Positions 1 to 45,174 of a stretch of 45,174 nucleotides of DNA are shown piece after piece; within the stretch, counting starts at the first letter, position 1, and each line of letters opens with the position of its first letter. The notes beneath the pieces are model-generated. The model was not told the DNA's origin and made no database searches. It saw only the letters and a list, made by a program, of their open reading frames with translations. Made by a program: the position numbers and the translations under genes. Origin of the DNA: Rhizobacter sp. Root1221 (GTDB lineage: Bacteria > Pseudomonadota > Gammaproteobacteria > Burkholderiales > Burkholderiaceae_C); contig NZ_LMDI01000003.1 of assembly GCF_001425785.1 (NCBI RefSeq), forward strand, positions 1 to 45,174. The letters are read 5' to 3'.

Positions 1-115
1 CACCGACCTCACGACGCACTGGGCGGGCTGCCACCGCGCAAGTTCCTGCCCAGGCTGACCACCGTCGCAGACTCCAGGAATGGGCTGTCTACTTGACGGG
101 GGAGCTTACGTTCAC

Positions 116-193
116 ACCTAACGCTTGACATGAGCGGCGACTGTGGGCGGGCGAAGCCCGCCCGAAGCTGTCCGCTCGATGGATGAGGTAGGC
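116..193 (-). other. attC-like integron recombination site
   Basis: On the minus strand this 78-bp stretch starts with GCCTACC (one base off the attC R'' core RYYYAAC) and ends with a perfect R' core, GTTAGGT, preceded by TCAAGC, as in many attC sites. Between them are matching L arms (CGAGCGG and CCGCTC) and a central 8-bp perfect hairpin at 145-163. It lies 21 bp downstream of the stop of the minus-strand gene at 215-523, which is the cassette layout gene then attC. Site geometry is seen; recombination activity is inferred. The 115 bp to its left hold no gene I can support. Confidence 0.65.
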
Positions 194-214
194 GTCGCGT
201 TCAACGGACGAACC

Positions 215-523
215 CTATGGCTTGGTCGAGGCAAATAGCCCGCCAACGGTCAGAGGTTCCATGCTCTCTTGCCAGTACAGCTTTCCGCCCCGAGAGACAA
301 AGTCTTCCAACATTCTTGAGATGAACTGAAACGCCAGCTGCACAGCTTGCCATGAGTCCATTCCATAGATGGCACGGGCTGGTTCGAACATGCCCGTAAC
401 CCGAACTTCGCATCCCCATTGATGCAAGCCTTTCTGGATTGGCACCCCGACTTCGAGCTCCATATCGAATTCGTTCCCGGTCGCATCTTTCGCTCTTACC
501 GTCCTACGGGCCATGTATTGCAT
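215..523 (-). CDS. Integron-cassette hypothetical protein (DUF6968-like)
   Basis: A 102-residue soluble protein. It has an N-terminal ARRTVRAKDATG strand region, a central GCEVRVTG segment and a GMDSWQAVQLAFQFI helix, a layout resembling the DUF6968 family (assigned from memory of the family pattern). Function is unknown. The start at 523 is preceded by GAGAG at suitable spacing; an internal ATG at 514 is the alternative. No transmembrane segment or catalytic motif is visible. It is flanked by two attC-like sites (116-193 and 549-677), so it is probably a promoterless mobile cassette of an integron array read leftwards. It lies outside the prophage. Confidence 0.6.
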   Translation of the reverse strand: MQYMARRTVRAKDATGNEFDMELEVGVPIQKGLHQWGCEVRVTGMFEPARAIYGMDSWQAVQLAFQFISRMLEDFVSRGGKLYWQESMEPLTVGGLFASTKP

Positions 524-548
524 CGCTTGCTCTCAGTCGAACACCCAC

Positions 549-677
549 CATCAACGCACGATCCGGCGCTGGCACGTGCACCGATCCCCAGCTGCCCGTC
601 CGCTGACCGCCGAGGACGGGCAGCCGACACGAGTTCGCCAAACTTTTGTTGACGTCCGCTCGGTGGATGGGTTCGGC
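549..677 (-). other. Second, degenerate attC-like site
   Basis: On the minus strand this begins GCCGAACCCATCCACCGAGCGG, written here as GCCGAAC then CATCCACCGAGCGG, which closely matches the left arm of the site at 116-193 (GCCTACC then CATCCATCGAGCGG). It ends near GCGTTGATG. The interior has an 11-bp perfect inverted repeat (591-601 with 614-624), as in long attC sites. The right-hand core is poor, so the outer boundary is uncertain. It lies downstream of the minus-strand gene at 784-1263, as expected for that gene's own attC. Confidence 0.45.
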
Positions 678-783
678 AGCCCACTAGACATACCGGAAAT
701 CATTACGCTGGAGGACCATTCAAAGACGATCTTCCAGAAATCGCTGATAGCCACCGGACACACGCCTGACCAATAAACTTCCC

Positions 784-1263
784 TCAGTTTGGCATCGCCC
801 TTGTGTCGAGCGCAAGAAACAATCTGACAAGCAGGCGATTCAGAACGCAATATAGGACTAAGCCATTGAGTGCACCGAATCCGGCGCCAAGCCCGACGAA
901 GAAGGCTGTGCCCATTAGAAGAAAGCTCGATGGGAGTATCGGTATTTGGTCGCCAGAAGCTCCCATGGCGGTGAAATCAAAGAGGGGGTAGAAGAGCCAA
1001 ACGGAGACTAGGAAGTAAAAAATTGCACCCAGAGCAGCCCCCTCCAACAATGCGCACCGAATCGGCACGGCCTTGGGCTGATGGCGCAGCAAAACAACTG
1101 TGCCGCGCCAACCGACAAAACCGGAGGCCGCCCCCAGTAGAACGATATCGTCAAACAAGTCGGACCAGGGTTCAGATGCGGAAGCTGCGAGGACTGAGAG
1201 CCAAAGTACAAGAAATACGACGGCATCGATGCAGCCGAGCTTTCTAGCAGCAGATGCTTTCAT
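784..1263 (-). CDS. Small multi-pass membrane protein of an integron cassette
   Basis: A 159-residue protein with about four hydrophobic segments: residues about 12-28 (VVFLVLWLSVLAAS), about 35-55, 70-95 (ALGAIFYFLVSVWLF) and 115-145 (LLMGTAFFVGLGAGFGALNG). I do not recognise a family. The start was placed at 1263 because the hydrophobic domain begins directly after it and upstream sequence is low-complexity; no strong ribosome site is visible, as is common in cassettes. Its stop lies about 107 bp upstream of an attC-like site (549-677). The start abuts AAAGCGTT, which resembles the right core of another, otherwise unrecognisable attC. Function unknown. Confidence 0.55.
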   Translation of the reverse strand: MKASAARKLGCIDAVVFLVLWLSVLAASASEPWSDLFDDIVLLGAASGFVGWRGTVVLLRHQPKAVPIRCALLEGAALGAIFYFLVSVWLFYPLFDFTAMGASGDQIPILPSSFLLMGTAFFVGLGAGFGALNGLVLYCVLNRLLVRLFLALDTRAMPN

Positions 1264-1458
1264 GAACGCTTTAGGAATTCCGGCCGGGGACGGGCTCGAC
1301 GCCTCTCGCACTCTCGATCCTAGACATGATGGCTTCGCGAACAGGGGTGGCCCGACTCCAGCGATGCCGTAGGTTGCGGACCGGAGGCCCACCGAGCTAC
1401 ACCAAGGCACCCGGCAGACGGGCTGCCGGGGCGTTGCAGATTTGCGAGGAGACGGGCC

Positions 1459-1740
1459 ATGGATAAATCTAGCACTTTGTTTGTCGGGCTGGACGTCCAC
1501 AAGGACAGCATCGATCTTGCCACCGCCGATGCACCTCGAGACGGGGAGATTCGGCACGTCGGGACGACCGCGGGCGACCTGGCCTCGCTCGACAAGGCCG
1601 TGCGCCGCCTGGTCAGCCGGGGCCACCCGCTGCACATCGTCTACGAGGCCGGCCCCTGCGGCTTCGTCATCTGGCGCCGCCTCACCGCACAGGGCCTGCA
1701 CTGCGAGGTCGTGGCGCCGTCGTCCATCGCACGGCCCTCG
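1459..1740 (+). pseudogene. Truncated IS110-family transposase (N-terminal fragment)
   Basis: Residues 1-93 carry the start of a DEDD-type IS110 transposase: [17 protein letters not shown] with the first catalytic Asp, then [16 protein letters not shown] and [13 protein letters not shown]. The normal continuation (a KTDRRDA-type segment) is absent. After about 1740 the frame runs into unrelated sequence to a stop at 1866, so all downstream catalytic residues and the C-terminal Ser-containing domain are missing and the protein cannot be functional. An 8-bp stem with a 5-nt loop (1410-1430) precedes the start. IS110/IS1111 elements are known to insert in integron attC sites, which fits the cassette array to the left. 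Confidence 0.75.
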
Positions 1741-1984
1741 GACAGCAGCGTCGGCCGCCGAGCCGATGCGAGCTGCGCCGATCGTGCGCCGGACTTCCGA
1801 TCCGACGTGGGTGCGGGCATCCCAACGAATGGTCCTGGCCTGCTTCTTCATCGAAGCGCATCTTGAACGTCAATGCTGGCACCGGAGGCACCAGCGGCAT
1901 CGCCAGTAGGGGCGTCACTTTGGGCGTATTTAATGCAGCGCCTCACAGCGCGACGTGGCACCAAATGTGGCACCAGAAACGAGA

Positions 1985-2018
1985 AAGCCGGTAGCAACTT
2001 AGTGGTCGCTACCGGCTT
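1985..2018 (-). terminator. Hairpin downstream of the tRNA 3' end (left copy)
   Basis: An 11-bp perfect stem (1985-1995 with 2008-2018) is followed on the minus strand by TTTCTCGTTTCT. It lies 15 bp downstream of the CCA of the tRNA fragment at 2034-2064, where a tRNA operon terminator is expected. The same hairpin is present in the right repeat. Confidence 0.65.
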
Positions 2019-2033
2019 ATCGTCGAGATTTTA

Positions 2034-2064
2034 TGGTGGGCCCTGAGTGACTCGAACACTCGAC
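2034..2064 (-). tRNA. tRNA 3'-end fragment in attL (not a functional gene)
   Basis: The minus strand reads a T arm (stem GAGTG/CACTC with loop TTCGAGT), an acceptor 3' strand AGGGCCC, discriminator A and CCA. The sequence upstream of it (above 2064) does not fold into the rest of a tRNA, so this is only the last 31 nt. It is probably the 3' end of a second Lys-type tRNA, to judge by the discriminator and T arm, but the isotype cannot be proven from the fragment. Confidence 0.7.
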
Positions 2065-2095
2065 TCCGCCTTGGCAACCGTCCGAGTTCAGAAAA

Positions 2096-2329
2096 TCACG
2101 GAATGATGCGGCCGTGGACCACTGCACCTCGCGGCATGCTGATGGTTTCCAGCGGCAATGCGCGCGGGTTCTTCGGCTCGGGACACCACACCGGTTTGAC
2201 CCGAAAGGCTGGGTTGACACAGGAATCGGAGCGCATCGCCAGGGCATGCTCCTCCGGAGTCAGCTGGACGGTGGAACAAGCGCCGAGGGTCAGCGAGGCA
2301 AGAACGCGGGTGATGTGAGGGACTTTCAT
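2096..2329 (-). CDS. Small prophage lipoprotein beside the integrase
   Basis: A 77-residue protein with an N-terminal signal peptide (MKVPHITRVLASLTLGAC) ending in a lipobox L-G-A-C, so Cys18 would be lipidated. The mature part is about 60 residues with two more Cys, acidic near its start (LTPEEHALAMRSD). The start lies 13 bp downstream of the integrase stop and is preceded by CAGGAC, so it is the last gene of the regulator-integrase-lipoprotein operon and is probably expressed in the lysogen. It is not proline-rich and is therefore unlike an Rz1 spanin. A role in altering the host surface or blocking superinfection is inference. Confidence 0.7.
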   Translation of the reverse strand: MKVPHITRVLASLTLGACSTVQLTPEEHALAMRSDSCVNPAFRVKPVWCPEPKNPRALPLETISMPRGAVVHGRIIP

Positions 2330-2341
2330 GGGGGTCCTGTA

Positions 2342-3439
2342 TCAGTTGGCGGAAACGCTGTCGGCGGGCGGTGCAGCCCCCACAGCTCGACGCAGGGCAC
2401 CCATGGACGCCTTGACATACACCTGGGTGGTGCTGATGTCGGCGTGCCCCATGAGGACCATGATGGTGAAGGCGCTCTCGCCCTTGTCGGACAGCCGCGA
2501 GCCGAACTCGTGTCGCAGCGCGTGGAAGACGAACTCCGTGTCGTCCTGGAGGCCGATGCCACGGCGGGCTTCGTCCCAGAGGGCCGTCACCCGGTCCTGA
2601 TCGAGGTCCGAGAAAGGTGCCGTGAGGCTCCTGCGGGCCTCCAGAACCGCGTGGGCGACTGGACTGAGGGGAACGGTGCGTGTCTCCCCGTTCTTGGTCT
2701 CCCGAAAGGTCACCTCATCGCCCCGCACGTCGCGCCAGTCGAGGTCAAGCAGCTCGGACTGCCGGGCGCCGACCTCCAGGCCCAGGGTGATGAGTGCGCA
2801 CATTGACTCGGCGCCCTTCTTCTTCGAGCCACGCAGCCAGCCCTGCATCGCACCCACCTCGGCATCGCTCACGCGGCGTTTGCGGTTGCGGCCCTTGGTG
2901 GACAGGTGCTTGACGGTATGTGGTGGAAGGTCGCAGACCTCCAGCAGGGCCGACAGCAGTGACAGACGGTGGTTGATGGTCGAGTGCGACAGCGTGGTGC
3001 CCTGGCGCTTGCCCGGCGCCTTCAGCCAGACCGCCCGCAGCTCGCGTACGAAGTCCCGCGTGAGGATGCCGCAGGGGCTCTCCATGGTGAGCTTGTCCGT
3101 GCTGGCAACGATGGCCTCGAAGGTCTGCCCGATGGTCTTCTTGTCCTTCGACGCGATCCACTGCTCGCGGACCTTCATGCCGAGCTTGAAGGCGTCCTTG
3201 AGGGACGGACCTTCGTGCATTACGGCAACCGTCCGAGATGAGGGACCATTGGACAATGCAGCGGCTCGACTGGTGCCTTCCTGCTGCTCCTGCATGGCCT
3301 TGGCGATGAGCCTTGGCATCGCTGCCTCGGCCCCCTTCTGGTCGCCCCAAGGGGCGCCCGTGTCCATGCGCTTGCGGTCGCCGTTGATGCGGAAGTCGGC
3401 CCAGGTGTTGCCGCGCTTCTCGAAATACCGGACTTTCAT
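2342..3439 (-). CDS. Tyrosine-type site-specific integrase
   Basis: A 365-residue tyrosine recombinase that would integrate and excise the prophage. The N-terminal arm-binding domain covers about 1-60, the SAM-like core-binding domain about 70-180, and the catalytic domain about 190-350. All active-site residues are visible: Arg226 (GARQSELLDL), Lys249 (ETKNGETR), His306 and Arg309 (HALRHEF), His332 (GHADISTTQ) and the nucleophile Tyr341. The start was set at 3439 (MKVRYFEKRG), where homology-like sequence begins; the frame opens further upstream. It follows the MarR-like regulator by 37 bp on the same strand and points toward attL, the usual position of a phage integrase. Confidence 0.95.
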   Translation of the reverse strand: MKVRYFEKRGNTWADFRINGDRKRMDTGAPWGDQKGAEAAMPRLIAKAMQEQQEGTSRAAALSNGPSSRTVAVMHEGPSLKDAFKLGMKVREQWIASKDKKTIGQTFEAIVASTDKLTMESPCGILTRDFVRELRAVWLKAPGKRQGTTLSHSTINHRLSLLSALLEVCDLPPHTVKHLSTKGRNRKRRVSDAEVGAMQGWLRGSKKKGAESMCALITLGLEVGARQSELLDLDWRDVRGDEVTFRETKNGETRTVPLSPVAHAVLEARRSLTAPFSDLDQDRVTALWDEARRGIGLQDDTEFVFHALRHEFGSRLSDKGESAFTIMVLMGHADISTTQVYVKASMGALRRAVGAAPPADSVSAN

Positions 3440-3476
3440 GCGGTGGTGGTCTCCAGAACGATGTGGATTGAACGTG

Positions 3477-3854
3477 TTACTGCGGTGCGGCGAACAAGTG
3501 GCCGACATCCGCCGCGACCTTCTCCAGCAGCTTGCGCCCGGTGGGCGTCAGGCGGACGAGCTTGGTGCGGCGGTTCTCGGGGTCCTCGAAGGACTCCACC
3601 CAACCCGGGCCGCGCTTGATGGTGGGCTTCTCGCCGTCCCCCAGGCGCGCAATGTTGCGGCTGTTGGAGGACTTCTTGACGCCCGTGTAGCGCTCCAGGT
3701 CGAGCTGGTTCAGTTCGCCGTGGATGTAGAGGGACAAGAGCAGGCGCATCTGCTGCGATTCAAAGTCGGTGATTCCTGTGTGTTTGGTCAGCGCCTCAAT
3801 GAACGCCATCGAGGCGCCAAGAACGCGGATAGGGCTAACTTCACTCTTTGCCAT
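3477..3854 (-). CDS. MarR-like winged-helix regulator, candidate prophage repressor
   Basis: A 125-residue protein with the MarR layout: N-terminal helices (about 10-30), a helix-turn-helix (LLLSLYIHGELNQLDLERYT, about 37-56, and the recognition region KKSSNSRNIARL), then a wing ending in RRTKLVRLTPTGRKLLEK, a characteristic MarR C-terminal pattern. The start is ATG at 3854, preceded by GAGAGA. It is the first gene of the operon that also holds the integrase and lipoprotein. No CI-like repressor is present anywhere in the window, so this is the best candidate for lysogeny control; that role is inference. The upstream region has a motif (3893-3911) related to the repeated operator-like site. 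Confidence 0.8.
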   Translation of the reverse strand: MAKSEVSPIRVLGASMAFIEALTKHTGITDFESQQMRLLLSLYIHGELNQLDLERYTGVKKSSNSRNIARLGDGEKPTIKRGPGWVESFEDPENRRTKLVRLTPTGRKLLEKVAADVGHLFAAPQ

Positions 3855-3892
3855 GCTGGTCTCTCTAGGGTTAGCAGATGCGGATGAGTGCA

Positions 3893-3911
3893 ATTGTCCA
3901 TGATGCGGGAT
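3893..3911 (+). promoter_or_regulatory. Degenerate operator-like site upstream of the regulator
   Basis: ATTGTCCATGATGCGGGAT resembles the 16-bp repeated motif GTTGTCAATACGGGAT but with extra bases in the centre. It lies in the 117-bp gap between the regulator (start 3854) and the gene ending at 3972, the place for autoregulation. The match is weak. Confidence 0.35.
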
Positions 3912-3971
3912 AGATGCCGAAGCGGTGGTGCAAATTGGGGCCATTCACCCTGGCCCCCTACCCCCGCCTCA

Positions 3972-4331
3972 TCACATCGGACGGAAGCGGACGGTGATTC
4001 CCGCAACTGAGTCGAGGCATACGCGGCGGTGGACCGTCCTGCCGGACTCCTCAGACAGGTCCAGGTCCTGGACAGTCACGTAGCGTGCCGTCCCATCGGC
4101 ACCCGGAGTCGGCAAGCAGCGCATGTAGCGCAGCGAACCGTCGCCCTTAAGGAACGCTACGCGGACTTCCGCTCCGGTGAATCCGGCGCCCTCCAGCAGG
4201 AGGCGCATGCGGGCCCGATGCGGGCTGTCCGTGAAAGCGCAATGGATCGAATGCTCTGCGGCCACACGCGAGGCATTGATGATGTCGAAAGTAGAAACTG
4301 CGAGGTCGGATTTGATTTCGTGGAGTTGCAT
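3972..4331 (-). CDS. SH3-barrel (DUF2693/WYL_2-like) phage protein
   Basis: A 119-residue protein. Its C-terminal half (about 55-118) has the pattern VRVAFLKGDGSLRYMRC, later YVTVQDLDL and RRVCLDSVAGITVRF, which fits the Sm-like SH3 beta-barrel family (DUF2693) common in phages, where a lysine-aspartate-glycine turn and a final arginine-leucine-aspartate strand are usual. The N-terminal 50 residues are helical. The start at 4331 (MQLHEIK) was chosen where family-like sequence begins. It is in the same direction as the small-gene cluster at 4451-5056, 119 bp downstream of it. Function unknown; a nucleic-acid-binding role is only suggested by the fold. Confidence 0.6.
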   Translation of the reverse strand: MQLHEIKSDLAVSTFDIINASRVAAEHSIHCAFTDSPHRARMRLLLEGAGFTGAEVRVAFLKGDGSLRYMRCLPTPGADGTARYVTVQDLDLSEESGRTVHRRVCLDSVAGITVRFRPM

Positions 4332-4450
4332 GTGGCTTTCGTGGGGTTGTTGGTGACGATTGTCGGCTGGTGGGTGGCTCAAAAGGTGAGCCAGCCGGTG
4401 GCACGAATGCACACCAGCTGGAGGTTTTTGAGCGACTCGGGGGCTGCCGC

Positions 4451-4633
4451 TCAGGGCGCTCCAAGGCGGCGCGAACGGGTCTCCCTGAGGGCTTGCCGGT
4501 AGCCGTCCTCGCTCATCGCCGAGGCGTGCCGGGTCCGGCGCTGGCTGAAGCGCATGCGGTCGATTGCAGCGCGGTCCAGGGCACGCATGCGGGCCTCTTG
4601 GGCATCCTGCGGGGTGGGCTTGTCGGCGGTCAC
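4451..4633 (-). CDS. Small basic phage protein
   Basis: A 60-residue, Arg-rich, mainly helical protein (DAQEARMRALDRAAIDRMRF). It starts with GTG at 4633, overlapping the stop of the preceding gene as GTGA, so it should be translationally coupled. It is the last of four overlapping small genes (5056 to 4451). No family is recognised. Confidence 0.55.
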   Translation of the reverse strand: MTADKPTPQDAQEARMRALDRAAIDRMRFSQRRTRHASAMSEDGYRQALRETRSRRLGAP

Positions 4634-4737
4634 TTGAGGTCCTTAACGGACGACGCGACTGAGGCGGCGAGGAGAACCACGGCCACGGCACATAGCAGCA
4701 AGCAGCCGCCGCCAAAAGTTGCAGCGGCGGGGCTCAT
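4630..4737 (-). CDS. 35-residue single-span membrane peptide
   Basis: MSPAAATFGGGCLLLC begins this very short protein; residues about 8-28 form one transmembrane segment (LLLCAVAVVLLAAS), followed by SSVKDLK. The ATG at 4737 overlaps the upstream stop as ATGA and the stop overlaps the next start as GTGA. This tight double coupling is the main evidence that it is a real gene. Function unknown. Confidence 0.6.
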   Translation of the reverse strand: MSPAAATFGGGCLLLCAVAVVLLAASVASSVKDLK

Positions 4738-4925
4738 GACCGTGCCATTTTCAGCAGAGTCAGCAAGGCGAGGCAGTCGTTCGCGAGTTGGGCGCGCGTT
4801 GCTTCCGTCTCGACATCGTCCTCCCCCGCCCACTCGACCACTCTGTATTCGTGCTCGTCCAGAGCGAACTCGACGTGCCGAAGGAGCGAAGTGAACTGGG
4901 CTTCCGTGAGTTCCAGGCGGATCAT
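4734..4925 (-). CDS. Small acidic phage protein
   Basis: A 63-residue protein starting MIRLELTEAQFTSLL, largely helical and acidic (VVEWAGEDDVETEA), with the look of a small DNA-metabolism or anti-host protein but no recognisable motif. Its ATG at 4925 overlaps the stop of the gene before it (ATGA), and its own stop overlaps the next ATG. It is the second gene in the four-gene cluster. Confidence 0.6.
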   Translation of the reverse strand: MIRLELTEAQFTSLLRHVEFALDEHEYRVVEWAGEDDVETEATRAQLANDCLALLTLLKMARS

Positions 4926-5056
4926 TGCGCGCACTCCTTCGCGTGCTGCTGGGCCTCTGCGAGGGCGTACGCGGTGTCGTCGTACGGGTGCAGAACGTCA
5001 GGCTCGAACAAGGCCACAGCATCAGCAGCGGCGTTCAGGAACTCGATGAGGGACAT
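4922..5056 (-). CDS. 44-residue phage protein, first of a coupled small-gene cluster
   Basis: It starts MSLIEFLNAAADAVALFEPD. The ATG at 5056 was chosen because it gives a compact acidic protein and the next gene is coupled to its stop by ATGA; upstream codons in the same frame are proline-rich and unlikely. It heads a run of four overlapping genes reading left. The 123 bp between it and the next gene upstream carry the operator-like motif at 5162-5177, so expression of the cluster may be under prophage control. Confidence 0.55.
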   Translation of the reverse strand: MSLIEFLNAAADAVALFEPDVLHPYDDTAYALAEAQQHAKECAQ

Positions 5057-5161
5057 GATGGTTCTCCGTGGGGTGGGCCCAAAGGTGGGCGGTGGTGGTC
5101 GCGGGATGCGCACCCGGGAAGCTCTGGGCCTCTCGGCTGAGCACCATCGCTTTGCGGGACG

Positions 5162-5177
5162 GTTGCCGATATGGGAC
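5162..5177 (+). promoter_or_regulatory. Operator-like 16-bp motif, copy A
   Basis: GTTGCCGATATGGGAC, one base from the consensus GTTGCCGATACGGGAC. It is preceded by another GGGAC (5157-5161), giving a near-tandem arrangement. It lies between the stop of 5180-5938 and the start of the small-gene cluster at 5056. Confidence 0.6.
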
Positions 5178-5179
5178 AG

Positions 5180-5938
5180 TTAGGTCGCACGTTGGGCTTC
5201 AAAGCGGCGAGCCTTGGAGCCGTGGACGACGATGACGGGCGATGCCTGGGCCTCTCGCTGGGTGCCGTTGCAAGCTCCACAGCTGGCGCAATCGGTGCGC
5301 TTGCCTGCCTCCTCGCTCGCTGGGCACACGAACTCCCGGGCCTGCAGCGGTTCGGTGGCGAGGCGAATGCGGAAGTACCGCATGCCCTTTGCGCGTGCCT
5401 CCTGGGCCTCTTCAAGGTTGTCCGCCGAGGCCATCACGAGGGCCCGCAGCGCGTCCCGATGGGCCACCGGCAGTGCCTCATTGCGCCACTGGTGCGTGTA
5501 GCCGGTGCGACCGACAGCACGAGACACCAAGGACTGCCACACCCACGCGGGCACCGCTGCCGGGTCACCGTAGGTCCCGAGGCGCACCATGCGCCCGTCA
5601 CCAAGGGCCGCGATGGATTCGGCATCCTGGGCAACCGGATAGATGCCCCGCTGGTGCCCCTTGAAGACCGAAAGCGGGCCATGCATCAAGGTGACGTAGC
5701 AGGCGCCACCGTTCGCGGGCCGCTGCTTGCAGTCACCGCACACGCTCACGTCCTGCCCCGTCTTCGCGGCCTCAGTGGGCGCCACATCGGCCCGGATGAT
5801 GTAGGTCTGGACCATGTCCCCGGTCTTCGCGTTGCTGGAGCGTCGAGCAAAGCCAGTAGCGATTGCCACGATGGGCGCACCGTCGAGCATGCTGGGCCCT
5901 TGGTACAGAACGAAGCCGGTGGGTTGTTTGTTGCTCAT
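5180..5938 (-). CDS. Conserved phage protein (DUF7227-like)
   Basis: A 252-residue protein beginning MSNKQPTGFVLYQGPSMLDG. It matches my recollection of a phage family with an N-terminal GFVLYxGPSMLDG signature, a segment KTGDMVQTYIIRADVAPTEA, then CGDC with a later Cys (about residues 68-80) that could bind metal, and a C-terminal Cys cluster (CPASEEAGKRTDCASCGAC, about 205-223). The two Cys clusters suggest zinc or iron binding. The biochemical role is unknown to me. An operator-like motif (5947-5962) sits 9 bp upstream of the start codon, so a bound repressor would block its transcription or initiation. Confidence 0.65.
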   Translation of the reverse strand: MSNKQPTGFVLYQGPSMLDGAPIVAIATGFARRSSNAKTGDMVQTYIIRADVAPTEAAKTGQDVSVCGDCKQRPANGGACYVTLMHGPLSVFKGHQRGIYPVAQDAESIAALGDGRMVRLGTYGDPAAVPAWVWQSLVSRAVGRTGYTHQWRNEALPVAHRDALRALVMASADNLEEAQEARAKGMRYFRIRLATEPLQAREFVCPASEEAGKRTDCASCGACNGTQREAQASPVIVVHGSKARRFEAQRAT

Positions 5939-5946
5939 GATGGATC

Positions 5947-5962
5947 GTTGCCGAAACGGGAC
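5947..5962 (+). promoter_or_regulatory. Operator-like 16-bp motif, copy B
   Basis: GTTGCCGAAACGGGAC, one base from consensus. It lies immediately upstream of the start at 5938 and just before the stop of the small membrane gene 5964-6104. Confidence 0.65.
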
Positions 5963-5963
5963 T

Positions 5964-6104
5964 TTAGAACGTACGAAGGGTGCGGATGACGGGCACAGAG
6001 AGGGCCGAGCCGGTGACGATGCAGGCGAGGAGAATGAGGGTCATTGCAGTTCCTTGGTGGTTCGTTGTCGCGGCGGGTTGCTGCGATGGGTTGAACTGTG
6101 CCAT
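5964..6104 (-). CDS. 46-residue single-span membrane peptide
   Basis: From ATG at 6104 it reads MAQFNPSQQPAATTNHQ, then a hydrophobic span MTLILLACIVTGSALSVPV (about residues 21-39) and a short basic tail RTLRTF. An internal ATG at 6044 preceded by AAGGAA is an equally good start and would give a 26-residue peptide that is almost only the membrane span. It is leftward, upstream of the conserved phage gene at 5180-5938, with operator-like motifs on both sides. Too short to assign; coding is judged from the ribosome site and membrane profile. Confidence 0.45.
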   Translation of the reverse strand: MAQFNPSQQPAATTNHQGTAMTLILLACIVTGSALSVPVIRTLRTF

Positions 6105-6115
6105 GATCTGCGACC

Positions 6116-6148
6116 GTTGTCAATACGGGATGGTTGTCGATTCGGGTC
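6116..6148 (+). promoter_or_regulatory. Tandem operator-like motifs, copies C1 and C2
   Basis: GTTGTCAATACGGGAT (6116-6131) is followed after one base by GTTGTCGATTCGGGTC (6133-6148). The pair lies between divergent genes (5964-6104 leftward, 6172 rightward). On the minus strand C1 contains TTGACA, a perfect -35 hexamer, but I see no good -10 at 17 bp from it. Bound protein here could control both directions. Confidence 0.65.
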
Positions 6149-6171
6149 GAATCATGCGTTAGCCTCTCCGC

Positions 6172-6876
6172 ATGAACGACATCACCACCACCATTGAGCT
6201 GGTCTTAAAGTCCGCGCAGGTCATTGGAGTTTGCTATGCAGCCTTGAAGGTTGCAGGCGGTGTCGAAGCATGGCGGAGCGAGTACGTTGGCAAACGTCGC
6301 ACCGATCTAGCCGAATCCGTGCTCGTCAAGTTCTTCCACGTCCGCGAGGTTCTCCACGAAATCCGACCAACAGAGAAGGCTGCAAGTGATTTTGCAGGCG
6401 TCGTGGGTACCCGCCTGGGTGCCATGAGTACCGCCTCGATGCTCATGAAGCGTGTCGACGACAACACCGGATTGCTTTCAGAGTTCTATGCCCTAAAGCC
6501 CAGCTTTCTGGCACATTTTCCTGGGTCGGCAGACGACCCCTTCCACCTAGTGCGCCGCGCTGTCGCGAAGATTCGAAGCACTGCCTCCGAAATCGAATTC
6601 TGCACGGACCAGAATCAATCCCCGAATCAGGATTGGTCGCCACACAGCTATCTGGCAGGCCTTGAGGCGAAGCTTGTTCGAGGAGGCAAAGAGGACGAAA
6701 TCACTGAACTGTTCGAGCGCGCGGAACGCTTGCTCACAGGCATGTTGGTGCCACACATTGCGCCTTCTCGGTCGCCTGCGAGGTTCGTCCGCGATGAGTG
6801 TGTGAGGGTCTGGGGCGTAGTGCGCCGCTTCAGAGAAAAAACAGGTGCGGTCAAACAGACGGAAGAGCAGGGTTAG
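6172..6876 (+). CDS. Plus-strand accessory protein, N-terminally membrane-anchored
   Basis: A 234-residue protein. Residues about 8-30 (IELVLKSAQVIGVCYAALKV) are hydrophobic enough for a membrane anchor or buried helix; the rest is helical and charged with no catalytic motif seen. The ATG at 6172 follows tandem operator-like motifs by 24 bp. It is transcribed against the lytic genes, so it is probably expressed in the lysogen as an accessory (moron) gene. Single-anchor proteins of this kind are often host-protective, but nothing in the sequence proves that. Family not recognised. Confidence 0.6.
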   Translation: MNDITTTIELVLKSAQVIGVCYAALKVAGGVEAWRSEYVGKRRTDLAESVLVKFFHVREVLHEIRPTEKAASDFAGVVGTRLGAMSTASMLMKRVDDNTGLLSEFYALKPSFLAHFPGSADDPFHLVRRAVAKIRSTASEIEFCTDQNQSPNQDWSPHSYLAGLEAKLVRGGKEDEITELFERAERLLTGMLVPHIAPSRSPARFVRDECVRVWGVVRRFREKTGAVKQTEEQG

Positions 6877-7203
6877 CCTGCATTCGGGCCACCACACGGC
6901 AGCAGTAGGCAACCCGATGCGCCTCGCTGTGCACCCCGACCACATACCTATCTCTGGTGCCCTGTTCTACGGATCGGTGATCCGCTGGTGTCCGTTATGA
7001 ATCAAGCACTTGGCGCGTGTGGTGCCACGGTGGTGCCAGTGTGGTGCCCACCCTGTGCCCATGTGGTGGCCCGAGAGGTGCCCGCGCCCGGCGTCATGCG
7101 CTTAGGAAAGGCACCCGGCACGGGGGAAGCGCGGCGCCTGTGCTCATCAGATGAGGCCTCGAATTTTTGTGGTGAACTATGCGCACTTCAGCCAGCACGT
7201 CAC
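6877..7203. other. Non-coding stretch with attachment-arm-like repeats
   Basis: No convincing gene in 327 bp; the plus-strand frame that opens at 6988 reads low-quality sequence until 7204. It contains clustered GGTGCC repeats at 7021-7078. One 19-bp segment (7020-7038) is identical to 44755-44773 in the right attachment arm. It may be the relict end of another integrated element that brought in one of the flanking accessory genes. Confidence 0.5.
7020..7038 (+). repeat. 19-bp repeat shared with the right attachment arm
   Basis: TGGTGCCACGGTGGTGCCA is identical to 44755-44773. Both copies hold two TGGTGCCA units 11 bp apart, the unit found repeatedly beside attR. Confidence 0.7.
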
Positions 7204-7548
7204 ATGGAACCTACGAAACCAAAAAGATCGACCTGGAGCCAGATTCACGACGAAGCGTTTGTGAAGCTCATGTTCGACTACTACCGGAACACGGGCATTT
7301 CCGCTGTGTTCTTCGGCGTTGCAAGGTGGGCGTGGACGAGATCCGGTCCTGTCCCCATCTGGTTCACCTACGCCTCTGTGGTGCTCGCGGCAGGCATGGG
7401 CTTCTTTCTGGTGGCTATCAACGAAGCGCACTTCCGGACGCGAGAGCGTGAGTTCCGCCTGAACTCGTGGTTCGCCGTCACCCTTGCCGGGGTTCGCATC
7501 GGAACTTGGGGCATGGTGCTCGCCTACCTGCTTCGAGGAGTTAAGTAA
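7204..7548 (+). CDS. Small two-span membrane protein (accessory)
   Basis: A 114-residue protein starting MEPTKPKRSTWSQIHDEAF. It has two clear hydrophobic segments, about 53-72 (IWFTYASVVLAAGMGFFLVA) and 91-110 (FAVTLAGVRIGTWGMVLAYL), and a weaker one at about 30-40. The frame is open from 6988, but only the part from 7204 looks like protein. No strong ribosome site. It runs convergent to the minus-strand gene ending at 7552, 3 bp away. Function unknown. Confidence 0.5.
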   Translation: MEPTKPKRSTWSQIHDEAFVKLMFDYYRNTGISAVFFGVARWAWTRSGPVPIWFTYASVVLAAGMGFFLVAINEAHFRTREREFRLNSWFAVTLAGVRIGTWGMVLAYLLRGVK

Positions 7549-7551
7549 CCT

Positions 7552-7872
7552 TCAGGGCCCTTTCACCCGCACCCACCAAGCCTGCTTCGAGCGCACTGCC
7601 GGGAGTCCTAGGCGCGGATGAACCTCGAACCCTGAGATGAGCATGTTGGGGCCCTTGATCGCTCGTACCGTGGCCCCGTAGAGCGCAGGGATGAGGTCCA
7701 TGGCACCAGGGGAGTCGCCACCCCGGAGGGTTGCGGCGTATCGGACGTCTGGCACTCCGTCGAGGCGGTAGCCACTTAGGCTCAGGACACCTTCCGAAGG
7801 CTTGGTGGATTCCACCTGCTCCTTGGTCAGCTTCTTACCGTCTGCCCGCAGCCGTAGCACCGTCGCCCTCAT
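7552..7872 (-). CDS. Hypothetical protein downstream of the last phage promoter
   Basis: A 106-residue soluble protein (MRATVLRLRADGKKLTKEQV at the start; SGYRLDGVPDVRYAATLRGG in the middle). I see no catalytic motif; proteins of this look occur in betaproteobacterial mobile regions. The start at 7872 is preceded by GGTAG. It lies 86 bp downstream of the promoter-like element at 7959-7975 in the same direction, so it may be the last gene served by the phage polymerase. Confidence 0.5.
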   Translation of the reverse strand: MRATVLRLRADGKKLTKEQVESTKPSEGVLSLSGYRLDGVPDVRYAATLRGGDSPGAMDLIPALYGATVRAIKGPNMLISGFEVHPRLGLPAVRSKQAWWVRVKGP

Positions 7873-7929
7873 GGCCGCCAGTCTACCTATCGGTAGCAGA
7901 GAAGCCCTCCAGGCGCCCCTTTAGGTACA

Positions 7930-7948
7930 CCTTAAGGGGAGAAGGAGG
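7930..7948. repeat. 19-bp block repeated upstream of the RNA polymerase gene
   Basis: CCTTAAGGGGAGAAGGAGG is identical to 44626-44644. In both places it is followed 10-11 bp later by the 17-bp promoter-like element. The two copies therefore bracket the lytic gene block (8.4-44.6 kb). Confidence 0.75.
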
Positions 7949-7958
7949 ACTCCCTCGG

Positions 7959-7975
7959 CGAGGGGTGGGGTTTAG
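7959..7975 (-). promoter_or_regulatory. Candidate phage RNA polymerase promoter, copy 6
   Basis: On the minus strand CTAAACCCCACCCCTCG, an exact copy of the 17-bp element. It lies downstream of the large terminase, at the end of the lytic block, a place comparable to the T7 right-end promoter. A GTGGG/CCCAC inverted repeat overlaps it, so a terminator role is the alternative. Confidence 0.55.
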
Positions 7976-8080
7976 CCCACCACCGAGTCGAGGGAGTCGC
8001 GCAAGTCGTTGATCCTGCGAGCGATTTGGTCGACGCACTTCGGGCAAAATGAACCTGCGCACAAACATCCGGAGCGACCA

Positions 8081-8422
8081 ATGGGTAACGTCACGAAGCA
8101 CGTCGAACTCGAAGACCGAGTTGACAACGGTTATGGATCACTCCTGCTCTGCCCAAGGTGTGGTGGGCCCAATCTGCATCACGGTCCTGTTGACGTTTAC
8201 GAGTGCCGCGAGGACCGGCCTGGGTTGCATGCCAGCATTGGCGGCGGGAAAGTCGCTGTTGACGAAAACATGAGCGGGAATCCCAGCTCTCGGCGTCATG
8301 GACTCACCATCGGCGTCGAGTGTGAGCACTGTGGGGCCGAGAGCCTTCTCGGGCTTGAGCAGCACAAAGGAGAGACCTTCCTCAACTGGCTTTCCATCGG
8401 ACAAGAAAAGCCGCGCACGTGA
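8081..8422 (+). CDS. Zinc-ribbon hypothetical protein (accessory)
   Basis: A 113-residue protein. Two CxxC pairs, CPRCGGPNLHH (about 24-34) and CEHCGAESLL (about 85-94), should bind one zinc ion. Between them is a conserved-looking SGNPSSRRHGLTI segment. Similar small zinc proteins are scattered in bacterial genomes and prophages with no known role, as I recall. The ATG at 8081 has GGAG seven bases upstream. It is convergent with the large terminase, which ends 4 bp beyond its stop, so it was probably inserted at the end of the lytic operon. Confidence 0.6.
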   Translation: MGNVTKHVELEDRVDNGYGSLLLCPRCGGPNLHHGPVDVYECREDRPGLHASIGGGKVAVDENMSGNPSSRRHGLTIGVECEHCGAESLLGLEQHKGETFLNWLSIGQEKPRT

Positions 8423-8426
8423 GAGC

Positions 8427-10223
8427 CTAAGCAGCTACACCGCCCAGGAACGAGTCCACGATACCGCAGCTATTCCCGCCCTGCCCGCTGGCCTCGATGA
8501 ACCGCTCAATCTCGGCCATGCGGAGCGCCTCCCGGTGCTCCTCCTGGACCCTGGTCACATCCTTGTCCATGACCTCCACCCAATACTTCACGGCCATCGC
8601 CAAGGCATCCAGGCGGTCGTCCTTGGCGAGCGAGCCCTTGTCCTTGGTGATCCGGGTTAGCTGGTAGAGCAGTTGGTAGCGGGGTGCCAGTTCGTCCGAG
8701 TAGTGGTTGTAGTTCTCGTGGTCGTCCTTCACGAGCTTGGAGTCGATGACCAGGCGGTGCTGGTTGAGGACCGGCTCCAGCGTGTCGATGATCCGCAGCT
8801 CCTTCTGCTTCGAGCTATTGACCTCCTCGACGTGACACGGGTGGATGCGGGTGAGGAACGGTAGGAGCAGCTTCGTGAACATGCCGTCACCGAAGTTGGA
8901 CTCCACTACGATGTCGTTCACCCCGAAGCGCTTGGCCTCATGGGCCAGCAGTTCCAGGTTCTCGTCCGTGTAGCCCCCGGTGAGGCCCTTCACGCGGAGC
9001 ACGAACAGGTAGCCGTTGAGCATCGCGACGATGGCATAGGCCAGCTCGTCGCTGCCCCGCCCTGCCGGGTCGATGGACATGACCACGCCCGTGTAGGGCA
9101 GGTAGTGATCCTTGGCGATGAACATGGGGCGGTGCAGGCGGTCCCCTGTCATGCCCACCTGAGGAAGGTCCGAGCGGACCAGCTCCGGGCTATTGGCCCA
9201 CACGCACTGAATGGGGGCCAGCTTCGGGTCGCAGTCGAGGACCATCATGTCCGCCATCTTCAGCGGGTAGCGGTCCATGTCGGCCAAGCTGGGATTCAAC
9301 ATGAACTGCAGCGCGAAGCCAGAGCGCCCGTAGGACAGCTCACGCTCCACCAGGTCCAGGTCAGGGAACCGGCGAGGCTCCGTTGAAGCGCCCCGTTTGG
9401 CGCCCTCGATCCCGTGCTTGTAGGCCAGCGTGGAGTCGGCCTTCAGGTGCTCGACCAGCGAGGGCGCGAGGCGGTCCCCGTAGAGCACCTGCATCTTCTC
9501 GTCGGGGTAGCGCGCCGGCCAGATTCGTGTCACGTAGCCACGCTGCTCCAGCGCCCGGTAGATGGTCGCCTCGGTCTGTGGCGTGCCCAGGAAGACCACC
9601 TCGCCCGCCCCGAGGCCCAGCTGCGCCAGGTCGTCCTCGGACATCATGATGGCGTCGAACTCCTTCACGGCCTCGGACAGCCGGTCACGCATGGTCTGCG
9701 TTAGGGAGTTCTTCGGGACCTCCACGTCGTCAGGGACGATGAGAGAAGCTCGACCGCCAGTGATTTGGCCGGTGATGCCAGCGGCCCGCAGCGACGGTGA
9801 CTGGTGGGCCATCGAGCCGGACACGTCGAAGGCCAGTGCTGAGTCACGGGTGCCCTTCTTCGGGGCCAGGTGGCGCAGGAACGGAGCCTCCTCGATGAGT
9901 CGGCGACAGAACGTGGTGAACTGGGTAGCGCGGTCCTCGTTGGCCGAGACGACCAGGATGCGCTCATTGGGGTTCCTGCAGAGTCGCCACAGGACGAACG
10001 CGGCGGTGATCCACGACTTTCCGATGCCTCGGAACGCCTGGATGATGCGACGGCGGGGGCCGTGCTGAAGGAACGATGCGATGTCGTACTGGATGCCCGT
10101 TGGCTCTTTCAGCCTCAGGTGCTTCCACAGCACGAACACGAAGTTTCGGAAGTCGTTCAGGATCGGGTTCAGCTGCTGCTGGACCGCTTGAGCGACCGGT
10201 GTAAGTTGGGTCAAATGAGACAC
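8427..10223 (-). CDS. Large terminase subunit (T7 gp19-like DNA maturase B)
   Basis: A 598-residue packaging ATPase/nuclease that drives DNA into the prohead through the portal. The Walker A-type motif FRGIGKSWIT (Lys69) matches T7 gp19 closely; the ATPase domain extends to about residue 300, with VFLGTPQTEATIY as a coupling-like segment. The C-terminal nuclease domain has acidic residues in YTGVVMSIDPAGRGSDELAY (about 370-390) and VVESNFGDGMF. Length is near that of T7 gp19 (586). The start is GTG at 10223. Unlike in T7, it is separated from the small terminase by 580 bp and a plus-strand gene. Confidence 0.93.
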   Translation of the reverse strand: MSHLTQLTPVAQAVQQQLNPILNDFRNFVFVLWKHLRLKEPTGIQYDIASFLQHGPRRRIIQAFRGIGKSWITAAFVLWRLCRNPNERILVVSANEDRATQFTTFCRRLIEEAPFLRHLAPKKGTRDSALAFDVSGSMAHQSPSLRAAGITGQITGGRASLIVPDDVEVPKNSLTQTMRDRLSEAVKEFDAIMMSEDDLAQLGLGAGEVVFLGTPQTEATIYRALEQRGYVTRIWPARYPDEKMQVLYGDRLAPSLVEHLKADSTLAYKHGIEGAKRGASTEPRRFPDLDLVERELSYGRSGFALQFMLNPSLADMDRYPLKMADMMVLDCDPKLAPIQCVWANSPELVRSDLPQVGMTGDRLHRPMFIAKDHYLPYTGVVMSIDPAGRGSDELAYAIVAMLNGYLFVLRVKGLTGGYTDENLELLAHEAKRFGVNDIVVESNFGDGMFTKLLLPFLTRIHPCHVEEVNSSKQKELRIIDTLEPVLNQHRLVIDSKLVKDDHENYNHYSDELAPRYQLLYQLTRITKDKGSLAKDDRLDALAMAVKYWVEVMDKDVTRVQEEHREALRMAEIERFIEASGQGGNSCGIVDSFLGGVAA

Positions 10224-10354
10224 GCAGGAGTAGCCCTCGCAGGCCCGTGGAGGGCCCAGCGAAGCGGGGTGCAGGGGTAGGCGCTCCAGGCCCCTACAGG
10301 GGCTCAGAGCGTTCGTGTGAGCGGTGATGCGCGCGGGTTTGGCGCTATGCTCTC

Positions 10355-10381
10355 GGCGTCTTGCCTAGTGGTAAGGACGCC
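10355..10381 (+). promoter_or_regulatory. Strong hairpin upstream of an accessory gene
   Basis: GGCGTCTTGCC and GGTAAGGACGCC pair with one bulge around a TAGT loop. It lies 28 bp upstream of the start at 10409 and downstream of no plus-strand gene. There is no T tract on either strand, so it is not a typical terminator; it may act in the leader RNA of 10409-10762. Confidence 0.4.
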
Positions 10382-10408
10382 GATTCCAAATACACATAGG
10401 GGAACGAT

Positions 10409-10762
10409 ATGGATCGACCTACCGAAAGGCCGATGAATCAACTTGAGAGCCTTGTCTTCGGTGCTACAGCTCTTATTCACTTAGCTCTTGCAGCCGCCTA
10501 CGCCGGACATTCACTGGAACTGGTTCGCTCCGGCAGCGTCAACATACCGGCCGCGTTCGTATGGCTTGTCGGAATACTGTCCCTGTACATCGCTGCGGTC
10601 CGAATGTTGGTGCGACGCAGAAGGGCATCCACCTTGCTGGCAATCGCTGCGATTGCTCTAGCCTTCGCATCGTTCAAGCTCGGTTGGCCGTACCCGCCTG
10701 CGGTAATCGCTGGTTTGGGCAGCGTGTTGGCGGCTCTTGGGTGGGTGCTGATTCGCCCCTGA
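10409..10762 (+). CDS. Four-span membrane protein inserted between terminase genes
   Basis: A 117-residue, very hydrophobic protein with spans at about 15-33, 43-62, 70-88 and 95-113 (AFVWLVGILSLYIAAVRMLV, ASTLLAIAAIALAFA, AVIAGLGSVLAALGWVLI). A RRRRA loop after the second span suggests an inside position by the positive-inside rule. ATG at 10409 is preceded by AGGGGAA; an in-frame ATG at 10433 is the alternative. It is read against the terminases and splits two genes that are adjacent in T7, so it is a good candidate for a lysogen-expressed accessory gene. Family not recognised. Confidence 0.65.
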   Translation: MDRPTERPMNQLESLVFGATALIHLALAAAYAGHSLELVRSGSVNIPAAFVWLVGILSLYIAAVRMLVRRRRASTLLAIAAIALAFASFKLGWPYPPAVIAGLGSVLAALGWVLIRP

Positions 10763-10803
10763 CCATCGTTGCTGCTGCGCCGTACTGTGACGCAGCAGCA
10801 GCG

Positions 10804-11046
10804 TCAATGCGAGGGGCCGTCAGTGCCAGCGAAGGGCAGACCCTCAGTGATGGCAACGCCGAGCTGGCCGAGCGGGTTGTCAGGCATCACTTGGGCCTCG
10901 ATGCCGTTGTCCTTCAAGAACTTGATGGCGGCGCTGAAGTCGGCCGATGTCGCCTCGCCTGCCTTGATCTTGCGGGCAAGCTCGCGGGCCACGAGGGCAT
11001 GGAGGTCGTTCAGCTCGTGGCTGCTGGCCTTCTTGCCGGTGCTCAC
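10804..11046 (-). CDS. Small terminase subunit (T7 gp18-like DNA maturase A)
   Basis: An 80-residue protein (T7 gp18 has 89). It is helical, with HELNDLHALVARELARKIKAG then SADFSAAIKFLKDNGIEAQV, a pattern typical of T7-like small terminases, and an acidic C-terminus. It would recognise phage DNA and load the large subunit for packaging. The start is GTG at 11046, overlapping the holin stop as GTGA. Order holin then small terminase is as in T7 (17.5 then 18). Confidence 0.8.
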   Translation of the reverse strand: MSTGKKASSHELNDLHALVARELARKIKAGEATSADFSAAIKFLKDNGIEAQVMPDNPLGQLGVAITEGLPFAGTDGPSH

Positions 11047-11327
11047 TCACCACCCCCAAGCTTCTTCTTCAGGAGCATCTCGACACCACTGGTGCCCAGC
11101 GATGCCAGCCCGGCCGCGAGGCCGTACAACACGATGGGGTCAGCGGACGGGAAAAGGAGGGACGCGGCGCCAGCCGCAGCACCGATGCCGGCGTTGACGA
11201 GGGCACGGCCGAACACAATGCGCGGCGTGATCTTCTCGTCGGAGTTCAGCAGCTTGCCCAGGCCGATGGCGGCACCGATGGCCGCCAGGATGGCAATGAA
11301 GCTGAGAGGATGGGACTGCGGGGTCAT
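11043..11327 (-). CDS. Holin
   Basis: A 94-residue membrane protein that would permeabilise the inner membrane and release the amidase. Hydrophobic segments lie at about 8-24 (LSFIAILAAIGAAIGLG), 38-57 (GRALVNAGIGAAAGAASLLF) and 61-78 (PIVLYGLAAGLASLG), then a basic tail LLKKKLGGGE. The pattern resembles the LydA/holin superfamily III type. The start at 11327 gives an ATGA overlap with the preceding stop. Position just before the small terminase equals T7 gene 17.5. Confidence 0.75.
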   Translation of the reverse strand: MTPQSHPLSFIAILAAIGAAIGLGKLLNSDEKITPRIVFGRALVNAGIGAAAGAASLLFPSADPIVLYGLAAGLASLGTSGVEMLLKKKLGGGE

Positions 11328-11659
11328 TCGGCTTTCTTGCTGATTGGTTGGATGAGCCATTGGGCGAAGTCAGGGTTGTCTTGCAGGACACCCACGAGGC
11401 CCGTAGCCAGGGCGCGGACATACAACTCCTCGTCCTCGTTGCCGAAGGTCGTTCGACCTTGCTGCGCCAGGATGGCGTGCATGGCCTCATGAAGGAGGGT
11501 GTCGCGGGTGTCGAAGGAGCCGAGGCCAGACGCAACGTCCAGCAGCCCCTTGTCGTAGTGCGTGAGCCCGTAGGCATCACCGAGAGAGGACAGGCGGCGG
11601 AACCGGATGCGCCACTCGCGCCCTCCAATGCGGAGGGACTTGGGGGCGCGCACCATCAT
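11324..11659 (-). CDS. Putative small zinc metallopeptidase-like protein
   Basis: A 111-residue protein with the motif LLHEAMHAILAQQG (about 56-69), an HExxH zinc-binding and catalytic signature. A third ligand may be among the acidic residues of NEDEELYVRAL (about 74-84), the spacing seen in small gluzincin-like proteins. It lies between tail-tip genes and the holin. It could process a virion or host protein, but I know of no T7 counterpart. Two adjacent ATGs (11659 and 11656) overlap the previous stop; the first was used. Confidence 0.6.
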   Translation of the reverse strand: MMVRAPKSLRIGGREWRIRFRRLSSLGDAYGLTHYDKGLLDVASGLGSFDTRDTLLHEAMHAILAQQGRTTFGNEDEELYVRALATGLVGVLQDNPDFAQWLIQPISKKAE

Positions 11660-12072
11660 CCTTGGATCGGAGGCGGAGGTGGCAGCGGAGGCTCAACGAT
11701 TTCCACAGGCAGTGCCGGGCTCAGCAACACCGGGGGTGTTGGCTGCAGCGCCTCAGGTTTCAAGTTGATCTCGAAGTTGCCAGGGGAGGAGGAGCCCTCA
11801 GCGTCCGGCTCACCGCCCCGGAGGAAGCTGTCCCCGTACATCGCCAGCATTGGGTAGAGAAGGTCGCGTGGATCCTGCGTGAGCGCTGCGAACGGGATGG
11901 ACTGGTACTCGTGCCACAGCACGTTCTTGCCAGCTTCGCGCGCGTCAGCAGACGCGTAAACGGCCACTGTCACGAGGATCACTTCGGAGACCATCAACAT
12001 CTCAGCCTTGATGATCTTGTGGTACGTCGCCGGGACGCCTTGTGGTGTCTCGAAAGGTTTGATGATTGCCAT
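11656..12072 (-). CDS. Conserved phage protein, proline-rich C-terminus
   Basis: A 138-residue protein. Residues 1-85 (MAIIKPFETPQGVPATYHKI onwards, later DLLYPMLAMYG) resemble a small protein found behind tail fibre genes in many phages. The C-terminal third is a proline-rich stretch ending VEIVEPPLPPPPPIQG, likely extended and exposed. The start at 12072 is 8 bp from the preceding stop. A role in tail-fibre assembly is suggested only by position. Confidence 0.6.
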   Translation of the reverse strand: MAIIKPFETPQGVPATYHKIIKAEMLMVSEVILVTVAVYASADAREAGKNVLWHEYQSIPFAALTQDPRDLLYPMLAMYGDSFLRGGEPDAEGSSSPGNFEINLKPEALQPTPPVLLSPALPVEIVEPPLPPPPPIQG

Positions 12073-12080
12073 GAAGTGGG

Positions 12081-12746
12081 TTAGGTAAGGCCGCTGGATT
12101 CGATGACGAACACGGCGTTGTTCACTCGGAACGCAGTGGAACTCGGGCTGCCGCCGGTCGTCCCTGCGTAGGCGGTGGTCCATGCGTATGTATGCCCGCC
12201 CGCTACGCGTTTGATGCCAAGCATGAAGATTCCCCCGGCTGCACCTGGCCCAGGCGCGTGCTGCGCGGCGGCGTAGACAGAACAGGCGGGAGACATGTAG
12301 CTGCGCGCGTACGCCGCTGACATATTGGCAACGGCCAGGCTTTCGCCGTACTGGGTGTGAACCTCTGACAACCACAGCGGGTTGCGGGTTGAGTCGAAGG
12401 AAACCTCACCCGAGGAGGTAAGTGCGCGCAGGCCAAACGATCCAAGAGAAGGCTCGTTGGTCAGCGCCCCGTAGCACAGCAACACCGCCCCCATTCGCTG
12501 CGGCCCGAGAACGTCTATGTACCAAGTGTTGCCTCCGCCGTTGGAGACGTTCTGAATGCACAGCGTGTCGCCGACCGCCATTCGAGCCAGGACCACGGGA
12601 TAGGTCGCGCTCTGAATCGCGTACCTCGCCATCAAGGTGCTGGGGGAGGACGAGTAGGCGGCAACGCCCAAGAAGTGAAGGCTTTTTCCTTCGGTCGAGT
12701 AGAGCAGCGCACCGCCCTCGGTGAATCCCTGAAGACCGAAGGTCAT
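12081..12746 (-). CDS. Putative tail-tip / fibre-associated protein with internal repeat
   Basis: A 221-residue, glycine- and serine-rich beta protein. The N-terminus FGLQGFTEGGALLYST recurs at about residue 104 as FGLRALTSSGEVSFDS and resembles the start of the neighbouring 99-residue protein (HGLTLYSSTGALTFDS). This implies that one unit was duplicated within and between genes. ATG at 12746 overlaps the upstream stop as ATGA. By analogy with other phages such proteins sit at the distal fibre or act as adhesins; that is inference. Confidence 0.65.
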   Translation of the reverse strand: MTFGLQGFTEGGALLYSTEGKSLHFLGVAAYSSSPSTLMARYAIQSATYPVVLARMAVGDTLCIQNVSNGGGNTWYIDVLGPQRMGAVLLCYGALTNEPSLGSFGLRALTSSGEVSFDSTRNPLWLSEVHTQYGESLAVANMSAAYARSYMSPACSVYAAAQHAPGPGAAGGIFMLGIKRVAGGHTYAWTTAYAGTTGGSPSSTAFRVNNAVFVIESSGLT

Positions 12747-13042
12747 CGCACGAAAAGAATGAGGTTGACCGGAACGCCACCAGAGGCTGCCGGGTAGTTC
12801 CATGTGAGGGTTGGAACTCCGGAGGGGTGACTGATGGTCCAACTGTTCCAGGCCGTCGCCACGTTGATCTGGCCCGCGTACGCGACCATCGCAAACAGCG
12901 TCCTGCCGGTGAACGCGGGGTAGGTCTTGGTTCCTGATGTGCCTTGGGTGAAGGAGATGAACTCGACGAACACCCCGCCGTAGCGGGATGAGTCGAATGT
13001 CAGAGCCCCAGTGCTCGAATAGAGCGTGAGTCCGTGTGCCAT
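12743..13042 (-). CDS. Short tail-tip protein, paralogue of its neighbour
   Basis: A 99-residue beta-rich protein beginning MAHGLTLYSSTGALTFDSS, with a C-terminal half ASGGVPVNLILFVR. It shares its first about 20 positions with both halves of the 221-residue protein that follows. GAGAAAG precedes the ATG at 13042, 7 bp after the tail fibre stop. Position suggests a fibre tip or receptor-binding accessory; not a T7 gene. Confidence 0.65.
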   Translation of the reverse strand: MAHGLTLYSSTGALTFDSSRYGGVFVEFISFTQGTSGTKTYPAFTGRTLFAMVAYAGQINVATAWNSWTISHPSGVPTLTWNYPAASGGVPVNLILFVR

Positions 13043-13049
13043 TGCTTTC

Positions 13050-15917
13050 TCATAGATCGAGGTTCCCCAGCTTCACGCGCAGCACGTTTGAGCTGTCGTA
13101 GACCTTGATGACGTTGTCGTAGATTTCGGTGCGGGCTCCGCCCGTGGCCGTGCGAAGCGTTCCGATGGTGGCCGTGATGGCCGAGAGGGAGCCGATGGAG
13201 GCCCTATTGATGTGCGCCAGGTCAATGGCAGCGTTGGCGATGTAGCTAGAGGCGTTACTGGCGGTCAATGGGTTGCGGGCCGACACGGCGCCCTGTGCTA
13301 GCAGCGCTTCAAGGGGAACTTCACTTCCATCGACAAGGTCCACGCGCGGCTTACCGAACCACATGACGCTGCCTTGATCTCCGTAATACTGGTAGGCCCG
13401 GGATGCGGTGACCGTTGCACCGTTTGACCACTGGTAGTTCGACCCGGCGATGAGGCGCGCGCCAGTAGTCGTGTCGTAGACACCAGCGCCGTCGTTCGTG
13501 TTGCCCGTCGAGTTGTAGGGGAAGACGTAGCCGACCAGGAGATACCAGCGGTCTCCTGCCACGGCGCCTCGCGGGATGACGGCGAAGTACGGATTCGGAT
13601 TGGGCGTCGTCGTGTTCAGGTTCGACACGTCATCCCAGCGGCAGCCCCAGTACGAGTACGCCGAAGTCGAGGCGTACCGCCACACCGGGATGACGAACCG
13701 ATAGCACTTGCTCTGGTCGATCTTGATCGTGTTGCCCGGAGCGAGGTGTGCATCCCAGCCACCGCCGTTGACTGCCCCCGCTCCCTGTACGCACCGCCAG
13801 AGAATCTCCGACCCGTTCGTCACGTTGTTGGCAGGCAGCAGGGTATTGGACCCACCGTCGCCAGTGGGGTTGAGTCCCCAGCGACTAGGAGAAGCACCAA
13901 GGACCCACCAGGACGCATCCATCAGGTTGTTCTTAGCACTTGCCGGAATGTAGTCTTCAGAAAGTGTTGTGCCGGCCCCAAGGATGACGTTGCCGGCAGC
14001 GTCCTTAACCGTTAGCCCGCGGGTGTCGAGGCGGTCGGATTTGATGCCACCCTCGACGATGACCGCGCTGTCAATGAGCCGCTCCAGCCGGAAGTCTTGA
14101 GCCGCATGGTATCCCTGGGTGCCTCCCCAGTTGAGGAACAGCTCCGGCTTCACGTAGATGACGCCTGCGGGAATCGTGAACTCAACGCGGAACTGCGCCC
14201 AAGGCGAGGTGTGCATCAGGCCCTCGCCCGTGGACAGCAGTTCCGTGATCGTCGCGAACGTCGAGGTTGAAGACCCAGCGAGTCGAATGTAGATGTTTCC
14301 GTTGGGGAAACCGTTGCCTGCCGACACACCGTAGAGCTGTACACGAAGGACGTATCGCTCACCAGCCGCCACCGGGATCGGCCGCTTACTTCTCAGGCAG
14401 CTGCTGCCATAAGGCGGGGTGGTTGTGGACCGAATGCATGTCTCGGACTTGAGGCCGACGGCGGTGGTCCCGAACAGCGGCATCGCGCCATAGACAGTGC
14501 CGGCGGGAGTCCAGCACTGCTCCCACGCGCTCGGGTCCTGAAAGTTGGGGTCGTCGTTGAGCACAGACCCGCCTCCACTGACCTTGAGGTGACGCGCCTC
14601 AATACCGCCGTCAACGATCATGCGGGCTTCAACCATCCGGTCGCCCCACCTGCTTGGAGGAACAATGAGGGAGTTTTGTCCGTTCACGAGGCCCATGACA
14701 AGCAACGGCTGGGGAACCGCGTTCATGTCCGCCATACTCGGCACGAAGGTGAACTTGTCGGCTGCGAACAGCATCTCCGACTGAGTCGGCGTGGCACCAC
14801 CAGCGGTCGCCGAGAGCCCGATGCCTGCAAAGGCAAACTTGCCGTCCGCCCGAGCTTGGACCTTGAGGCTGTAGTTGGACTCGACGGTGCCCACACGAGA
14901 CGCAAACGTAGACGCGGTGGTCTCGACTGCGGCCACGCGGGGGCTCAGGTCGTTGTCCACGCTGGCCTTCACGGTCTGGATGGCTGCGGCATTGGCTTCG
15001 TCGGCGTCAACGTAGGCGCTCTCCACGCTCGTGATGCGCGCGGCCAAGTCTGCATCAGCGCCCTCCAGCTCGGCCTTCACCTCCTCCACCGCCGTAGCGA
15101 TGGCGTTGTCTGCATTCGCACGAGCGTTGGCCTCGGCCGTGATGGCCGCAGCGTTATCAAGCGCACTCGCACTGACGGTATCGATGCGAGACCCGAGCGC
15201 CTCGTCGGCATCGACACGGGCCGTCATCTCCGTCTGGACCGCAGCATTGGCCCCGTTGAGGGACGCCGTGAGGGTCACGAGCTGCTGTGCCAGTGACTCC
15301 AGCGCGGCCTGCCGCTCAGTAGTCTCCGACTGGATTGCAGCGCCACGCTCAGCCGCCTCCGCAAGGAGGGCCGCGTTGCGGGCCTGCGCCTCGGCCACCA
15401 GAGCAGCCGCACGGACAGCAGCTTCCTGCGCGACACGCCACGCAGGTGAACCTGCAACCGTCTCGTCGGAGGCAACAAGTCCAATCTCCATGCGCAGCTG
15501 TTGCTCCAGCAGGCTCGGCGTGATCTGCCCGGCAAGGAGCTGTTTGATGCCCTCGGTGGTCAGCTCGACCCCTGGCCCGAGGTTCTGCCCGAGGGAGCCC
15601 CCCGAAGCCAACGTGAGGTCGTATGCCTCCTGAGCGAGGAAGAACGCCTGCTTCGAGTCCACCTCCAGCGTTTCGCCGGGAAGCGGCACGCCGTTGAGGA
15701 AGCGCGTGAGGCGCGCATCAGGACTCGTGCGCCGCACCACACGGATGAGCCGGTTGAGCGCAGCGACCACCATGATGGTCTGGTCGTTGACCCAATCGAA
15801 GCCTTCGGTCGGGAGGCCATCAACGTAGACCTTGATGTGGTCCTTGACGATGTAGGGAGGGACGGCAACAGACACGGGCGAGCCGGTACCTACCGCCTCA
15901 GTGATGGAGTAGTACAT
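13050..15917 (-). CDS. Tail fibre protein (T7 gp17-like N-terminus)
   Basis: A 955-residue fibre that binds the host surface. Residues about 1-115 (DHIKVYVDGLPTEGFDW, later QAFFLAQEAYDL) match the T7 gp17 domain that attaches to the tail. Residues about 150-330 are a long Ala-rich coiled-coil-like region with repeated ANADNAIATAVE-type segments. From about 340 there is a domain resembling the lambda gpJ/DUF1983 region, then carbohydrate-binding-like beta segments. The start at 15917 (MYYSITEAVG) fits the gp17 N-terminus; no good ribosome site is seen. Two tip proteins follow. Confidence 0.9.
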   Translation of the reverse strand: MYYSITEAVGTGSPVSVAVPPYIVKDHIKVYVDGLPTEGFDWVNDQTIMVVAALNRLIRVVRRTSPDARLTRFLNGVPLPGETLEVDSKQAFFLAQEAYDLTLASGGSLGQNLGPGVELTTEGIKQLLAGQITPSLLEQQLRMEIGLVASDETVAGSPAWRVAQEAAVRAAALVAEAQARNAALLAEAAERGAAIQSETTERQAALESLAQQLVTLTASLNGANAAVQTEMTARVDADEALGSRIDTVSASALDNAAAITAEANARANADNAIATAVEEVKAELEGADADLAARITSVESAYVDADEANAAAIQTVKASVDNDLSPRVAAVETTASTFASRVGTVESNYSLKVQARADGKFAFAGIGLSATAGGATPTQSEMLFAADKFTFVPSMADMNAVPQPLLVMGLVNGQNSLIVPPSRWGDRMVEARMIVDGGIEARHLKVSGGGSVLNDDPNFQDPSAWEQCWTPAGTVYGAMPLFGTTAVGLKSETCIRSTTTPPYGSSCLRSKRPIPVAAGERYVLRVQLYGVSAGNGFPNGNIYIRLAGSSTSTFATITELLSTGEGLMHTSPWAQFRVEFTIPAGVIYVKPELFLNWGGTQGYHAAQDFRLERLIDSAVIVEGGIKSDRLDTRGLTVKDAAGNVILGAGTTLSEDYIPASAKNNLMDASWWVLGASPSRWGLNPTGDGGSNTLLPANNVTNGSEILWRCVQGAGAVNGGGWDAHLAPGNTIKIDQSKCYRFVIPVWRYASTSAYSYWGCRWDDVSNLNTTTPNPNPYFAVIPRGAVAGDRWYLLVGYVFPYNSTGNTNDGAGVYDTTTGARLIAGSNYQWSNGATVTASRAYQYYGDQGSVMWFGKPRVDLVDGSEVPLEALLAQGAVSARNPLTASNASSYIANAAIDLAHINRASIGSLSAITATIGTLRTATGGARTEIYDNVIKVYDSSNVLRVKLGNLDL

Positions 15918-15973
15918 GAAGTGCAGGAAGGGGATGAGAAGAAGGGGCCCCTCCCGGAGCACCGGAAGGGGAA

Positions 15974-18900
15974 TCAGTCAGCCGGACGCGGCTGGGTTGC
16001 AGGCAGCGAGCTGGCCCACCAGTTCCCCACGGCCTTCAGGCCATAGAGGTTCGAGGCGGGTATTGCGCCCCACAGGTCACGGAATTCCTTCCGCGTGGTC
16101 GTGTCGGTGCCCAGCGCCATGCCACCGAGGGTGGCCGGTGCGTTGAACACCCGGCCAGCGATGGACAGCGAAGGGGTCTTCAGGAACGAACGGCTGTCCG
16201 TGTTGGCCGTCATGCCGGGGGAGACCAGAGAGTCCCCGCCGCTGACGATTTGGTAGCCCGTTTCCACAAGCATCGACGCCGTGCCAGCGGCTGACATGCG
16301 GAAGCCCGCAGCGGTGGCAATCTTCTCCACCGTCAGGCGCTCCTCCAGCTCGTGCGGGTAGTTCACGGCCGTCTGGGTCATGTACGCGAGGCACTCGCCG
16401 ATGAAGCCGATGGTCCACACGTGGAGTGCCGTGGCATCCCAGTGGTTGAGCTGCTTCAGGAAGTTCTTCGCGTGAGCCACGAGGAAGAAGGTCTTCAGCT
16501 CGCTGAACATCTTGCCCAGCGTGGTGTGCATGAACGGCATCGTCTCGCCAAGGTCGTGGTCCTGAATCGCGTCACGGACCTGACGGCTCATGAACGTCTG
16601 GAAGGTCTCGAAACTCTCCGGGTTGGCAGCGTTCCAGTCCTCGTGCCGAATCTGCTTCAGCACGCCCTTCTCCTCCACCGTGTGGGTCTTGAAGTCGGCC
16701 AGGAACTGGTCCAGGTCATCGGCGTTCACGCCCTGCCCGACCCAACGTTCCCGCACCTTGTCGTTCATCTTGCGGCGGCCGCGGGCGAAGTCGCTCAGGT
16801 TCTGCGCCGTCATCTTCGCGGTCATCTGCTTCGTCGCCGAAGTGAAGCTCGCGTTGCCCGACAACACATCCACCGAGTGGGACACCTTGTTCGATGCCAC
16901 CTCGAAGCTCGTGAGGGCCCGGCCGGCAAAGCCGTTCTCCAGCTCGCCCTTGCGGGCGTAGCTCGATGCCATCTCCTGGCCGAAGCCGGTGATGGCCATC
17001 ACGTCCCGCGCCAGCCCGGCGTCCGGGATGTAGCCCTGGCGGACCGCCGTGAGGAAACCCCGGAAGCTCGGCAGCTGGGTGAGCAGCGACCGGGCCCCGA
17101 GGAGGGCCACCGCCTTGTTCATCTCGAACGCAGCGGCGATGCCCAGCTGGGGCAGCATCACGGAGCGCGTGTAGCCACGGAAGGCCGCAGCGCCACGGGC
17201 GAGGTAGCTGAAGTCAGCCGTGCTCATCGGGCGGCCCGTGACGTTGTTGTACGCATCCTGTAGCAGCTTCATGTCGTCGGCCACACGGGCACCGTCGATT
17301 GCGGTGTTGCCCAGGGCCTCGTCACTGGCGGACTTCAGCTCGGCCGCCCAGGCTGCACGGTCAGGAATGCCCTTCTTCGCCAGCCCGGTGTGGCCGGCCA
17401 TCGAGTTCAGGTACAGGTCCACCAGCACGCGCGAGTCGTTCTCGAACAGGTCGCCCAGCTTCAGGGGACCTTGAGGGGTCACCACGCTGGTCGCCTCGTC
17501 CAGGCCGAAGCGAAACTTGAGGTTGGCCGTGCGGCCGGCATCGGCCTCGGAGGTCGTCGCCTCCTTGATCTGGAACATGAGGTCCACGAGGTCGTCGATG
17601 TGGTCATCGGGAACCTGCAACAGCTCCAGCTCGCGCCGGAGGGTTCCCATGTCGCGGCCTGCGAGGTGCATGTCCTGCAGAGCCGGTGTGAACTGCAGCG
17701 CACGGACAGCGCCCAGGAAGCGCTTCGCCTTGTGCGTGAGGATCGCATCGTCCGACCAGTTCGCCTTCCCTGGCGACTTGCGGAAACGCTCGATGACACC
17801 GGCCTTGTCCACGATGGCCTCGCTGATGAGCTTGACCACACTGTCCTCGCCGTGAGTCACCATGGCCTCCGTGATGGCCTTGTGGTGCCACACCCGGTTC
17901 ACGTAGAAGTCGTTCACATCCACGCCCTCGGTGCCCTTCACCCCAGCCTTCTTGGCCTCCTCCAGCATCGACCTCATGGCCTGAGCTTGGGCGGCCGAGG
18001 CTCGGCGGAGAGACGGGGCCAGCTGTGGGTGTTCCACGAGGACATCGCTGTCGCCTCGGGTGACCCGGGACACCAGTTCGAAGAACTCGTTGCGGAACCC
18101 GCCCTGCTTCCAGAACGGGACCTGTGCAGCCTTCACCGCTTCCCGGAACGCCTCGCGACCCTCGAAGTGGAACCGGCCGCCGATGGTCCGCTGCATCTGG
18201 TCCTTCCACTCCGAGGCAGTCATTCCCTGTGCGTCGAACGAGTCGTTTTGCAGGGGGTCCTTCATCAGCTTGTAGGTCAGCTCGCGGATGCGCTTGACGG
18301 GCGAGCCGTTCAGCACGGCGTAGTAGTCGAAGCGGATCGGCACTTCCTTGTCGGTGCCGGGGATGCGGCGGGTCGCCAGAGCAGTTCGGCCAGAGGCCGT
18401 ACTCTCGATGACCGTGCCACGTGCCTGTGCAGCGCCCGCGTGGGAGCCCGCGTGGAAACCTTCAGGGGCCACCCCAGTGCTGGCCCACTCGTCCGCCTCC
18501 ATGTGGTTGACCGCACGCAGCTCACCCATCTCGTCCTGCACCACCAGCTTGCCGGTGGGCGAGACTCGAAGAACCTTGCCCTCGTTCACGTCCATGGTCT
18601 TGGCGTCGGTCCAGCGGACCACCTTCCCCACGAACGACTCCGCCGTCACGGCAGGAGCTTCCGGCTCGGCCTTGGGGGCCACCGCCTCCGGCGCTTCGGC
18701 AGCGCGCATCGCGTCCCCCAGAGGATCCTCCTCGCCGGCCATGCGGGCCAACTCGCGGGAGCGAATCATGGCCTCCTCGTCGCGGGACCTGGCCGCCTCG
18801 CGGTCAGCCTCCGCCTTCGCCCAGGCCGACTCGCGGTCAGTCTTGCGGGCGTCACTGGATTGCTTCGCCAGGGTCTTCAGGTCGGCCGCCTTGCGGGGCC

Positions 18901-20269
18901 CGTCCATGGCTTTGCGCAGCGCCGCTTCCAGGGGTCCCTGAAGGCGCACGTCGTCGGCCAAGTCCCACAGCTGAGTGCCACCCTCGAAGGATGTCTGGTC
19001 CATGCCGAAGGCGTCCTGCAGCTCACGGGCCTTGGCCTTGCGAGTTTCGGTCTCGGCATGGCGCTTCGAGCGCTCCAGCTTTCGCTGTGTGCGCGCCGCC
19101 AGGATGGCCTCACGCGAAGCGTGTGCCTCACCGGCATTAGCCAGCTTGGTGGTGGACAGCATGTTCTGGGCACGGAGCTTGAACATGTCGTCCTCGAACT
19201 GCTCCTTCGGCTGCACGGGGTACAGGTCGTCGATGACCTGCTGCCCCTCGGCACGGAGCTGCTCGGTGTACCGGGTCATCCACTGCTCAGGCGGCTCGAA
19301 GGGGCCGTGGGCTTCGTGGAGACGTGCCTCCAGTTGGTCCGAGTCGATCCGGCCAGCCTCGAACTCGCGCAGAGCGGTGTGCGCCGTGTGGACCTCGCGG
19401 ATGAGCTTGCCGTCCTCAGGGGTCAGTTGCTCGCCACGCTCGACCTTCGCCAGGGCGCGGATGGTGCTGTGCTCACGCTCGGCCACTGTCGCCACGCGAC
19501 GGGCTTGCTTGGCGCCGGCCAGGGCGAACGGGGCGGTGAATGCCGCGCCCATCAGGCCGGCTTCTGCAATGGCCCAGCTGTCGTCCTCGAAGGAGACCTT
19601 CTGGCGCAGCGCCTCGTAGGCCGAGTTCTCGACAGCACCGAAGGCCACGCCCGCCACCACTGAGGGAGCTTTGGTGGCAGCGGTAGCCTCGCCGGCCGCG
19701 AACGCGGTGGCGGCCTCTGCACGGCCCAGCTGGGTGGCCCCTTGAGCTGCCCGCATGGCCTGTGCCGAACGCAGCGCCGTGGCGCCCTTGGCGACCCAGC
19801 CTCCGGCCATCGCCATGAGCAGTTGGTCTGGCAACACCGCGTTGAGTGCGAAGCGTCCCACGTTGCCCTGCCAGCCCATGTCGCCCAGGCGGGTCAGGTC
19901 CGACTGCTTCTGCAGCAGGAGGTCCCGGATGTAGACCTTGTGGGCCGCCGAGTGTGCCCCGTAGAGATGCGGCTTGAACTCATCCCAGATGCCGTCCTCG
20001 GTCTCCTTCACGTCGGGCGCGGTGAAGGCGTTGTACTTCTCATCGGGGGTCATGTTCGACCCGGCGATGTTGGCGAGGAGACCCTCCACCAGCCCGTCCT
20101 GGCGCCAGATGGAGCGGACGTAGTCACCAGTGCCGGAGGTCTCCTCGCGCTTCAGGCGCTGCTCGGAGAGCTGCCAGTCGGTTTGAGGAACCGGCGCATT
20201 GGCGGTCGGGTTGATGGCGCCCACGCCGAACGACGTGGTGCCAGGGAGGTTGGTGGTGAGGTCTGCCAT
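15974..20269 (-). CDS. Internal virion protein D (T7 gp16-like), lacking transglycosylase domain
   Basis: A 1431-residue ejection protein (T7 gp16 has 1318). It would form the innermost core and pass into the cell to help DNA entry. The central region is helical and charged (ERSKRHAETETRKAKARELQ). The last about 350 residues (GAAAFRGYTRSVMLPQLGIA; SELKTFFLVAHAKNFLKQLN) resemble the C-terminal region of gp16 proteins. The N-terminal 150 residues show no lytic transglycosylase signature, unlike T7; a muramidase domain is instead at the end of the preceding protein. It starts 6 bp after that gene. Confidence 0.88.
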   Translation of the reverse strand: MADLTTNLPGTTSFGVGAINPTANAPVPQTDWQLSEQRLKREETSGTGDYVRSIWRQDGLVEGLLANIAGSNMTPDEKYNAFTAPDVKETEDGIWDEFKPHLYGAHSAAHKVYIRDLLLQKQSDLTRLGDMGWQGNVGRFALNAVLPDQLLMAMAGGWVAKGATALRSAQAMRAAQGATQLGRAEAATAFAAGEATAATKAPSVVAGVAFGAVENSAYEALRQKVSFEDDSWAIAEAGLMGAAFTAPFALAGAKQARRVATVAEREHSTIRALAKVERGEQLTPEDGKLIREVHTAHTALREFEAGRIDSDQLEARLHEAHGPFEPPEQWMTRYTEQLRAEGQQVIDDLYPVQPKEQFEDDMFKLRAQNMLSTTKLANAGEAHASREAILAARTQRKLERSKRHAETETRKAKARELQDAFGMDQTSFEGGTQLWDLADDVRLQGPLEAALRKAMDGPRKAADLKTLAKQSSDARKTDRESAWAKAEADREAARSRDEEAMIRSRELARMAGEEDPLGDAMRAAEAPEAVAPKAEPEAPAVTAESFVGKVVRWTDAKTMDVNEGKVLRVSPTGKLVVQDEMGELRAVNHMEADEWASTGVAPEGFHAGSHAGAAQARGTVIESTASGRTALATRRIPGTDKEVPIRFDYYAVLNGSPVKRIRELTYKLMKDPLQNDSFDAQGMTASEWKDQMQRTIGGRFHFEGREAFREAVKAAQVPFWKQGGFRNEFFELVSRVTRGDSDVLVEHPQLAPSLRRASAAQAQAMRSMLEEAKKAGVKGTEGVDVNDFYVNRVWHHKAITEAMVTHGEDSVVKLISEAIVDKAGVIERFRKSPGKANWSDDAILTHKAKRFLGAVRALQFTPALQDMHLAGRDMGTLRRELELLQVPDDHIDDLVDLMFQIKEATTSEADAGRTANLKFRFGLDEATSVVTPQGPLKLGDLFENDSRVLVDLYLNSMAGHTGLAKKGIPDRAAWAAELKSASDEALGNTAIDGARVADDMKLLQDAYNNVTGRPMSTADFSYLARGAAAFRGYTRSVMLPQLGIAAAFEMNKAVALLGARSLLTQLPSFRGFLTAVRQGYIPDAGLARDVMAITGFGQEMASSYARKGELENGFAGRALTSFEVASNKVSHSVDVLSGNASFTSATKQMTAKMTAQNLSDFARGRRKMNDKVRERWVGQGVNADDLDQFLADFKTHTVEEKGVLKQIRHEDWNAANPESFETFQTFMSRQVRDAIQDHDLGETMPFMHTTLGKMFSELKTFFLVAHAKNFLKQLNHWDATALHVWTIGFIGECLAYMTQTAVNYPHELEERLTVEKIATAAGFRMSAAGTASMLVETGYQIVSGGDSLVSPGMTANTDSRSFLKTPSLSIAGRVFNAPATLGGMALGTDTTTRKEFRDLWGAIPASNLYGLKAVGNWWASSLPATQPRPAD

Positions 20270-20275
20270 TGGAGG

Positions 20276-23233
20276 TTACTGGGAGGTCAAGGCCACCGCC
20301 TGCAGCTTGGAGCTGGGCAGCGTGCCGTACTTCTGGACCGACGCCTCCCAGTGGGAGAGTCCGGCCAGCATGGATGCCCGCAGGTTGTTGCGGCGGGTGT
20401 CTTCCTTGCGCTCTCCCGAGCGGTCGGTGAAGAAGACCTTGGTTTCCTTCTGGAAGGTCTCTTGGTCGCCGGCAGCGAGGGCTGCCCAGGCTTGCTTGAA
20501 CTTGGCCGGGTCACCGACCTGGTAGGCCACGTCGATCATCACGGCCCGTTGAGCCGGGGTCATCTTTGCCCACAGGCCCGGGGCAGCGGCTTCGGCCACC
20601 GTCTGGGTCTGCTTCTCGTAGCGAGGTAGGGCCACCATCAGCAGCCGCTTAGCCTGCTCGGGGGTGAGCTGGACGCTGCCGTCGCGGATGCCCTCGATGC
20701 GTTCCTCGGGAACGCCGGCACGCTTCAAGTCCGAGACGACGTTCTTCTCGTTCGCCTTCAGGTTGTAGCCCATGCCAATGTTCTTGCCGGCACCATGCGC
20801 CGGGTCATCGTAGGCGCGGAGGGCAACACTCTCGCCCATGGTGACCAGCGAGGCGGCATATCCCATGTGGCCCTGCAGCATCGGGCTGGTCATCAGCTCC
20901 AGCGAAGTTCGAGCCGTGAGGTTGTGGTCTGGGGTCATGCCTTGTCGCTCGATGGGTTGAAGACGGTCGAACGACGGAGTGCCGAGCGACATTCGAGGGA
21001 CGGTTTGGAGGCGCTCCAGCAGTTGCTTCTGGGAGGCGGCCTTGTAGGCGGAAACCTCAGCCGGCTTGAACGCCCCGAGGGCTTCAGCTTTCGCCAGCAG
21101 TTCCATCGAGAGGGGCGGCAGAGAACCGGACTTGAGACCCTCGCGGGCTTTGCCCAGCGCCACCAGTTCGTCCTTCGAGAGGACCTTGCGGGTGCGCTCG
21201 TTGTCGAGCAGGGTGCGGAGGTCCACGTTGTGGAGGGCCTGCTGCGAGGAGCCGTTGAAAGCGACCACGCTGTAGAGTCCTTCCGTGCCCTGTGGGATGT
21301 ACTGCACGCTCCAGTTCGCATCGCTTCGCGAGCCCGTCTTCAGGGCCTCGGCGACACGCTTCGAGTGCGCAGAGAGCGCCTCTTGAGCCCCCTGCCCGCC
21401 GAGCCCTGCAGGGACCTTCACCGGGTTGCTCGTGGTGGTGTCCACGACCCAGTTCTTCTTGGTCCACGCCTGCAGGTGTGTCTGGGCGTCCTCGTCGGAG
21501 GCGAAGGGGTTTCGGGTGCGCCACTCGCGAATCTCGATGGCCGCATCAGACTGGACAGCGCCGAGCGACTCGGGCCGGCCGTTGCCACCCAGCCATCGCG
21601 GCCACCAGCTGGAGCCCTCGATGTTCTTCACGACATCGTTCTTCAGCACCTTCTGAAACTCAGGCGTCTTCACGAAGTCCTCTGCGGCCTTCCGTGCTGC
21701 CGGGTCGATGGCCTTGTATGCCTGGACGTAGGCGGCCTTCTCGTCGGTTCCGTTGCCGGTCGCAGAGACGTAGCCTTCGAGCACCTTGCGGGTGTCCTCA
21801 TCGAAGTAGTCGTTCCGGTACTCGGGACTCACCGACATCGCCTTGTAGAGAACGGCAGCGGCTTTGAAGGACGTGCTCGCGTTCTCGCCCGGGTGGTTGG
21901 TGACCAGGGTCTTGATGTAGCGCTGCAGCTGCCCGAACGGGACCGTGGATTGCGCCTTGGACTGGAGGTGCATGATGCGGCCTGCTATGTCCGAGACACC
22001 CGCCACGTTGCCCTCGCGGTTGGAGATCTTCAGCCCCTCGATGAGTTCGCCCATCCGGGCGTCCATGATCTGGTTCTGGACCTCAGGCTTGTGCTGCCAT
22101 AGCTCGCCCGTGTCGAAGGCGCCCATGAGCTGCCCAGTTGCAGCCTTGCGGCGCAGCGAGTCCTGGGCCCGAGCCCAGAGCGAGGCAGCCTGGCCGGGCG
22201 ACTGAACCGCCCCGAACTGGGTCATGTCCGACACGATGCGCTCCATGGTCACCTTCTCCGGCACCGTGTCGATGTCCGACTCGTAGGTCATGAGGAACTC
22301 GGCCTGCGACTTCTCGGACTTCTGCATCAGCTCCTTGTCGCGGGTCTGGCGTGCGTGCTGCTTCGCGGTGTCGATGGCCTGTGCCAGCTGCGGGTTGCGC
22401 GCACGGAGGGTCATCCCCTCTGAGTCCTTCTGCTCGAACACATCGAACAGCTCCGGTGCGCCACCCATCTGGTTGCTGGCATGGTGGAGCTGCATAAACA
22501 TCAGCTGAGCGGCTTCCTTGTGGGTCTTTCCGTTCGCCAGGACGTTGCCCCGGAACTTCGGGTAGTTCGCCCACATTTGGTCAGGGGTCTGGTTCGGAGT
22601 GAACATGTCGGCCGCCTGCTGCGTGAGGTTGGCGTTCACCGACTCCTCGCGCTTGACCATGCGGTCGCGCTCCAGCTCGCCGTTGACCTGAGCTTCCAGC
22701 TCGCTGAAATGGGACCCGATGAGCGCAACCGCTCGGGGGTCGGTGATGCCCTTCAGTGCCTCCTGGCGCTTCTGCATGAGCCATCCGGGAGGGACGCCTT
22801 CGGCGGTGTTGCGGAGGTTGTTGAACTCCACCGCCAGGTCGCGCTTGTTGGCGACCCCCACGCGGTGCGCCAGAGCCTCGCGGTTCGCCTGGAGGAAGGT
22901 GTCAGCGTAGGCCGGGGGAACGTTCGAGGGAAGCACCGGATCACCCGTCAAGGCGTCCCGGGGCACCTCCACGTGCTGCGCTGCAGCTGTCCCTTCGAGG
23001 GCCACCTTGCGGTTCGTCTCCTCGGCCTCGGCCAAGGCTTGCTGTTGCTGGACAGCGCCGTACTGCTGCAGGGCCGGATTGAGGGACGCGAGGCCCCGCA
23101 TGAGGCTCTCGGCTTCCCCGCCGCTCGGCATGGCAGACATGTAGTTGCCCGGCTGTGCCTGGACGGTGTGACGCACCGGGCCGGACTGGTCCCGCATCTG
23201 CGGGCGCTGGGAGACGCGGAACTGTTCGGTCAT
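20276..23233 (-). CDS. Internal virion protein C (T7 gp15-like) fused to a muramidase domain
   Basis: A 985-residue protein (T7 gp15 has 747). Residues 1 to about 760 are helical, as in gp15. Residues about 790-960 look like a GH24 (T4-lysozyme-type) domain: GESVALRAYDDPAHGAGKNI with Glu801 as likely catalytic acid, then GMGYN where most enzymes have GYGHT-like sequence, and NNLRASMLAGL near the end. The domain would open peptidoglycan during DNA injection. The extra length equals the extra domain. It starts 3 bp after the gp14-like stop. Confidence 0.87.
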   Translation of the reverse strand: MTEQFRVSQRPQMRDQSGPVRHTVQAQPGNYMSAMPSGGEAESLMRGLASLNPALQQYGAVQQQQALAEAEETNRKVALEGTAAAQHVEVPRDALTGDPVLPSNVPPAYADTFLQANREALAHRVGVANKRDLAVEFNNLRNTAEGVPPGWLMQKRQEALKGITDPRAVALIGSHFSELEAQVNGELERDRMVKREESVNANLTQQAADMFTPNQTPDQMWANYPKFRGNVLANGKTHKEAAQLMFMQLHHASNQMGGAPELFDVFEQKDSEGMTLRARNPQLAQAIDTAKQHARQTRDKELMQKSEKSQAEFLMTYESDIDTVPEKVTMERIVSDMTQFGAVQSPGQAASLWARAQDSLRRKAATGQLMGAFDTGELWQHKPEVQNQIMDARMGELIEGLKISNREGNVAGVSDIAGRIMHLQSKAQSTVPFGQLQRYIKTLVTNHPGENASTSFKAAAVLYKAMSVSPEYRNDYFDEDTRKVLEGYVSATGNGTDEKAAYVQAYKAIDPAARKAAEDFVKTPEFQKVLKNDVVKNIEGSSWWPRWLGGNGRPESLGAVQSDAAIEIREWRTRNPFASDEDAQTHLQAWTKKNWVVDTTTSNPVKVPAGLGGQGAQEALSAHSKRVAEALKTGSRSDANWSVQYIPQGTEGLYSVVAFNGSSQQALHNVDLRTLLDNERTRKVLSKDELVALGKAREGLKSGSLPPLSMELLAKAEALGAFKPAEVSAYKAASQKQLLERLQTVPRMSLGTPSFDRLQPIERQGMTPDHNLTARTSLELMTSPMLQGHMGYAASLVTMGESVALRAYDDPAHGAGKNIGMGYNLKANEKNVVSDLKRAGVPEERIEGIRDGSVQLTPEQAKRLLMVALPRYEKQTQTVAEAAAPGLWAKMTPAQRAVMIDVAYQVGDPAKFKQAWAALAAGDQETFQKETKVFFTDRSGERKEDTRRNNLRASMLAGLSHWEASVQKYGTLPSSKLQAVALTSQ

Positions 23234-23236
23234 GGA

Positions 23237-23758
23237 TTACTTCCTGGGTTGCTGTGCCGACCTCATGCGGGTCTGGTTGGCTTGCTGAGTCGAGTACGCA
23301 GAGATACCGGCGCTCACGATCTGCAAGCCGGTTCCCACCTTCGATGGCATCTGGATGGAGTTCAGCCGACTGGTCGCCTGCTCGGCTAACGAGAACGACC
23401 GGAAGCTGTTCTCGCGCATCCCGGTCTGGGAGTTGTTCGCCAGGGTGGCGAGCTGCTCGCCGGTGTTGATGGAGCCGATGGTTCGGGCTCGGTCAACCGA
23501 GTTGCCGCCTCCGTACTCGCCAGCCACGACATCGAACAAGGCTGACTCCTTGGCCGCCTGCTTCGCGTGCGCGTTGGTCTCAGCCGCGTCAGCTGCGAAC
23601 TGCTGGTCACGTTGCCGCGCCAGGTCGGCCTGCTGGAGGTCCTCTTCACGCTTCAGGCCATCCTTGGTGATGTTCGCTGTGCGCCGGGTAGTCTCATGGG
23701 CATGAGCAGCGGACGCAGCCGCAATGACCAGCAATGCAATGGTTGTTGGTTCACACAT
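23237..23758 (-). CDS. Internal virion protein B (T7 gp14-like)
   Basis: A 173-residue ejection protein (T7 gp14 has 196). It begins MCEPTTIALLVIAAASAAHA, with a hydrophobic segment at about 5-20 that fits insertion into the outer membrane, and continues as a long charged helix region (KREEDLQQADLARQRDQQFA). The MCEP-type start is usual for this family. ATG at 23758 overlaps the preceding gene by 8 bp. Confidence 0.85.
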   Translation of the reverse strand: MCEPTTIALLVIAAASAAHAHETTRRTANITKDGLKREEDLQQADLARQRDQQFAADAAETNAHAKQAAKESALFDVVAGEYGGGNSVDRARTIGSINTGEQLATLANNSQTGMRENSFRSFSLAEQATSRLNSIQMPSKVGTGLQIVSAGISAYSTQQANQTRMRSAQQPRK

Positions 23759-24173
23759 GGGGTAGGTAGAAAAGGTCGAAGCCATCGCGTGGCGACGGCA
23801 GGATGCGGAACCCCAGGGCCAGCACGAACGCGCGGTTGCGGTGGCTGTCCTTGGGGATGTAGTTGAAGACCAGCCGTCCAGCAGAGGTCTGCTTGAGCTG
23901 CTTCACGAGGTGCTTAGCGCGTCGCCACACGGTTGCTTGATGGCGTTGGACGATGGGCGAACAGAGGAGCCAGGGGGACACCTCTTGCTCGAAGGCCGTC
24001 ACTCCGAAAAGGGCCACGAGAGTGCCCTGCTCGTCACGGTAGGCCACGCCTTCGCCCGTTAGGATCGCTACCGCGAGCCCTTCCCGCCACCCAGGGGAAA
24101 CCTCCTTCGAGTCCTCCTCCCGGAGCTGCAACTCGAACGCATCCTCGGGCCGCGCTTTGGAGGCACGGATCAA
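23751..24173 (-). CDS. T7 gp13-like virion assembly protein (GNAT-like fold)
   Basis: A 140-residue protein, close to T7 gp13 (138). It has an acetyltransferase-like layout: helix SKARPEDAFELQL, strand YRDEQGTLVALFGVT, then FNYIPKDSHRNRAFVLALGF (about 105-124), where GNAT enzymes place the second-helix region; whether it has enzymatic activity is unknown. A TTG start at 24173 is proposed because it overlaps the tail tube B stop (TTGA) and follows GAAGG by 8 bp; upstream codons in frame lie inside the preceding gene. Confidence 0.72.
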   Translation of the reverse strand: MIRASKARPEDAFELQLREEDSKEVSPGWREGLAVAILTGEGVAYRDEQGTLVALFGVTAFEQEVSPWLLCSPIVQRHQATVWRRAKHLVKQLKQTSAGRLVFNYIPKDSHRNRAFVLALGFRILPSPRDGFDLFYLPHV

Positions 24174-26545
24174 CGCGATGCCTTCATCGTCACGTCCCCC
24201 ACCCACTCGGCGTAGGGGAACTTGCAGGGAAACCAACTGTCGCTCTCGATGGTGACGGCTGTGCCCGCAGCCTTGGCTTGGACCGGAATGCTGAAGTCAC
24301 CGCTGCTGAGGGCCAACTCCGATGCCCCCTGCCCCGGTTGCCCAACGGTGCGCCCGCTGAAGGGGTAGGTGTAGGTCTGCCGCAGGGCGGGTGTCACTTT
24401 TGCATTGAACCAGCCGGTTCCGACATAGCGCACCATGACCCTGGCGAGTTTCACAGCCGCGTGCATCACAGGGACGCCCTGCTGGTCTCTCATGAAGACC
24501 TCCGTGAACGTGTAGCGCATGTTGAACTTTCGCCCGACGTAGACCGTGGCACCCTGGTGGTTGCCTTGCACGTCCACGAGGGTCCGCTTGTTGACCGAGT
24601 CAATGAGGTACGCCGTGGGAGTCAGCTCAACGGGTTCTGCGCCGGAGACGCATTTGACGACCGTCAGTCCGCCCTGGGCGATGTAGGGAACCGCCAGCCG
24701 CGTGGCTGAGCCGGTGAACTCGGCTGGGGCGAGCGTTCGATGATCGAGGCGCAGGGCGAAGTCGGCTTGGCTGTCCGTCGCCTGCTCCTCGAAGTCCAAT
24801 GTCTCGATGACGTAGCGGCCACCGGGCATCGGGTCGCCCGTTACCACGACGTGCTTCATCAGGTAGAGCTTGCGGGACTCCCAATGAGCCGACAGGATTC
24901 GTGAAGTGCCCGGGTCGTTGAAGACAACGCGGCACCACGCCTTCTGCGTCATCTGGTCCGCGTCGTTCGTGGCGTACTGGAAGATGAACAGGTCCTGTGT
25001 AGTCCCATAGGGAACCACGACAGCGGCCTTCAACGTTGTCGAAGCGGTCACCGAGCGCGGGCTGGCCGGGACGTACTTCGGGCAGTGCTCGGTGAGGTCC
25101 TCGGCCGTATTCGTCACGGTGTCCTCCGAGACCTTGTAGAGGTTCACCTGAGAGTTGCTCCCGAGCCGGGCCATGAACATCACTCGGTTGCCGAGGCTCA
25201 AGGGGCGTACCGTCGAGTCGCACTCGAACGTCGTCGATGGCTGGAGCTGGGCGGTGGACGGAGAGAGGATGTCCCCAGCCGATAGCACGAACTGGCGCTT
25301 GCCATTGGCCCAGACCAGCAGCGTCTTGTTGTACGCCACAGCCCACTCCAGGCTTTCCACTTCCTCGGACGTTGAGCCCAGGTCAATGGGGTCGGTGTCG
25401 AGCACCTGAGTGGCGGTCGTCGAAAAGAAGTTGAAGTAGGCTCCCGCCCGAGAAAGGATCACTGAGTCCCCGGCCAGGAAGCCAAGTCGGTTCCGGAAGA
25501 AGAAGGTGCCGTTGATGCTCGTACCAACGAACGACGGGTCGGGATTGCTGCTCTCGTCGCCGGACTCGCGCTTGCCCCAATCGTTGCGCCGCTCGAACAC
25601 CCAGGTGCCGTCCCCCTTGGGGTACAGCTGATGGGGCATGGTGCCCCCGTCGAGGGTCGTCCGGATGCCGGGCTTGGGGGCCTCGATCCACCGGGCCTGT
25701 TGAGCGTCCCAACGCACGTAGTAAGAGTCCTCGGTGGAGTCCGCCGTGCCGTTCACCGAAATGACGTAGCCGGACTCGAAGTGCCCTGGCAGTTGCGCGA
25801 AGGTGTCTACGCCCAGGTGCAGCGCAGAGAGGCACTGATTTCCCCAGGTGTCCGACACCACCATCTGCATGGGGACCCCGACCGGCAGGGCCACCTTCAC
25901 GATGTTGGAGTTCGCAAGCACGTAGGCGTTGAAGGTGGGGTCAGCCGCGTTGATCTGCGCCGCAAGCGCGTTGGCGATGACCGCGTTCGTCGGCGAGTCG
26001 CCGGAGTACACGGACACCGACTTCATGTTGACCGTGACGTTGAAGTAGTGCTTCGGCACCGAGGTCTTCACGTAGACGTACCCGACGTTGGTGGGGTTTG
26101 ATGAGGTCGTCGCCTCCAGCATGGACACCTCCTTGCGGCGGTTCACGACGAAGGTGTAGTCGGCCACTGACACGCAACGGAAGTCCCGTTCGGCGTCCAC
26201 CACGCTGAGGTATGACTTCCCCGAGGGGAACTCGACCATCTGGGACGCGCCCGTCTTCATCGAGTACAGCATCAGGTCGCCGTTCACCAGCAGCAGCTTG
26301 TAAAGCTCGCCGGCCTGCTTGAACGTGTGGACTGTGCCTACCCCATTGGCGCCCTGCACAGACATGGACTCGTGGGTGGAGTCCAGGGTGAACTCGTGGC
26401 GCGTGCCGTGGCGCTTGTAGAGGCCGTCCACCAGGGTCGCCAGTGCGTTGTCCTGCTCGGCACACTGGGTGGCATGGCGCATGGCCGGAATCTGTTGCGA
26501 CACCCCGCCGAACAGGCCGGGGAACGAGCGGGTCAGAAGGCTCAT
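24170..26545 (-). CDS. Tail tubular protein B (T7 gp12-like nozzle)
   Basis: A 791-residue tail nozzle protein, about the length of T7 gp12 (794). The start MSLLTRSFPGLFGGVSQQ is highly typical of the family, followed by KRHGTRHEFT. The body is beta-rich and includes FFRNRLGFLAGDSVILSRAG (about 350-370), another family landmark. It forms the distal tail with the fibres attached at its junction with gp11. It overlaps the tail tube A stop by ATGA. Confidence 0.93.
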   Translation of the reverse strand: MSLLTRSFPGLFGGVSQQIPAMRHATQCAEQDNALATLVDGLYKRHGTRHEFTLDSTHESMSVQGANGVGTVHTFKQAGELYKLLLVNGDLMLYSMKTGASQMVEFPSGKSYLSVVDAERDFRCVSVADYTFVVNRRKEVSMLEATTSSNPTNVGYVYVKTSVPKHYFNVTVNMKSVSVYSGDSPTNAVIANALAAQINAADPTFNAYVLANSNIVKVALPVGVPMQMVVSDTWGNQCLSALHLGVDTFAQLPGHFESGYVISVNGTADSTEDSYYVRWDAQQARWIEAPKPGIRTTLDGGTMPHQLYPKGDGTWVFERRNDWGKRESGDESSNPDPSFVGTSINGTFFFRNRLGFLAGDSVILSRAGAYFNFFSTTATQVLDTDPIDLGSTSEEVESLEWAVAYNKTLLVWANGKRQFVLSAGDILSPSTAQLQPSTTFECDSTVRPLSLGNRVMFMARLGSNSQVNLYKVSEDTVTNTAEDLTEHCPKYVPASPRSVTASTTLKAAVVVPYGTTQDLFIFQYATNDADQMTQKAWCRVVFNDPGTSRILSAHWESRKLYLMKHVVVTGDPMPGGRYVIETLDFEEQATDSQADFALRLDHRTLAPAEFTGSATRLAVPYIAQGGLTVVKCVSGAEPVELTPTAYLIDSVNKRTLVDVQGNHQGATVYVGRKFNMRYTFTEVFMRDQQGVPVMHAAVKLARVMVRYVGTGWFNAKVTPALRQTYTYPFSGRTVGQPGQGASELALSSGDFSIPVQAKAAGTAVTIESDSWFPCKFPYAEWVGDVTMKASR

Positions 26546-27135
26546 TGCATCTCTCGGCCGTAGACCACGCTGCCCACGGACCAGGAGTCGCGCAGCATGT
26601 TGTGATCACCGACCTCCGCCTCGTGGTCGTTCAGGGCCAGAAAGGCGGCCTGCTCGTCGTCCGCCGAGTAGCGGTAGGTGGAGTCGCTCACGGAGCTGCG
26701 GCCCTGCATCGTGCGGGCAGCGCGGATGTTGATGTAGTGGCGGGCCGGCTGCGGCAGCTCGTCCCACCCGAGGAGGAACACCACGGTGGCCGTGAGGTCC
26801 TGCGTGAAGGCGTAGCTGTGAGCCTTGCTGTCATACAGCCGCAGGCCGCGCTGCACCGGGTCCACGTTGGTGTGCTTGGCGTCCACGTCCACACGGAGGG
26901 CGTTCGGGGCCAACGCGACGGCGCCAGCTTCGTCCCGAGTGAGTGGGAACTCGTACTCGGTGTTGAACTTCCAGCCGAGCGACTGCACCACCCGGGAAGT
27001 CTCCGAGAGGATTCCCTTGGCGCGGTCTAGAGGGTAGATGCCGGACTGCACGAGCGAGGTCACAGGGGCCTCGTCGCATGCCTCCAGCATGATGTTGACA
27101 GCCTCCAGCTCGGAGGTCAGGGTCGTAGCGGTCAT
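26542..27135 (-). CDS. Tail tubular protein A (T7 gp11-like adaptor)
   Basis: A 197-residue tail adaptor (T7 gp11 has 196). The start LEAVNIMLEACDEAPVTSL and the segments ETSRVVQSLGWKFNTEYEF and ARHYINIRAARTMQGR are family landmarks. It forms the ring linking portal and nozzle. It follows the capsid gene after a strong terminator (27159-27197), as in T7, where T-phi lies between genes 10 and 11. Confidence 0.93.
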   Translation of the reverse strand: MTATTLTSELEAVNIMLEACDEAPVTSLVQSGIYPLDRAKGILSETSRVVQSLGWKFNTEYEFPLTRDEAGAVALAPNALRVDVDAKHTNVDPVQRGLRLYDSKAHSYAFTQDLTATVVFLLGWDELPQPARHYINIRAARTMQGRSSVSDSTYRYSADDEQAAFLALNDHEAEVGDHNMLRDSWSVGSVVYGREMQ

Positions 27136-27158
27136 GCGATGGGGTCCCGTTGCGGGCG

Positions 27159-27197
27159 AAAAAATAGGCCCCCTGCTGGGGGTTCCAGAGGGGGCCT
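27159..27197 (-). terminator. Rho-independent-type terminator after the capsid gene
   Basis: On the minus strand a 9-bp perfect stem (27189-27197 with 27166-27174) is followed by TATTTTTT. It lies between the capsid stop (27211) and the tail tube A start (27135), exactly where T7 has its T-phi terminator. It would lower expression of tail genes relative to capsid. Confidence 0.9.
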
Positions 27198-27210
27198 TGG
27201 GGTTGGCCTA

Positions 27211-28152
27211 TCAGGCCGTGGTCTTCAGCTCGACCGAGCACTCCGGGCGGAGGATGCCGTGACCCATCAGGTACTTGCTGATGATCAGCGTGCCCTGACG
27301 GCGCATGTCGTAGCCCATCTCGTTCTGGAGGTCCAGGAGCTTGAGCGTGCCGACTGCGTCAGCCGTCTTGATGAGGGCAGCGGTCTTCGAGAAGTCGCCC
27401 TGGTAGGCGGCCGGACCGGTGTTCACAACGGCATTCGGGAGGTTGTTGGTCTTCACCAGCTCGATGCCGGCGACCTCGTACACCTTGCCCTTGTTCTTCT
27501 CGCCGTTGGAGCCGTTCACGTCCTTGTCCACCAGGTTGTCCACCTGTGCCAGGAGCCAGTACTGGGCCGGCTTCATGAACGAGTACTTCCGCTTCGACTC
27601 GGGGATGTCCTTTTCATCGAACACCTGCGCGGCAGCGTAGTGGCCGGCGATGAGGTCGGTCGCGCTCGTCTTGTAGAGCGTGGTTGCCGAGGTCAGCGAG
27701 GTGCCACCGAACGCGCCGGTCACCGTTGCCGAGGCGCGGGCCGCGAGCACGCCGACGCGCAGCACGTTCTTGTCCCAGTTGTTCGCCAGGGCGTGGCCGC
27801 ACTCGGTCGAGTAGATCGAGCGGTAGTCGTAGTGGTTCTTCGCTTCATCGATGTTCGGGATGAACACGTCCGACAGCAGGAGGTCATCGATGGTGATGAC
27901 GCGCTCGGCCACGTTGCTCGACTGGCCGACGATTTCGGCACCGGGCGTGTGGTAGCCAGCGTTCACCTTCCAGGTGGCCGGGAAGCTCGCGCTCTTGCCG
28001 CTCGGGATGGTGCGGACGAAGTGCTTGTCCAGCACCTTGGTCTCGGTGTTGAACGCCGTCAGGACTTCGCCGCCGAAGACCTTCAGGAACATCTCATCGG
28101 TCATGCCAGCGCCGTTGACTTGACCGACACGGATGGGGGATGCGTTTGCCAT
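27211..28152 (-). CDS. Major capsid protein (T7 gp10-like)
   Basis: A 313-residue HK97-fold coat protein (T7 gp10A has 345). The N-terminus has EMFLKVFGGEVLTAFNTE, LDKHFVRTIPSGKSASFPA and GYHTPGAEI, a strong match to T7-type coats, followed by ITIDDLLLSDVFIPNIDEAK. There is no clear Shine-Dalgarno site before ATG at 28152, odd for the most abundant protein; a mini-ORF with a very strong site lies 64 bp upstream (28217-28252). No gp10B-like extension is evident: the frame stops 14 bp before the terminator. Confidence 0.95.
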   Translation of the reverse strand: MANASPIRVGQVNGAGMTDEMFLKVFGGEVLTAFNTETKVLDKHFVRTIPSGKSASFPATWKVNAGYHTPGAEIVGQSSNVAERVITIDDLLLSDVFIPNIDEAKNHYDYRSIYSTECGHALANNWDKNVLRVGVLAARASATVTGAFGGTSLTSATTLYKTSATDLIAGHYAAAQVFDEKDIPESKRKYSFMKPAQYWLLAQVDNLVDKDVNGSNGEKNKGKVYEVAGIELVKTNNLPNAVVNTGPAAYQGDFSKTAALIKTADAVGTLKLLDLQNEMGYDMRRQGTLIISKYLMGHGILRPECSVELKTTA

Positions 28153-28216
28153 TTTGTTTTTTCTGGAGAGGGTGTGAGAGACGGCCTTGCGTCCATGGAG
28201 GACCGGCCTGCGGGGC

Positions 28217-28252
28217 TCACTTGCTGCTCTCGAAGCGGCGTTCGTCGCGCAT
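28217..28252 (-). CDS. Candidate 11-codon leader peptide before the capsid gene
   Basis: GAGGAGG lies 8 bases before an ATG that opens MRDERRFESSK and a stop. This is among the best ribosome sites in the window, set in a 263-bp gap between scaffold and capsid genes. It could load ribosomes for the weakly initiated capsid gene or shape the mRNA. It could also be chance. Confidence 0.3.
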   Translation of the reverse strand: MRDERRFESSK

Positions 28253-28415
28253 CAGGGTGTCCTCCTCGGAGGGCCTGCGGGCTTTCGTTGCGTGCGTGGA
28301 GAGAGAAAGGGGAACGAACGGGAACACCCGGGCTGACGCGCCGGGAGACGTTGCGAACTGCGGTATCCGGTCAGACCTTCAGGGGTCGTTCCTGCCCATG
28401 CAGCTCGCGGTTGGA

Positions 28416-29243
28416 TCAGAAGTTGTCCATGAGGCCGATGCGGCGCTCGACCATGGCGCGGTACGCCGGGTCTTTCCTGTAGCGGGGGTCGCTCATCGCC
28501 TCGGTCACCTGAGCGCGGCTGGCGAACCCAGCCTCGGAGGCAGGAGTGCCACCTTGCTGGCCCGCCAGGAGCACCGGGTCGCGGCCCATGGAGCCCTCGT
28601 AGCGAGCCTTCAGGCCCATGATGGCCTGCGACATCTGCTCAGGTGTGCCCACCACGGACGTGTTGAATGCATCCTGCTCGGCCGGCGACATGTTCGTGGC
28701 GGCCCACTGGACCATCTTCGAGTACGAATCCTGGCCGCCAACGAGGGCGAAGCCTTGCGCCGCGTGCTGGTCCACCAGGGCTTGCTGGCCCGCGATGTAC
28801 GCGTTGACCACTTCCTTGGGGATGCCGGCCGCTTCGAGGGCTGCGTAGCTGCCATCGGACAGCGCACCGCTGGAGTCGAACTCGGTCTGCAGGGTCGCCA
28901 TGTCCAGCTTGGCGGACTTGACGGCGTCCTCTGCGGCCTTCTGCTCGGGTGTCTGGCCTTCGGGTGGCGTCTCGGCAGGCTTGCCCACCTTGGACTCCAG
29001 CTCGGCGTGAGCCTTCAGGAGCGCCTCGGTGTTCAGTTGGCCCTTGGCTGCGTCCCAGAACTTCTCGGGGACGTGCTCGGGGCGCGCCGTGACGACCGGC
29101 TGCTGCTCACCAGCAGGGGCGCCTTGAGGGGCACCACCGTTCGCTGCGGCTTGGGCAGCGGCAGCATTGGCATCCACAAGGGCGACCATCTGGGCGTCAT
29201 GCTCGGAGAGCTGGGGCGCCTGTGTTTGCTGCTCGCCGGGCAT
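28416..29243 (-). CDS. Capsid assembly scaffolding protein (T7 gp9-like)
   Basis: A 275-residue acidic protein (T7 gp9 has 307) that would template prohead assembly. The landmarks are VPEKFWDAAKGQLNTEALL (about 60-78), which is typical of gp9, an acidic Gln/Ala-rich N-terminus (QLSEHDAQMVALVDANAAAA) and a C-terminal helix RYRKDPAYRAMVERRIGLM that should contact the coat. Gene order portal, scaffold, capsid is as in T7. The ATG at 29243 forms a TGATG junction with the upstream stop. Confidence 0.9.
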   Translation of the reverse strand: MPGEQQTQAPQLSEHDAQMVALVDANAAAAQAAANGGAPQGAPAGEQQPVVTARPEHVPEKFWDAAKGQLNTEALLKAHAELESKVGKPAETPPEGQTPEQKAAEDAVKSAKLDMATLQTEFDSSGALSDGSYAALEAAGIPKEVVNAYIAGQQALVDQHAAQGFALVGGQDSYSKMVQWAATNMSPAEQDAFNTSVVGTPEQMSQAIMGLKARYEGSMGRDPVLLAGQQGGTPASEAGFASRAQVTEAMSDPRYRKDPAYRAMVERRIGLMDNF

Positions 29244-29464
29244 CAGTAGTCCGTGCGGAGCGCCGGGCTGGCACCCTTCTGGAGGGACGGGACCACCTGG
29301 GGCTTGAAGCCCGCCTTCTCGGCAAGGGCGACCTCGACAGCGAAGTCGGAGGCCGTCACCGGCACAGCTTGGCCGTTGACCTTGGCTTGCAGTTCAGCGA
29401 CGAGGGCCATCAGTTCGGCCACGGTGGGTTCTTTGGCCTCGGTGGCCGTTGCTTGCTTGCTCAT
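29243..29464 (-). CDS. Small phage protein between portal and scaffold
   Basis: A 73-residue protein (MSKQATATEAKEPTVAELMA), helical in its first half, with a basic C-terminal half (FKPQVVPSLQKGASPALRT). Its ATG overlaps the portal stop (ATGA) and its stop overlaps the scaffold start (TGATG), so its translation is coupled on both sides. T7 has no equivalent here; a head-assembly role is inferred only from position. Confidence 0.65.
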   Translation of the reverse strand: MSKQATATEAKEPTVAELMALVAELQAKVNGQAVPVTASDFAVEVALAEKAGFKPQVVPSLQKGASPALRTDY

Positions 29465-31020
29465 TGGGTTCCTTGAGGAGCCATACCCGCCTTGGCAAGT
29501 TGGCCCATTTGGTTGATGGCGTTGGGGCCGAGCTGCTGCATCATTGCCAGCTGCTGCTTCTGCTGCTGTTCAGCGGCGACCACTTCCTTCGGCTTGATGA
29601 GGCCGTCAGCCTTCACCCCGCGTGCGGTCGTGAGGCGCTTCAGGAGGTCATCGAAGGACACGTAGGTCTCCAGGGCTTGGGGCCCGCCGAGGTCCACGAT
29701 GTCCTTCACGAGGGCACGGAGGTTGTCCAGCTCGGCGCCACGGCCGAGGGCATCCAAGCCAGTCACGATGACCGGACGGAGCGCCTTCTTCGGCAACGCA
29801 GGCAGCTTGCCGGCCTTCTCCAGCTCCAGCATCTTGCGGCGCAGGAAGGGACGCTGGAACTCCTGCGACAGGGTCGAGTAGTTGCCACCGAGGAGCGAGT
29901 CCAGCTCCTGCGCCATGTAGCGGATTTCCTCCGCAGTCACGCGCTCTGCGTTGCGCTGGATGGCCTGGTTCAGAGCGAAGGCGTAGGCCAGCTCCTCCTT
30001 CAGGTCGTTGATCATCTCGCGCGCCGTGCGGAAGTCCTGGGTTTTCTCCGATTGGAGGGCGTGGACATCGTCCGGCTTACCGTCAATCACGTCCCCTGTC
30101 TCCGAGCGTGTCAGGGCGGAAGCCTTGGTTACGCCGTTCGGGTTGCGCAGGTAGACGACCTTGGCGGCCACAGCAGTGCCCTTCACGAGCGCGGCAGTGA
30201 GCGCCTCCAGGCTGATGAAGTAGCCGAGGTAGTCTTCGACCAGTCCACGTCCGTAGCTCTCGCCACTGACCGGGGTCCAGCGCAGCGGCATCCAGGGACT
30301 GGCATCCAGCGGATAGGAGCCATCGGACTCGGGGACATTGATCCCTTCGACCTCTTGCCAGACCCGCCAGTGGTTGCCGTTACGGAAGACGCCCGTGTAG
30401 ACGGTGACGGTCTTGTCCGGGTGGCCGTGCTGCCCTGCCCGCTCCAGTAGGCGTGCCTTGACGGCTCCACGAATGGATTCCGGGAGGGTCATCGGGGACA
30501 CGCGGTCTTCCGCGATGGTGCGAAGGACGTTGCCCGAGTCATCACGCTGGCACACGTAGGAGTGCAGCGGGTAGCACTTCACGCCCCCTTCCGGGAGCAT
30601 GTACGTCAGGACGTTGCCGGCGACCAGGAGATGCTTCACGCCCTCGCCGACCGGGGTCCGCGTGGGCGTCTCCTCGATGTCGGACTGGATGATGGCCTCG
30701 TAGTCGGCCAGGGCACGCTCGACATCGGCACGCACCTGAGGGCCGCCAAGCTGCGCCAGGATGTTGTCCCCCACCTGGAGGCGGAAGAACGACTGGCGTG
30801 CCGGGAGGATGGCGAGGAGTAGCTTCGAGGCCAGCGAGTTGACGCACCGGGCGCCATAGTTCGAGTAGCCGGAACGCAGCTTTCCACCGGACGTACGCCC
30901 TTCAGGGGGCAGCAACGTGGGAACGGTGTACTTCGACGCGTCCCTTGCCCGGAGCAGGTAGGGGCTTCGGTCCGTGGACAGTCGCTCGTATTCCTGCTTC
31001 AGGGAGACCGGCAGTTGCAT
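29461..31020 (-). CDS. Portal protein (T7 gp8-like head-tail connector)
   Basis: A 519-residue portal (T7 gp8 has 536). The start LKQEYERLSTDRSPYLLRA, then CVNSLASKLLLAILPARQSFFRL, given here as CVNSLASKLLLAILPA, and AERVTAEEIRYMAQELDSLL (about 355-375) are family signatures. It forms the dodecameric channel for DNA packaging and tail attachment. A Gln-rich segment (KEVVAAEQQQKQQLAMMQQL) is near the C-terminus. It is the second gene downstream of the promoter-like element at 31246-31262. Confidence 0.94.
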   Translation of the reverse strand: MQLPVSLKQEYERLSTDRSPYLLRARDASKYTVPTLLPPEGRTSGGKLRSGYSNYGARCVNSLASKLLLAILPARQSFFRLQVGDNILAQLGGPQVRADVERALADYEAIIQSDIEETPTRTPVGEGVKHLLVAGNVLTYMLPEGGVKCYPLHSYVCQRDDSGNVLRTIAEDRVSPMTLPESIRGAVKARLLERAGQHGHPDKTVTVYTGVFRNGNHWRVWQEVEGINVPESDGSYPLDASPWMPLRWTPVSGESYGRGLVEDYLGYFISLEALTAALVKGTAVAAKVVYLRNPNGVTKASALTRSETGDVIDGKPDDVHALQSEKTQDFRTAREMINDLKEELAYAFALNQAIQRNAERVTAEEIRYMAQELDSLLGGNYSTLSQEFQRPFLRRKMLELEKAGKLPALPKKALRPVIVTGLDALGRGAELDNLRALVKDIVDLGGPQALETYVSFDDLLKRLTTARGVKADGLIKPKEVVAAEQQQKQQLAMMQQLGPNAINQMGQLAKAGMAPQGTQ

Positions 31021-31205
31021 CAGCCAGTCTTGGGGATGGCTAGTCCGGATGGCGTGGCCGGGGACTTCGCGGGCGCCTTGATGCGCAGCTGGGACATGTT
31101 GGTTGCGGCTCGCTTGTCGTTGGGGATGGCGAGCGGCTTGGGTGCTTCAGCCGGCGGCGGGGGGGCCACCGTGTTCTGCACCGGAGCTTTCGGGGATGAG
31201 CACAT
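31020..31205 (-). CDS. Small proline-rich virion-type protein
   Basis: A 61-residue protein (MCSSPKAPVQNTVAPPPPAE) ending in PSGLAIPKTG. It lies directly upstream of the portal with a TGATG junction. T7-like phages commonly have one or two small virion proteins here (T7 gp6.7 and gp7.3 occupy this place); the MCSxP-type start is familiar from such proteins. Role in tail or head completion is inferred. Confidence 0.65.
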   Translation of the reverse strand: MCSSPKAPVQNTVAPPPPAEAPKPLAIPNDKRAATNMSQLRIKAPAKSPATPSGLAIPKTG

Positions 31206-31245
31206 GGAGGCCTTGGAGAATCAGTGAGAGCCCTTTCGGGTTTAG

Positions 31246-31262
31246 CGAGGGGTGGGGGCTAG
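31246..31262 (-). promoter_or_regulatory. Candidate phage RNA polymerase promoter, copy 5
   Basis: On the minus strand CTAGCCCCCACCCCTCG, two changes from the 17-bp element, followed by CTAAACC as in copies 3 and 4. It lies 41 bp upstream of the first structural gene, where a late promoter is expected. Confidence 0.6.
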
Positions 31263-31384
31263 AGCCGCGCGCGCCAGCCTCTTGCAAGGCAACTTGTTGA
31301 GTCGCTTGACGATTTCGTGCATTCCTTCGCGCGCGCCACGTGAGCAGTAGAGGCAAACTCCGAAGAAATTTCCGGGAGAGAACA

Positions 31385-32110
31385 ATGGGCTACACGGAGC
31401 ACTCATTCGGGCAAGACGCGAAACGCATCGGCAAGAAGATTCAGGTGCAGTGCATAACCTGTAAGGGAGACACAAATCATCTAATCGAAGCCTCGTTTAC
31501 AAGTACGTCCACTTTTGTGGATAGCGAGGAGCAGTACACGTTCTCCGCGTACCTGACGCACCAAATACTTGTTTGCGCTGGTTGTAACGTTGTCACGTTC
31601 CGGCAGGCGTACTCTGACGATTCGATGGGCAATGACTCAGAAGTTCAGCTGTTCCCCAAGCGAGGTGCAGATACGCTCGCCGCACCGGCCTTCGAGAACG
31701 TGCCCAGCAATCTCCGCAGGTTGTACGTCGAGGTCATCGATTGCTACAACAACGACTCAGCCACACTCTGCGCCGCAGGACTTCGTGCTCTTGTGGAAGG
31801 CGTCTGTACCGAACTCGGCGTAAACGACGGTTTGGTGCCGCTCCAGAACGGGAACACCGTAAGAAAGAGCAACCTAGAAGGCAAGATCTTTGGTCTGCAG
31901 GAGCGGGGACTGCTTACGCCGACCAATGCACAGTATTTGCACGACCATCGGTCAATGGGAAACGAAGCAGTCCACCTCCTTGCGAGACCATCAAAGGAGG
32001 AGCTTCGTTTGGCAATTGAAATAGTTCAACACGTCTTTCAGTCGCTATACGAGATTCCAAATATGGCATCGAGGCTATCTGTCGCACGAGCGGCCCCGAA
32101 GCACCCCTAA
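31385..32110 (+). CDS. DUF4145-domain accessory protein
   Basis: A 241-residue protein. An N-terminal zinc-ribbon-like part has CITC (about 21-24) and CAGC (about 64-67). The C-terminal half (about 110-235) fits DUF4145: AGLRALVEGVCTELGVNDG, then LEGKIFGLQERGLLT and HDHRSMGNEAVHLLARPSKE. DUF4145 is known as a domain attached to restriction and other defence proteins. ATG at 31385 is preceded by GGGAGAG. The gene is opposite to the lytic genes, set between the replication and structural modules, and its base composition is less GC-rich than its neighbours, so it is a likely acquired lysogen-expressed gene. Confidence 0.75.
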   Translation: MGYTEHSFGQDAKRIGKKIQVQCITCKGDTNHLIEASFTSTSTFVDSEEQYTFSAYLTHQILVCAGCNVVTFRQAYSDDSMGNDSEVQLFPKRGADTLAAPAFENVPSNLRRLYVEVIDCYNNDSATLCAAGLRALVEGVCTELGVNDGLVPLQNGNTVRKSNLEGKIFGLQERGLLTPTNAQYLHDHRSMGNEAVHLLARPSKEELRLAIEIVQHVFQSLYEIPNMASRLSVARAAPKHP

Positions 32111-32529
32111 GCAGCCGATGCGCCGACATCCCGGCACGCCATCTCCAGCTGAAACAGCACATCGGTGGCGATGTGGGCCAATTCCAAGAGTCCCGTCTCG
32201 TGATCCCGGGCCAGGTGCGACTCGACCGCACGACCCTGGACCTTGGCCTTCGCCGCATTCAGCATGTGCCGCAGCTGAGCGGCCCGGTAGCGTACCTGGA
32301 AGGGCTCCACGCCCTGCCACGAGCCGCGCTCGTAGGGCACCGGCTGCTTCTTCGTGACGGCCCACTGCAGGACTTCCACCACCGCCTCCAGGGCGTTCGG
32401 CATGTCATCGAACAGCAGCGTGATGTCCAGCTTTCCGGTGTCGTCCTTGCGCCCGGGGCCAGGCTTCGTCAGGTCCACCCGACTCGGCACCACGCCGGTC
32501 GGGAAGTCATGGTCGAGATGGCCGATCAT
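32107..32529 (-). CDS. dATP/dGTP diphosphohydrolase-like protein (DUF5664 type)
   Basis: A 140-residue all-helical protein. Segments KPGPGRKDDTGKLDITLLF (about 22-40) and PNALEAVVEVLQWAVTKK (about 44-61), then RYRAAQLRHMLNAAKAK and TDVLFQLEMA, fit a phage nucleotide pyrophosphohydrolase family annotated as dATP/dGTP diphosphohydrolase, distantly MazG-like. It would adjust the dNTP pool during replication. It closes the replication module and overlaps the converging plus-strand gene by 4 bp. In phages with 2-aminoadenine DNA a related enzyme works with PurZ; no PurZ is visible here. Confidence 0.65.
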   Translation of the reverse strand: MIGHLDHDFPTGVVPSRVDLTKPGPGRKDDTGKLDITLLFDDMPNALEAVVEVLQWAVTKKQPVPYERGSWQGVEPFQVRYRAAQLRHMLNAAKAKVQGRAVESHLARDHETGLLELAHIATDVLFQLEMACRDVGASAA

Positions 32530-32693
32530 GCGGTCTCCTTCGTCACGTGTTGAGGGCAGCCGGCTGCCCAGCGGACCACCGTCACGGGCCGCTCGGGGCG
32601 CGAGAGGTGGTTGCAGGCGACGCCGTCTTTCCAGGTGTGGTGTTTGCAGTTGAGGCAGTCGTTGCCTCGCTGCTGCGGTTTCATCTCATCCAT
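32526..32693 (-). CDS. 55-residue Cys-rich phage protein
   Basis: MDEMKPQQRGNDCLNCKHH starts this short protein. Cys13, Cys16, Cys27 and Cys46, with nearby His residues, could bind one zinc. Its start forms a TGATG junction with the preceding stop and its stop forms ATGA with the next ATG, filling the gap between two genes exactly. That double coupling is the main evidence. Family unknown. Confidence 0.65.
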   Translation of the reverse strand: MDEMKPQQRGNDCLNCKHHTWKDGVACNHLSRPERPVTVVRWAAGCPQHVTKETA

Positions 32694-32998
32694 CACGGCT
32701 TCGGGAAGACGCCCCAGCGGTCGAACGGATGGACACCTCGACAGTTGGCGTGCAGACCTTCCGCCCCCTCCACGATGAACTGCGTCACCGCGCGGAGGTC
32801 CGTGCTATTCGGGCGGTGTTCATTCGCCCAGTCGGTCGCCTTGCCCACCCGCGCACGGATGCGGCCCAGCTCGTTGCTGTAGCTGGTCGCCGCAGCATGC
32901 TGGCGAGTGAACGCTTGCTGCAGCGCAACGAACGCTTGCTCGACGGTGGCCCGTTCTTCGCGGAGCACCCAACGGGCGATGCGTTTCAGGATTTCCAT
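32693..32998 (-). CDS. Hypothetical phage protein downstream of the exonuclease
   Basis: A 101-residue, helical, basic protein (MEILKRIARWVLREERATVE). No catalytic motif is visible. It overlaps the end of the exonuclease gene by 13 bp and runs into the Cys-rich protein by TGATG. T7 has small genes (6.3-6.7) of unknown or structural role at this position. Confidence 0.6.
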   Translation of the reverse strand: MEILKRIARWVLREERATVEQAFVALQQAFTRQHAAATSYSNELGRIRARVGKATDWANEHRPNSTDLRAVTQFIVEGAEGLHANCRGVHPFDRWGVFPKP

Positions 32999-33789
32999 AG
33001 GATCACTTCCTTTTTCTTGAAGTCGTAGTCGGATGCGCGGCAGATGCGAGCCACTCGGGCCTGCACGAGCGCGTCTTCTTCGGTGTGGCCTTTGGCCTCG
33101 AACGCGACCACCACGCGGCGCCAGCGCTCATCGACGCTATCCCACGAGGGGTAGTCGAGAACCTTCACGGCCCGTGCCTCTCCGCATCCGGGGAGGCCCT
33201 TGTAGCCATCGGTCGTGTCGCCGACGAGGGTCTGGTAGAAGTGCCAGTAGTTCGCCTGGTCCTCACACACGAGCCACGGCGCCTTGTCCTTCTTCGGATT
33301 CCACAGCCAGCCCGGGATGGTCTTCATGTCCTTATCTTCGGACACGATGACCTTCTGGCTGGTCGCCGGAATCTGGGGGTGCTCCGCGAGAAAGTTCTTC
33401 GGGAGCCCCTTCATCGTGGACAGGATGCCCATGATGTCGTCCGCCTCCAGCGTGTCCCGCCGGTAGCTCGGGTAGTTGGCTTCGAGGTAGTCCTTGACGG
33501 CCTTGAGGTGCACCGGGCGTTGGCTGTAGTCGCGGTGGCCCTTGTAGCTGGGCAGCACCTTGAGGCGCCAGTTCTCCTCGGTGGGGCACGACAGGCACAC
33601 GATGACGTGGTCCGCCTTCACCGCCTGGGTCAGCTTGGAGACCTCCGCGTCGATGCGAAGCGGGAGGGTCTCGAAGTCGTCGGCCGCCACACACGGCGCC
33701 TCCATCCCGGGAAACCGGTAGGTGCGCTGGTGCGTGGCAGCCAGCTGGAACGCGACGATGTCAGCGTCCAGCAGCAGCGTGATGCTCAC
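32986..33789 (-). CDS. 5'-3' exonuclease (T7 gp6-like)
   Basis: A 267-residue FEN-type nuclease (T7 gp6 has 300) that removes RNA primers and degrades host DNA. Metal-binding acids are visible at LLLDADIVAFQ (Asp8, Asp10), TLEADDIMGIL (about 112-122) and VSEDKDMKT, with the helix-hairpin-helix GDTTDGYKGLPGCGEA (about 190-205). The start is GTG at 33789, overlapping the previous stop as GTGA. Confidence 0.92.
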   Translation of the reverse strand: MSITLLLDADIVAFQLAATHQRTYRFPGMEAPCVAADDFETLPLRIDAEVSKLTQAVKADHVIVCLSCPTEENWRLKVLPSYKGHRDYSQRPVHLKAVKDYLEANYPSYRRDTLEADDIMGILSTMKGLPKNFLAEHPQIPATSQKVIVSEDKDMKTIPGWLWNPKKDKAPWLVCEDQANYWHFYQTLVGDTTDGYKGLPGCGEARAVKVLDYPSWDSVDERWRRVVVAFEAKGHTEEDALVQARVARICRASDYDFKKKEVILWKS

Positions 33790-34316
33790 AGGGGCGGAGG
33801 GAGGAAGCTCTCGAACTGCGGCGGGATCACCAACGGGAAGCCAGCGAACTTCTCCTGCAGCCGTTCATAGCGGCGCATCGAACGGTCGAACTCCTTCTGG
33901 TCCTCGCAGTGGTCGAGGGTGAAGGTACGGTTCGACCAGTCCTTGTCGAACGCAGGAGTCCACTCCAGACCAGCGCCGTCATTCCAGACCTGGCAGATGC
34001 CGAAGTCGTGCGCCTTGGCTCGGTCCACCGGGTCAAGCCCTGGGCAAAGCATGATGACCTGCACCGGCAGCTCGAAGCCCGGCACATCCCAGATGTAGGA
34101 GACCTCAGTCTGCTCCATGTACTCGGCAGCGCCCATCATCGGAACGAGCTGCAAGGTGCCGGGTTGGAAACACCCCGTGTGCGGCACGAAGATGTCGATG
34201 TCCTTCGGCGTGCGGTCCAGAAGGAGGTCACGCAGGAAGCCACCTGCGAGGATGGCGTTGGGGAACACGGCCTGCACCGTCTTGAGGGCGTCGAGGCCCA
34301 CTTGGAGAGTCGTCAT
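33786..34316 (-). CDS. Phage nucleotidyltransferase-fold protein
   Basis: A 176-residue protein with the DNA polymerase beta-type signature AGGFLRDLLLDRTPKDIDIF (about 24-43): GG, then an Arg-Asp, then the metal-binding Asp-x-Asp. Similar proteins are common in phage replication modules; their substrate is not known to me. It overlaps the Rz stop by ATGA and the exonuclease by GTGA, so it is part of the replication operon although T7 lacks it. Confidence 0.75.
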   Translation of the reverse strand: MTTLQVGLDALKTVQAVFPNAILAGGFLRDLLLDRTPKDIDIFVPHTGCFQPGTLQLVPMMGAAEYMEQTEVSYIWDVPGFELPVQVIMLCPGLDPVDRAKAHDFGICQVWNDGAGLEWTPAFDKDWSNRTFTLDHCEDQKEFDRSMRRYERLQEKFAGFPLVIPPQFESFLPPPL

Positions 34317-34825
34317 TTCAGTTGCTCGGTGACGTAGCGTTGGAGGGCGCGGTGGCGCTCGGCGAGGTCGTGGTACTGCCCGTAGTTCTCGACAACCGTT
34401 TCGGCAGCGTCTTGAGGGGCAACGGGTCCGCCATCAGCTCCGGGGGAGGTGGTGGGATCAGGGGTTTCGCCATCTGCGGCGGCGTCGTGGAGCACGCGCC
34501 ACTCGACAGGCAGAGGGCAAGCATCAGCAGGGATGCGAACGGGAACTTCACGGATGATTTCCTTCGTGACGGTGCGGATGCGTTGGGCTTGCGCGCGGTA
34601 GCCCTCAGCGATGGCAGCGGTGGCCTGGACGCTTCCCTCGAAGTCCTTGAGCTGGAGCTTCGAGGCGGCAAGGTCGGTGGTCAGCTGCGTGACCGTGGCC
34701 TTCGATTCCTTCAGGTCGCGCCGTGCGGCCTCGGCGTCCACCCCCGACTCGCGGATCAGGTAGACGGCCGAGGCGACGGCGAGGGCAGCGACGAGGTACG
34801 GAATGGCGCGGAGCCAACCCGTCAC
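34313..34825 (-). CDS. Rz-like inner-membrane spanin (i-spanin)
   Basis: A 170-residue protein with one N-terminal transmembrane span (about 8-24, IPYLVAALAVASAVYLI) and a periplasmic coiled coil (about 30-90, DLKESKATVTQLTTDLAASK). The segment ACPLPVEWRVLHDAA (about 101-115) is typical of Rz proteins. With the nested Rz1 lipoprotein it would fuse the inner and outer membranes at lysis. GTG start at 34825 overlaps the previous stop. In T7 the pair is beside the terminases; here it follows the DNA polymerase gene. Confidence 0.85.
   Translation of the reverse strand: MTGWLRAIPYLVAALAVASAVYLIRESGVDAEAARRDLKESKATVTQLTTDLAASKLQLKDFEGSVQATAAIAEGYRAQAQRIRTVTKEIIREVPVRIPADACPLPVEWRVLHDAAADGETPDPTTSPGADGGPVAPQDAAETVVENYGQYHDLAERHRALQRYVTEQLK
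34318..34551 (-). CDS. Rz1-like outer-membrane lipoprotein (o-spanin), nested in Rz
   Basis: A 77-residue reading frame wholly inside the Rz gene. It starts with GTG at 34551, preceded by AAGGAA eight bases upstream. The signal peptide FPFASLLMLALCLSSGAC ends in a lipobox (S-G-A-C, Cys about 19). The mature part is proline-rich (STTPPQMAKPLIPPPPPELM), as in Rz1 proteins. Nested overlap of Rz and Rz1 is the known lambda/T7 arrangement. Confidence 0.87.
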   Translation of the reverse strand: MKFPFASLLMLALCLSSGACSTTPPQMAKPLIPPPPPELMADPLPLKTLPKRLSRTTGSTTTSPSATAPSNATSPSN

Positions 34826-35025
34826 AGGTCGGCCCCTTCAAGCCAGAGGATGCCCTTGGCGGTGGCACGCCACACGCGGCCGAAACCTTCGGGGGTCTCA
34901 GTGCTCACCAGGCCGAGCGATGCGGCAGCCGACAGTTCCGTTGCGAACTTCCGGGCGAAGTCGCCTTGAATGGAGAGGCGGTCGTAATGAGCGAGCGACA
35001 CGACGTTCGCCACCATCTCCTCCAT
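34822..35025 (-). CDS. Small winged-helix-like phage protein
   Basis: A 67-residue protein. The C-terminal half ASLGLVSTETPEGFGRVWRA followed by TAKGILWLEG looks like the last helix and wing of a winged-helix domain. ATG at 35025 lies 4 bp after the DNA polymerase stop (TGACGAGATG); further in-frame codons upstream lie inside the polymerase gene. It ends in a GTGA overlap with Rz. Function unknown. Confidence 0.55.
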   Translation of the reverse strand: MEEMVANVVSLAHYDRLSIQGDFARKFATELSAAASLGLVSTETPEGFGRVWRATAKGILWLEGADL

Positions 35026-35029
35026 CTCG

Positions 35030-37012
35030 TCAGTGAGTTTCGGACCAGTTGTTGCCAACGTCGAATGCCCCGTCGAGGGGACATCGGAAGTTGAAAAAGG
35101 AACCAGCGTCCCGGATAGATTGGACAGCCATGCGGCCAACCATTTCAGCTTTGTCATCATCGACCTCGATTTGCCACTCGTCGTGTACGTTCGCCACGAA
35201 CTCGTAGTGCGTTCCGGGAATGAGCCCGGCCTCTTGGAGGGATTCGTCAAGGAGGCACAGAGCCTTCTTCATCTGGATCGCGCCAGCCGACTGGAGGAGC
35301 GTGTTGAGCGCGGAGTGCATCGAGCGGACTGGAAGCAGCCGCCCGTCAATTCCCTTGAGGAACCCGCGTTCCTTGGCCCGGGCCTGAACGTGCTGGACCA
35401 ACTTGCCCATCGCGGGCAGGTTCGCCAGGAAGGCTTTGCGCAGAGCAGCGCCCTTCTTCTTGGCCTGGGCGCCCTTCTTGCGAAGGACGATCCATCCGAG
35501 GTTCTCGTCGCCCGAGCCGTAGATGAACGCGTAGAACCAGGTCTTCGCCACATCCCTGCCGGTCTCGGTGCCGAACACGTACTCCTTGACCGGCAGGCCG
35601 AGGGCCATGCAGTTCACCGAGTGCATGTCCGTGCCCTTGGACTTGTCCCCCTCCAGCACGGTCTTGATGTAGGCGCCGCCGTCGTAGATCGCCATGTACC
35701 CGGCGAGGTCACGCAGCTCCAACGCATCGGCGTCCGCACCGACCAGCTTCTTGCCCACCGGGACGATCCAGCACTCGCGACACTCGTTGCCATACTCGCT
35801 CTTGCCAGAGGGGACCTGAGCCATGTTCGGCTTGGAGTGCGTCATGCGGCCCGTGACGGCGCCGTTCGTGTTGACCCGGCCGTGGACGCGCCCATCTTTC
35901 CTGACGTGCTTGAGCCACGCCTCGTTGCCCTCGGCAATCTGCGCGATTCGCTTCACCACCATGAAGTACTCCTTCAGGGGCTTCGCTTCCGCGTAGGGCA
36001 GCGCCGAGATGACCTCGTCGTCCACCTTGGGCTTGCCGTCGCTCGTGAACTCGACGGGCTCCCAGCCGTACATCACCTTCAGCCAATGCGAGATGTGGTC
36101 ACGCGAGGACAGGTTGAAGTCGGTGAGCTTCAGCTTCTGGAACGGGGCGCCGGCCACGTAGCCCATGCCCTTGTTGTCGCGGGCTGGGGTGAACGGCTTC
36201 TCGAACCGCAGGAACATCGGCTTGAACACCGCATGCACCTCGGCCTCGAGTTCCAGCTTCCGCTTCACCAAGGTGGTGTAGAGCTGGACCGCCTTCTTCT
36301 CATCGAGCAGGAAGCCGTGGGCCTCTTGGCGGACGATGATGTGCTGGACCTGGGTCTCGATGAGCACCGAGGTCTCGCTCGGTTCCTTCGACAGGATGCG
36401 GTCGTACAGCTTGTCCGTGACCACCACGTCCTGGACGCAGTAGTCCTCCATGGACTGGTTCCAGCGCTCCCAGCGGCGGGCGTAGGCAGTCTTGCGGGCG
36501 TCCTTCTCGGGCACCCCCTCGGCCATCAGACGCTCGACCAGCAGGGGGTCACCCGCGTAGTCACCCTTGTGCTCACCAAGGCGGTGCCCCCAAGCTTCGA
36601 GGCTGACGCTGCCGATGAGCTGGCCCGGAAAGGACGCGCCGGACTTCTTCTTCCGGCGGTCCAGGTCAACCTGCTTGAGGTGCGGCCACACCAAGCGGGA
36701 GAGAACCATCGTGTCGCGCTGTCGCCACCACGGAATGTCAAGTCCGTGGAGTTTCTTCAGGACCAGGCAGTCGTACCCCGTGCCGTTGTGGGCAACAACC
36801 AGCGTGCTGGGATCAGCGAGGATCGCAAGGCCCTCGGCAATCGGGCGACCTCCTGGCTGGTTGTTGAACCGGTGGATGATCCCGGTGGTACGGTCCTTGA
36901 TGACCAGAACGTGGATGACGCTGACTTCGTCCAGCAGTCCATCCGTTTCAAGGTCGAAGGTGACGGCGTGCGTGAGAAGCAGCCGCACCGCCTTGGCGAT
37001 GGGTGTCAACAA
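35030..37012 (-). CDS. DNA polymerase (T7 gp5-like, family A with proofreading)
   Basis: A 660-residue replicative polymerase (T7 gp5 has 704). Exonuclease motif I is VTFDLETDG (Asp20, Glu22), so proofreading should be active. Polymerase motif A is GADADALELRDLAGYM, motif B is RDVAKTWFYAFIYGSGDENL, and motif C is NVHDEWQIEV (His610, Asp611, Glu612). The C-terminus NNWSETH resembles T7's. The start is TTG at 37012, preceded by GGGAG at good spacing; no ATG is available before the exonuclease motif. A thioredoxin-binding loop is not obvious. Confidence 0.95.
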   Translation of the reverse strand: MLTPIAKAVRLLLTHAVTFDLETDGLLDEVSVIHVLVIKDRTTGIIHRFNNQPGGRPIAEGLAILADPSTLVVAHNGTGYDCLVLKKLHGLDIPWWRQRDTMVLSRLVWPHLKQVDLDRRKKKSGASFPGQLIGSVSLEAWGHRLGEHKGDYAGDPLLVERLMAEGVPEKDARKTAYARRWERWNQSMEDYCVQDVVVTDKLYDRILSKEPSETSVLIETQVQHIIVRQEAHGFLLDEKKAVQLYTTLVKRKLELEAEVHAVFKPMFLRFEKPFTPARDNKGMGYVAGAPFQKLKLTDFNLSSRDHISHWLKVMYGWEPVEFTSDGKPKVDDEVISALPYAEAKPLKEYFMVVKRIAQIAEGNEAWLKHVRKDGRVHGRVNTNGAVTGRMTHSKPNMAQVPSGKSEYGNECRECWIVPVGKKLVGADADALELRDLAGYMAIYDGGAYIKTVLEGDKSKGTDMHSVNCMALGLPVKEYVFGTETGRDVAKTWFYAFIYGSGDENLGWIVLRKKGAQAKKKGAALRKAFLANLPAMGKLVQHVQARAKERGFLKGIDGRLLPVRSMHSALNTLLQSAGAIQMKKALCLLDESLQEAGLIPGTHYEFVANVHDEWQIEVDDDKAEMVGRMAVQSIRDAGSFFNFRCPLDGAFDVGNNWSETH

Positions 37013-37059
37013 TGGAACTCTCCCGCCTCCGATGACGGGGCTCTAGTAGTTGATGTGGG

Positions 37060-37266
37060 TCAGGTGGGGGACGGGACCTTGGCGACCATCTGCGGGTCGC
37101 GGAAGGTCTCCTCCTCGCCGTAGCTGCCCCAGGGCTTTTTGAAGACGACCTTCATGCCCTTCGGCGTGAACCGCGTGATGCGCCCGACGGTCATCGTTCG
37201 GTAGCCGGTGACAGCGATGGCGACCGAGTCACCGACCGCCAGCTCTTGGCCTGCAACGTCCTTCAT
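37060..37266 (-). CDS. Small SH3/KOW-like phage protein
   Basis: A 68-residue protein. The pattern VAGQELAVGDSVAIAVTG, then MTVGRITRFTPKGMKVVF, is that of a short beta-barrel with a KOW-like turn, common among small phage proteins between helicase and polymerase genes. Start at 37266 forms TGATG with the preceding stop. Function unknown. Confidence 0.6.
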   Translation of the reverse strand: MKDVAGQELAVGDSVAIAVTGYRTMTVGRITRFTPKGMKVVFKKPWGSYGEEETFRDPQMVAKVPSPT

Positions 37267-37463
37267 CACAGCGCCTTGACTGCAGCGCGGAACTGCGGCT
37301 GCAGAGAGAACAGTGAGCGCCACTCCTGCGGCACCCGCGACTCGCAGCCATGCTTCACGGCACGGCGCACCGCACGGTTCGGCCAGGTCACCGGGATGGC
37401 CGGGTAGTGGCTGGCGATGAAGCCGGGAATGCCGCGCTGGGCTTGGAACGAATTGCGATCCAT
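37266..37463 (-). CDS. Small basic phage protein behind the primase-helicase
   Basis: A 65-residue, basic protein (MDRNSFQAQRGIPGFIASHY; PNRAVRRAVKHGCESRVPQE). Start at 37463 is one base after the primase-helicase stop; its stop overlaps the next start. An operator-like sequence (37487-37502) lies just upstream but within coding DNA. No family recognised. Confidence 0.55.
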   Translation of the reverse strand: MDRNSFQAQRGIPGFIASHYPAIPVTWPNRAVRRAVKHGCESRVPQEWRSLFSLQPQFRAAVKAL

Positions 37464-37464
37464 G

Positions 37465-39111
37465 TCAGAACTCCTCGTGATGTTTGGTTGCCGAACCGGA
37501 ACGGTCCGAGAAAAGGGGCGGTTCGAGCGCACTAAGGTCTGCCTTGAACAGCAGGCCCGTTGCTGGGTCGTAGTCGAGCGGGATGGTCTTGCCAGTGGCT
37601 TGACCGGTGTTGCGGTCCTTGAGGACTCGGAAGGTCGTGATGCGGTCGGCCGCTTCCTCGCCTTGGGTGTTGCGCTCCAAGCCGAACATGAAGTGCGCCC
37701 ACATCCCGATGGCGTTGGAGCCACGGAACTGCGCCTGCTTCACCCGGCCGCCCTCCTCGTGTGACGGCCCGTCCTTGGGGCGCGTCAGGTGGGAGATGAA
37801 GTGCAGCATGACCTTCAGCTCCAAGGCCAGCGCGGCCAGCTCTGCCATGAGCTTGTCGAGTGCCTTGCGCTCGTCCTCCTCCTGAGCCACGAGGGCGGTG
37901 AGGTGGTCGAGGTAGATGCACTTGCAGCCCAGGCCAACGGCCATGTACCGAATCTTCCCCTTCACGACTTCCCAGTCCGTGGACCCGAAGCTGTCGTAGA
38001 AGTGGATGCGGCCGGTGTCGCGCAGCTTCCCGATTGCCTCGCGGCGCTCCTCACGGGTCGCCTTGCCGGGCACATGCAGGACCTTGCCGTCCACCTTGCC
38101 AGCGATGCGGCGCAGCGTCTCGACCGGGGGCTGCTCCAGGTAGAGCACACCCACGGCCAGGCCGAGCTTCATCACGTCGAAGGCGATGGACTGCGTGAAC
38201 CAGTCGGTCTTCCCGATGCCGGTGCCCGCACCGAAGGCGTAGCACTCGCCCTCGCGACGACCGTAGGTCAGCTCCGTGAGGACATCGAGCCACCACGACA
38301 GGCCCACTTCAGGGTCCACCTCGGCGGCCTCGGCCAGGTCGTCAATGGACCGGATGCCGTCAGGGCGGTACACCTTGGCGGCCCAGATGGCGTCGATGAC
38401 CTCGGACCCCCTGCCCGCCTTGAGCATGTCGTTGGGGTCCTTCAGGGGCAGCGAGGCCACCTTGCACTTCCCCGGAGCGAACAGCGGGGCGACATCATCG
38501 CGGGCCTCACGGCCAGGCTCGTCGTTGTCGAACATCAGGACCACTTCATCGAACTTGCCGAGCCACTCGATGTTGGCGCGGATGGCCTTCTCGGCCGAGC
38601 CGGTGCCCGAGGGGATGCTCACCACAGGCCACTTGTTGCCCTGCAGCTGCGAGACCGACATGGCGTCAATCTCGCCCTCGGTGATGACCACCTTCTTGCC
38701 TCCGTCGCGCCACAGGTGTTGGCCGAACAGCTCGAAGGCGAAGCCCTTGGCGTCACCAACCCAGGCAAAGTTCTTCTCCGCATCCCGGGTGTGCTGCGCG
38801 ACCAGTTCGCCGTCCTTGTAGTACGGGGCGATGTGGACCTTCTTACCATTGCGAACGCCGATTCGGTAGCCGAAGTGCTGGCAGGTTTCCTCGCTGATGC
38901 CGCGAGCCCGCAGCGCCTCGACCTCGCCCGTCAAGGGCGTGAAGTCTTGAGCCACAGTGGGCCTCCTTTTCGTGGGAACAGAGCCGTCAGCAGGCTCGTA
39001 GTGGTCGCAGCCGAAGCAGAAACCGTGGCCGTCCGTATAGCGAGCGAGGTTGTCCCTCGACCCGCACGCGGGGCATGGCTCCTTGTGCGTGAAGTGGGAC
39101 TCGTCGGTCAC
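37465..39111 (-). CDS. DNA primase-helicase (T7 gp4-like)
   Basis: A 548-residue bifunctional replisome protein (T7 gp4A has 566). The zinc-binding primase domain has Cys13, Cys16, Cys32 and Cys35 (CPACG, CFGC). The TOPRIM region shows VVITEGEIDAMSVSQL (about 137-152) and VVLMFDNDEPGREA. The helicase Walker A motif is GAGTGIGKTDWFTQS (about 275-289) and Walker B is near CIYLDHLTAL. Acidic C-terminus LFSDRSGSATKHHEEF, for polymerase contact, ends in Phe as in T7. GTG start at 39111 overlaps the preceding stop. Confidence 0.95.
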   Translation of the reverse strand: MTDESHFTHKEPCPACGSRDNLARYTDGHGFCFGCDHYEPADGSVPTKRRPTVAQDFTPLTGEVEALRARGISEETCQHFGYRIGVRNGKKVHIAPYYKDGELVAQHTRDAEKNFAWVGDAKGFAFELFGQHLWRDGGKKVVITEGEIDAMSVSQLQGNKWPVVSIPSGTGSAEKAIRANIEWLGKFDEVVLMFDNDEPGREARDDVAPLFAPGKCKVASLPLKDPNDMLKAGRGSEVIDAIWAAKVYRPDGIRSIDDLAEAAEVDPEVGLSWWLDVLTELTYGRREGECYAFGAGTGIGKTDWFTQSIAFDVMKLGLAVGVLYLEQPPVETLRRIAGKVDGKVLHVPGKATREERREAIGKLRDTGRIHFYDSFGSTDWEVVKGKIRYMAVGLGCKCIYLDHLTALVAQEEDERKALDKLMAELAALALELKVMLHFISHLTRPKDGPSHEEGGRVKQAQFRGSNAIGMWAHFMFGLERNTQGEEAADRITTFRVLKDRNTGQATGKTIPLDYDPATGLLFKADLSALEPPLFSDRSGSATKHHEEF

Positions 39112-39287
39112 TTCTTGAGGCAGATGAAGCGGAGTTCCTTCGCGCTACCTGCCACGAGCGGTTCGGCTGCCTTGCCAGCGGCCTTACACGCCGCCTCGGA
39201 GGTGAATCCCGGGACCGCCTGGACGGTGACGCTGTCACCTTTGGCGAACATGCCGGCGTAGATGTATAGGACGAGGATGAACTCCAT
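39108..39287 (-). CDS. Small exported or membrane-associated phage protein
   Basis: A 59-residue protein with a hydrophobic N-terminus (MEFILVLYIYAGMFAKG) and two Cys in the remainder (SEAACKAAGKAAEP; FICLKK), which could form a disulfide in the periplasm. This layout is common among small phage proteins. TGATG start junction, GTGA end junction. Confidence 0.6.
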   Translation of the reverse strand: MEFILVLYIYAGMFAKGDSVTVQAVPGFTSEAACKAAGKAAEPLVAGSAKELRFICLKK

Positions 39288-39484
39288 CAGAGGACCCCGT
39301 CCTTCTTCAGCTTCTCGGCCGTGCGGAAGGACACCTTCGCGTCCGTACCTCGCTCCAGGACGAGGCCGGCGTTGCGCTCGATGGCGCGGCCGACACGGCG
39401 GCACACGCGGCTTTCCGGGTTGGTGATGGCGGCCGTGTAGAACGCAGCGGCCATGGTCGTGAAGCGAGCTTGCTTTTCGTTCAT
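39287..39484 (-). CDS. Small phage protein upstream of the primase-helicase
   Basis: A 65-residue helical, basic protein (MNEKQARFTTMAAAFYTAAI; RVCRRVGRAIERNAGLVLER). ATG at 39484 is preceded by CAGGAGA at 6 bp, a strong site. It is coupled to the next gene by TGATG. Function unknown. Confidence 0.6.
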   Translation of the reverse strand: MNEKQARFTTMAAAFYTAAITNPESRVCRRVGRAIERNAGLVLERGTDAKVSFRTAEKLKKDGVL

Positions 39485-39497
39485 GTGGGTCTCCTGT

Positions 39498-39884
39498 TCA
39501 GTCGGCGTTGACGAGTTCGCGGTCGTTGACCCACACGTCATCGATGTTCTTGCCTCGGATGAAGCGGACCAGGGAGGCGTCACGGTTCTTGCCGATGACG
39601 CGGGCGGACTTGAGCTTGCGAACCCAATGCGGGAGGCCGATGCCGTAGCCGCGCTTGATCTGCACCAGGTCGTGGACCCCGATGGGGCGGCGCTCGCGGT
39701 ACTCGCCGTACTGCTTGCCCATCTCGTCGTACTTCAGGACCGTGTCGATTTCCATGCCTTCGTTGCGAAGGTCTTCGATGACCGACGAGAGGCGGGAAAT
39801 GCTGTAGACCCCGTGGGCCGAGAGCGGGGTGATGGACTTGCCCGCTTCGAGGTGAGCACGGACGCGATTGACTTGGGTGGTCAT
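39498..39884 (-). CDS. Phage helix-turn-helix protein with C-terminal beta domain
   Basis: A 128-residue protein. The N-terminal AHLEAGKSITPLSAHGVYSI and RLSSVIEDLRNEGMEI (about 10-45) form a winged-helix pattern common in phage DNA-binding proteins. The C-terminal half (RPIGVHDLVQIKRGYGIGLP onwards) is beta-rich with a GKN loop. It is the first gene after the promoter-like element at 39984-40000, with AAGGA before ATG at 39884. Middle-gene regulation or replication role possible; not proven. Confidence 0.65.
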   Translation of the reverse strand: MTTQVNRVRAHLEAGKSITPLSAHGVYSISRLSSVIEDLRNEGMEIDTVLKYDEMGKQYGEYRERRPIGVHDLVQIKRGYGIGLPHWVRKLKSARVIGKNRDASLVRFIRGKNIDDVWVNDRELVNAD

Positions 39885-39983
39885 GTGGGAAATTCCTTGA
39901 TGAGGGAACGTTGGACGTGAGTAGCCAGCCCGCCCCGTGAGGGGCAGGACGTGGGTCGCCTAAGAAGGACTTGGGAGGTTTAG

Positions 39984-40000
39984 CGAGGGGTGGGGTTTAG
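39984..40000 (-). promoter_or_regulatory. Candidate phage RNA polymerase promoter, copy 4
   Basis: Exact minus-strand CTAAACCCCACCCCTCG followed by CTAAACC. It overlaps the stop of the gene 39997-40230 and lies 100 bp upstream of the 39884 start, heading the primase-polymerase block. Confidence 0.65.
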
Positions 40001-40230
40001 CCCACGAGCGCCTTGATGCGCTTCGCCGTAGCCTGGGCACGGAGAGATTCCGCAGCGGCCTTGTCGGACGCATCGAGCAACAGCTGGGCGCCCTCCTCCT
40101 GGGTCTCGGAACGCTGCGCTTCGCGGTCGGCATGCGCCTCCAGGCGCTTCACGGTCTTCGTGAGGGGCGCCGTGATGGACTCGACGGTGGGAGCTATGAA
40201 GGAGCGGACGAACGACAGGATGATGTTCAC
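39997..40230 (-). CDS. Small membrane-proximal coiled-coil phage protein
   Basis: A 77-residue protein: hydrophobic/amphipathic N-terminus (VNIILSFVRSFIAPTVESIT) followed by a charged helix (RLEAHADREAQRSETQEEGA). GTG at 40230 is preferred because it overlaps the amidase stop as GTGA; an in-frame ATG at 40257 lies inside that gene. Comparable small proteins occur at this position in T7-like phages. Function unknown. Confidence 0.6.
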   Translation of the reverse strand: MNIILSFVRSFIAPTVESITAPLTKTVKRLEAHADREAQRSETQEEGAQLLLDASDKAAAESLRAQATAKRIKALVG

Positions 40231-40670
40231 GGCTTGAGGGTTCCGGTTGCGAGCCAATGCTTCACGTCGAAGCTAGGGCACGCCTTGTTGACATGGGAGA
40301 AGTCACGATGGCCCTGGATGACCGCCAACGGGTGGTCCTCCTCCAGCTTCGTGAGCAGTTGGTTCAGGCCGTCCATCTGGGCCGGCGTGAAGTTGGGTTC
40401 GGGCTTGAGCTTGGCGTCCACGCCACCAACCAGGCAGATGCCCAGAGAGCAGTGGTTCCAGTCCTCGACATGGGCGCCCGGCTGGTTGTCGGGGCGGCCC
40501 TTCTCGACCGTGCCATCACGGCGGATCACGTAGTGATAGCCGATGCAGCGGAAGCCACGGTCGCGGTGCATGCGGTCGAGTTCCTTGGCGCCGATGTCTC
40601 GGTTGCCAGGAGTTGCCGAGCAGTGGACCGCGATGAACTTCACCTCGGTCAGTGGTTTCGGTCCGGCCAT
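40227..40670 (-). CDS. N-acetylmuramoyl-L-alanine amidase (T7 gp3.5-like lysozyme)
   Basis: A 147-residue zinc amidase (T7 lysozyme has 151). Zinc ligands are visible: His in AVHCSATPGN (about 15), His in QGHRDFSHVN (about 122) and Cys in KACPSFDV (about 132), plus the catalytic Tyr (GYHYVIRRDG) and Lys. It would cleave peptidoglycan at lysis. In T7 the same protein binds the phage RNA polymerase and slows it; whether this one does is inference. Start at 40670 by TGATG junction. Confidence 0.93.
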   Translation of the reverse strand: MAGPKPLTEVKFIAVHCSATPGNRDIGAKELDRMHRDRGFRCIGYHYVIRRDGTVEKGRPDNQPGAHVEDWNHCSLGICLVGGVDAKLKPEPNFTPAQMDGLNQLLTKLEEDHPLAVIQGHRDFSHVNKACPSFDVKHWLATGTLKP

Positions 40671-41101
40671 CAGCTGGCCTCGTTCTTCTTCATGGGGGTC
40701 TCGGTGAGCCACGCAGGCGGGATGAACTTGTCGGCGTACTTGAAGCCGTTCTTCTCGCACCACATGGCGTAGGTCGTTGGGGAGGTCTTGCTGATGCGTG
40801 CTCGGCTGTTGCTGAACACGAACCGGATGTCGAGGTGCGGATGCTGCTTCTGGATCAGCAGGTGCTTCTGGCGGTCATCGGTGAGGAACCGACCTTTCGT
40901 CTCGATGACGATGCCGCTGGGGAGAACCCAGTCCGGCGTGTACTTGGCCCTCTTCTCAGGCTTCACGTACTCGATCTTGGACGCCTCGTAGGCAGCATCC
41001 ACACCGGCAGCGGCGAGCTGGCGAGCAACCTGCTCCTCCAGCCCGCTGCGATAGCCGTGTGCGATGCCGAGGGACTTAGAAGTCCTCGTGGTTCGGGCCA
41101 T
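40670..41101 (-). CDS. Endonuclease I, Holliday junction resolvase (T7 gp3-like)
   Basis: A 143-residue resolvase (T7 has 149). The PD-(D/E)XK active site is clear: YTPDWVLPSGIVIETKGRFL has Asp, Glu and Lys at T7-like spacing (about residues 55-70). N-terminal GYRSGLEEQVARQL is the first catalytic helix with Glu. It cuts branched DNA and host DNA. ATG at 41101 overlaps the SSB gene by 26 bp. Confidence 0.93.
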   Translation of the reverse strand: MARTTRTSKSLGIAHGYRSGLEEQVARQLAAAGVDAAYEASKIEYVKPEKRAKYTPDWVLPSGIVIETKGRFLTDDRQKHLLIQKQHPHLDIRFVFSNSRARISKTSPTTYAMWCEKNGFKYADKFIPPAWLTETPMKKNEAS

Positions 41102-41795
41102 CCGAACCCGTGTCGCTGCCACCCGAGCGGTCTTCGAAGCCACCCGAGGTGGCCTCGCTGTCGCCCTCGTAGCCGTCCTCGCGGGCACCGAAGCCGTAGC
41201 TGCCGGCACTGCGGTCACCACCGCCGCTGCTGCGCAGTTCGATGATCTGCACGGCCTTCAGGCGCAGCGAGAGGCCGACCCCGATGGGCATGCTGAACGG
41301 ACGCAGTTCGCCAGCCACGCACGCCGTTGTGCCGCCCCAGATTTCCGGCGGGTTCTTCAACAGGGCGCCCTTCGCGTCGAAGATGTCCGGCTTCATGGTG
41401 ACCACCTTGCCGTCCTTCGAGGACTTGAAGCTGGCGGGCATCTTGAAGTTGAACTCGAACTCGTCGGTCTCGTTGCCGTCATCGTCGTAGGCCGGCTTGA
41501 AGGGCTTGTCGGCTTCCTTCATCTCAGCCAGGGCCTTCTTCGCCTTGGCCTTCTCGGGCCCGGTCTTGGCGTCCGAGACCTTCTGCTCCAGCTCGGCCTG
41601 GGCGATGGGCCAGTACTTCTTCAGCTCGGCCTCGAACTGCTTGATGAGTTTGGCGCTGGCCTCGGCGTCCAGGCGAACCTTGCCCTGGTACTCGCCCTCA
41701 GCCTTGAACTTGGTGTCAGGGGCGTTGAGCTTCGGGTACACGAGGGTGCCCGGGTCGGTCATCACCTTGGCGAAGGTCTTCTTGTTCGTCGTCAC
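41076..41795 (-). CDS. Single-stranded DNA-binding protein (T7 gp2.5-like)
   Basis: A 239-residue protein (T7 gp2.5 has 232). N-terminus FAKVMTDPGTLVYPKLNAPD and the FKAEGEYQGKVRLD strand are typical. The C-terminus is acidic and ends in an aromatic residue (GSDTGSDGPNHEDF), as needed in T7 for contacts with polymerase and helicase. GTG start at 41795 overlaps the previous stop. Confidence 0.93.
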   Translation of the reverse strand: MTTNKKTFAKVMTDPGTLVYPKLNAPDTKFKAEGEYQGKVRLDAEASAKLIKQFEAELKKYWPIAQAELEQKVSDAKTGPEKAKAKKALAEMKEADKPFKPAYDDDGNETDEFEFNFKMPASFKSSKDGKVVTMKPDIFDAKGALLKNPPEIWGGTTACVAGELRPFSMPIGVGLSLRLKAVQIIELRSSGGGDRSAGSYGFGAREDGYEGDSEATSGGFEDRSGGSDTGSDGPNHEDF

Positions 41796-42055
41796 TTGCG
41801 GAATTCCTGTTCGATGTACTGGGAGAGAGCACGAAGCTCGATGGAGTAATGGTCCTCGGCGTGCCGGCGAACCCGGCGGGCCTTGTCGAGCATCTCGCTC
41901 GGGTCCAGTTGCAGGCTGCTGCAGACCTCGTGGAAGAGGACGGCGATGCCCATGACCTGCATTGCGGCCGGGCTGTCCTGCGCCCCGCTGAGGGCAGCGT
42001 AGGCAGTCTGGATCGTGGAATGGGCGGGGACCATGTTGAGTTGGTCGCGGTTCAT
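41792..42055 (-). CDS. Hypothetical early phage protein
   Basis: An 87-residue helical protein (MNRDQLNMVPAHSTIQTAYA; MLDKARRVRRHAEDHYSIEL). It is the first gene after the promoter-like element at 42098-42114 and overlaps the SSB start. ATG at 42055 lies 13 bp after AAGGA, a slightly long spacing. No recognised motif. Its position suggests an early or replication accessory role. Confidence 0.6.
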   Translation of the reverse strand: MNRDQLNMVPAHSTIQTAYAALSGAQDSPAAMQVMGIAVLFHEVCSSLQLDPSEMLDKARRVRRHAEDHYSIELRALSQYIEQEFRK

Positions 42056-42097
42056 CAGCGCATTGGTTCCTTTCTGGTTTGCGTCTGGTTGGTTTAG

Positions 42098-42114
42098 CGA
42101 GGGGTGGGGTTTAG
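42098..42114 (-). promoter_or_regulatory. Candidate phage RNA polymerase promoter, copy 3
   Basis: Exact minus-strand CTAAACCCCACCCCTCG followed by CTAAACC. It lies between the RNA polymerase gene and the SSB operon, 43 bp upstream of the 42055 start. Confidence 0.7.
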
Positions 42115-42136
42115 GCACCACCTCGCATCAGCAACC

Positions 42137-42152
42137 GTCCCGTTTACGGGAT
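42137..42152. promoter_or_regulatory. Operator-like inverted repeat behind the RNA polymerase gene
   Basis: GTCCCGTTTACGGGAT has arms TCCCGT and ACGGGA around TT. It looks like two ACGGGAC half-sites of the repeated operator motif in opposed orientation and is preceded by GCAACC. It lies between the polymerase stop (42155) and the next gene. Confidence 0.5.
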
Positions 42153-42154
42153 CA

Positions 42155-44581
42155 TTAGGCGAAGAAATACTCGGACTGCCTCACTTGAGCCAGCTCCAGG
42201 GTGCCCATCGGGGGCAGCTCGGGGAGTTCCTGTCGCAACTCCTCGGGCAGCTGCTCGGCCAGTTGGTCCCTGAACTGTTCGAGGACCGGGTCGCTGTATT
42301 GGGCGACGAACGCCTCCCGTAGGTTGTCCCGGAGCTGAGCCGCGAGGCCTGCGTGCACCCCGTAGCTGTCGTGGATCATGGCGAAGTCCTTCATACCGTC
42401 CTCGGCACAGAACAGCACCGTGCGCATCAGGTGAGCCGCGTCCAGGCTGTGGACGAAGTTCGGGCTGATGCCCAGGGACTGCTTGCGCGTGTTCAGCTTG
42501 TCGCCATCCTTGACGATGTGGAAGCGGAGGCGGCGCCCCAGCACGACGAAGTCCATCTCCTCGCCCACGTCCTGCCGGTAGTCCTGCACCGCCAGGAAGC
42601 CGGCCGGGGTCACCCAGCGCACCGGCAGATCGTTGGACGCAGCCACCTTGGCCGCCTCGCGGAGCCAGTCCATCGCCCGTCGAGCGGCCACCACCACGTT
42701 GCCGATGGCCTCGTAGTTGCACGCGGCGAGGTAGCTGGCGTCGATGGACCGGTGCTGCGCTTCGCTCTCCTTCAGCTCGCCGAACAGCTGGTCGCGCATG
42801 CCACGGCGGGTGACCCCGTAAGGGACCGTCATGGTGTTGCGCTTGGCGTGCTTGCGGGACATCTTCCCGACCCAGCGCTGGGCTACCTCATGGTTCTCCG
42901 ACTCGGGGTCTGCCGCGTCCCGGTCGATGATGACCTGGGCAGCCCGTGCTACCTCGCTGTAGATGTCGGCTGGCTTGTGGTTGGGCATCAGGCCGGTCGC
43001 AGCGCCACCAACCTCGTCGCGCAGCATCGCGCTGAAGTTCTGGAGCCCGTTGCAACTGCCATCGAAGGCGACCGCAATGTGGCTCTCGAACTCCCCTTCT
43101 GCTCCGCCTGCATCGACGTGCGACTGGAGCCGCGCCCACTCGTGGCAGAAGGCCAGGAAAACGAACGGGCTGTCGGCCTCCATCCAGAATGTTGCTGATC
43201 CGGGACGATTGGCCGAATCGAGGATGTCATCGGCATGCGCCTCCACCCAATCGATGCGTTCCTGGAAGCTGACCTTGTCCACGCCGAAGCTGTTGGCCCC
43301 GTGGATGGCGAGCCAGTAGGCACCCTCCTCTCCCAGTGGGTGCCCCTTCGTGAACCGCAGGAGGCCCTTGGCGAGGTCATCGCCCTGTGGCGTGAGTGAC
43401 GGGCCCACCGGGTACATCCGTCCGCGCCAGTCGAGGTTGTAGACGTAATGGAAGCGGTTGCCCTTCTCCATCATCAACTCGGCCATCCAGAGCTTGTCCA
43501 CTACCTGGCGGCGCTTGGATTCGGTCTTGGCGTTCAGCTCCCAGACCTTCGCAGCCTCCACCTTCCACGCGTGCAACACCTCACGGTTGGGCTCCTCACC
43601 CTCGGCCCAGGACCGGGACGGCAGTTCGACCTTCTCGCGGCTGGGCAGACCGGCGTCCGCACGGTTGTTTTCCCAGAGCATGCGGGCCACCGCGAAGGTG
43701 TCCGGGTTGATGGACCACTCGGTCGCCTGGAGCGCGTTCACGCTCGCGTAGACCCATGGCATGTCCCACTCCTTCAGTTCCGTCAGGTAGCCCTTGTTGC
43801 GAGTCTTCACGAGCGGCTGGCGCAGGCGGTGCGACAGGAAGCCGCCGTTGAACGGGTTCGTCCAGTCGCGGGGCGGGCACACCATCGGCATGCGGACCGG
43901 GTTGAGCAGCTCGCAGCGCGCGTGCGACTCCTCCAACCACATCCGGCAGGACTCGGTGGGGCGGACCACAGTCTGCGTCTTCCCCTTGCCGATGGCGACC
44001 GTTTCGACAGCCACGAGGCCCGTGCTCTCTGCGAACATCATCAGCAGCAGCGAGCCCACCCGGGTGCGAACACCATCGTCCCACTGCACCACCTTCACGT
44101 CGGCCAGCTCGCCACCCTTTCGGATGAACAGGGCCTTGTTCCGGTCAGCGGACATACCGGCCATGCGCTTGACCATCTTCGCGCCGAGCTTCGGGTTGGC
44201 CTTGAGGATGGCGTCGATGTTCAGGTGGCCCTCCAGGGACATTGCCAGGGACAGCGCAACGCGACCCATCGGGGGACGGTCCGCGAGCTGCCCAAGGGCG
44301 CCCTGTGCGGTCAGCCACGCGCACGCTGCCACGTCGAGCTGGTTGATGAAGTGGTACAGGCTCGCGCTGCGTGCAGCGAGGCCCTGACCCGTCTTCTCCA
44401 GCCACGCGGCCAGAGCTTCCTCCATTGGCTTGAGGGCAGCCTTCATGAGCTGCTGGCCGGCAGGCACAGCGGTGTCGCCGCCATCCTCCAACGCCTTGCG
44501 GTAGCGGGCGATGCCCATTTCAACGGACAGGTTCTCCAGCTCGTGCTGGGCTTCGATGCGAGCGGTCAAGGACAGGTTCAT
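42155..44581 (-). CDS. Single-subunit DNA-dependent RNA polymerase (T7 gp1-like)
   Basis: An 808-residue polymerase (T7 has 883), the first lytic gene and the driver of all later transcription. Catalytic residues are all present: Asp507 (VAFDGSCNGLQNF), Lys580 and Tyr588 (KRNTMTVPYGVTRRG), His737-Asp738 (FAMIHDSYG), and the C-terminal SEYFFA that mirrors T7's FAFA foot. Pro precedes Tyr588 where T7 has Ala, a possible specificity or speed difference. ATG at 44581 follows AAGAGAG; upstream in-frame sequence is not protein-like. Two promoter-like elements and two operator-like motifs lie upstream. Confidence 0.97.
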   Translation of the reverse strand: MNLSLTARIEAQHELENLSVEMGIARYRKALEDGGDTAVPAGQQLMKAALKPMEEALAAWLEKTGQGLAARSASLYHFINQLDVAACAWLTAQGALGQLADRPPMGRVALSLAMSLEGHLNIDAILKANPKLGAKMVKRMAGMSADRNKALFIRKGGELADVKVVQWDDGVRTRVGSLLLMMFAESTGLVAVETVAIGKGKTQTVVRPTESCRMWLEESHARCELLNPVRMPMVCPPRDWTNPFNGGFLSHRLRQPLVKTRNKGYLTELKEWDMPWVYASVNALQATEWSINPDTFAVARMLWENNRADAGLPSREKVELPSRSWAEGEEPNREVLHAWKVEAAKVWELNAKTESKRRQVVDKLWMAELMMEKGNRFHYVYNLDWRGRMYPVGPSLTPQGDDLAKGLLRFTKGHPLGEEGAYWLAIHGANSFGVDKVSFQERIDWVEAHADDILDSANRPGSATFWMEADSPFVFLAFCHEWARLQSHVDAGGAEGEFESHIAVAFDGSCNGLQNFSAMLRDEVGGAATGLMPNHKPADIYSEVARAAQVIIDRDAADPESENHEVAQRWVGKMSRKHAKRNTMTVPYGVTRRGMRDQLFGELKESEAQHRSIDASYLAACNYEAIGNVVVAARRAMDWLREAAKVAASNDLPVRWVTPAGFLAVQDYRQDVGEEMDFVVLGRRLRFHIVKDGDKLNTRKQSLGISPNFVHSLDAAHLMRTVLFCAEDGMKDFAMIHDSYGVHAGLAAQLRDNLREAFVAQYSDPVLEQFRDQLAEQLPEELRQELPELPPMGTLELAQVRQSEYFFA

Positions 44582-44625
44582 GTTGCTCTCTTGTGGTGTT
44601 GCTGGAAGGACCCCTTGAGGTGCTG

Positions 44626-44644
44626 CCTTAAGGGGAGAAGGAGG
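44626..44644. repeat. 19-bp block repeated at the end of the lytic region
   Basis: CCTTAAGGGGAGAAGGAGG, identical to 7930-7948; again adjacent to a 17-bp promoter-like element. Confidence 0.75.
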
Positions 44645-44655
44645 GGCCACCTCCC

Positions 44656-44672
44656 CGAGGGGTGGGGTTTAG
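44656..44672 (-). promoter_or_regulatory. Candidate phage RNA polymerase promoter, copy 2
   Basis: Exact minus-strand CTAAACCCCACCCCTCG followed by GGGAGG, which resembles the GGGAGA initiation sequence of T7 promoters. It lies 75 bp upstream of the RNA polymerase start, so the polymerase would amplify its own transcription. Confidence 0.7.
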
Positions 44673-44683
44673 GCCCCGCTTTG

Positions 44684-44699
44684 GTTGCCGATACGGGAC
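44684..44699 (+). promoter_or_regulatory. Operator-like 16-bp motif, copy E
   Basis: GTTGCCGATACGGGAC, used here as the consensus. It lies 11 bp upstream (in transcription sense) of promoter-like copy 2 and 103 bp upstream of the RNA polymerase start. Confidence 0.7.
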
Positions 44700-44797
44700 G
44701 ATTGGCGCGGACTACTGCCCACTCAGCGCACTGCGCCAGGGGGCCTGTTGGACTTGGTGCCACGGTGGTGCCACCAAGGGTGTCCAGGTCAAATCAT

Positions 44798-44814
44798 CGA
44801 GGGGTGGGGTTTAG
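44798..44814 (-). promoter_or_regulatory. Candidate phage RNA polymerase promoter, copy 1
   Basis: Exact minus-strand CTAAACCCCACCCCTCG, then ATGATT. It is the rightmost copy, 217 bp upstream of the RNA polymerase start, comparable to a T7 left-end promoter. Confidence 0.6.
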
Positions 44815-44838
44815 TCACACATCAATCCCATAAATCGG

Positions 44839-44867
44839 ATTGTTGCACATACGGGACGTTTAGTCAG
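44839..44867 (-). promoter_or_regulatory. Host-type promoter with operator in the spacer
   Basis: On the minus strand CTGACT (44862-44867) and AACAAT (44839-44844) are separated by exactly 17 bp; each matches four of six consensus positions. The operator-like motif GTTGCACATACGGGAC (plus strand 44842-44857) covers the spacer and most of the -10 hexamer, so a bound repressor would block it. It would start transcription into the RNA polymerase gene. Confidence 0.55.
44842..44857 (+). promoter_or_regulatory. Operator-like 16-bp motif, copy F
   Basis: GTTGCACATACGGGAC, two bases from consensus, placed inside the promoter at 44839-44867. Confidence 0.65.
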
Positions 44868-45027
44868 CACTGGTGCCAGGGAATTTCGCGTGGAAGTTGG
44901 CACCACTTCTGGCACCACATGGCACCGGAGGCACCAGCGGCATCGCCAATAGGGGCGTCACTTTGGGCGTGTTTAATGCAGCGCTTCACAGCGCGAACTG
45001 GCACCAAAGGTGGCACCAGAAACGAGA

Positions 45028-45061
45028 AAGCCGGTAGCAACTTAGTGGTCGCTACCGGCTT
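45028..45061 (-). terminator. Hairpin downstream of the tRNA 3' end (right copy)
   Basis: Same 11-bp stem as at 1985-2018, followed on the minus strand by a T-rich stretch. It would terminate transcripts coming from the tRNA-Lys gene at the window edge. Confidence 0.65.
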
Positions 45062-45076
45062 ATCGTCGAGATTTTA

Positions 45077-45107
45077 TGGTGGGCCCTGAGTGACTCGAAC
45101 ACTCGAC
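45077..45107 (-). tRNA. tRNA 3'-end fragment in attR (not a functional gene)
   Basis: T arm, acceptor strand AGGGCCC, A and CCA, identical to 2034-2064. Only 25 bp separate it from the CCA of the next tRNA, so there is no room for the rest of this tRNA; it is a fragment here too. Confidence 0.7.
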
Positions 45108-45132
45108 AACTTTGAAGCAGCACCCGTGAAGG

Positions 45133-45174
45133 TGGTGGGTTGTGCGGGGCTCGAACCCACGACCTACGGATTAA
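45133..45174 (-). tRNA. tRNA-Lys, 3' part, cut by the window edge
   Basis: The minus strand reads, from the edge, TTAATCCG (end of the anticodon loop and stem), variable loop, T arm GTGGG-TTCGAGC-CCCGC, acceptor ACAACCC, discriminator A and CCA. The anticodon ends in TT; with discriminator A and this acceptor, Lys is more likely than Asn (which normally has G before CCA). The 5' part lies beyond the window. Confidence 0.75.

Follow-up and report, generated by a model that had tools for sequence, protein, structure and literature searches.

A candidate operator motif for the lysogeny repressor of a T7-like prophage in Rhizobacter sp. Root1221

Introduction

How does a phage that relies on a powerful RNA polymerase (RNAP) of its own stay silent in the lysogen? 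This question is raised by a stretch of 45,174 nucleotides from Rhizobacter sp. Root1221 (hereafter the window), which is an integrated T7-like prophage. It holds what characterizes a temperate T7-like phage (Autographiviridae), namely a T7-type RNAP, T7-like replication and virion genes, an integrase, and integration flanked by direct repeats:

1877..2064, plus strand: left member of a pair of 188-bp direct repeats, 97% identical to 44920-45107, likely attachment site
2342..3508, minus strand: tyrosine integrase (PF00589, E 9.6e-19)
3477..3854, minus strand: MarR-like protein of 125 residues, proposed repressor (phrog_9665, E 1.2e-16)
42155..44650, minus strand: T7-type single-subunit RNAP (PF00940, E 6.7e-108; phrog_414)
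44920..45107, plus strand: right copy of the 188-bp direct repeat, pairing with 1877..2064

The 125-residue protein is predicted to have a winged-helix fold of MarR type: its Pfam match to MarR_2 (26.3 bits) lies slightly below the cut-off of 27 while that to HTH_27 exceeds its own, and its structural model (pLDDT 90) finds MarR regulators as top Foldseek matches (TM 0.5-0.7). A MarR-type lysogeny operator system has been proposed earlier and is little mapped. Here we describe a dispersed 16-base motif that probably serves the lysogeny repressor of this prophage as operator, the MarR-like protein being the most likely candidate for that role on sequence evidence.

A 16-base motif confined to the prophage

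The original prediction listed six near-identical copies of the motif; their coordinates are right, all lie on one strand, and they deviate from the consensus by 0, 1, 1, 2, 3 and 3 mismatches. With up to three mismatches allowed, the window holds nine matches, against a mean of 0.50 (maximum 3) in 100 dinucleotide-preserving shuffles; the remaining three lie at 30373 in the connector gene, at 37487 in the primase gene and at 43191 in the RNAP coding sequence. A scan of the host genome, which had been set as a check, did not find the motif to be frequent in the chromosome: with up to two mismatches, the 6.87-Mb genome has seven sites, five of them within the prophage. A reversed control pattern gives 14 sites genome-wide, so that elsewhere in the genome the motif does not exceed chance. 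It is thus real and prophage-confined. The sites discussed below are as follows:

5162..5177, minus strand: operator copy, 1 mismatch, two bases past the stop codon of ORF 5180-5938
5947..5962, minus strand: operator copy, 1 mismatch, one base past the TAA that ends a possible ORF of 26 codons (5964-6044) and before ORF 5180-5938
6116..6131, minus strand: operator copy ATCCCGTATTGACAAC, 3 mismatches, right half including TTGACA (6118-6123)
6133..6148, minus strand: operator copy GACCCGAATCGACAAC (minus-strand letters), 3 mismatches, in the gap before the plus-strand ORF 6172-6876
37487..37502, minus strand: weak operator-like match at the 3' end of the primase ORF, 3 mismatches, matrix score 23.0, may be chance
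42137..42152, minus strand: dyad operator form ATCCCGTAAACGGGAC, two bases past the RNAP stop codon, with a phage-promoter copy 23 bp downstream
43191..43206, minus strand: match within the RNAP coding sequence, 2 mismatches, matrix score 21.9, may be chance
44684..44699, minus strand: operator copy with the perfect consensus (0 mismatches), upstream of RNAP, with a phage-promoter copy 12 bp downstream
44842..44857, minus strand: operator copy, 2 mismatches, upstream of RNAP, with a phage-promoter copy 28 bp downstream

As originally described, the good copies cluster at the lysogeny end, in the early region, and upstream of the RNAP gene. All ten hits of a position matrix in the window fall on one strand. 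The inverted-repeat relative at 42137-42152 exists as described and shows the greatest symmetry among the forms, its arms being perfect (TCCCGT-AA-ACGGGA), but iteration of the matrix over the window loses it. The remaining copies are imperfect dyads; the symmetry axis is clearer at 42137 than in the pattern noted earlier (GT..C..AT..G..AC). The degenerate copy placed at 3893-3911 is unproven: it has no ungapped match within three mismatches and does not score above the matrix threshold.

In three of the seven operator sites (the six copies and 42137), a phage-promoter copy follows 12-28 bp beyond the end of the site, an arrangement matched by none of 20,000 random draws. Three of the seven lie at most three bases past a stop codon, which in one case is that of the possible 26-codon ORF. 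In the early region, TTGACA at 6118-6123 could serve as a -35 box, CACAGT following at a distance of 17 bp; as a sigma-70 scanner reported no promoter in 2000-8500, the promoter at the 6116-6131 copy is a putative one. The scanner reported none in the RNAP region either.

A second motif likely to be the phage promoter

The window also carries another dispersed motif, CTAAACCCCACCCCTCG, which was absent from the list in the original prediction and occurs in five exact copies and one with two mismatches. All are likely promoters of the phage RNAP:

7959..7975, minus strand: exact, after the terminase large subunit gene
31246..31262, minus strand: 2 mismatches, upstream of the connector gene
39984..40000, minus strand: exact, upstream of the primase ORF
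42098..42114, minus strand: exact, after RNAP
44656..44672, minus strand: exact, before RNAP
44798..44814, minus strand: exact

These positions agree with the mapped promoters of Pseudomonas phage LUZ100 before and after RNAP, before the primase, before the connector and after the terminase, and it is this agreement that makes CTAAACCCCACCCCTCG the likely phage promoter; a counterpart of the LUZ100 phi7 (capsid) promoter was not found in the window. The 16-base motif is an element distinct from it.

Counterparts of the sites in related phages

In L087, the nearest relative (RNAP 67% identical), diverged promoters CTAAACCCCGACCTTCGC stand at corresponding places, and TCGTCCG dyads, one with perfect arms, adjoin promoters, occur in the early region and precede the MarR gene; these are the dyad-like or well-placed sites among 22 matches, chosen by eye. 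In LUZ100, ACTATCCAC..GCGCATA lies in the spacers of the mapped host promoters, P1 and P2, and also occurs two times before phi1 and directly after RNAP. The more distant L170 (RNAP 37%) has after its RNAP the same 16 bp as the window at 42137-42152, and before RNAP it has ATCCCGTAACTGCAAC between TTGACA and AACAGT.

A site behind the RNAP stop codon recurs more widely. The signature TCC at offset 4 or 5 from this stop marks 41 of 114 loci, where about 4 would be expected, and 20 of 62 once the set is thinned, the input being 122 of 141 RNAP loci (135 plus six named ones) with eight more dropped; the patterns were picked after viewing part of the same loci, so that the p-values are optimistic. 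The signature was absent in 15 of 26 viral loci with an integrase or MarR gene (42 of the 80 viral loci were tested). When repeats following the RNAP stop were counted directly, only 8 of 67 loci reached significance; the window did not, nor did S2B (p 0.25) or jiawei (p 0.46), and in some of the eight the repeats are those of promoters, not operators. Dyads are only slightly enriched after RNAP (mean 5.48 vs 5.16 pairs). A seed search of 19 loci returned operator-like seeds in six (LUZ100, S2B, jiawei, Pasto, L089, L119), promoter-like ones in five (the window, L142, L143, L144, L088) and nothing clear in eight. An exact 15-base core matched 50 stretches of viral contigs once each, taken as the chance level, and a search of genome contigs with RNAP alone gave no match.

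The bias of matrix hits toward one strand is also seen, less strictly, in relatives (13 to 2 in LUZ100, 11 to 3 in S2B, 12 to 6 in Pasto, 6 to 3 in jiawei). Four of the LUZ100 sites are at no annotated promoter. In four annotated phages, 14 of 32 chosen sites start within -3 to +15 of a CDS stop, a range that covers 2.5-2.8% of positions; the 32 are those of 56 matrix hits that lie on the coding strand and score at least 20. In BB8, repeated TCACTGGGAG sites directly precede start codons; BLASTP did not find a MarR-like neighbour there.

Which protein may read the motif

Across 25 phages, MarR similarity and operator similarity are correlated (r 0.53; partial r 0.43 given RNAP similarity; permutation p 0.0002). 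The window's own row does not follow this trend, its closest operators being those of L156 and L169, whose MarR proteins are weakly or distantly similar. In 14 of 17 records searched with a three-row profile, a MarR-like protein adjoins the integrase, three of the records being host genomes in which the match is possibly chromosomal. By BLASTP, the Pasto regulator has no similarity to that of the window, and those of S2B and jiawei are similar to it over about 30 residues only.

The sites might instead be operators of another prophage regulator, such as the product of the divergent plus-strand ORF 6172-6876, which starts 24 bp from the 6133 copy, beside two copies, and matched no known family; that the copy at 3893, preceding the MarR gene, is unproven would also suit this reading. 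We regard it as unlikely, given that the MarR/operator correlation across the 25 phages persists once RNAP similarity is taken into account and that MarR-like proteins so often neighbour the integrase.

The motif could also be read as the promoter of the phage RNAP, because all copies share the orientation of the phage genes. Two copies lie upstream of RNAP and several are preceded by a TAA-containing sequence, reminiscent of T7-type promoters. It is nevertheless CTAAACCCCACCCCTCG whose positions match those of the LUZ100 promoters and which has diverged together with RNAP in L087, good operator copies are absent before the connector, capsid and terminase genes, and the LUZ100 counterpart is located in host-promoter spacers; this very improbable reading was rejected once CTAAACCCCACCCCTCG fitted the LUZ100 positions. 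An element acting in RNA at gene junctions, as terminator or RNase processing hairpin, is equally hard to credit: several copies do lie directly past stop codons, and LUZ100 terminator region T4 holds two copies and T16 one, yet seven 41-nt stretches fold no better than shuffles (z -1.33 to 1.41), which leaves a hairpin unsupported, and the copies between -35 and -10 boxes (LUZ100 P1 and P2; L170) lie outside the transcript of that promoter.

A repressor regulon, as originally predicted, is the best reading of the sequence data, in view of the confinement of the motif to the prophage, its placement, its overlap with TTGACA, its distinctness from the RNAP promoter and the MarR/operator correlation.

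Proposed mechanism

In the lysogen, a dimer of the MarR-like protein would occupy the early-region sites (6116-6148, 5947 and 5162) and also those bracketing the RNAP gene (44842, 44684 and 42137), just upstream of phage RNAP promoters. Such occupancy would keep RNAP silent and hence, we propose, all middle and late genes. We infer both the binding of the protein to the motif and repression by that binding; the symmetric form at 42137 would be the ideal site. Note that mostly imperfect dyads in a single orientation are unusual for a MarR dimer, which counts against this scheme. The copies adjoining stop codons hint at an additional role, which by analogy may resemble that of stoperators (see below).

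Comparison with known systems

The window resembles LUZ100 in its MarR-integrase-RNAP gene order and in having phage promoters before and after RNAP, before the primase and connector region, and after the terminase. Its MarR-like protein is 31% identical to that of LUZ100 over 97 residues. In LUZ100, MarR has been proposed to repress the promoter before RNAP, and the parts of that report available to us do not give an operator sequence (PMC10134795). According to the same source, Boeckman et al. (2022; Virology 568:86) had proposed for temperate T7-like phages MarR sites flanking the promoter upstream of RNAP. In the window, operator and promoter motifs are both mapped, and the operator letters are unlike those of LUZ100 (GTCCCGTATCGGCAAC vs ACTATCCACYAGCGCATA). 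Candidate operators and promoters can now be named for the window, LUZ100 and several relatives.

The stoperators of the cluster A mycobacteriophages L5 and Bxb1 are described as scattered repressor sites that share one orientation with respect to transcription and lie partly at promoters, partly in short intergenic gaps; the L5-type sites number 20-30, measure 13-14 bp, lack dyad symmetry and are bound by a monomeric repressor (PMC6550527, PMC9283540, as far as consulted). The window sites share the single orientation relative to transcription. They differ in being imperfect dyads, in their number (about 7-10) and in going with a MarR-like protein unrelated to the L5 repressor. It is conceivable, though less likely than not, that T7-like temperate phages are silenced by a stoperator-like network, in which MarR-type repressors would sit on promoters and on oriented sites behind stop codons, above all that of RNAP, halting elongating host or phage RNA polymerase; the post-RNAP site would then be a conserved landmark whose letters change together with the repressor. 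If sites behind stop codons do block elongation, they would be an independent T7-like counterpart of the mycobacteriophage mechanism.

Prophage Setting and Nearest Relatives

The element is flanked by a 188-bp repeat; ARAGORN found no tRNA inside the window, and one unassigned tRNA lies immediately past the right repeat. RNA polymerase (RNAP), primase, DNA polymerase, connector and terminase are encoded on the minus strand, with the MarR-like protein and an integrase at the opposite end.

1877-2064 and 44920-45107: 188-bp repeat, copies 97% identical
3477-3854, minus strand: MarR-like protein, 125 residues
42155-44650, minus strand: T7-type single-subunit RNAP
5162, 5947, 6116, 6133, 44684 and 44842: 16-bp candidate operator copies
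42137: dyad form of the motif

In RNAP comparisons, Caulobacter phage S2B, jiawei and Pseudomonas phage LUZ100 come closest among deposited phages (38-39%), and the closest relative found is L087, a prophage in a Comamonadaceae assembly (67%). Mycobacterium phage is the deposited label of jiawei (L025, OR464703.1); in its RNAP-integrase-MarR layout and in gene order it closely resembles S2B, and this host label looks doubtful. Two plus-strand ORFs of the window, 6172-6876 and 7177-7548, run opposite to the phage genes; Pfam gave no match for either, nor did PHROGs for 6172-6876 or for 6988-7548, the longer frame of 7177-7548.

Outside the window, the same genome carries a T7-like RNAP in two separate ORFs (L225, G000:C11:114000-126000), one of 309 aa containing the N-terminal domain and one of 590 aa containing the catalytic domain; some 1.7 kb separates them, and a HipA-like gene is nearby. 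In the other matching genomes among 200 of the family (G016, G129) the RNAP match also falls in two open frames, and such a split single-subunit RNAP merits separate study.

The Candidate Operator Motif Is Concentrated in the Prophage

The six copies proposed in the original prediction were all found in place, on one strand and differing from the consensus at 0 to 3 bases; the degenerate copy at 3893 is unproven. Nine matches with at most three mismatches occur in the window (0.50 expected), and at most two mismatches are found at seven sites across the 6.87-Mb genome, five of them inside the prophage. Since a reversed control pattern gives 14 genome matches, the chromosome holds no excess of the motif, and this genome-wide scan found it not to be common elsewhere in the genome. 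With N positions and one mismatch allowed, a looser pattern was uninformative (128 genome matches against 50 for its control). An iterated position matrix returned ten window sites, all on the minus strand, retaining weak coding sites at 30371, 37485 and 43189, adding a new one at 4138 and dropping the symmetric 42137 site. The observation is confirmed; its interpretation as a set of repressor operators is supported, short of proof.

A Distinct, Probable Phage Promoter

A second motif, CTAAACCCCACCCCTCG, occurs in the window in five exact minus-strand copies and one with two mismatches, and six of its eight genome matches with at most two mismatches lie within the prophage. Two copies precede the RNAP gene and one follows it; single copies also lie ahead of the connector, past the terminase and upstream of the primase ORF. 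For LUZ100, where transcription starts were mapped experimentally, the published study places phage promoters phi1 before and phi2 and phi3 after the RNAP gene, phi4 and phi5 before the primase, phi6 before the connector, phi7 before the capsid gene and phi8 after the terminase (PMC10134795). Seven of the eight annotated LUZ100 stretches share TACCACACAG, phi5 being the one without it; no counterpart of phi7 was found in the window. L087 carries the form CTAAACCCCGACCTTCGC both before and after its RNAP, and related forms occur in loci L142-L146. From these positions and forms, CTAAACCCCACCCCTCG is taken as the putative promoter of the phage RNAP, and the 16-bp motif as another element. An 83% repeat (7916-7978 and 44611-44675), near both ends of the phage gene order, contains a promoter copy and the stretch following it.

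For three candidate operators, a promoter copy lies 28, 12 and 23 bp downstream of the operator's end; when seven positions were drawn at random 20,000 times, no draw equalled this proximity. The remaining sites lie in the early region. Three sites begin at most 3 bases past stop codons, namely those of ORF 5180-5938, a possible 26-codon ORF (5964-6044) and the RNAP gene. The 6116-6131 copy includes TTGACA, with CACAGT 17 bp beyond; a sigma-70 scan called no promoter at this TTGACA or near the RNAP gene. A separate inverted repeat, CAATCC-GATTTATG-GGATTG (44812-44842), stands between operator copy 44842 and promoter copy 44798.

Counterparts in Related Phages

In LUZ100, ACTATCCACYAGCGCATA occupies the spacers of host promoters P1 and P2, is present twice upstream of phi1 within terminator region T4, and recurs directly after the RNAP gene and after several further genes; the sites at 6963, 11567, 22148 and 34509 have no annotated promoter. 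Counterparts in matching places are GTCACTCAAGGGTGAC in phage Pasto, GATACTTGCGTCAG in S2B and CCATGCAAACATGG in jiawei. Midpoints of matrix matches fall outside annotated genes in 8/15 cases in LUZ100, 12/18 in Pasto, 9/14 in S2B and 5/9 in jiawei, the noncoding share of positions in these phages being 5.5-8.9%. Among the 32 coding-strand matches scoring at least 20 (from 56), 14 start between -3 and +15 of a CDS stop, a zone covering 2.5-2.8% of positions. L087 has TCGTCCG dyads, picked by eye out of 22 matches, on both sides of the RNAP gene (two of them after it), in the early region and ahead of the MarR gene. In L170, whose RNAP is only 37% identical, the 16 bp of the window are present after the RNAP gene, and ATCCCGTAACTGCAAC stands before it between TTGACA and AACAGT; this record, a fragment, contains no MarR-like gene. 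Bordetella phage BB8 (L024) carries five early-region copies of TCACTGGGAG (2475, 2935, 3499, 4053, 4783), each shortly ahead of an ATG and perhaps representing a shared leader with a ribosome-binding site.

Sequences immediately behind the RNAP stop were compared at 114 loci (141 in hand, 122 entered, 8 dropped) against 2,810 other ORF stops.

Patterns behind the RNAP stop codon
Pattern; loci of 114 (expected); loci of 62 below 60% identity
TCC at offset 4 or 5; 41 (about 4); 20
GCA at offset 14; 16 (2.1); 3
GGA at 14 or 15; 24 (3.0); 16

The p-values for these patterns are optimistic, because part of the sequences had been seen before the patterns were chosen. Dyad pairs are only slightly enriched (at least 6/8 pairs in 34/62 loci vs 30% of other stops, p 0.0014), with full 8/8 pairing in 0/62, and a repeat-count test was significant in only 8/67 loci, the window not among them. 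Where 2 kb or more of upstream sequence was available (39 viral loci), an integrase or MarR gene accompanies 11/12 loci with the post-stop signature vs 15/27 without it (Fisher p 0.028); it follows that most such carriers in this set (15/26) lack the exact signature.

The MarR-Like Protein as Candidate Binder

The 125-residue protein matches phrog_9665 (E 1.2e-16) and scores above the Pfam cut-off for HTH_27 and just below it for MarR_2 (26.3 vs 27) and MarR (24.3 vs 24.6). Its predicted model (pLDDT 90) has as top Foldseek matches MarR regulators, e.g., BpsR, NadR and AbfR bound to DNA (TM 0.5-0.7). Across 25 phages, similarity of the stretch following the RNAP gene correlates with MarR similarity (r 0.53, permutation p 0.0002) and more weakly with RNAP similarity (r 0.34); controlling for RNAP leaves a MarR/operator partial r of 0.43 (p 0.0002), while the plain r is 0.40 in pairs with RNAP similarity below 0.6. 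The best case is LUZ100 with L153 (operators 0.81, MarR 0.40, RNAP 0.35). The window provides a counter-case, however: its nearest operators, in L156 and L169 (0.75), go with MarR similarities of just 0.14 and 0.10.

A Model and Its Comparison With Stoperators

In the likeliest model, a MarR dimer would occupy the early-region sites and those around the RNAP gene, so that RNAP would not be made in the lysogen and, without it, the CTAAACCCCACCCCTCG promoter set would be dead. Such MarR repression was proposed for phi1 by the LUZ100 authors, citing Boeckman et al. 2022 (PMC10134795); our literature search on MarR and operators in temperate Autographiviridae prophages found nothing. New here are the explicit candidate operators, their apparent pairing with promoters and the putative site that follows the RNAP stop. 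Many sites lie behind stop codons in a single orientation, so an elongation block by bound repressor, as at the L5 stoperators, would be a serious addition to the model. A literature search on stoperators together with T7-like phages led to work on Nostoc cyanophages. The candidate sites of the window fall outside the stoperator definition in symmetry and number; the elongation block known from the L5 stoperators (PMC6550527, PMC9283540) is a possible function of these sites.
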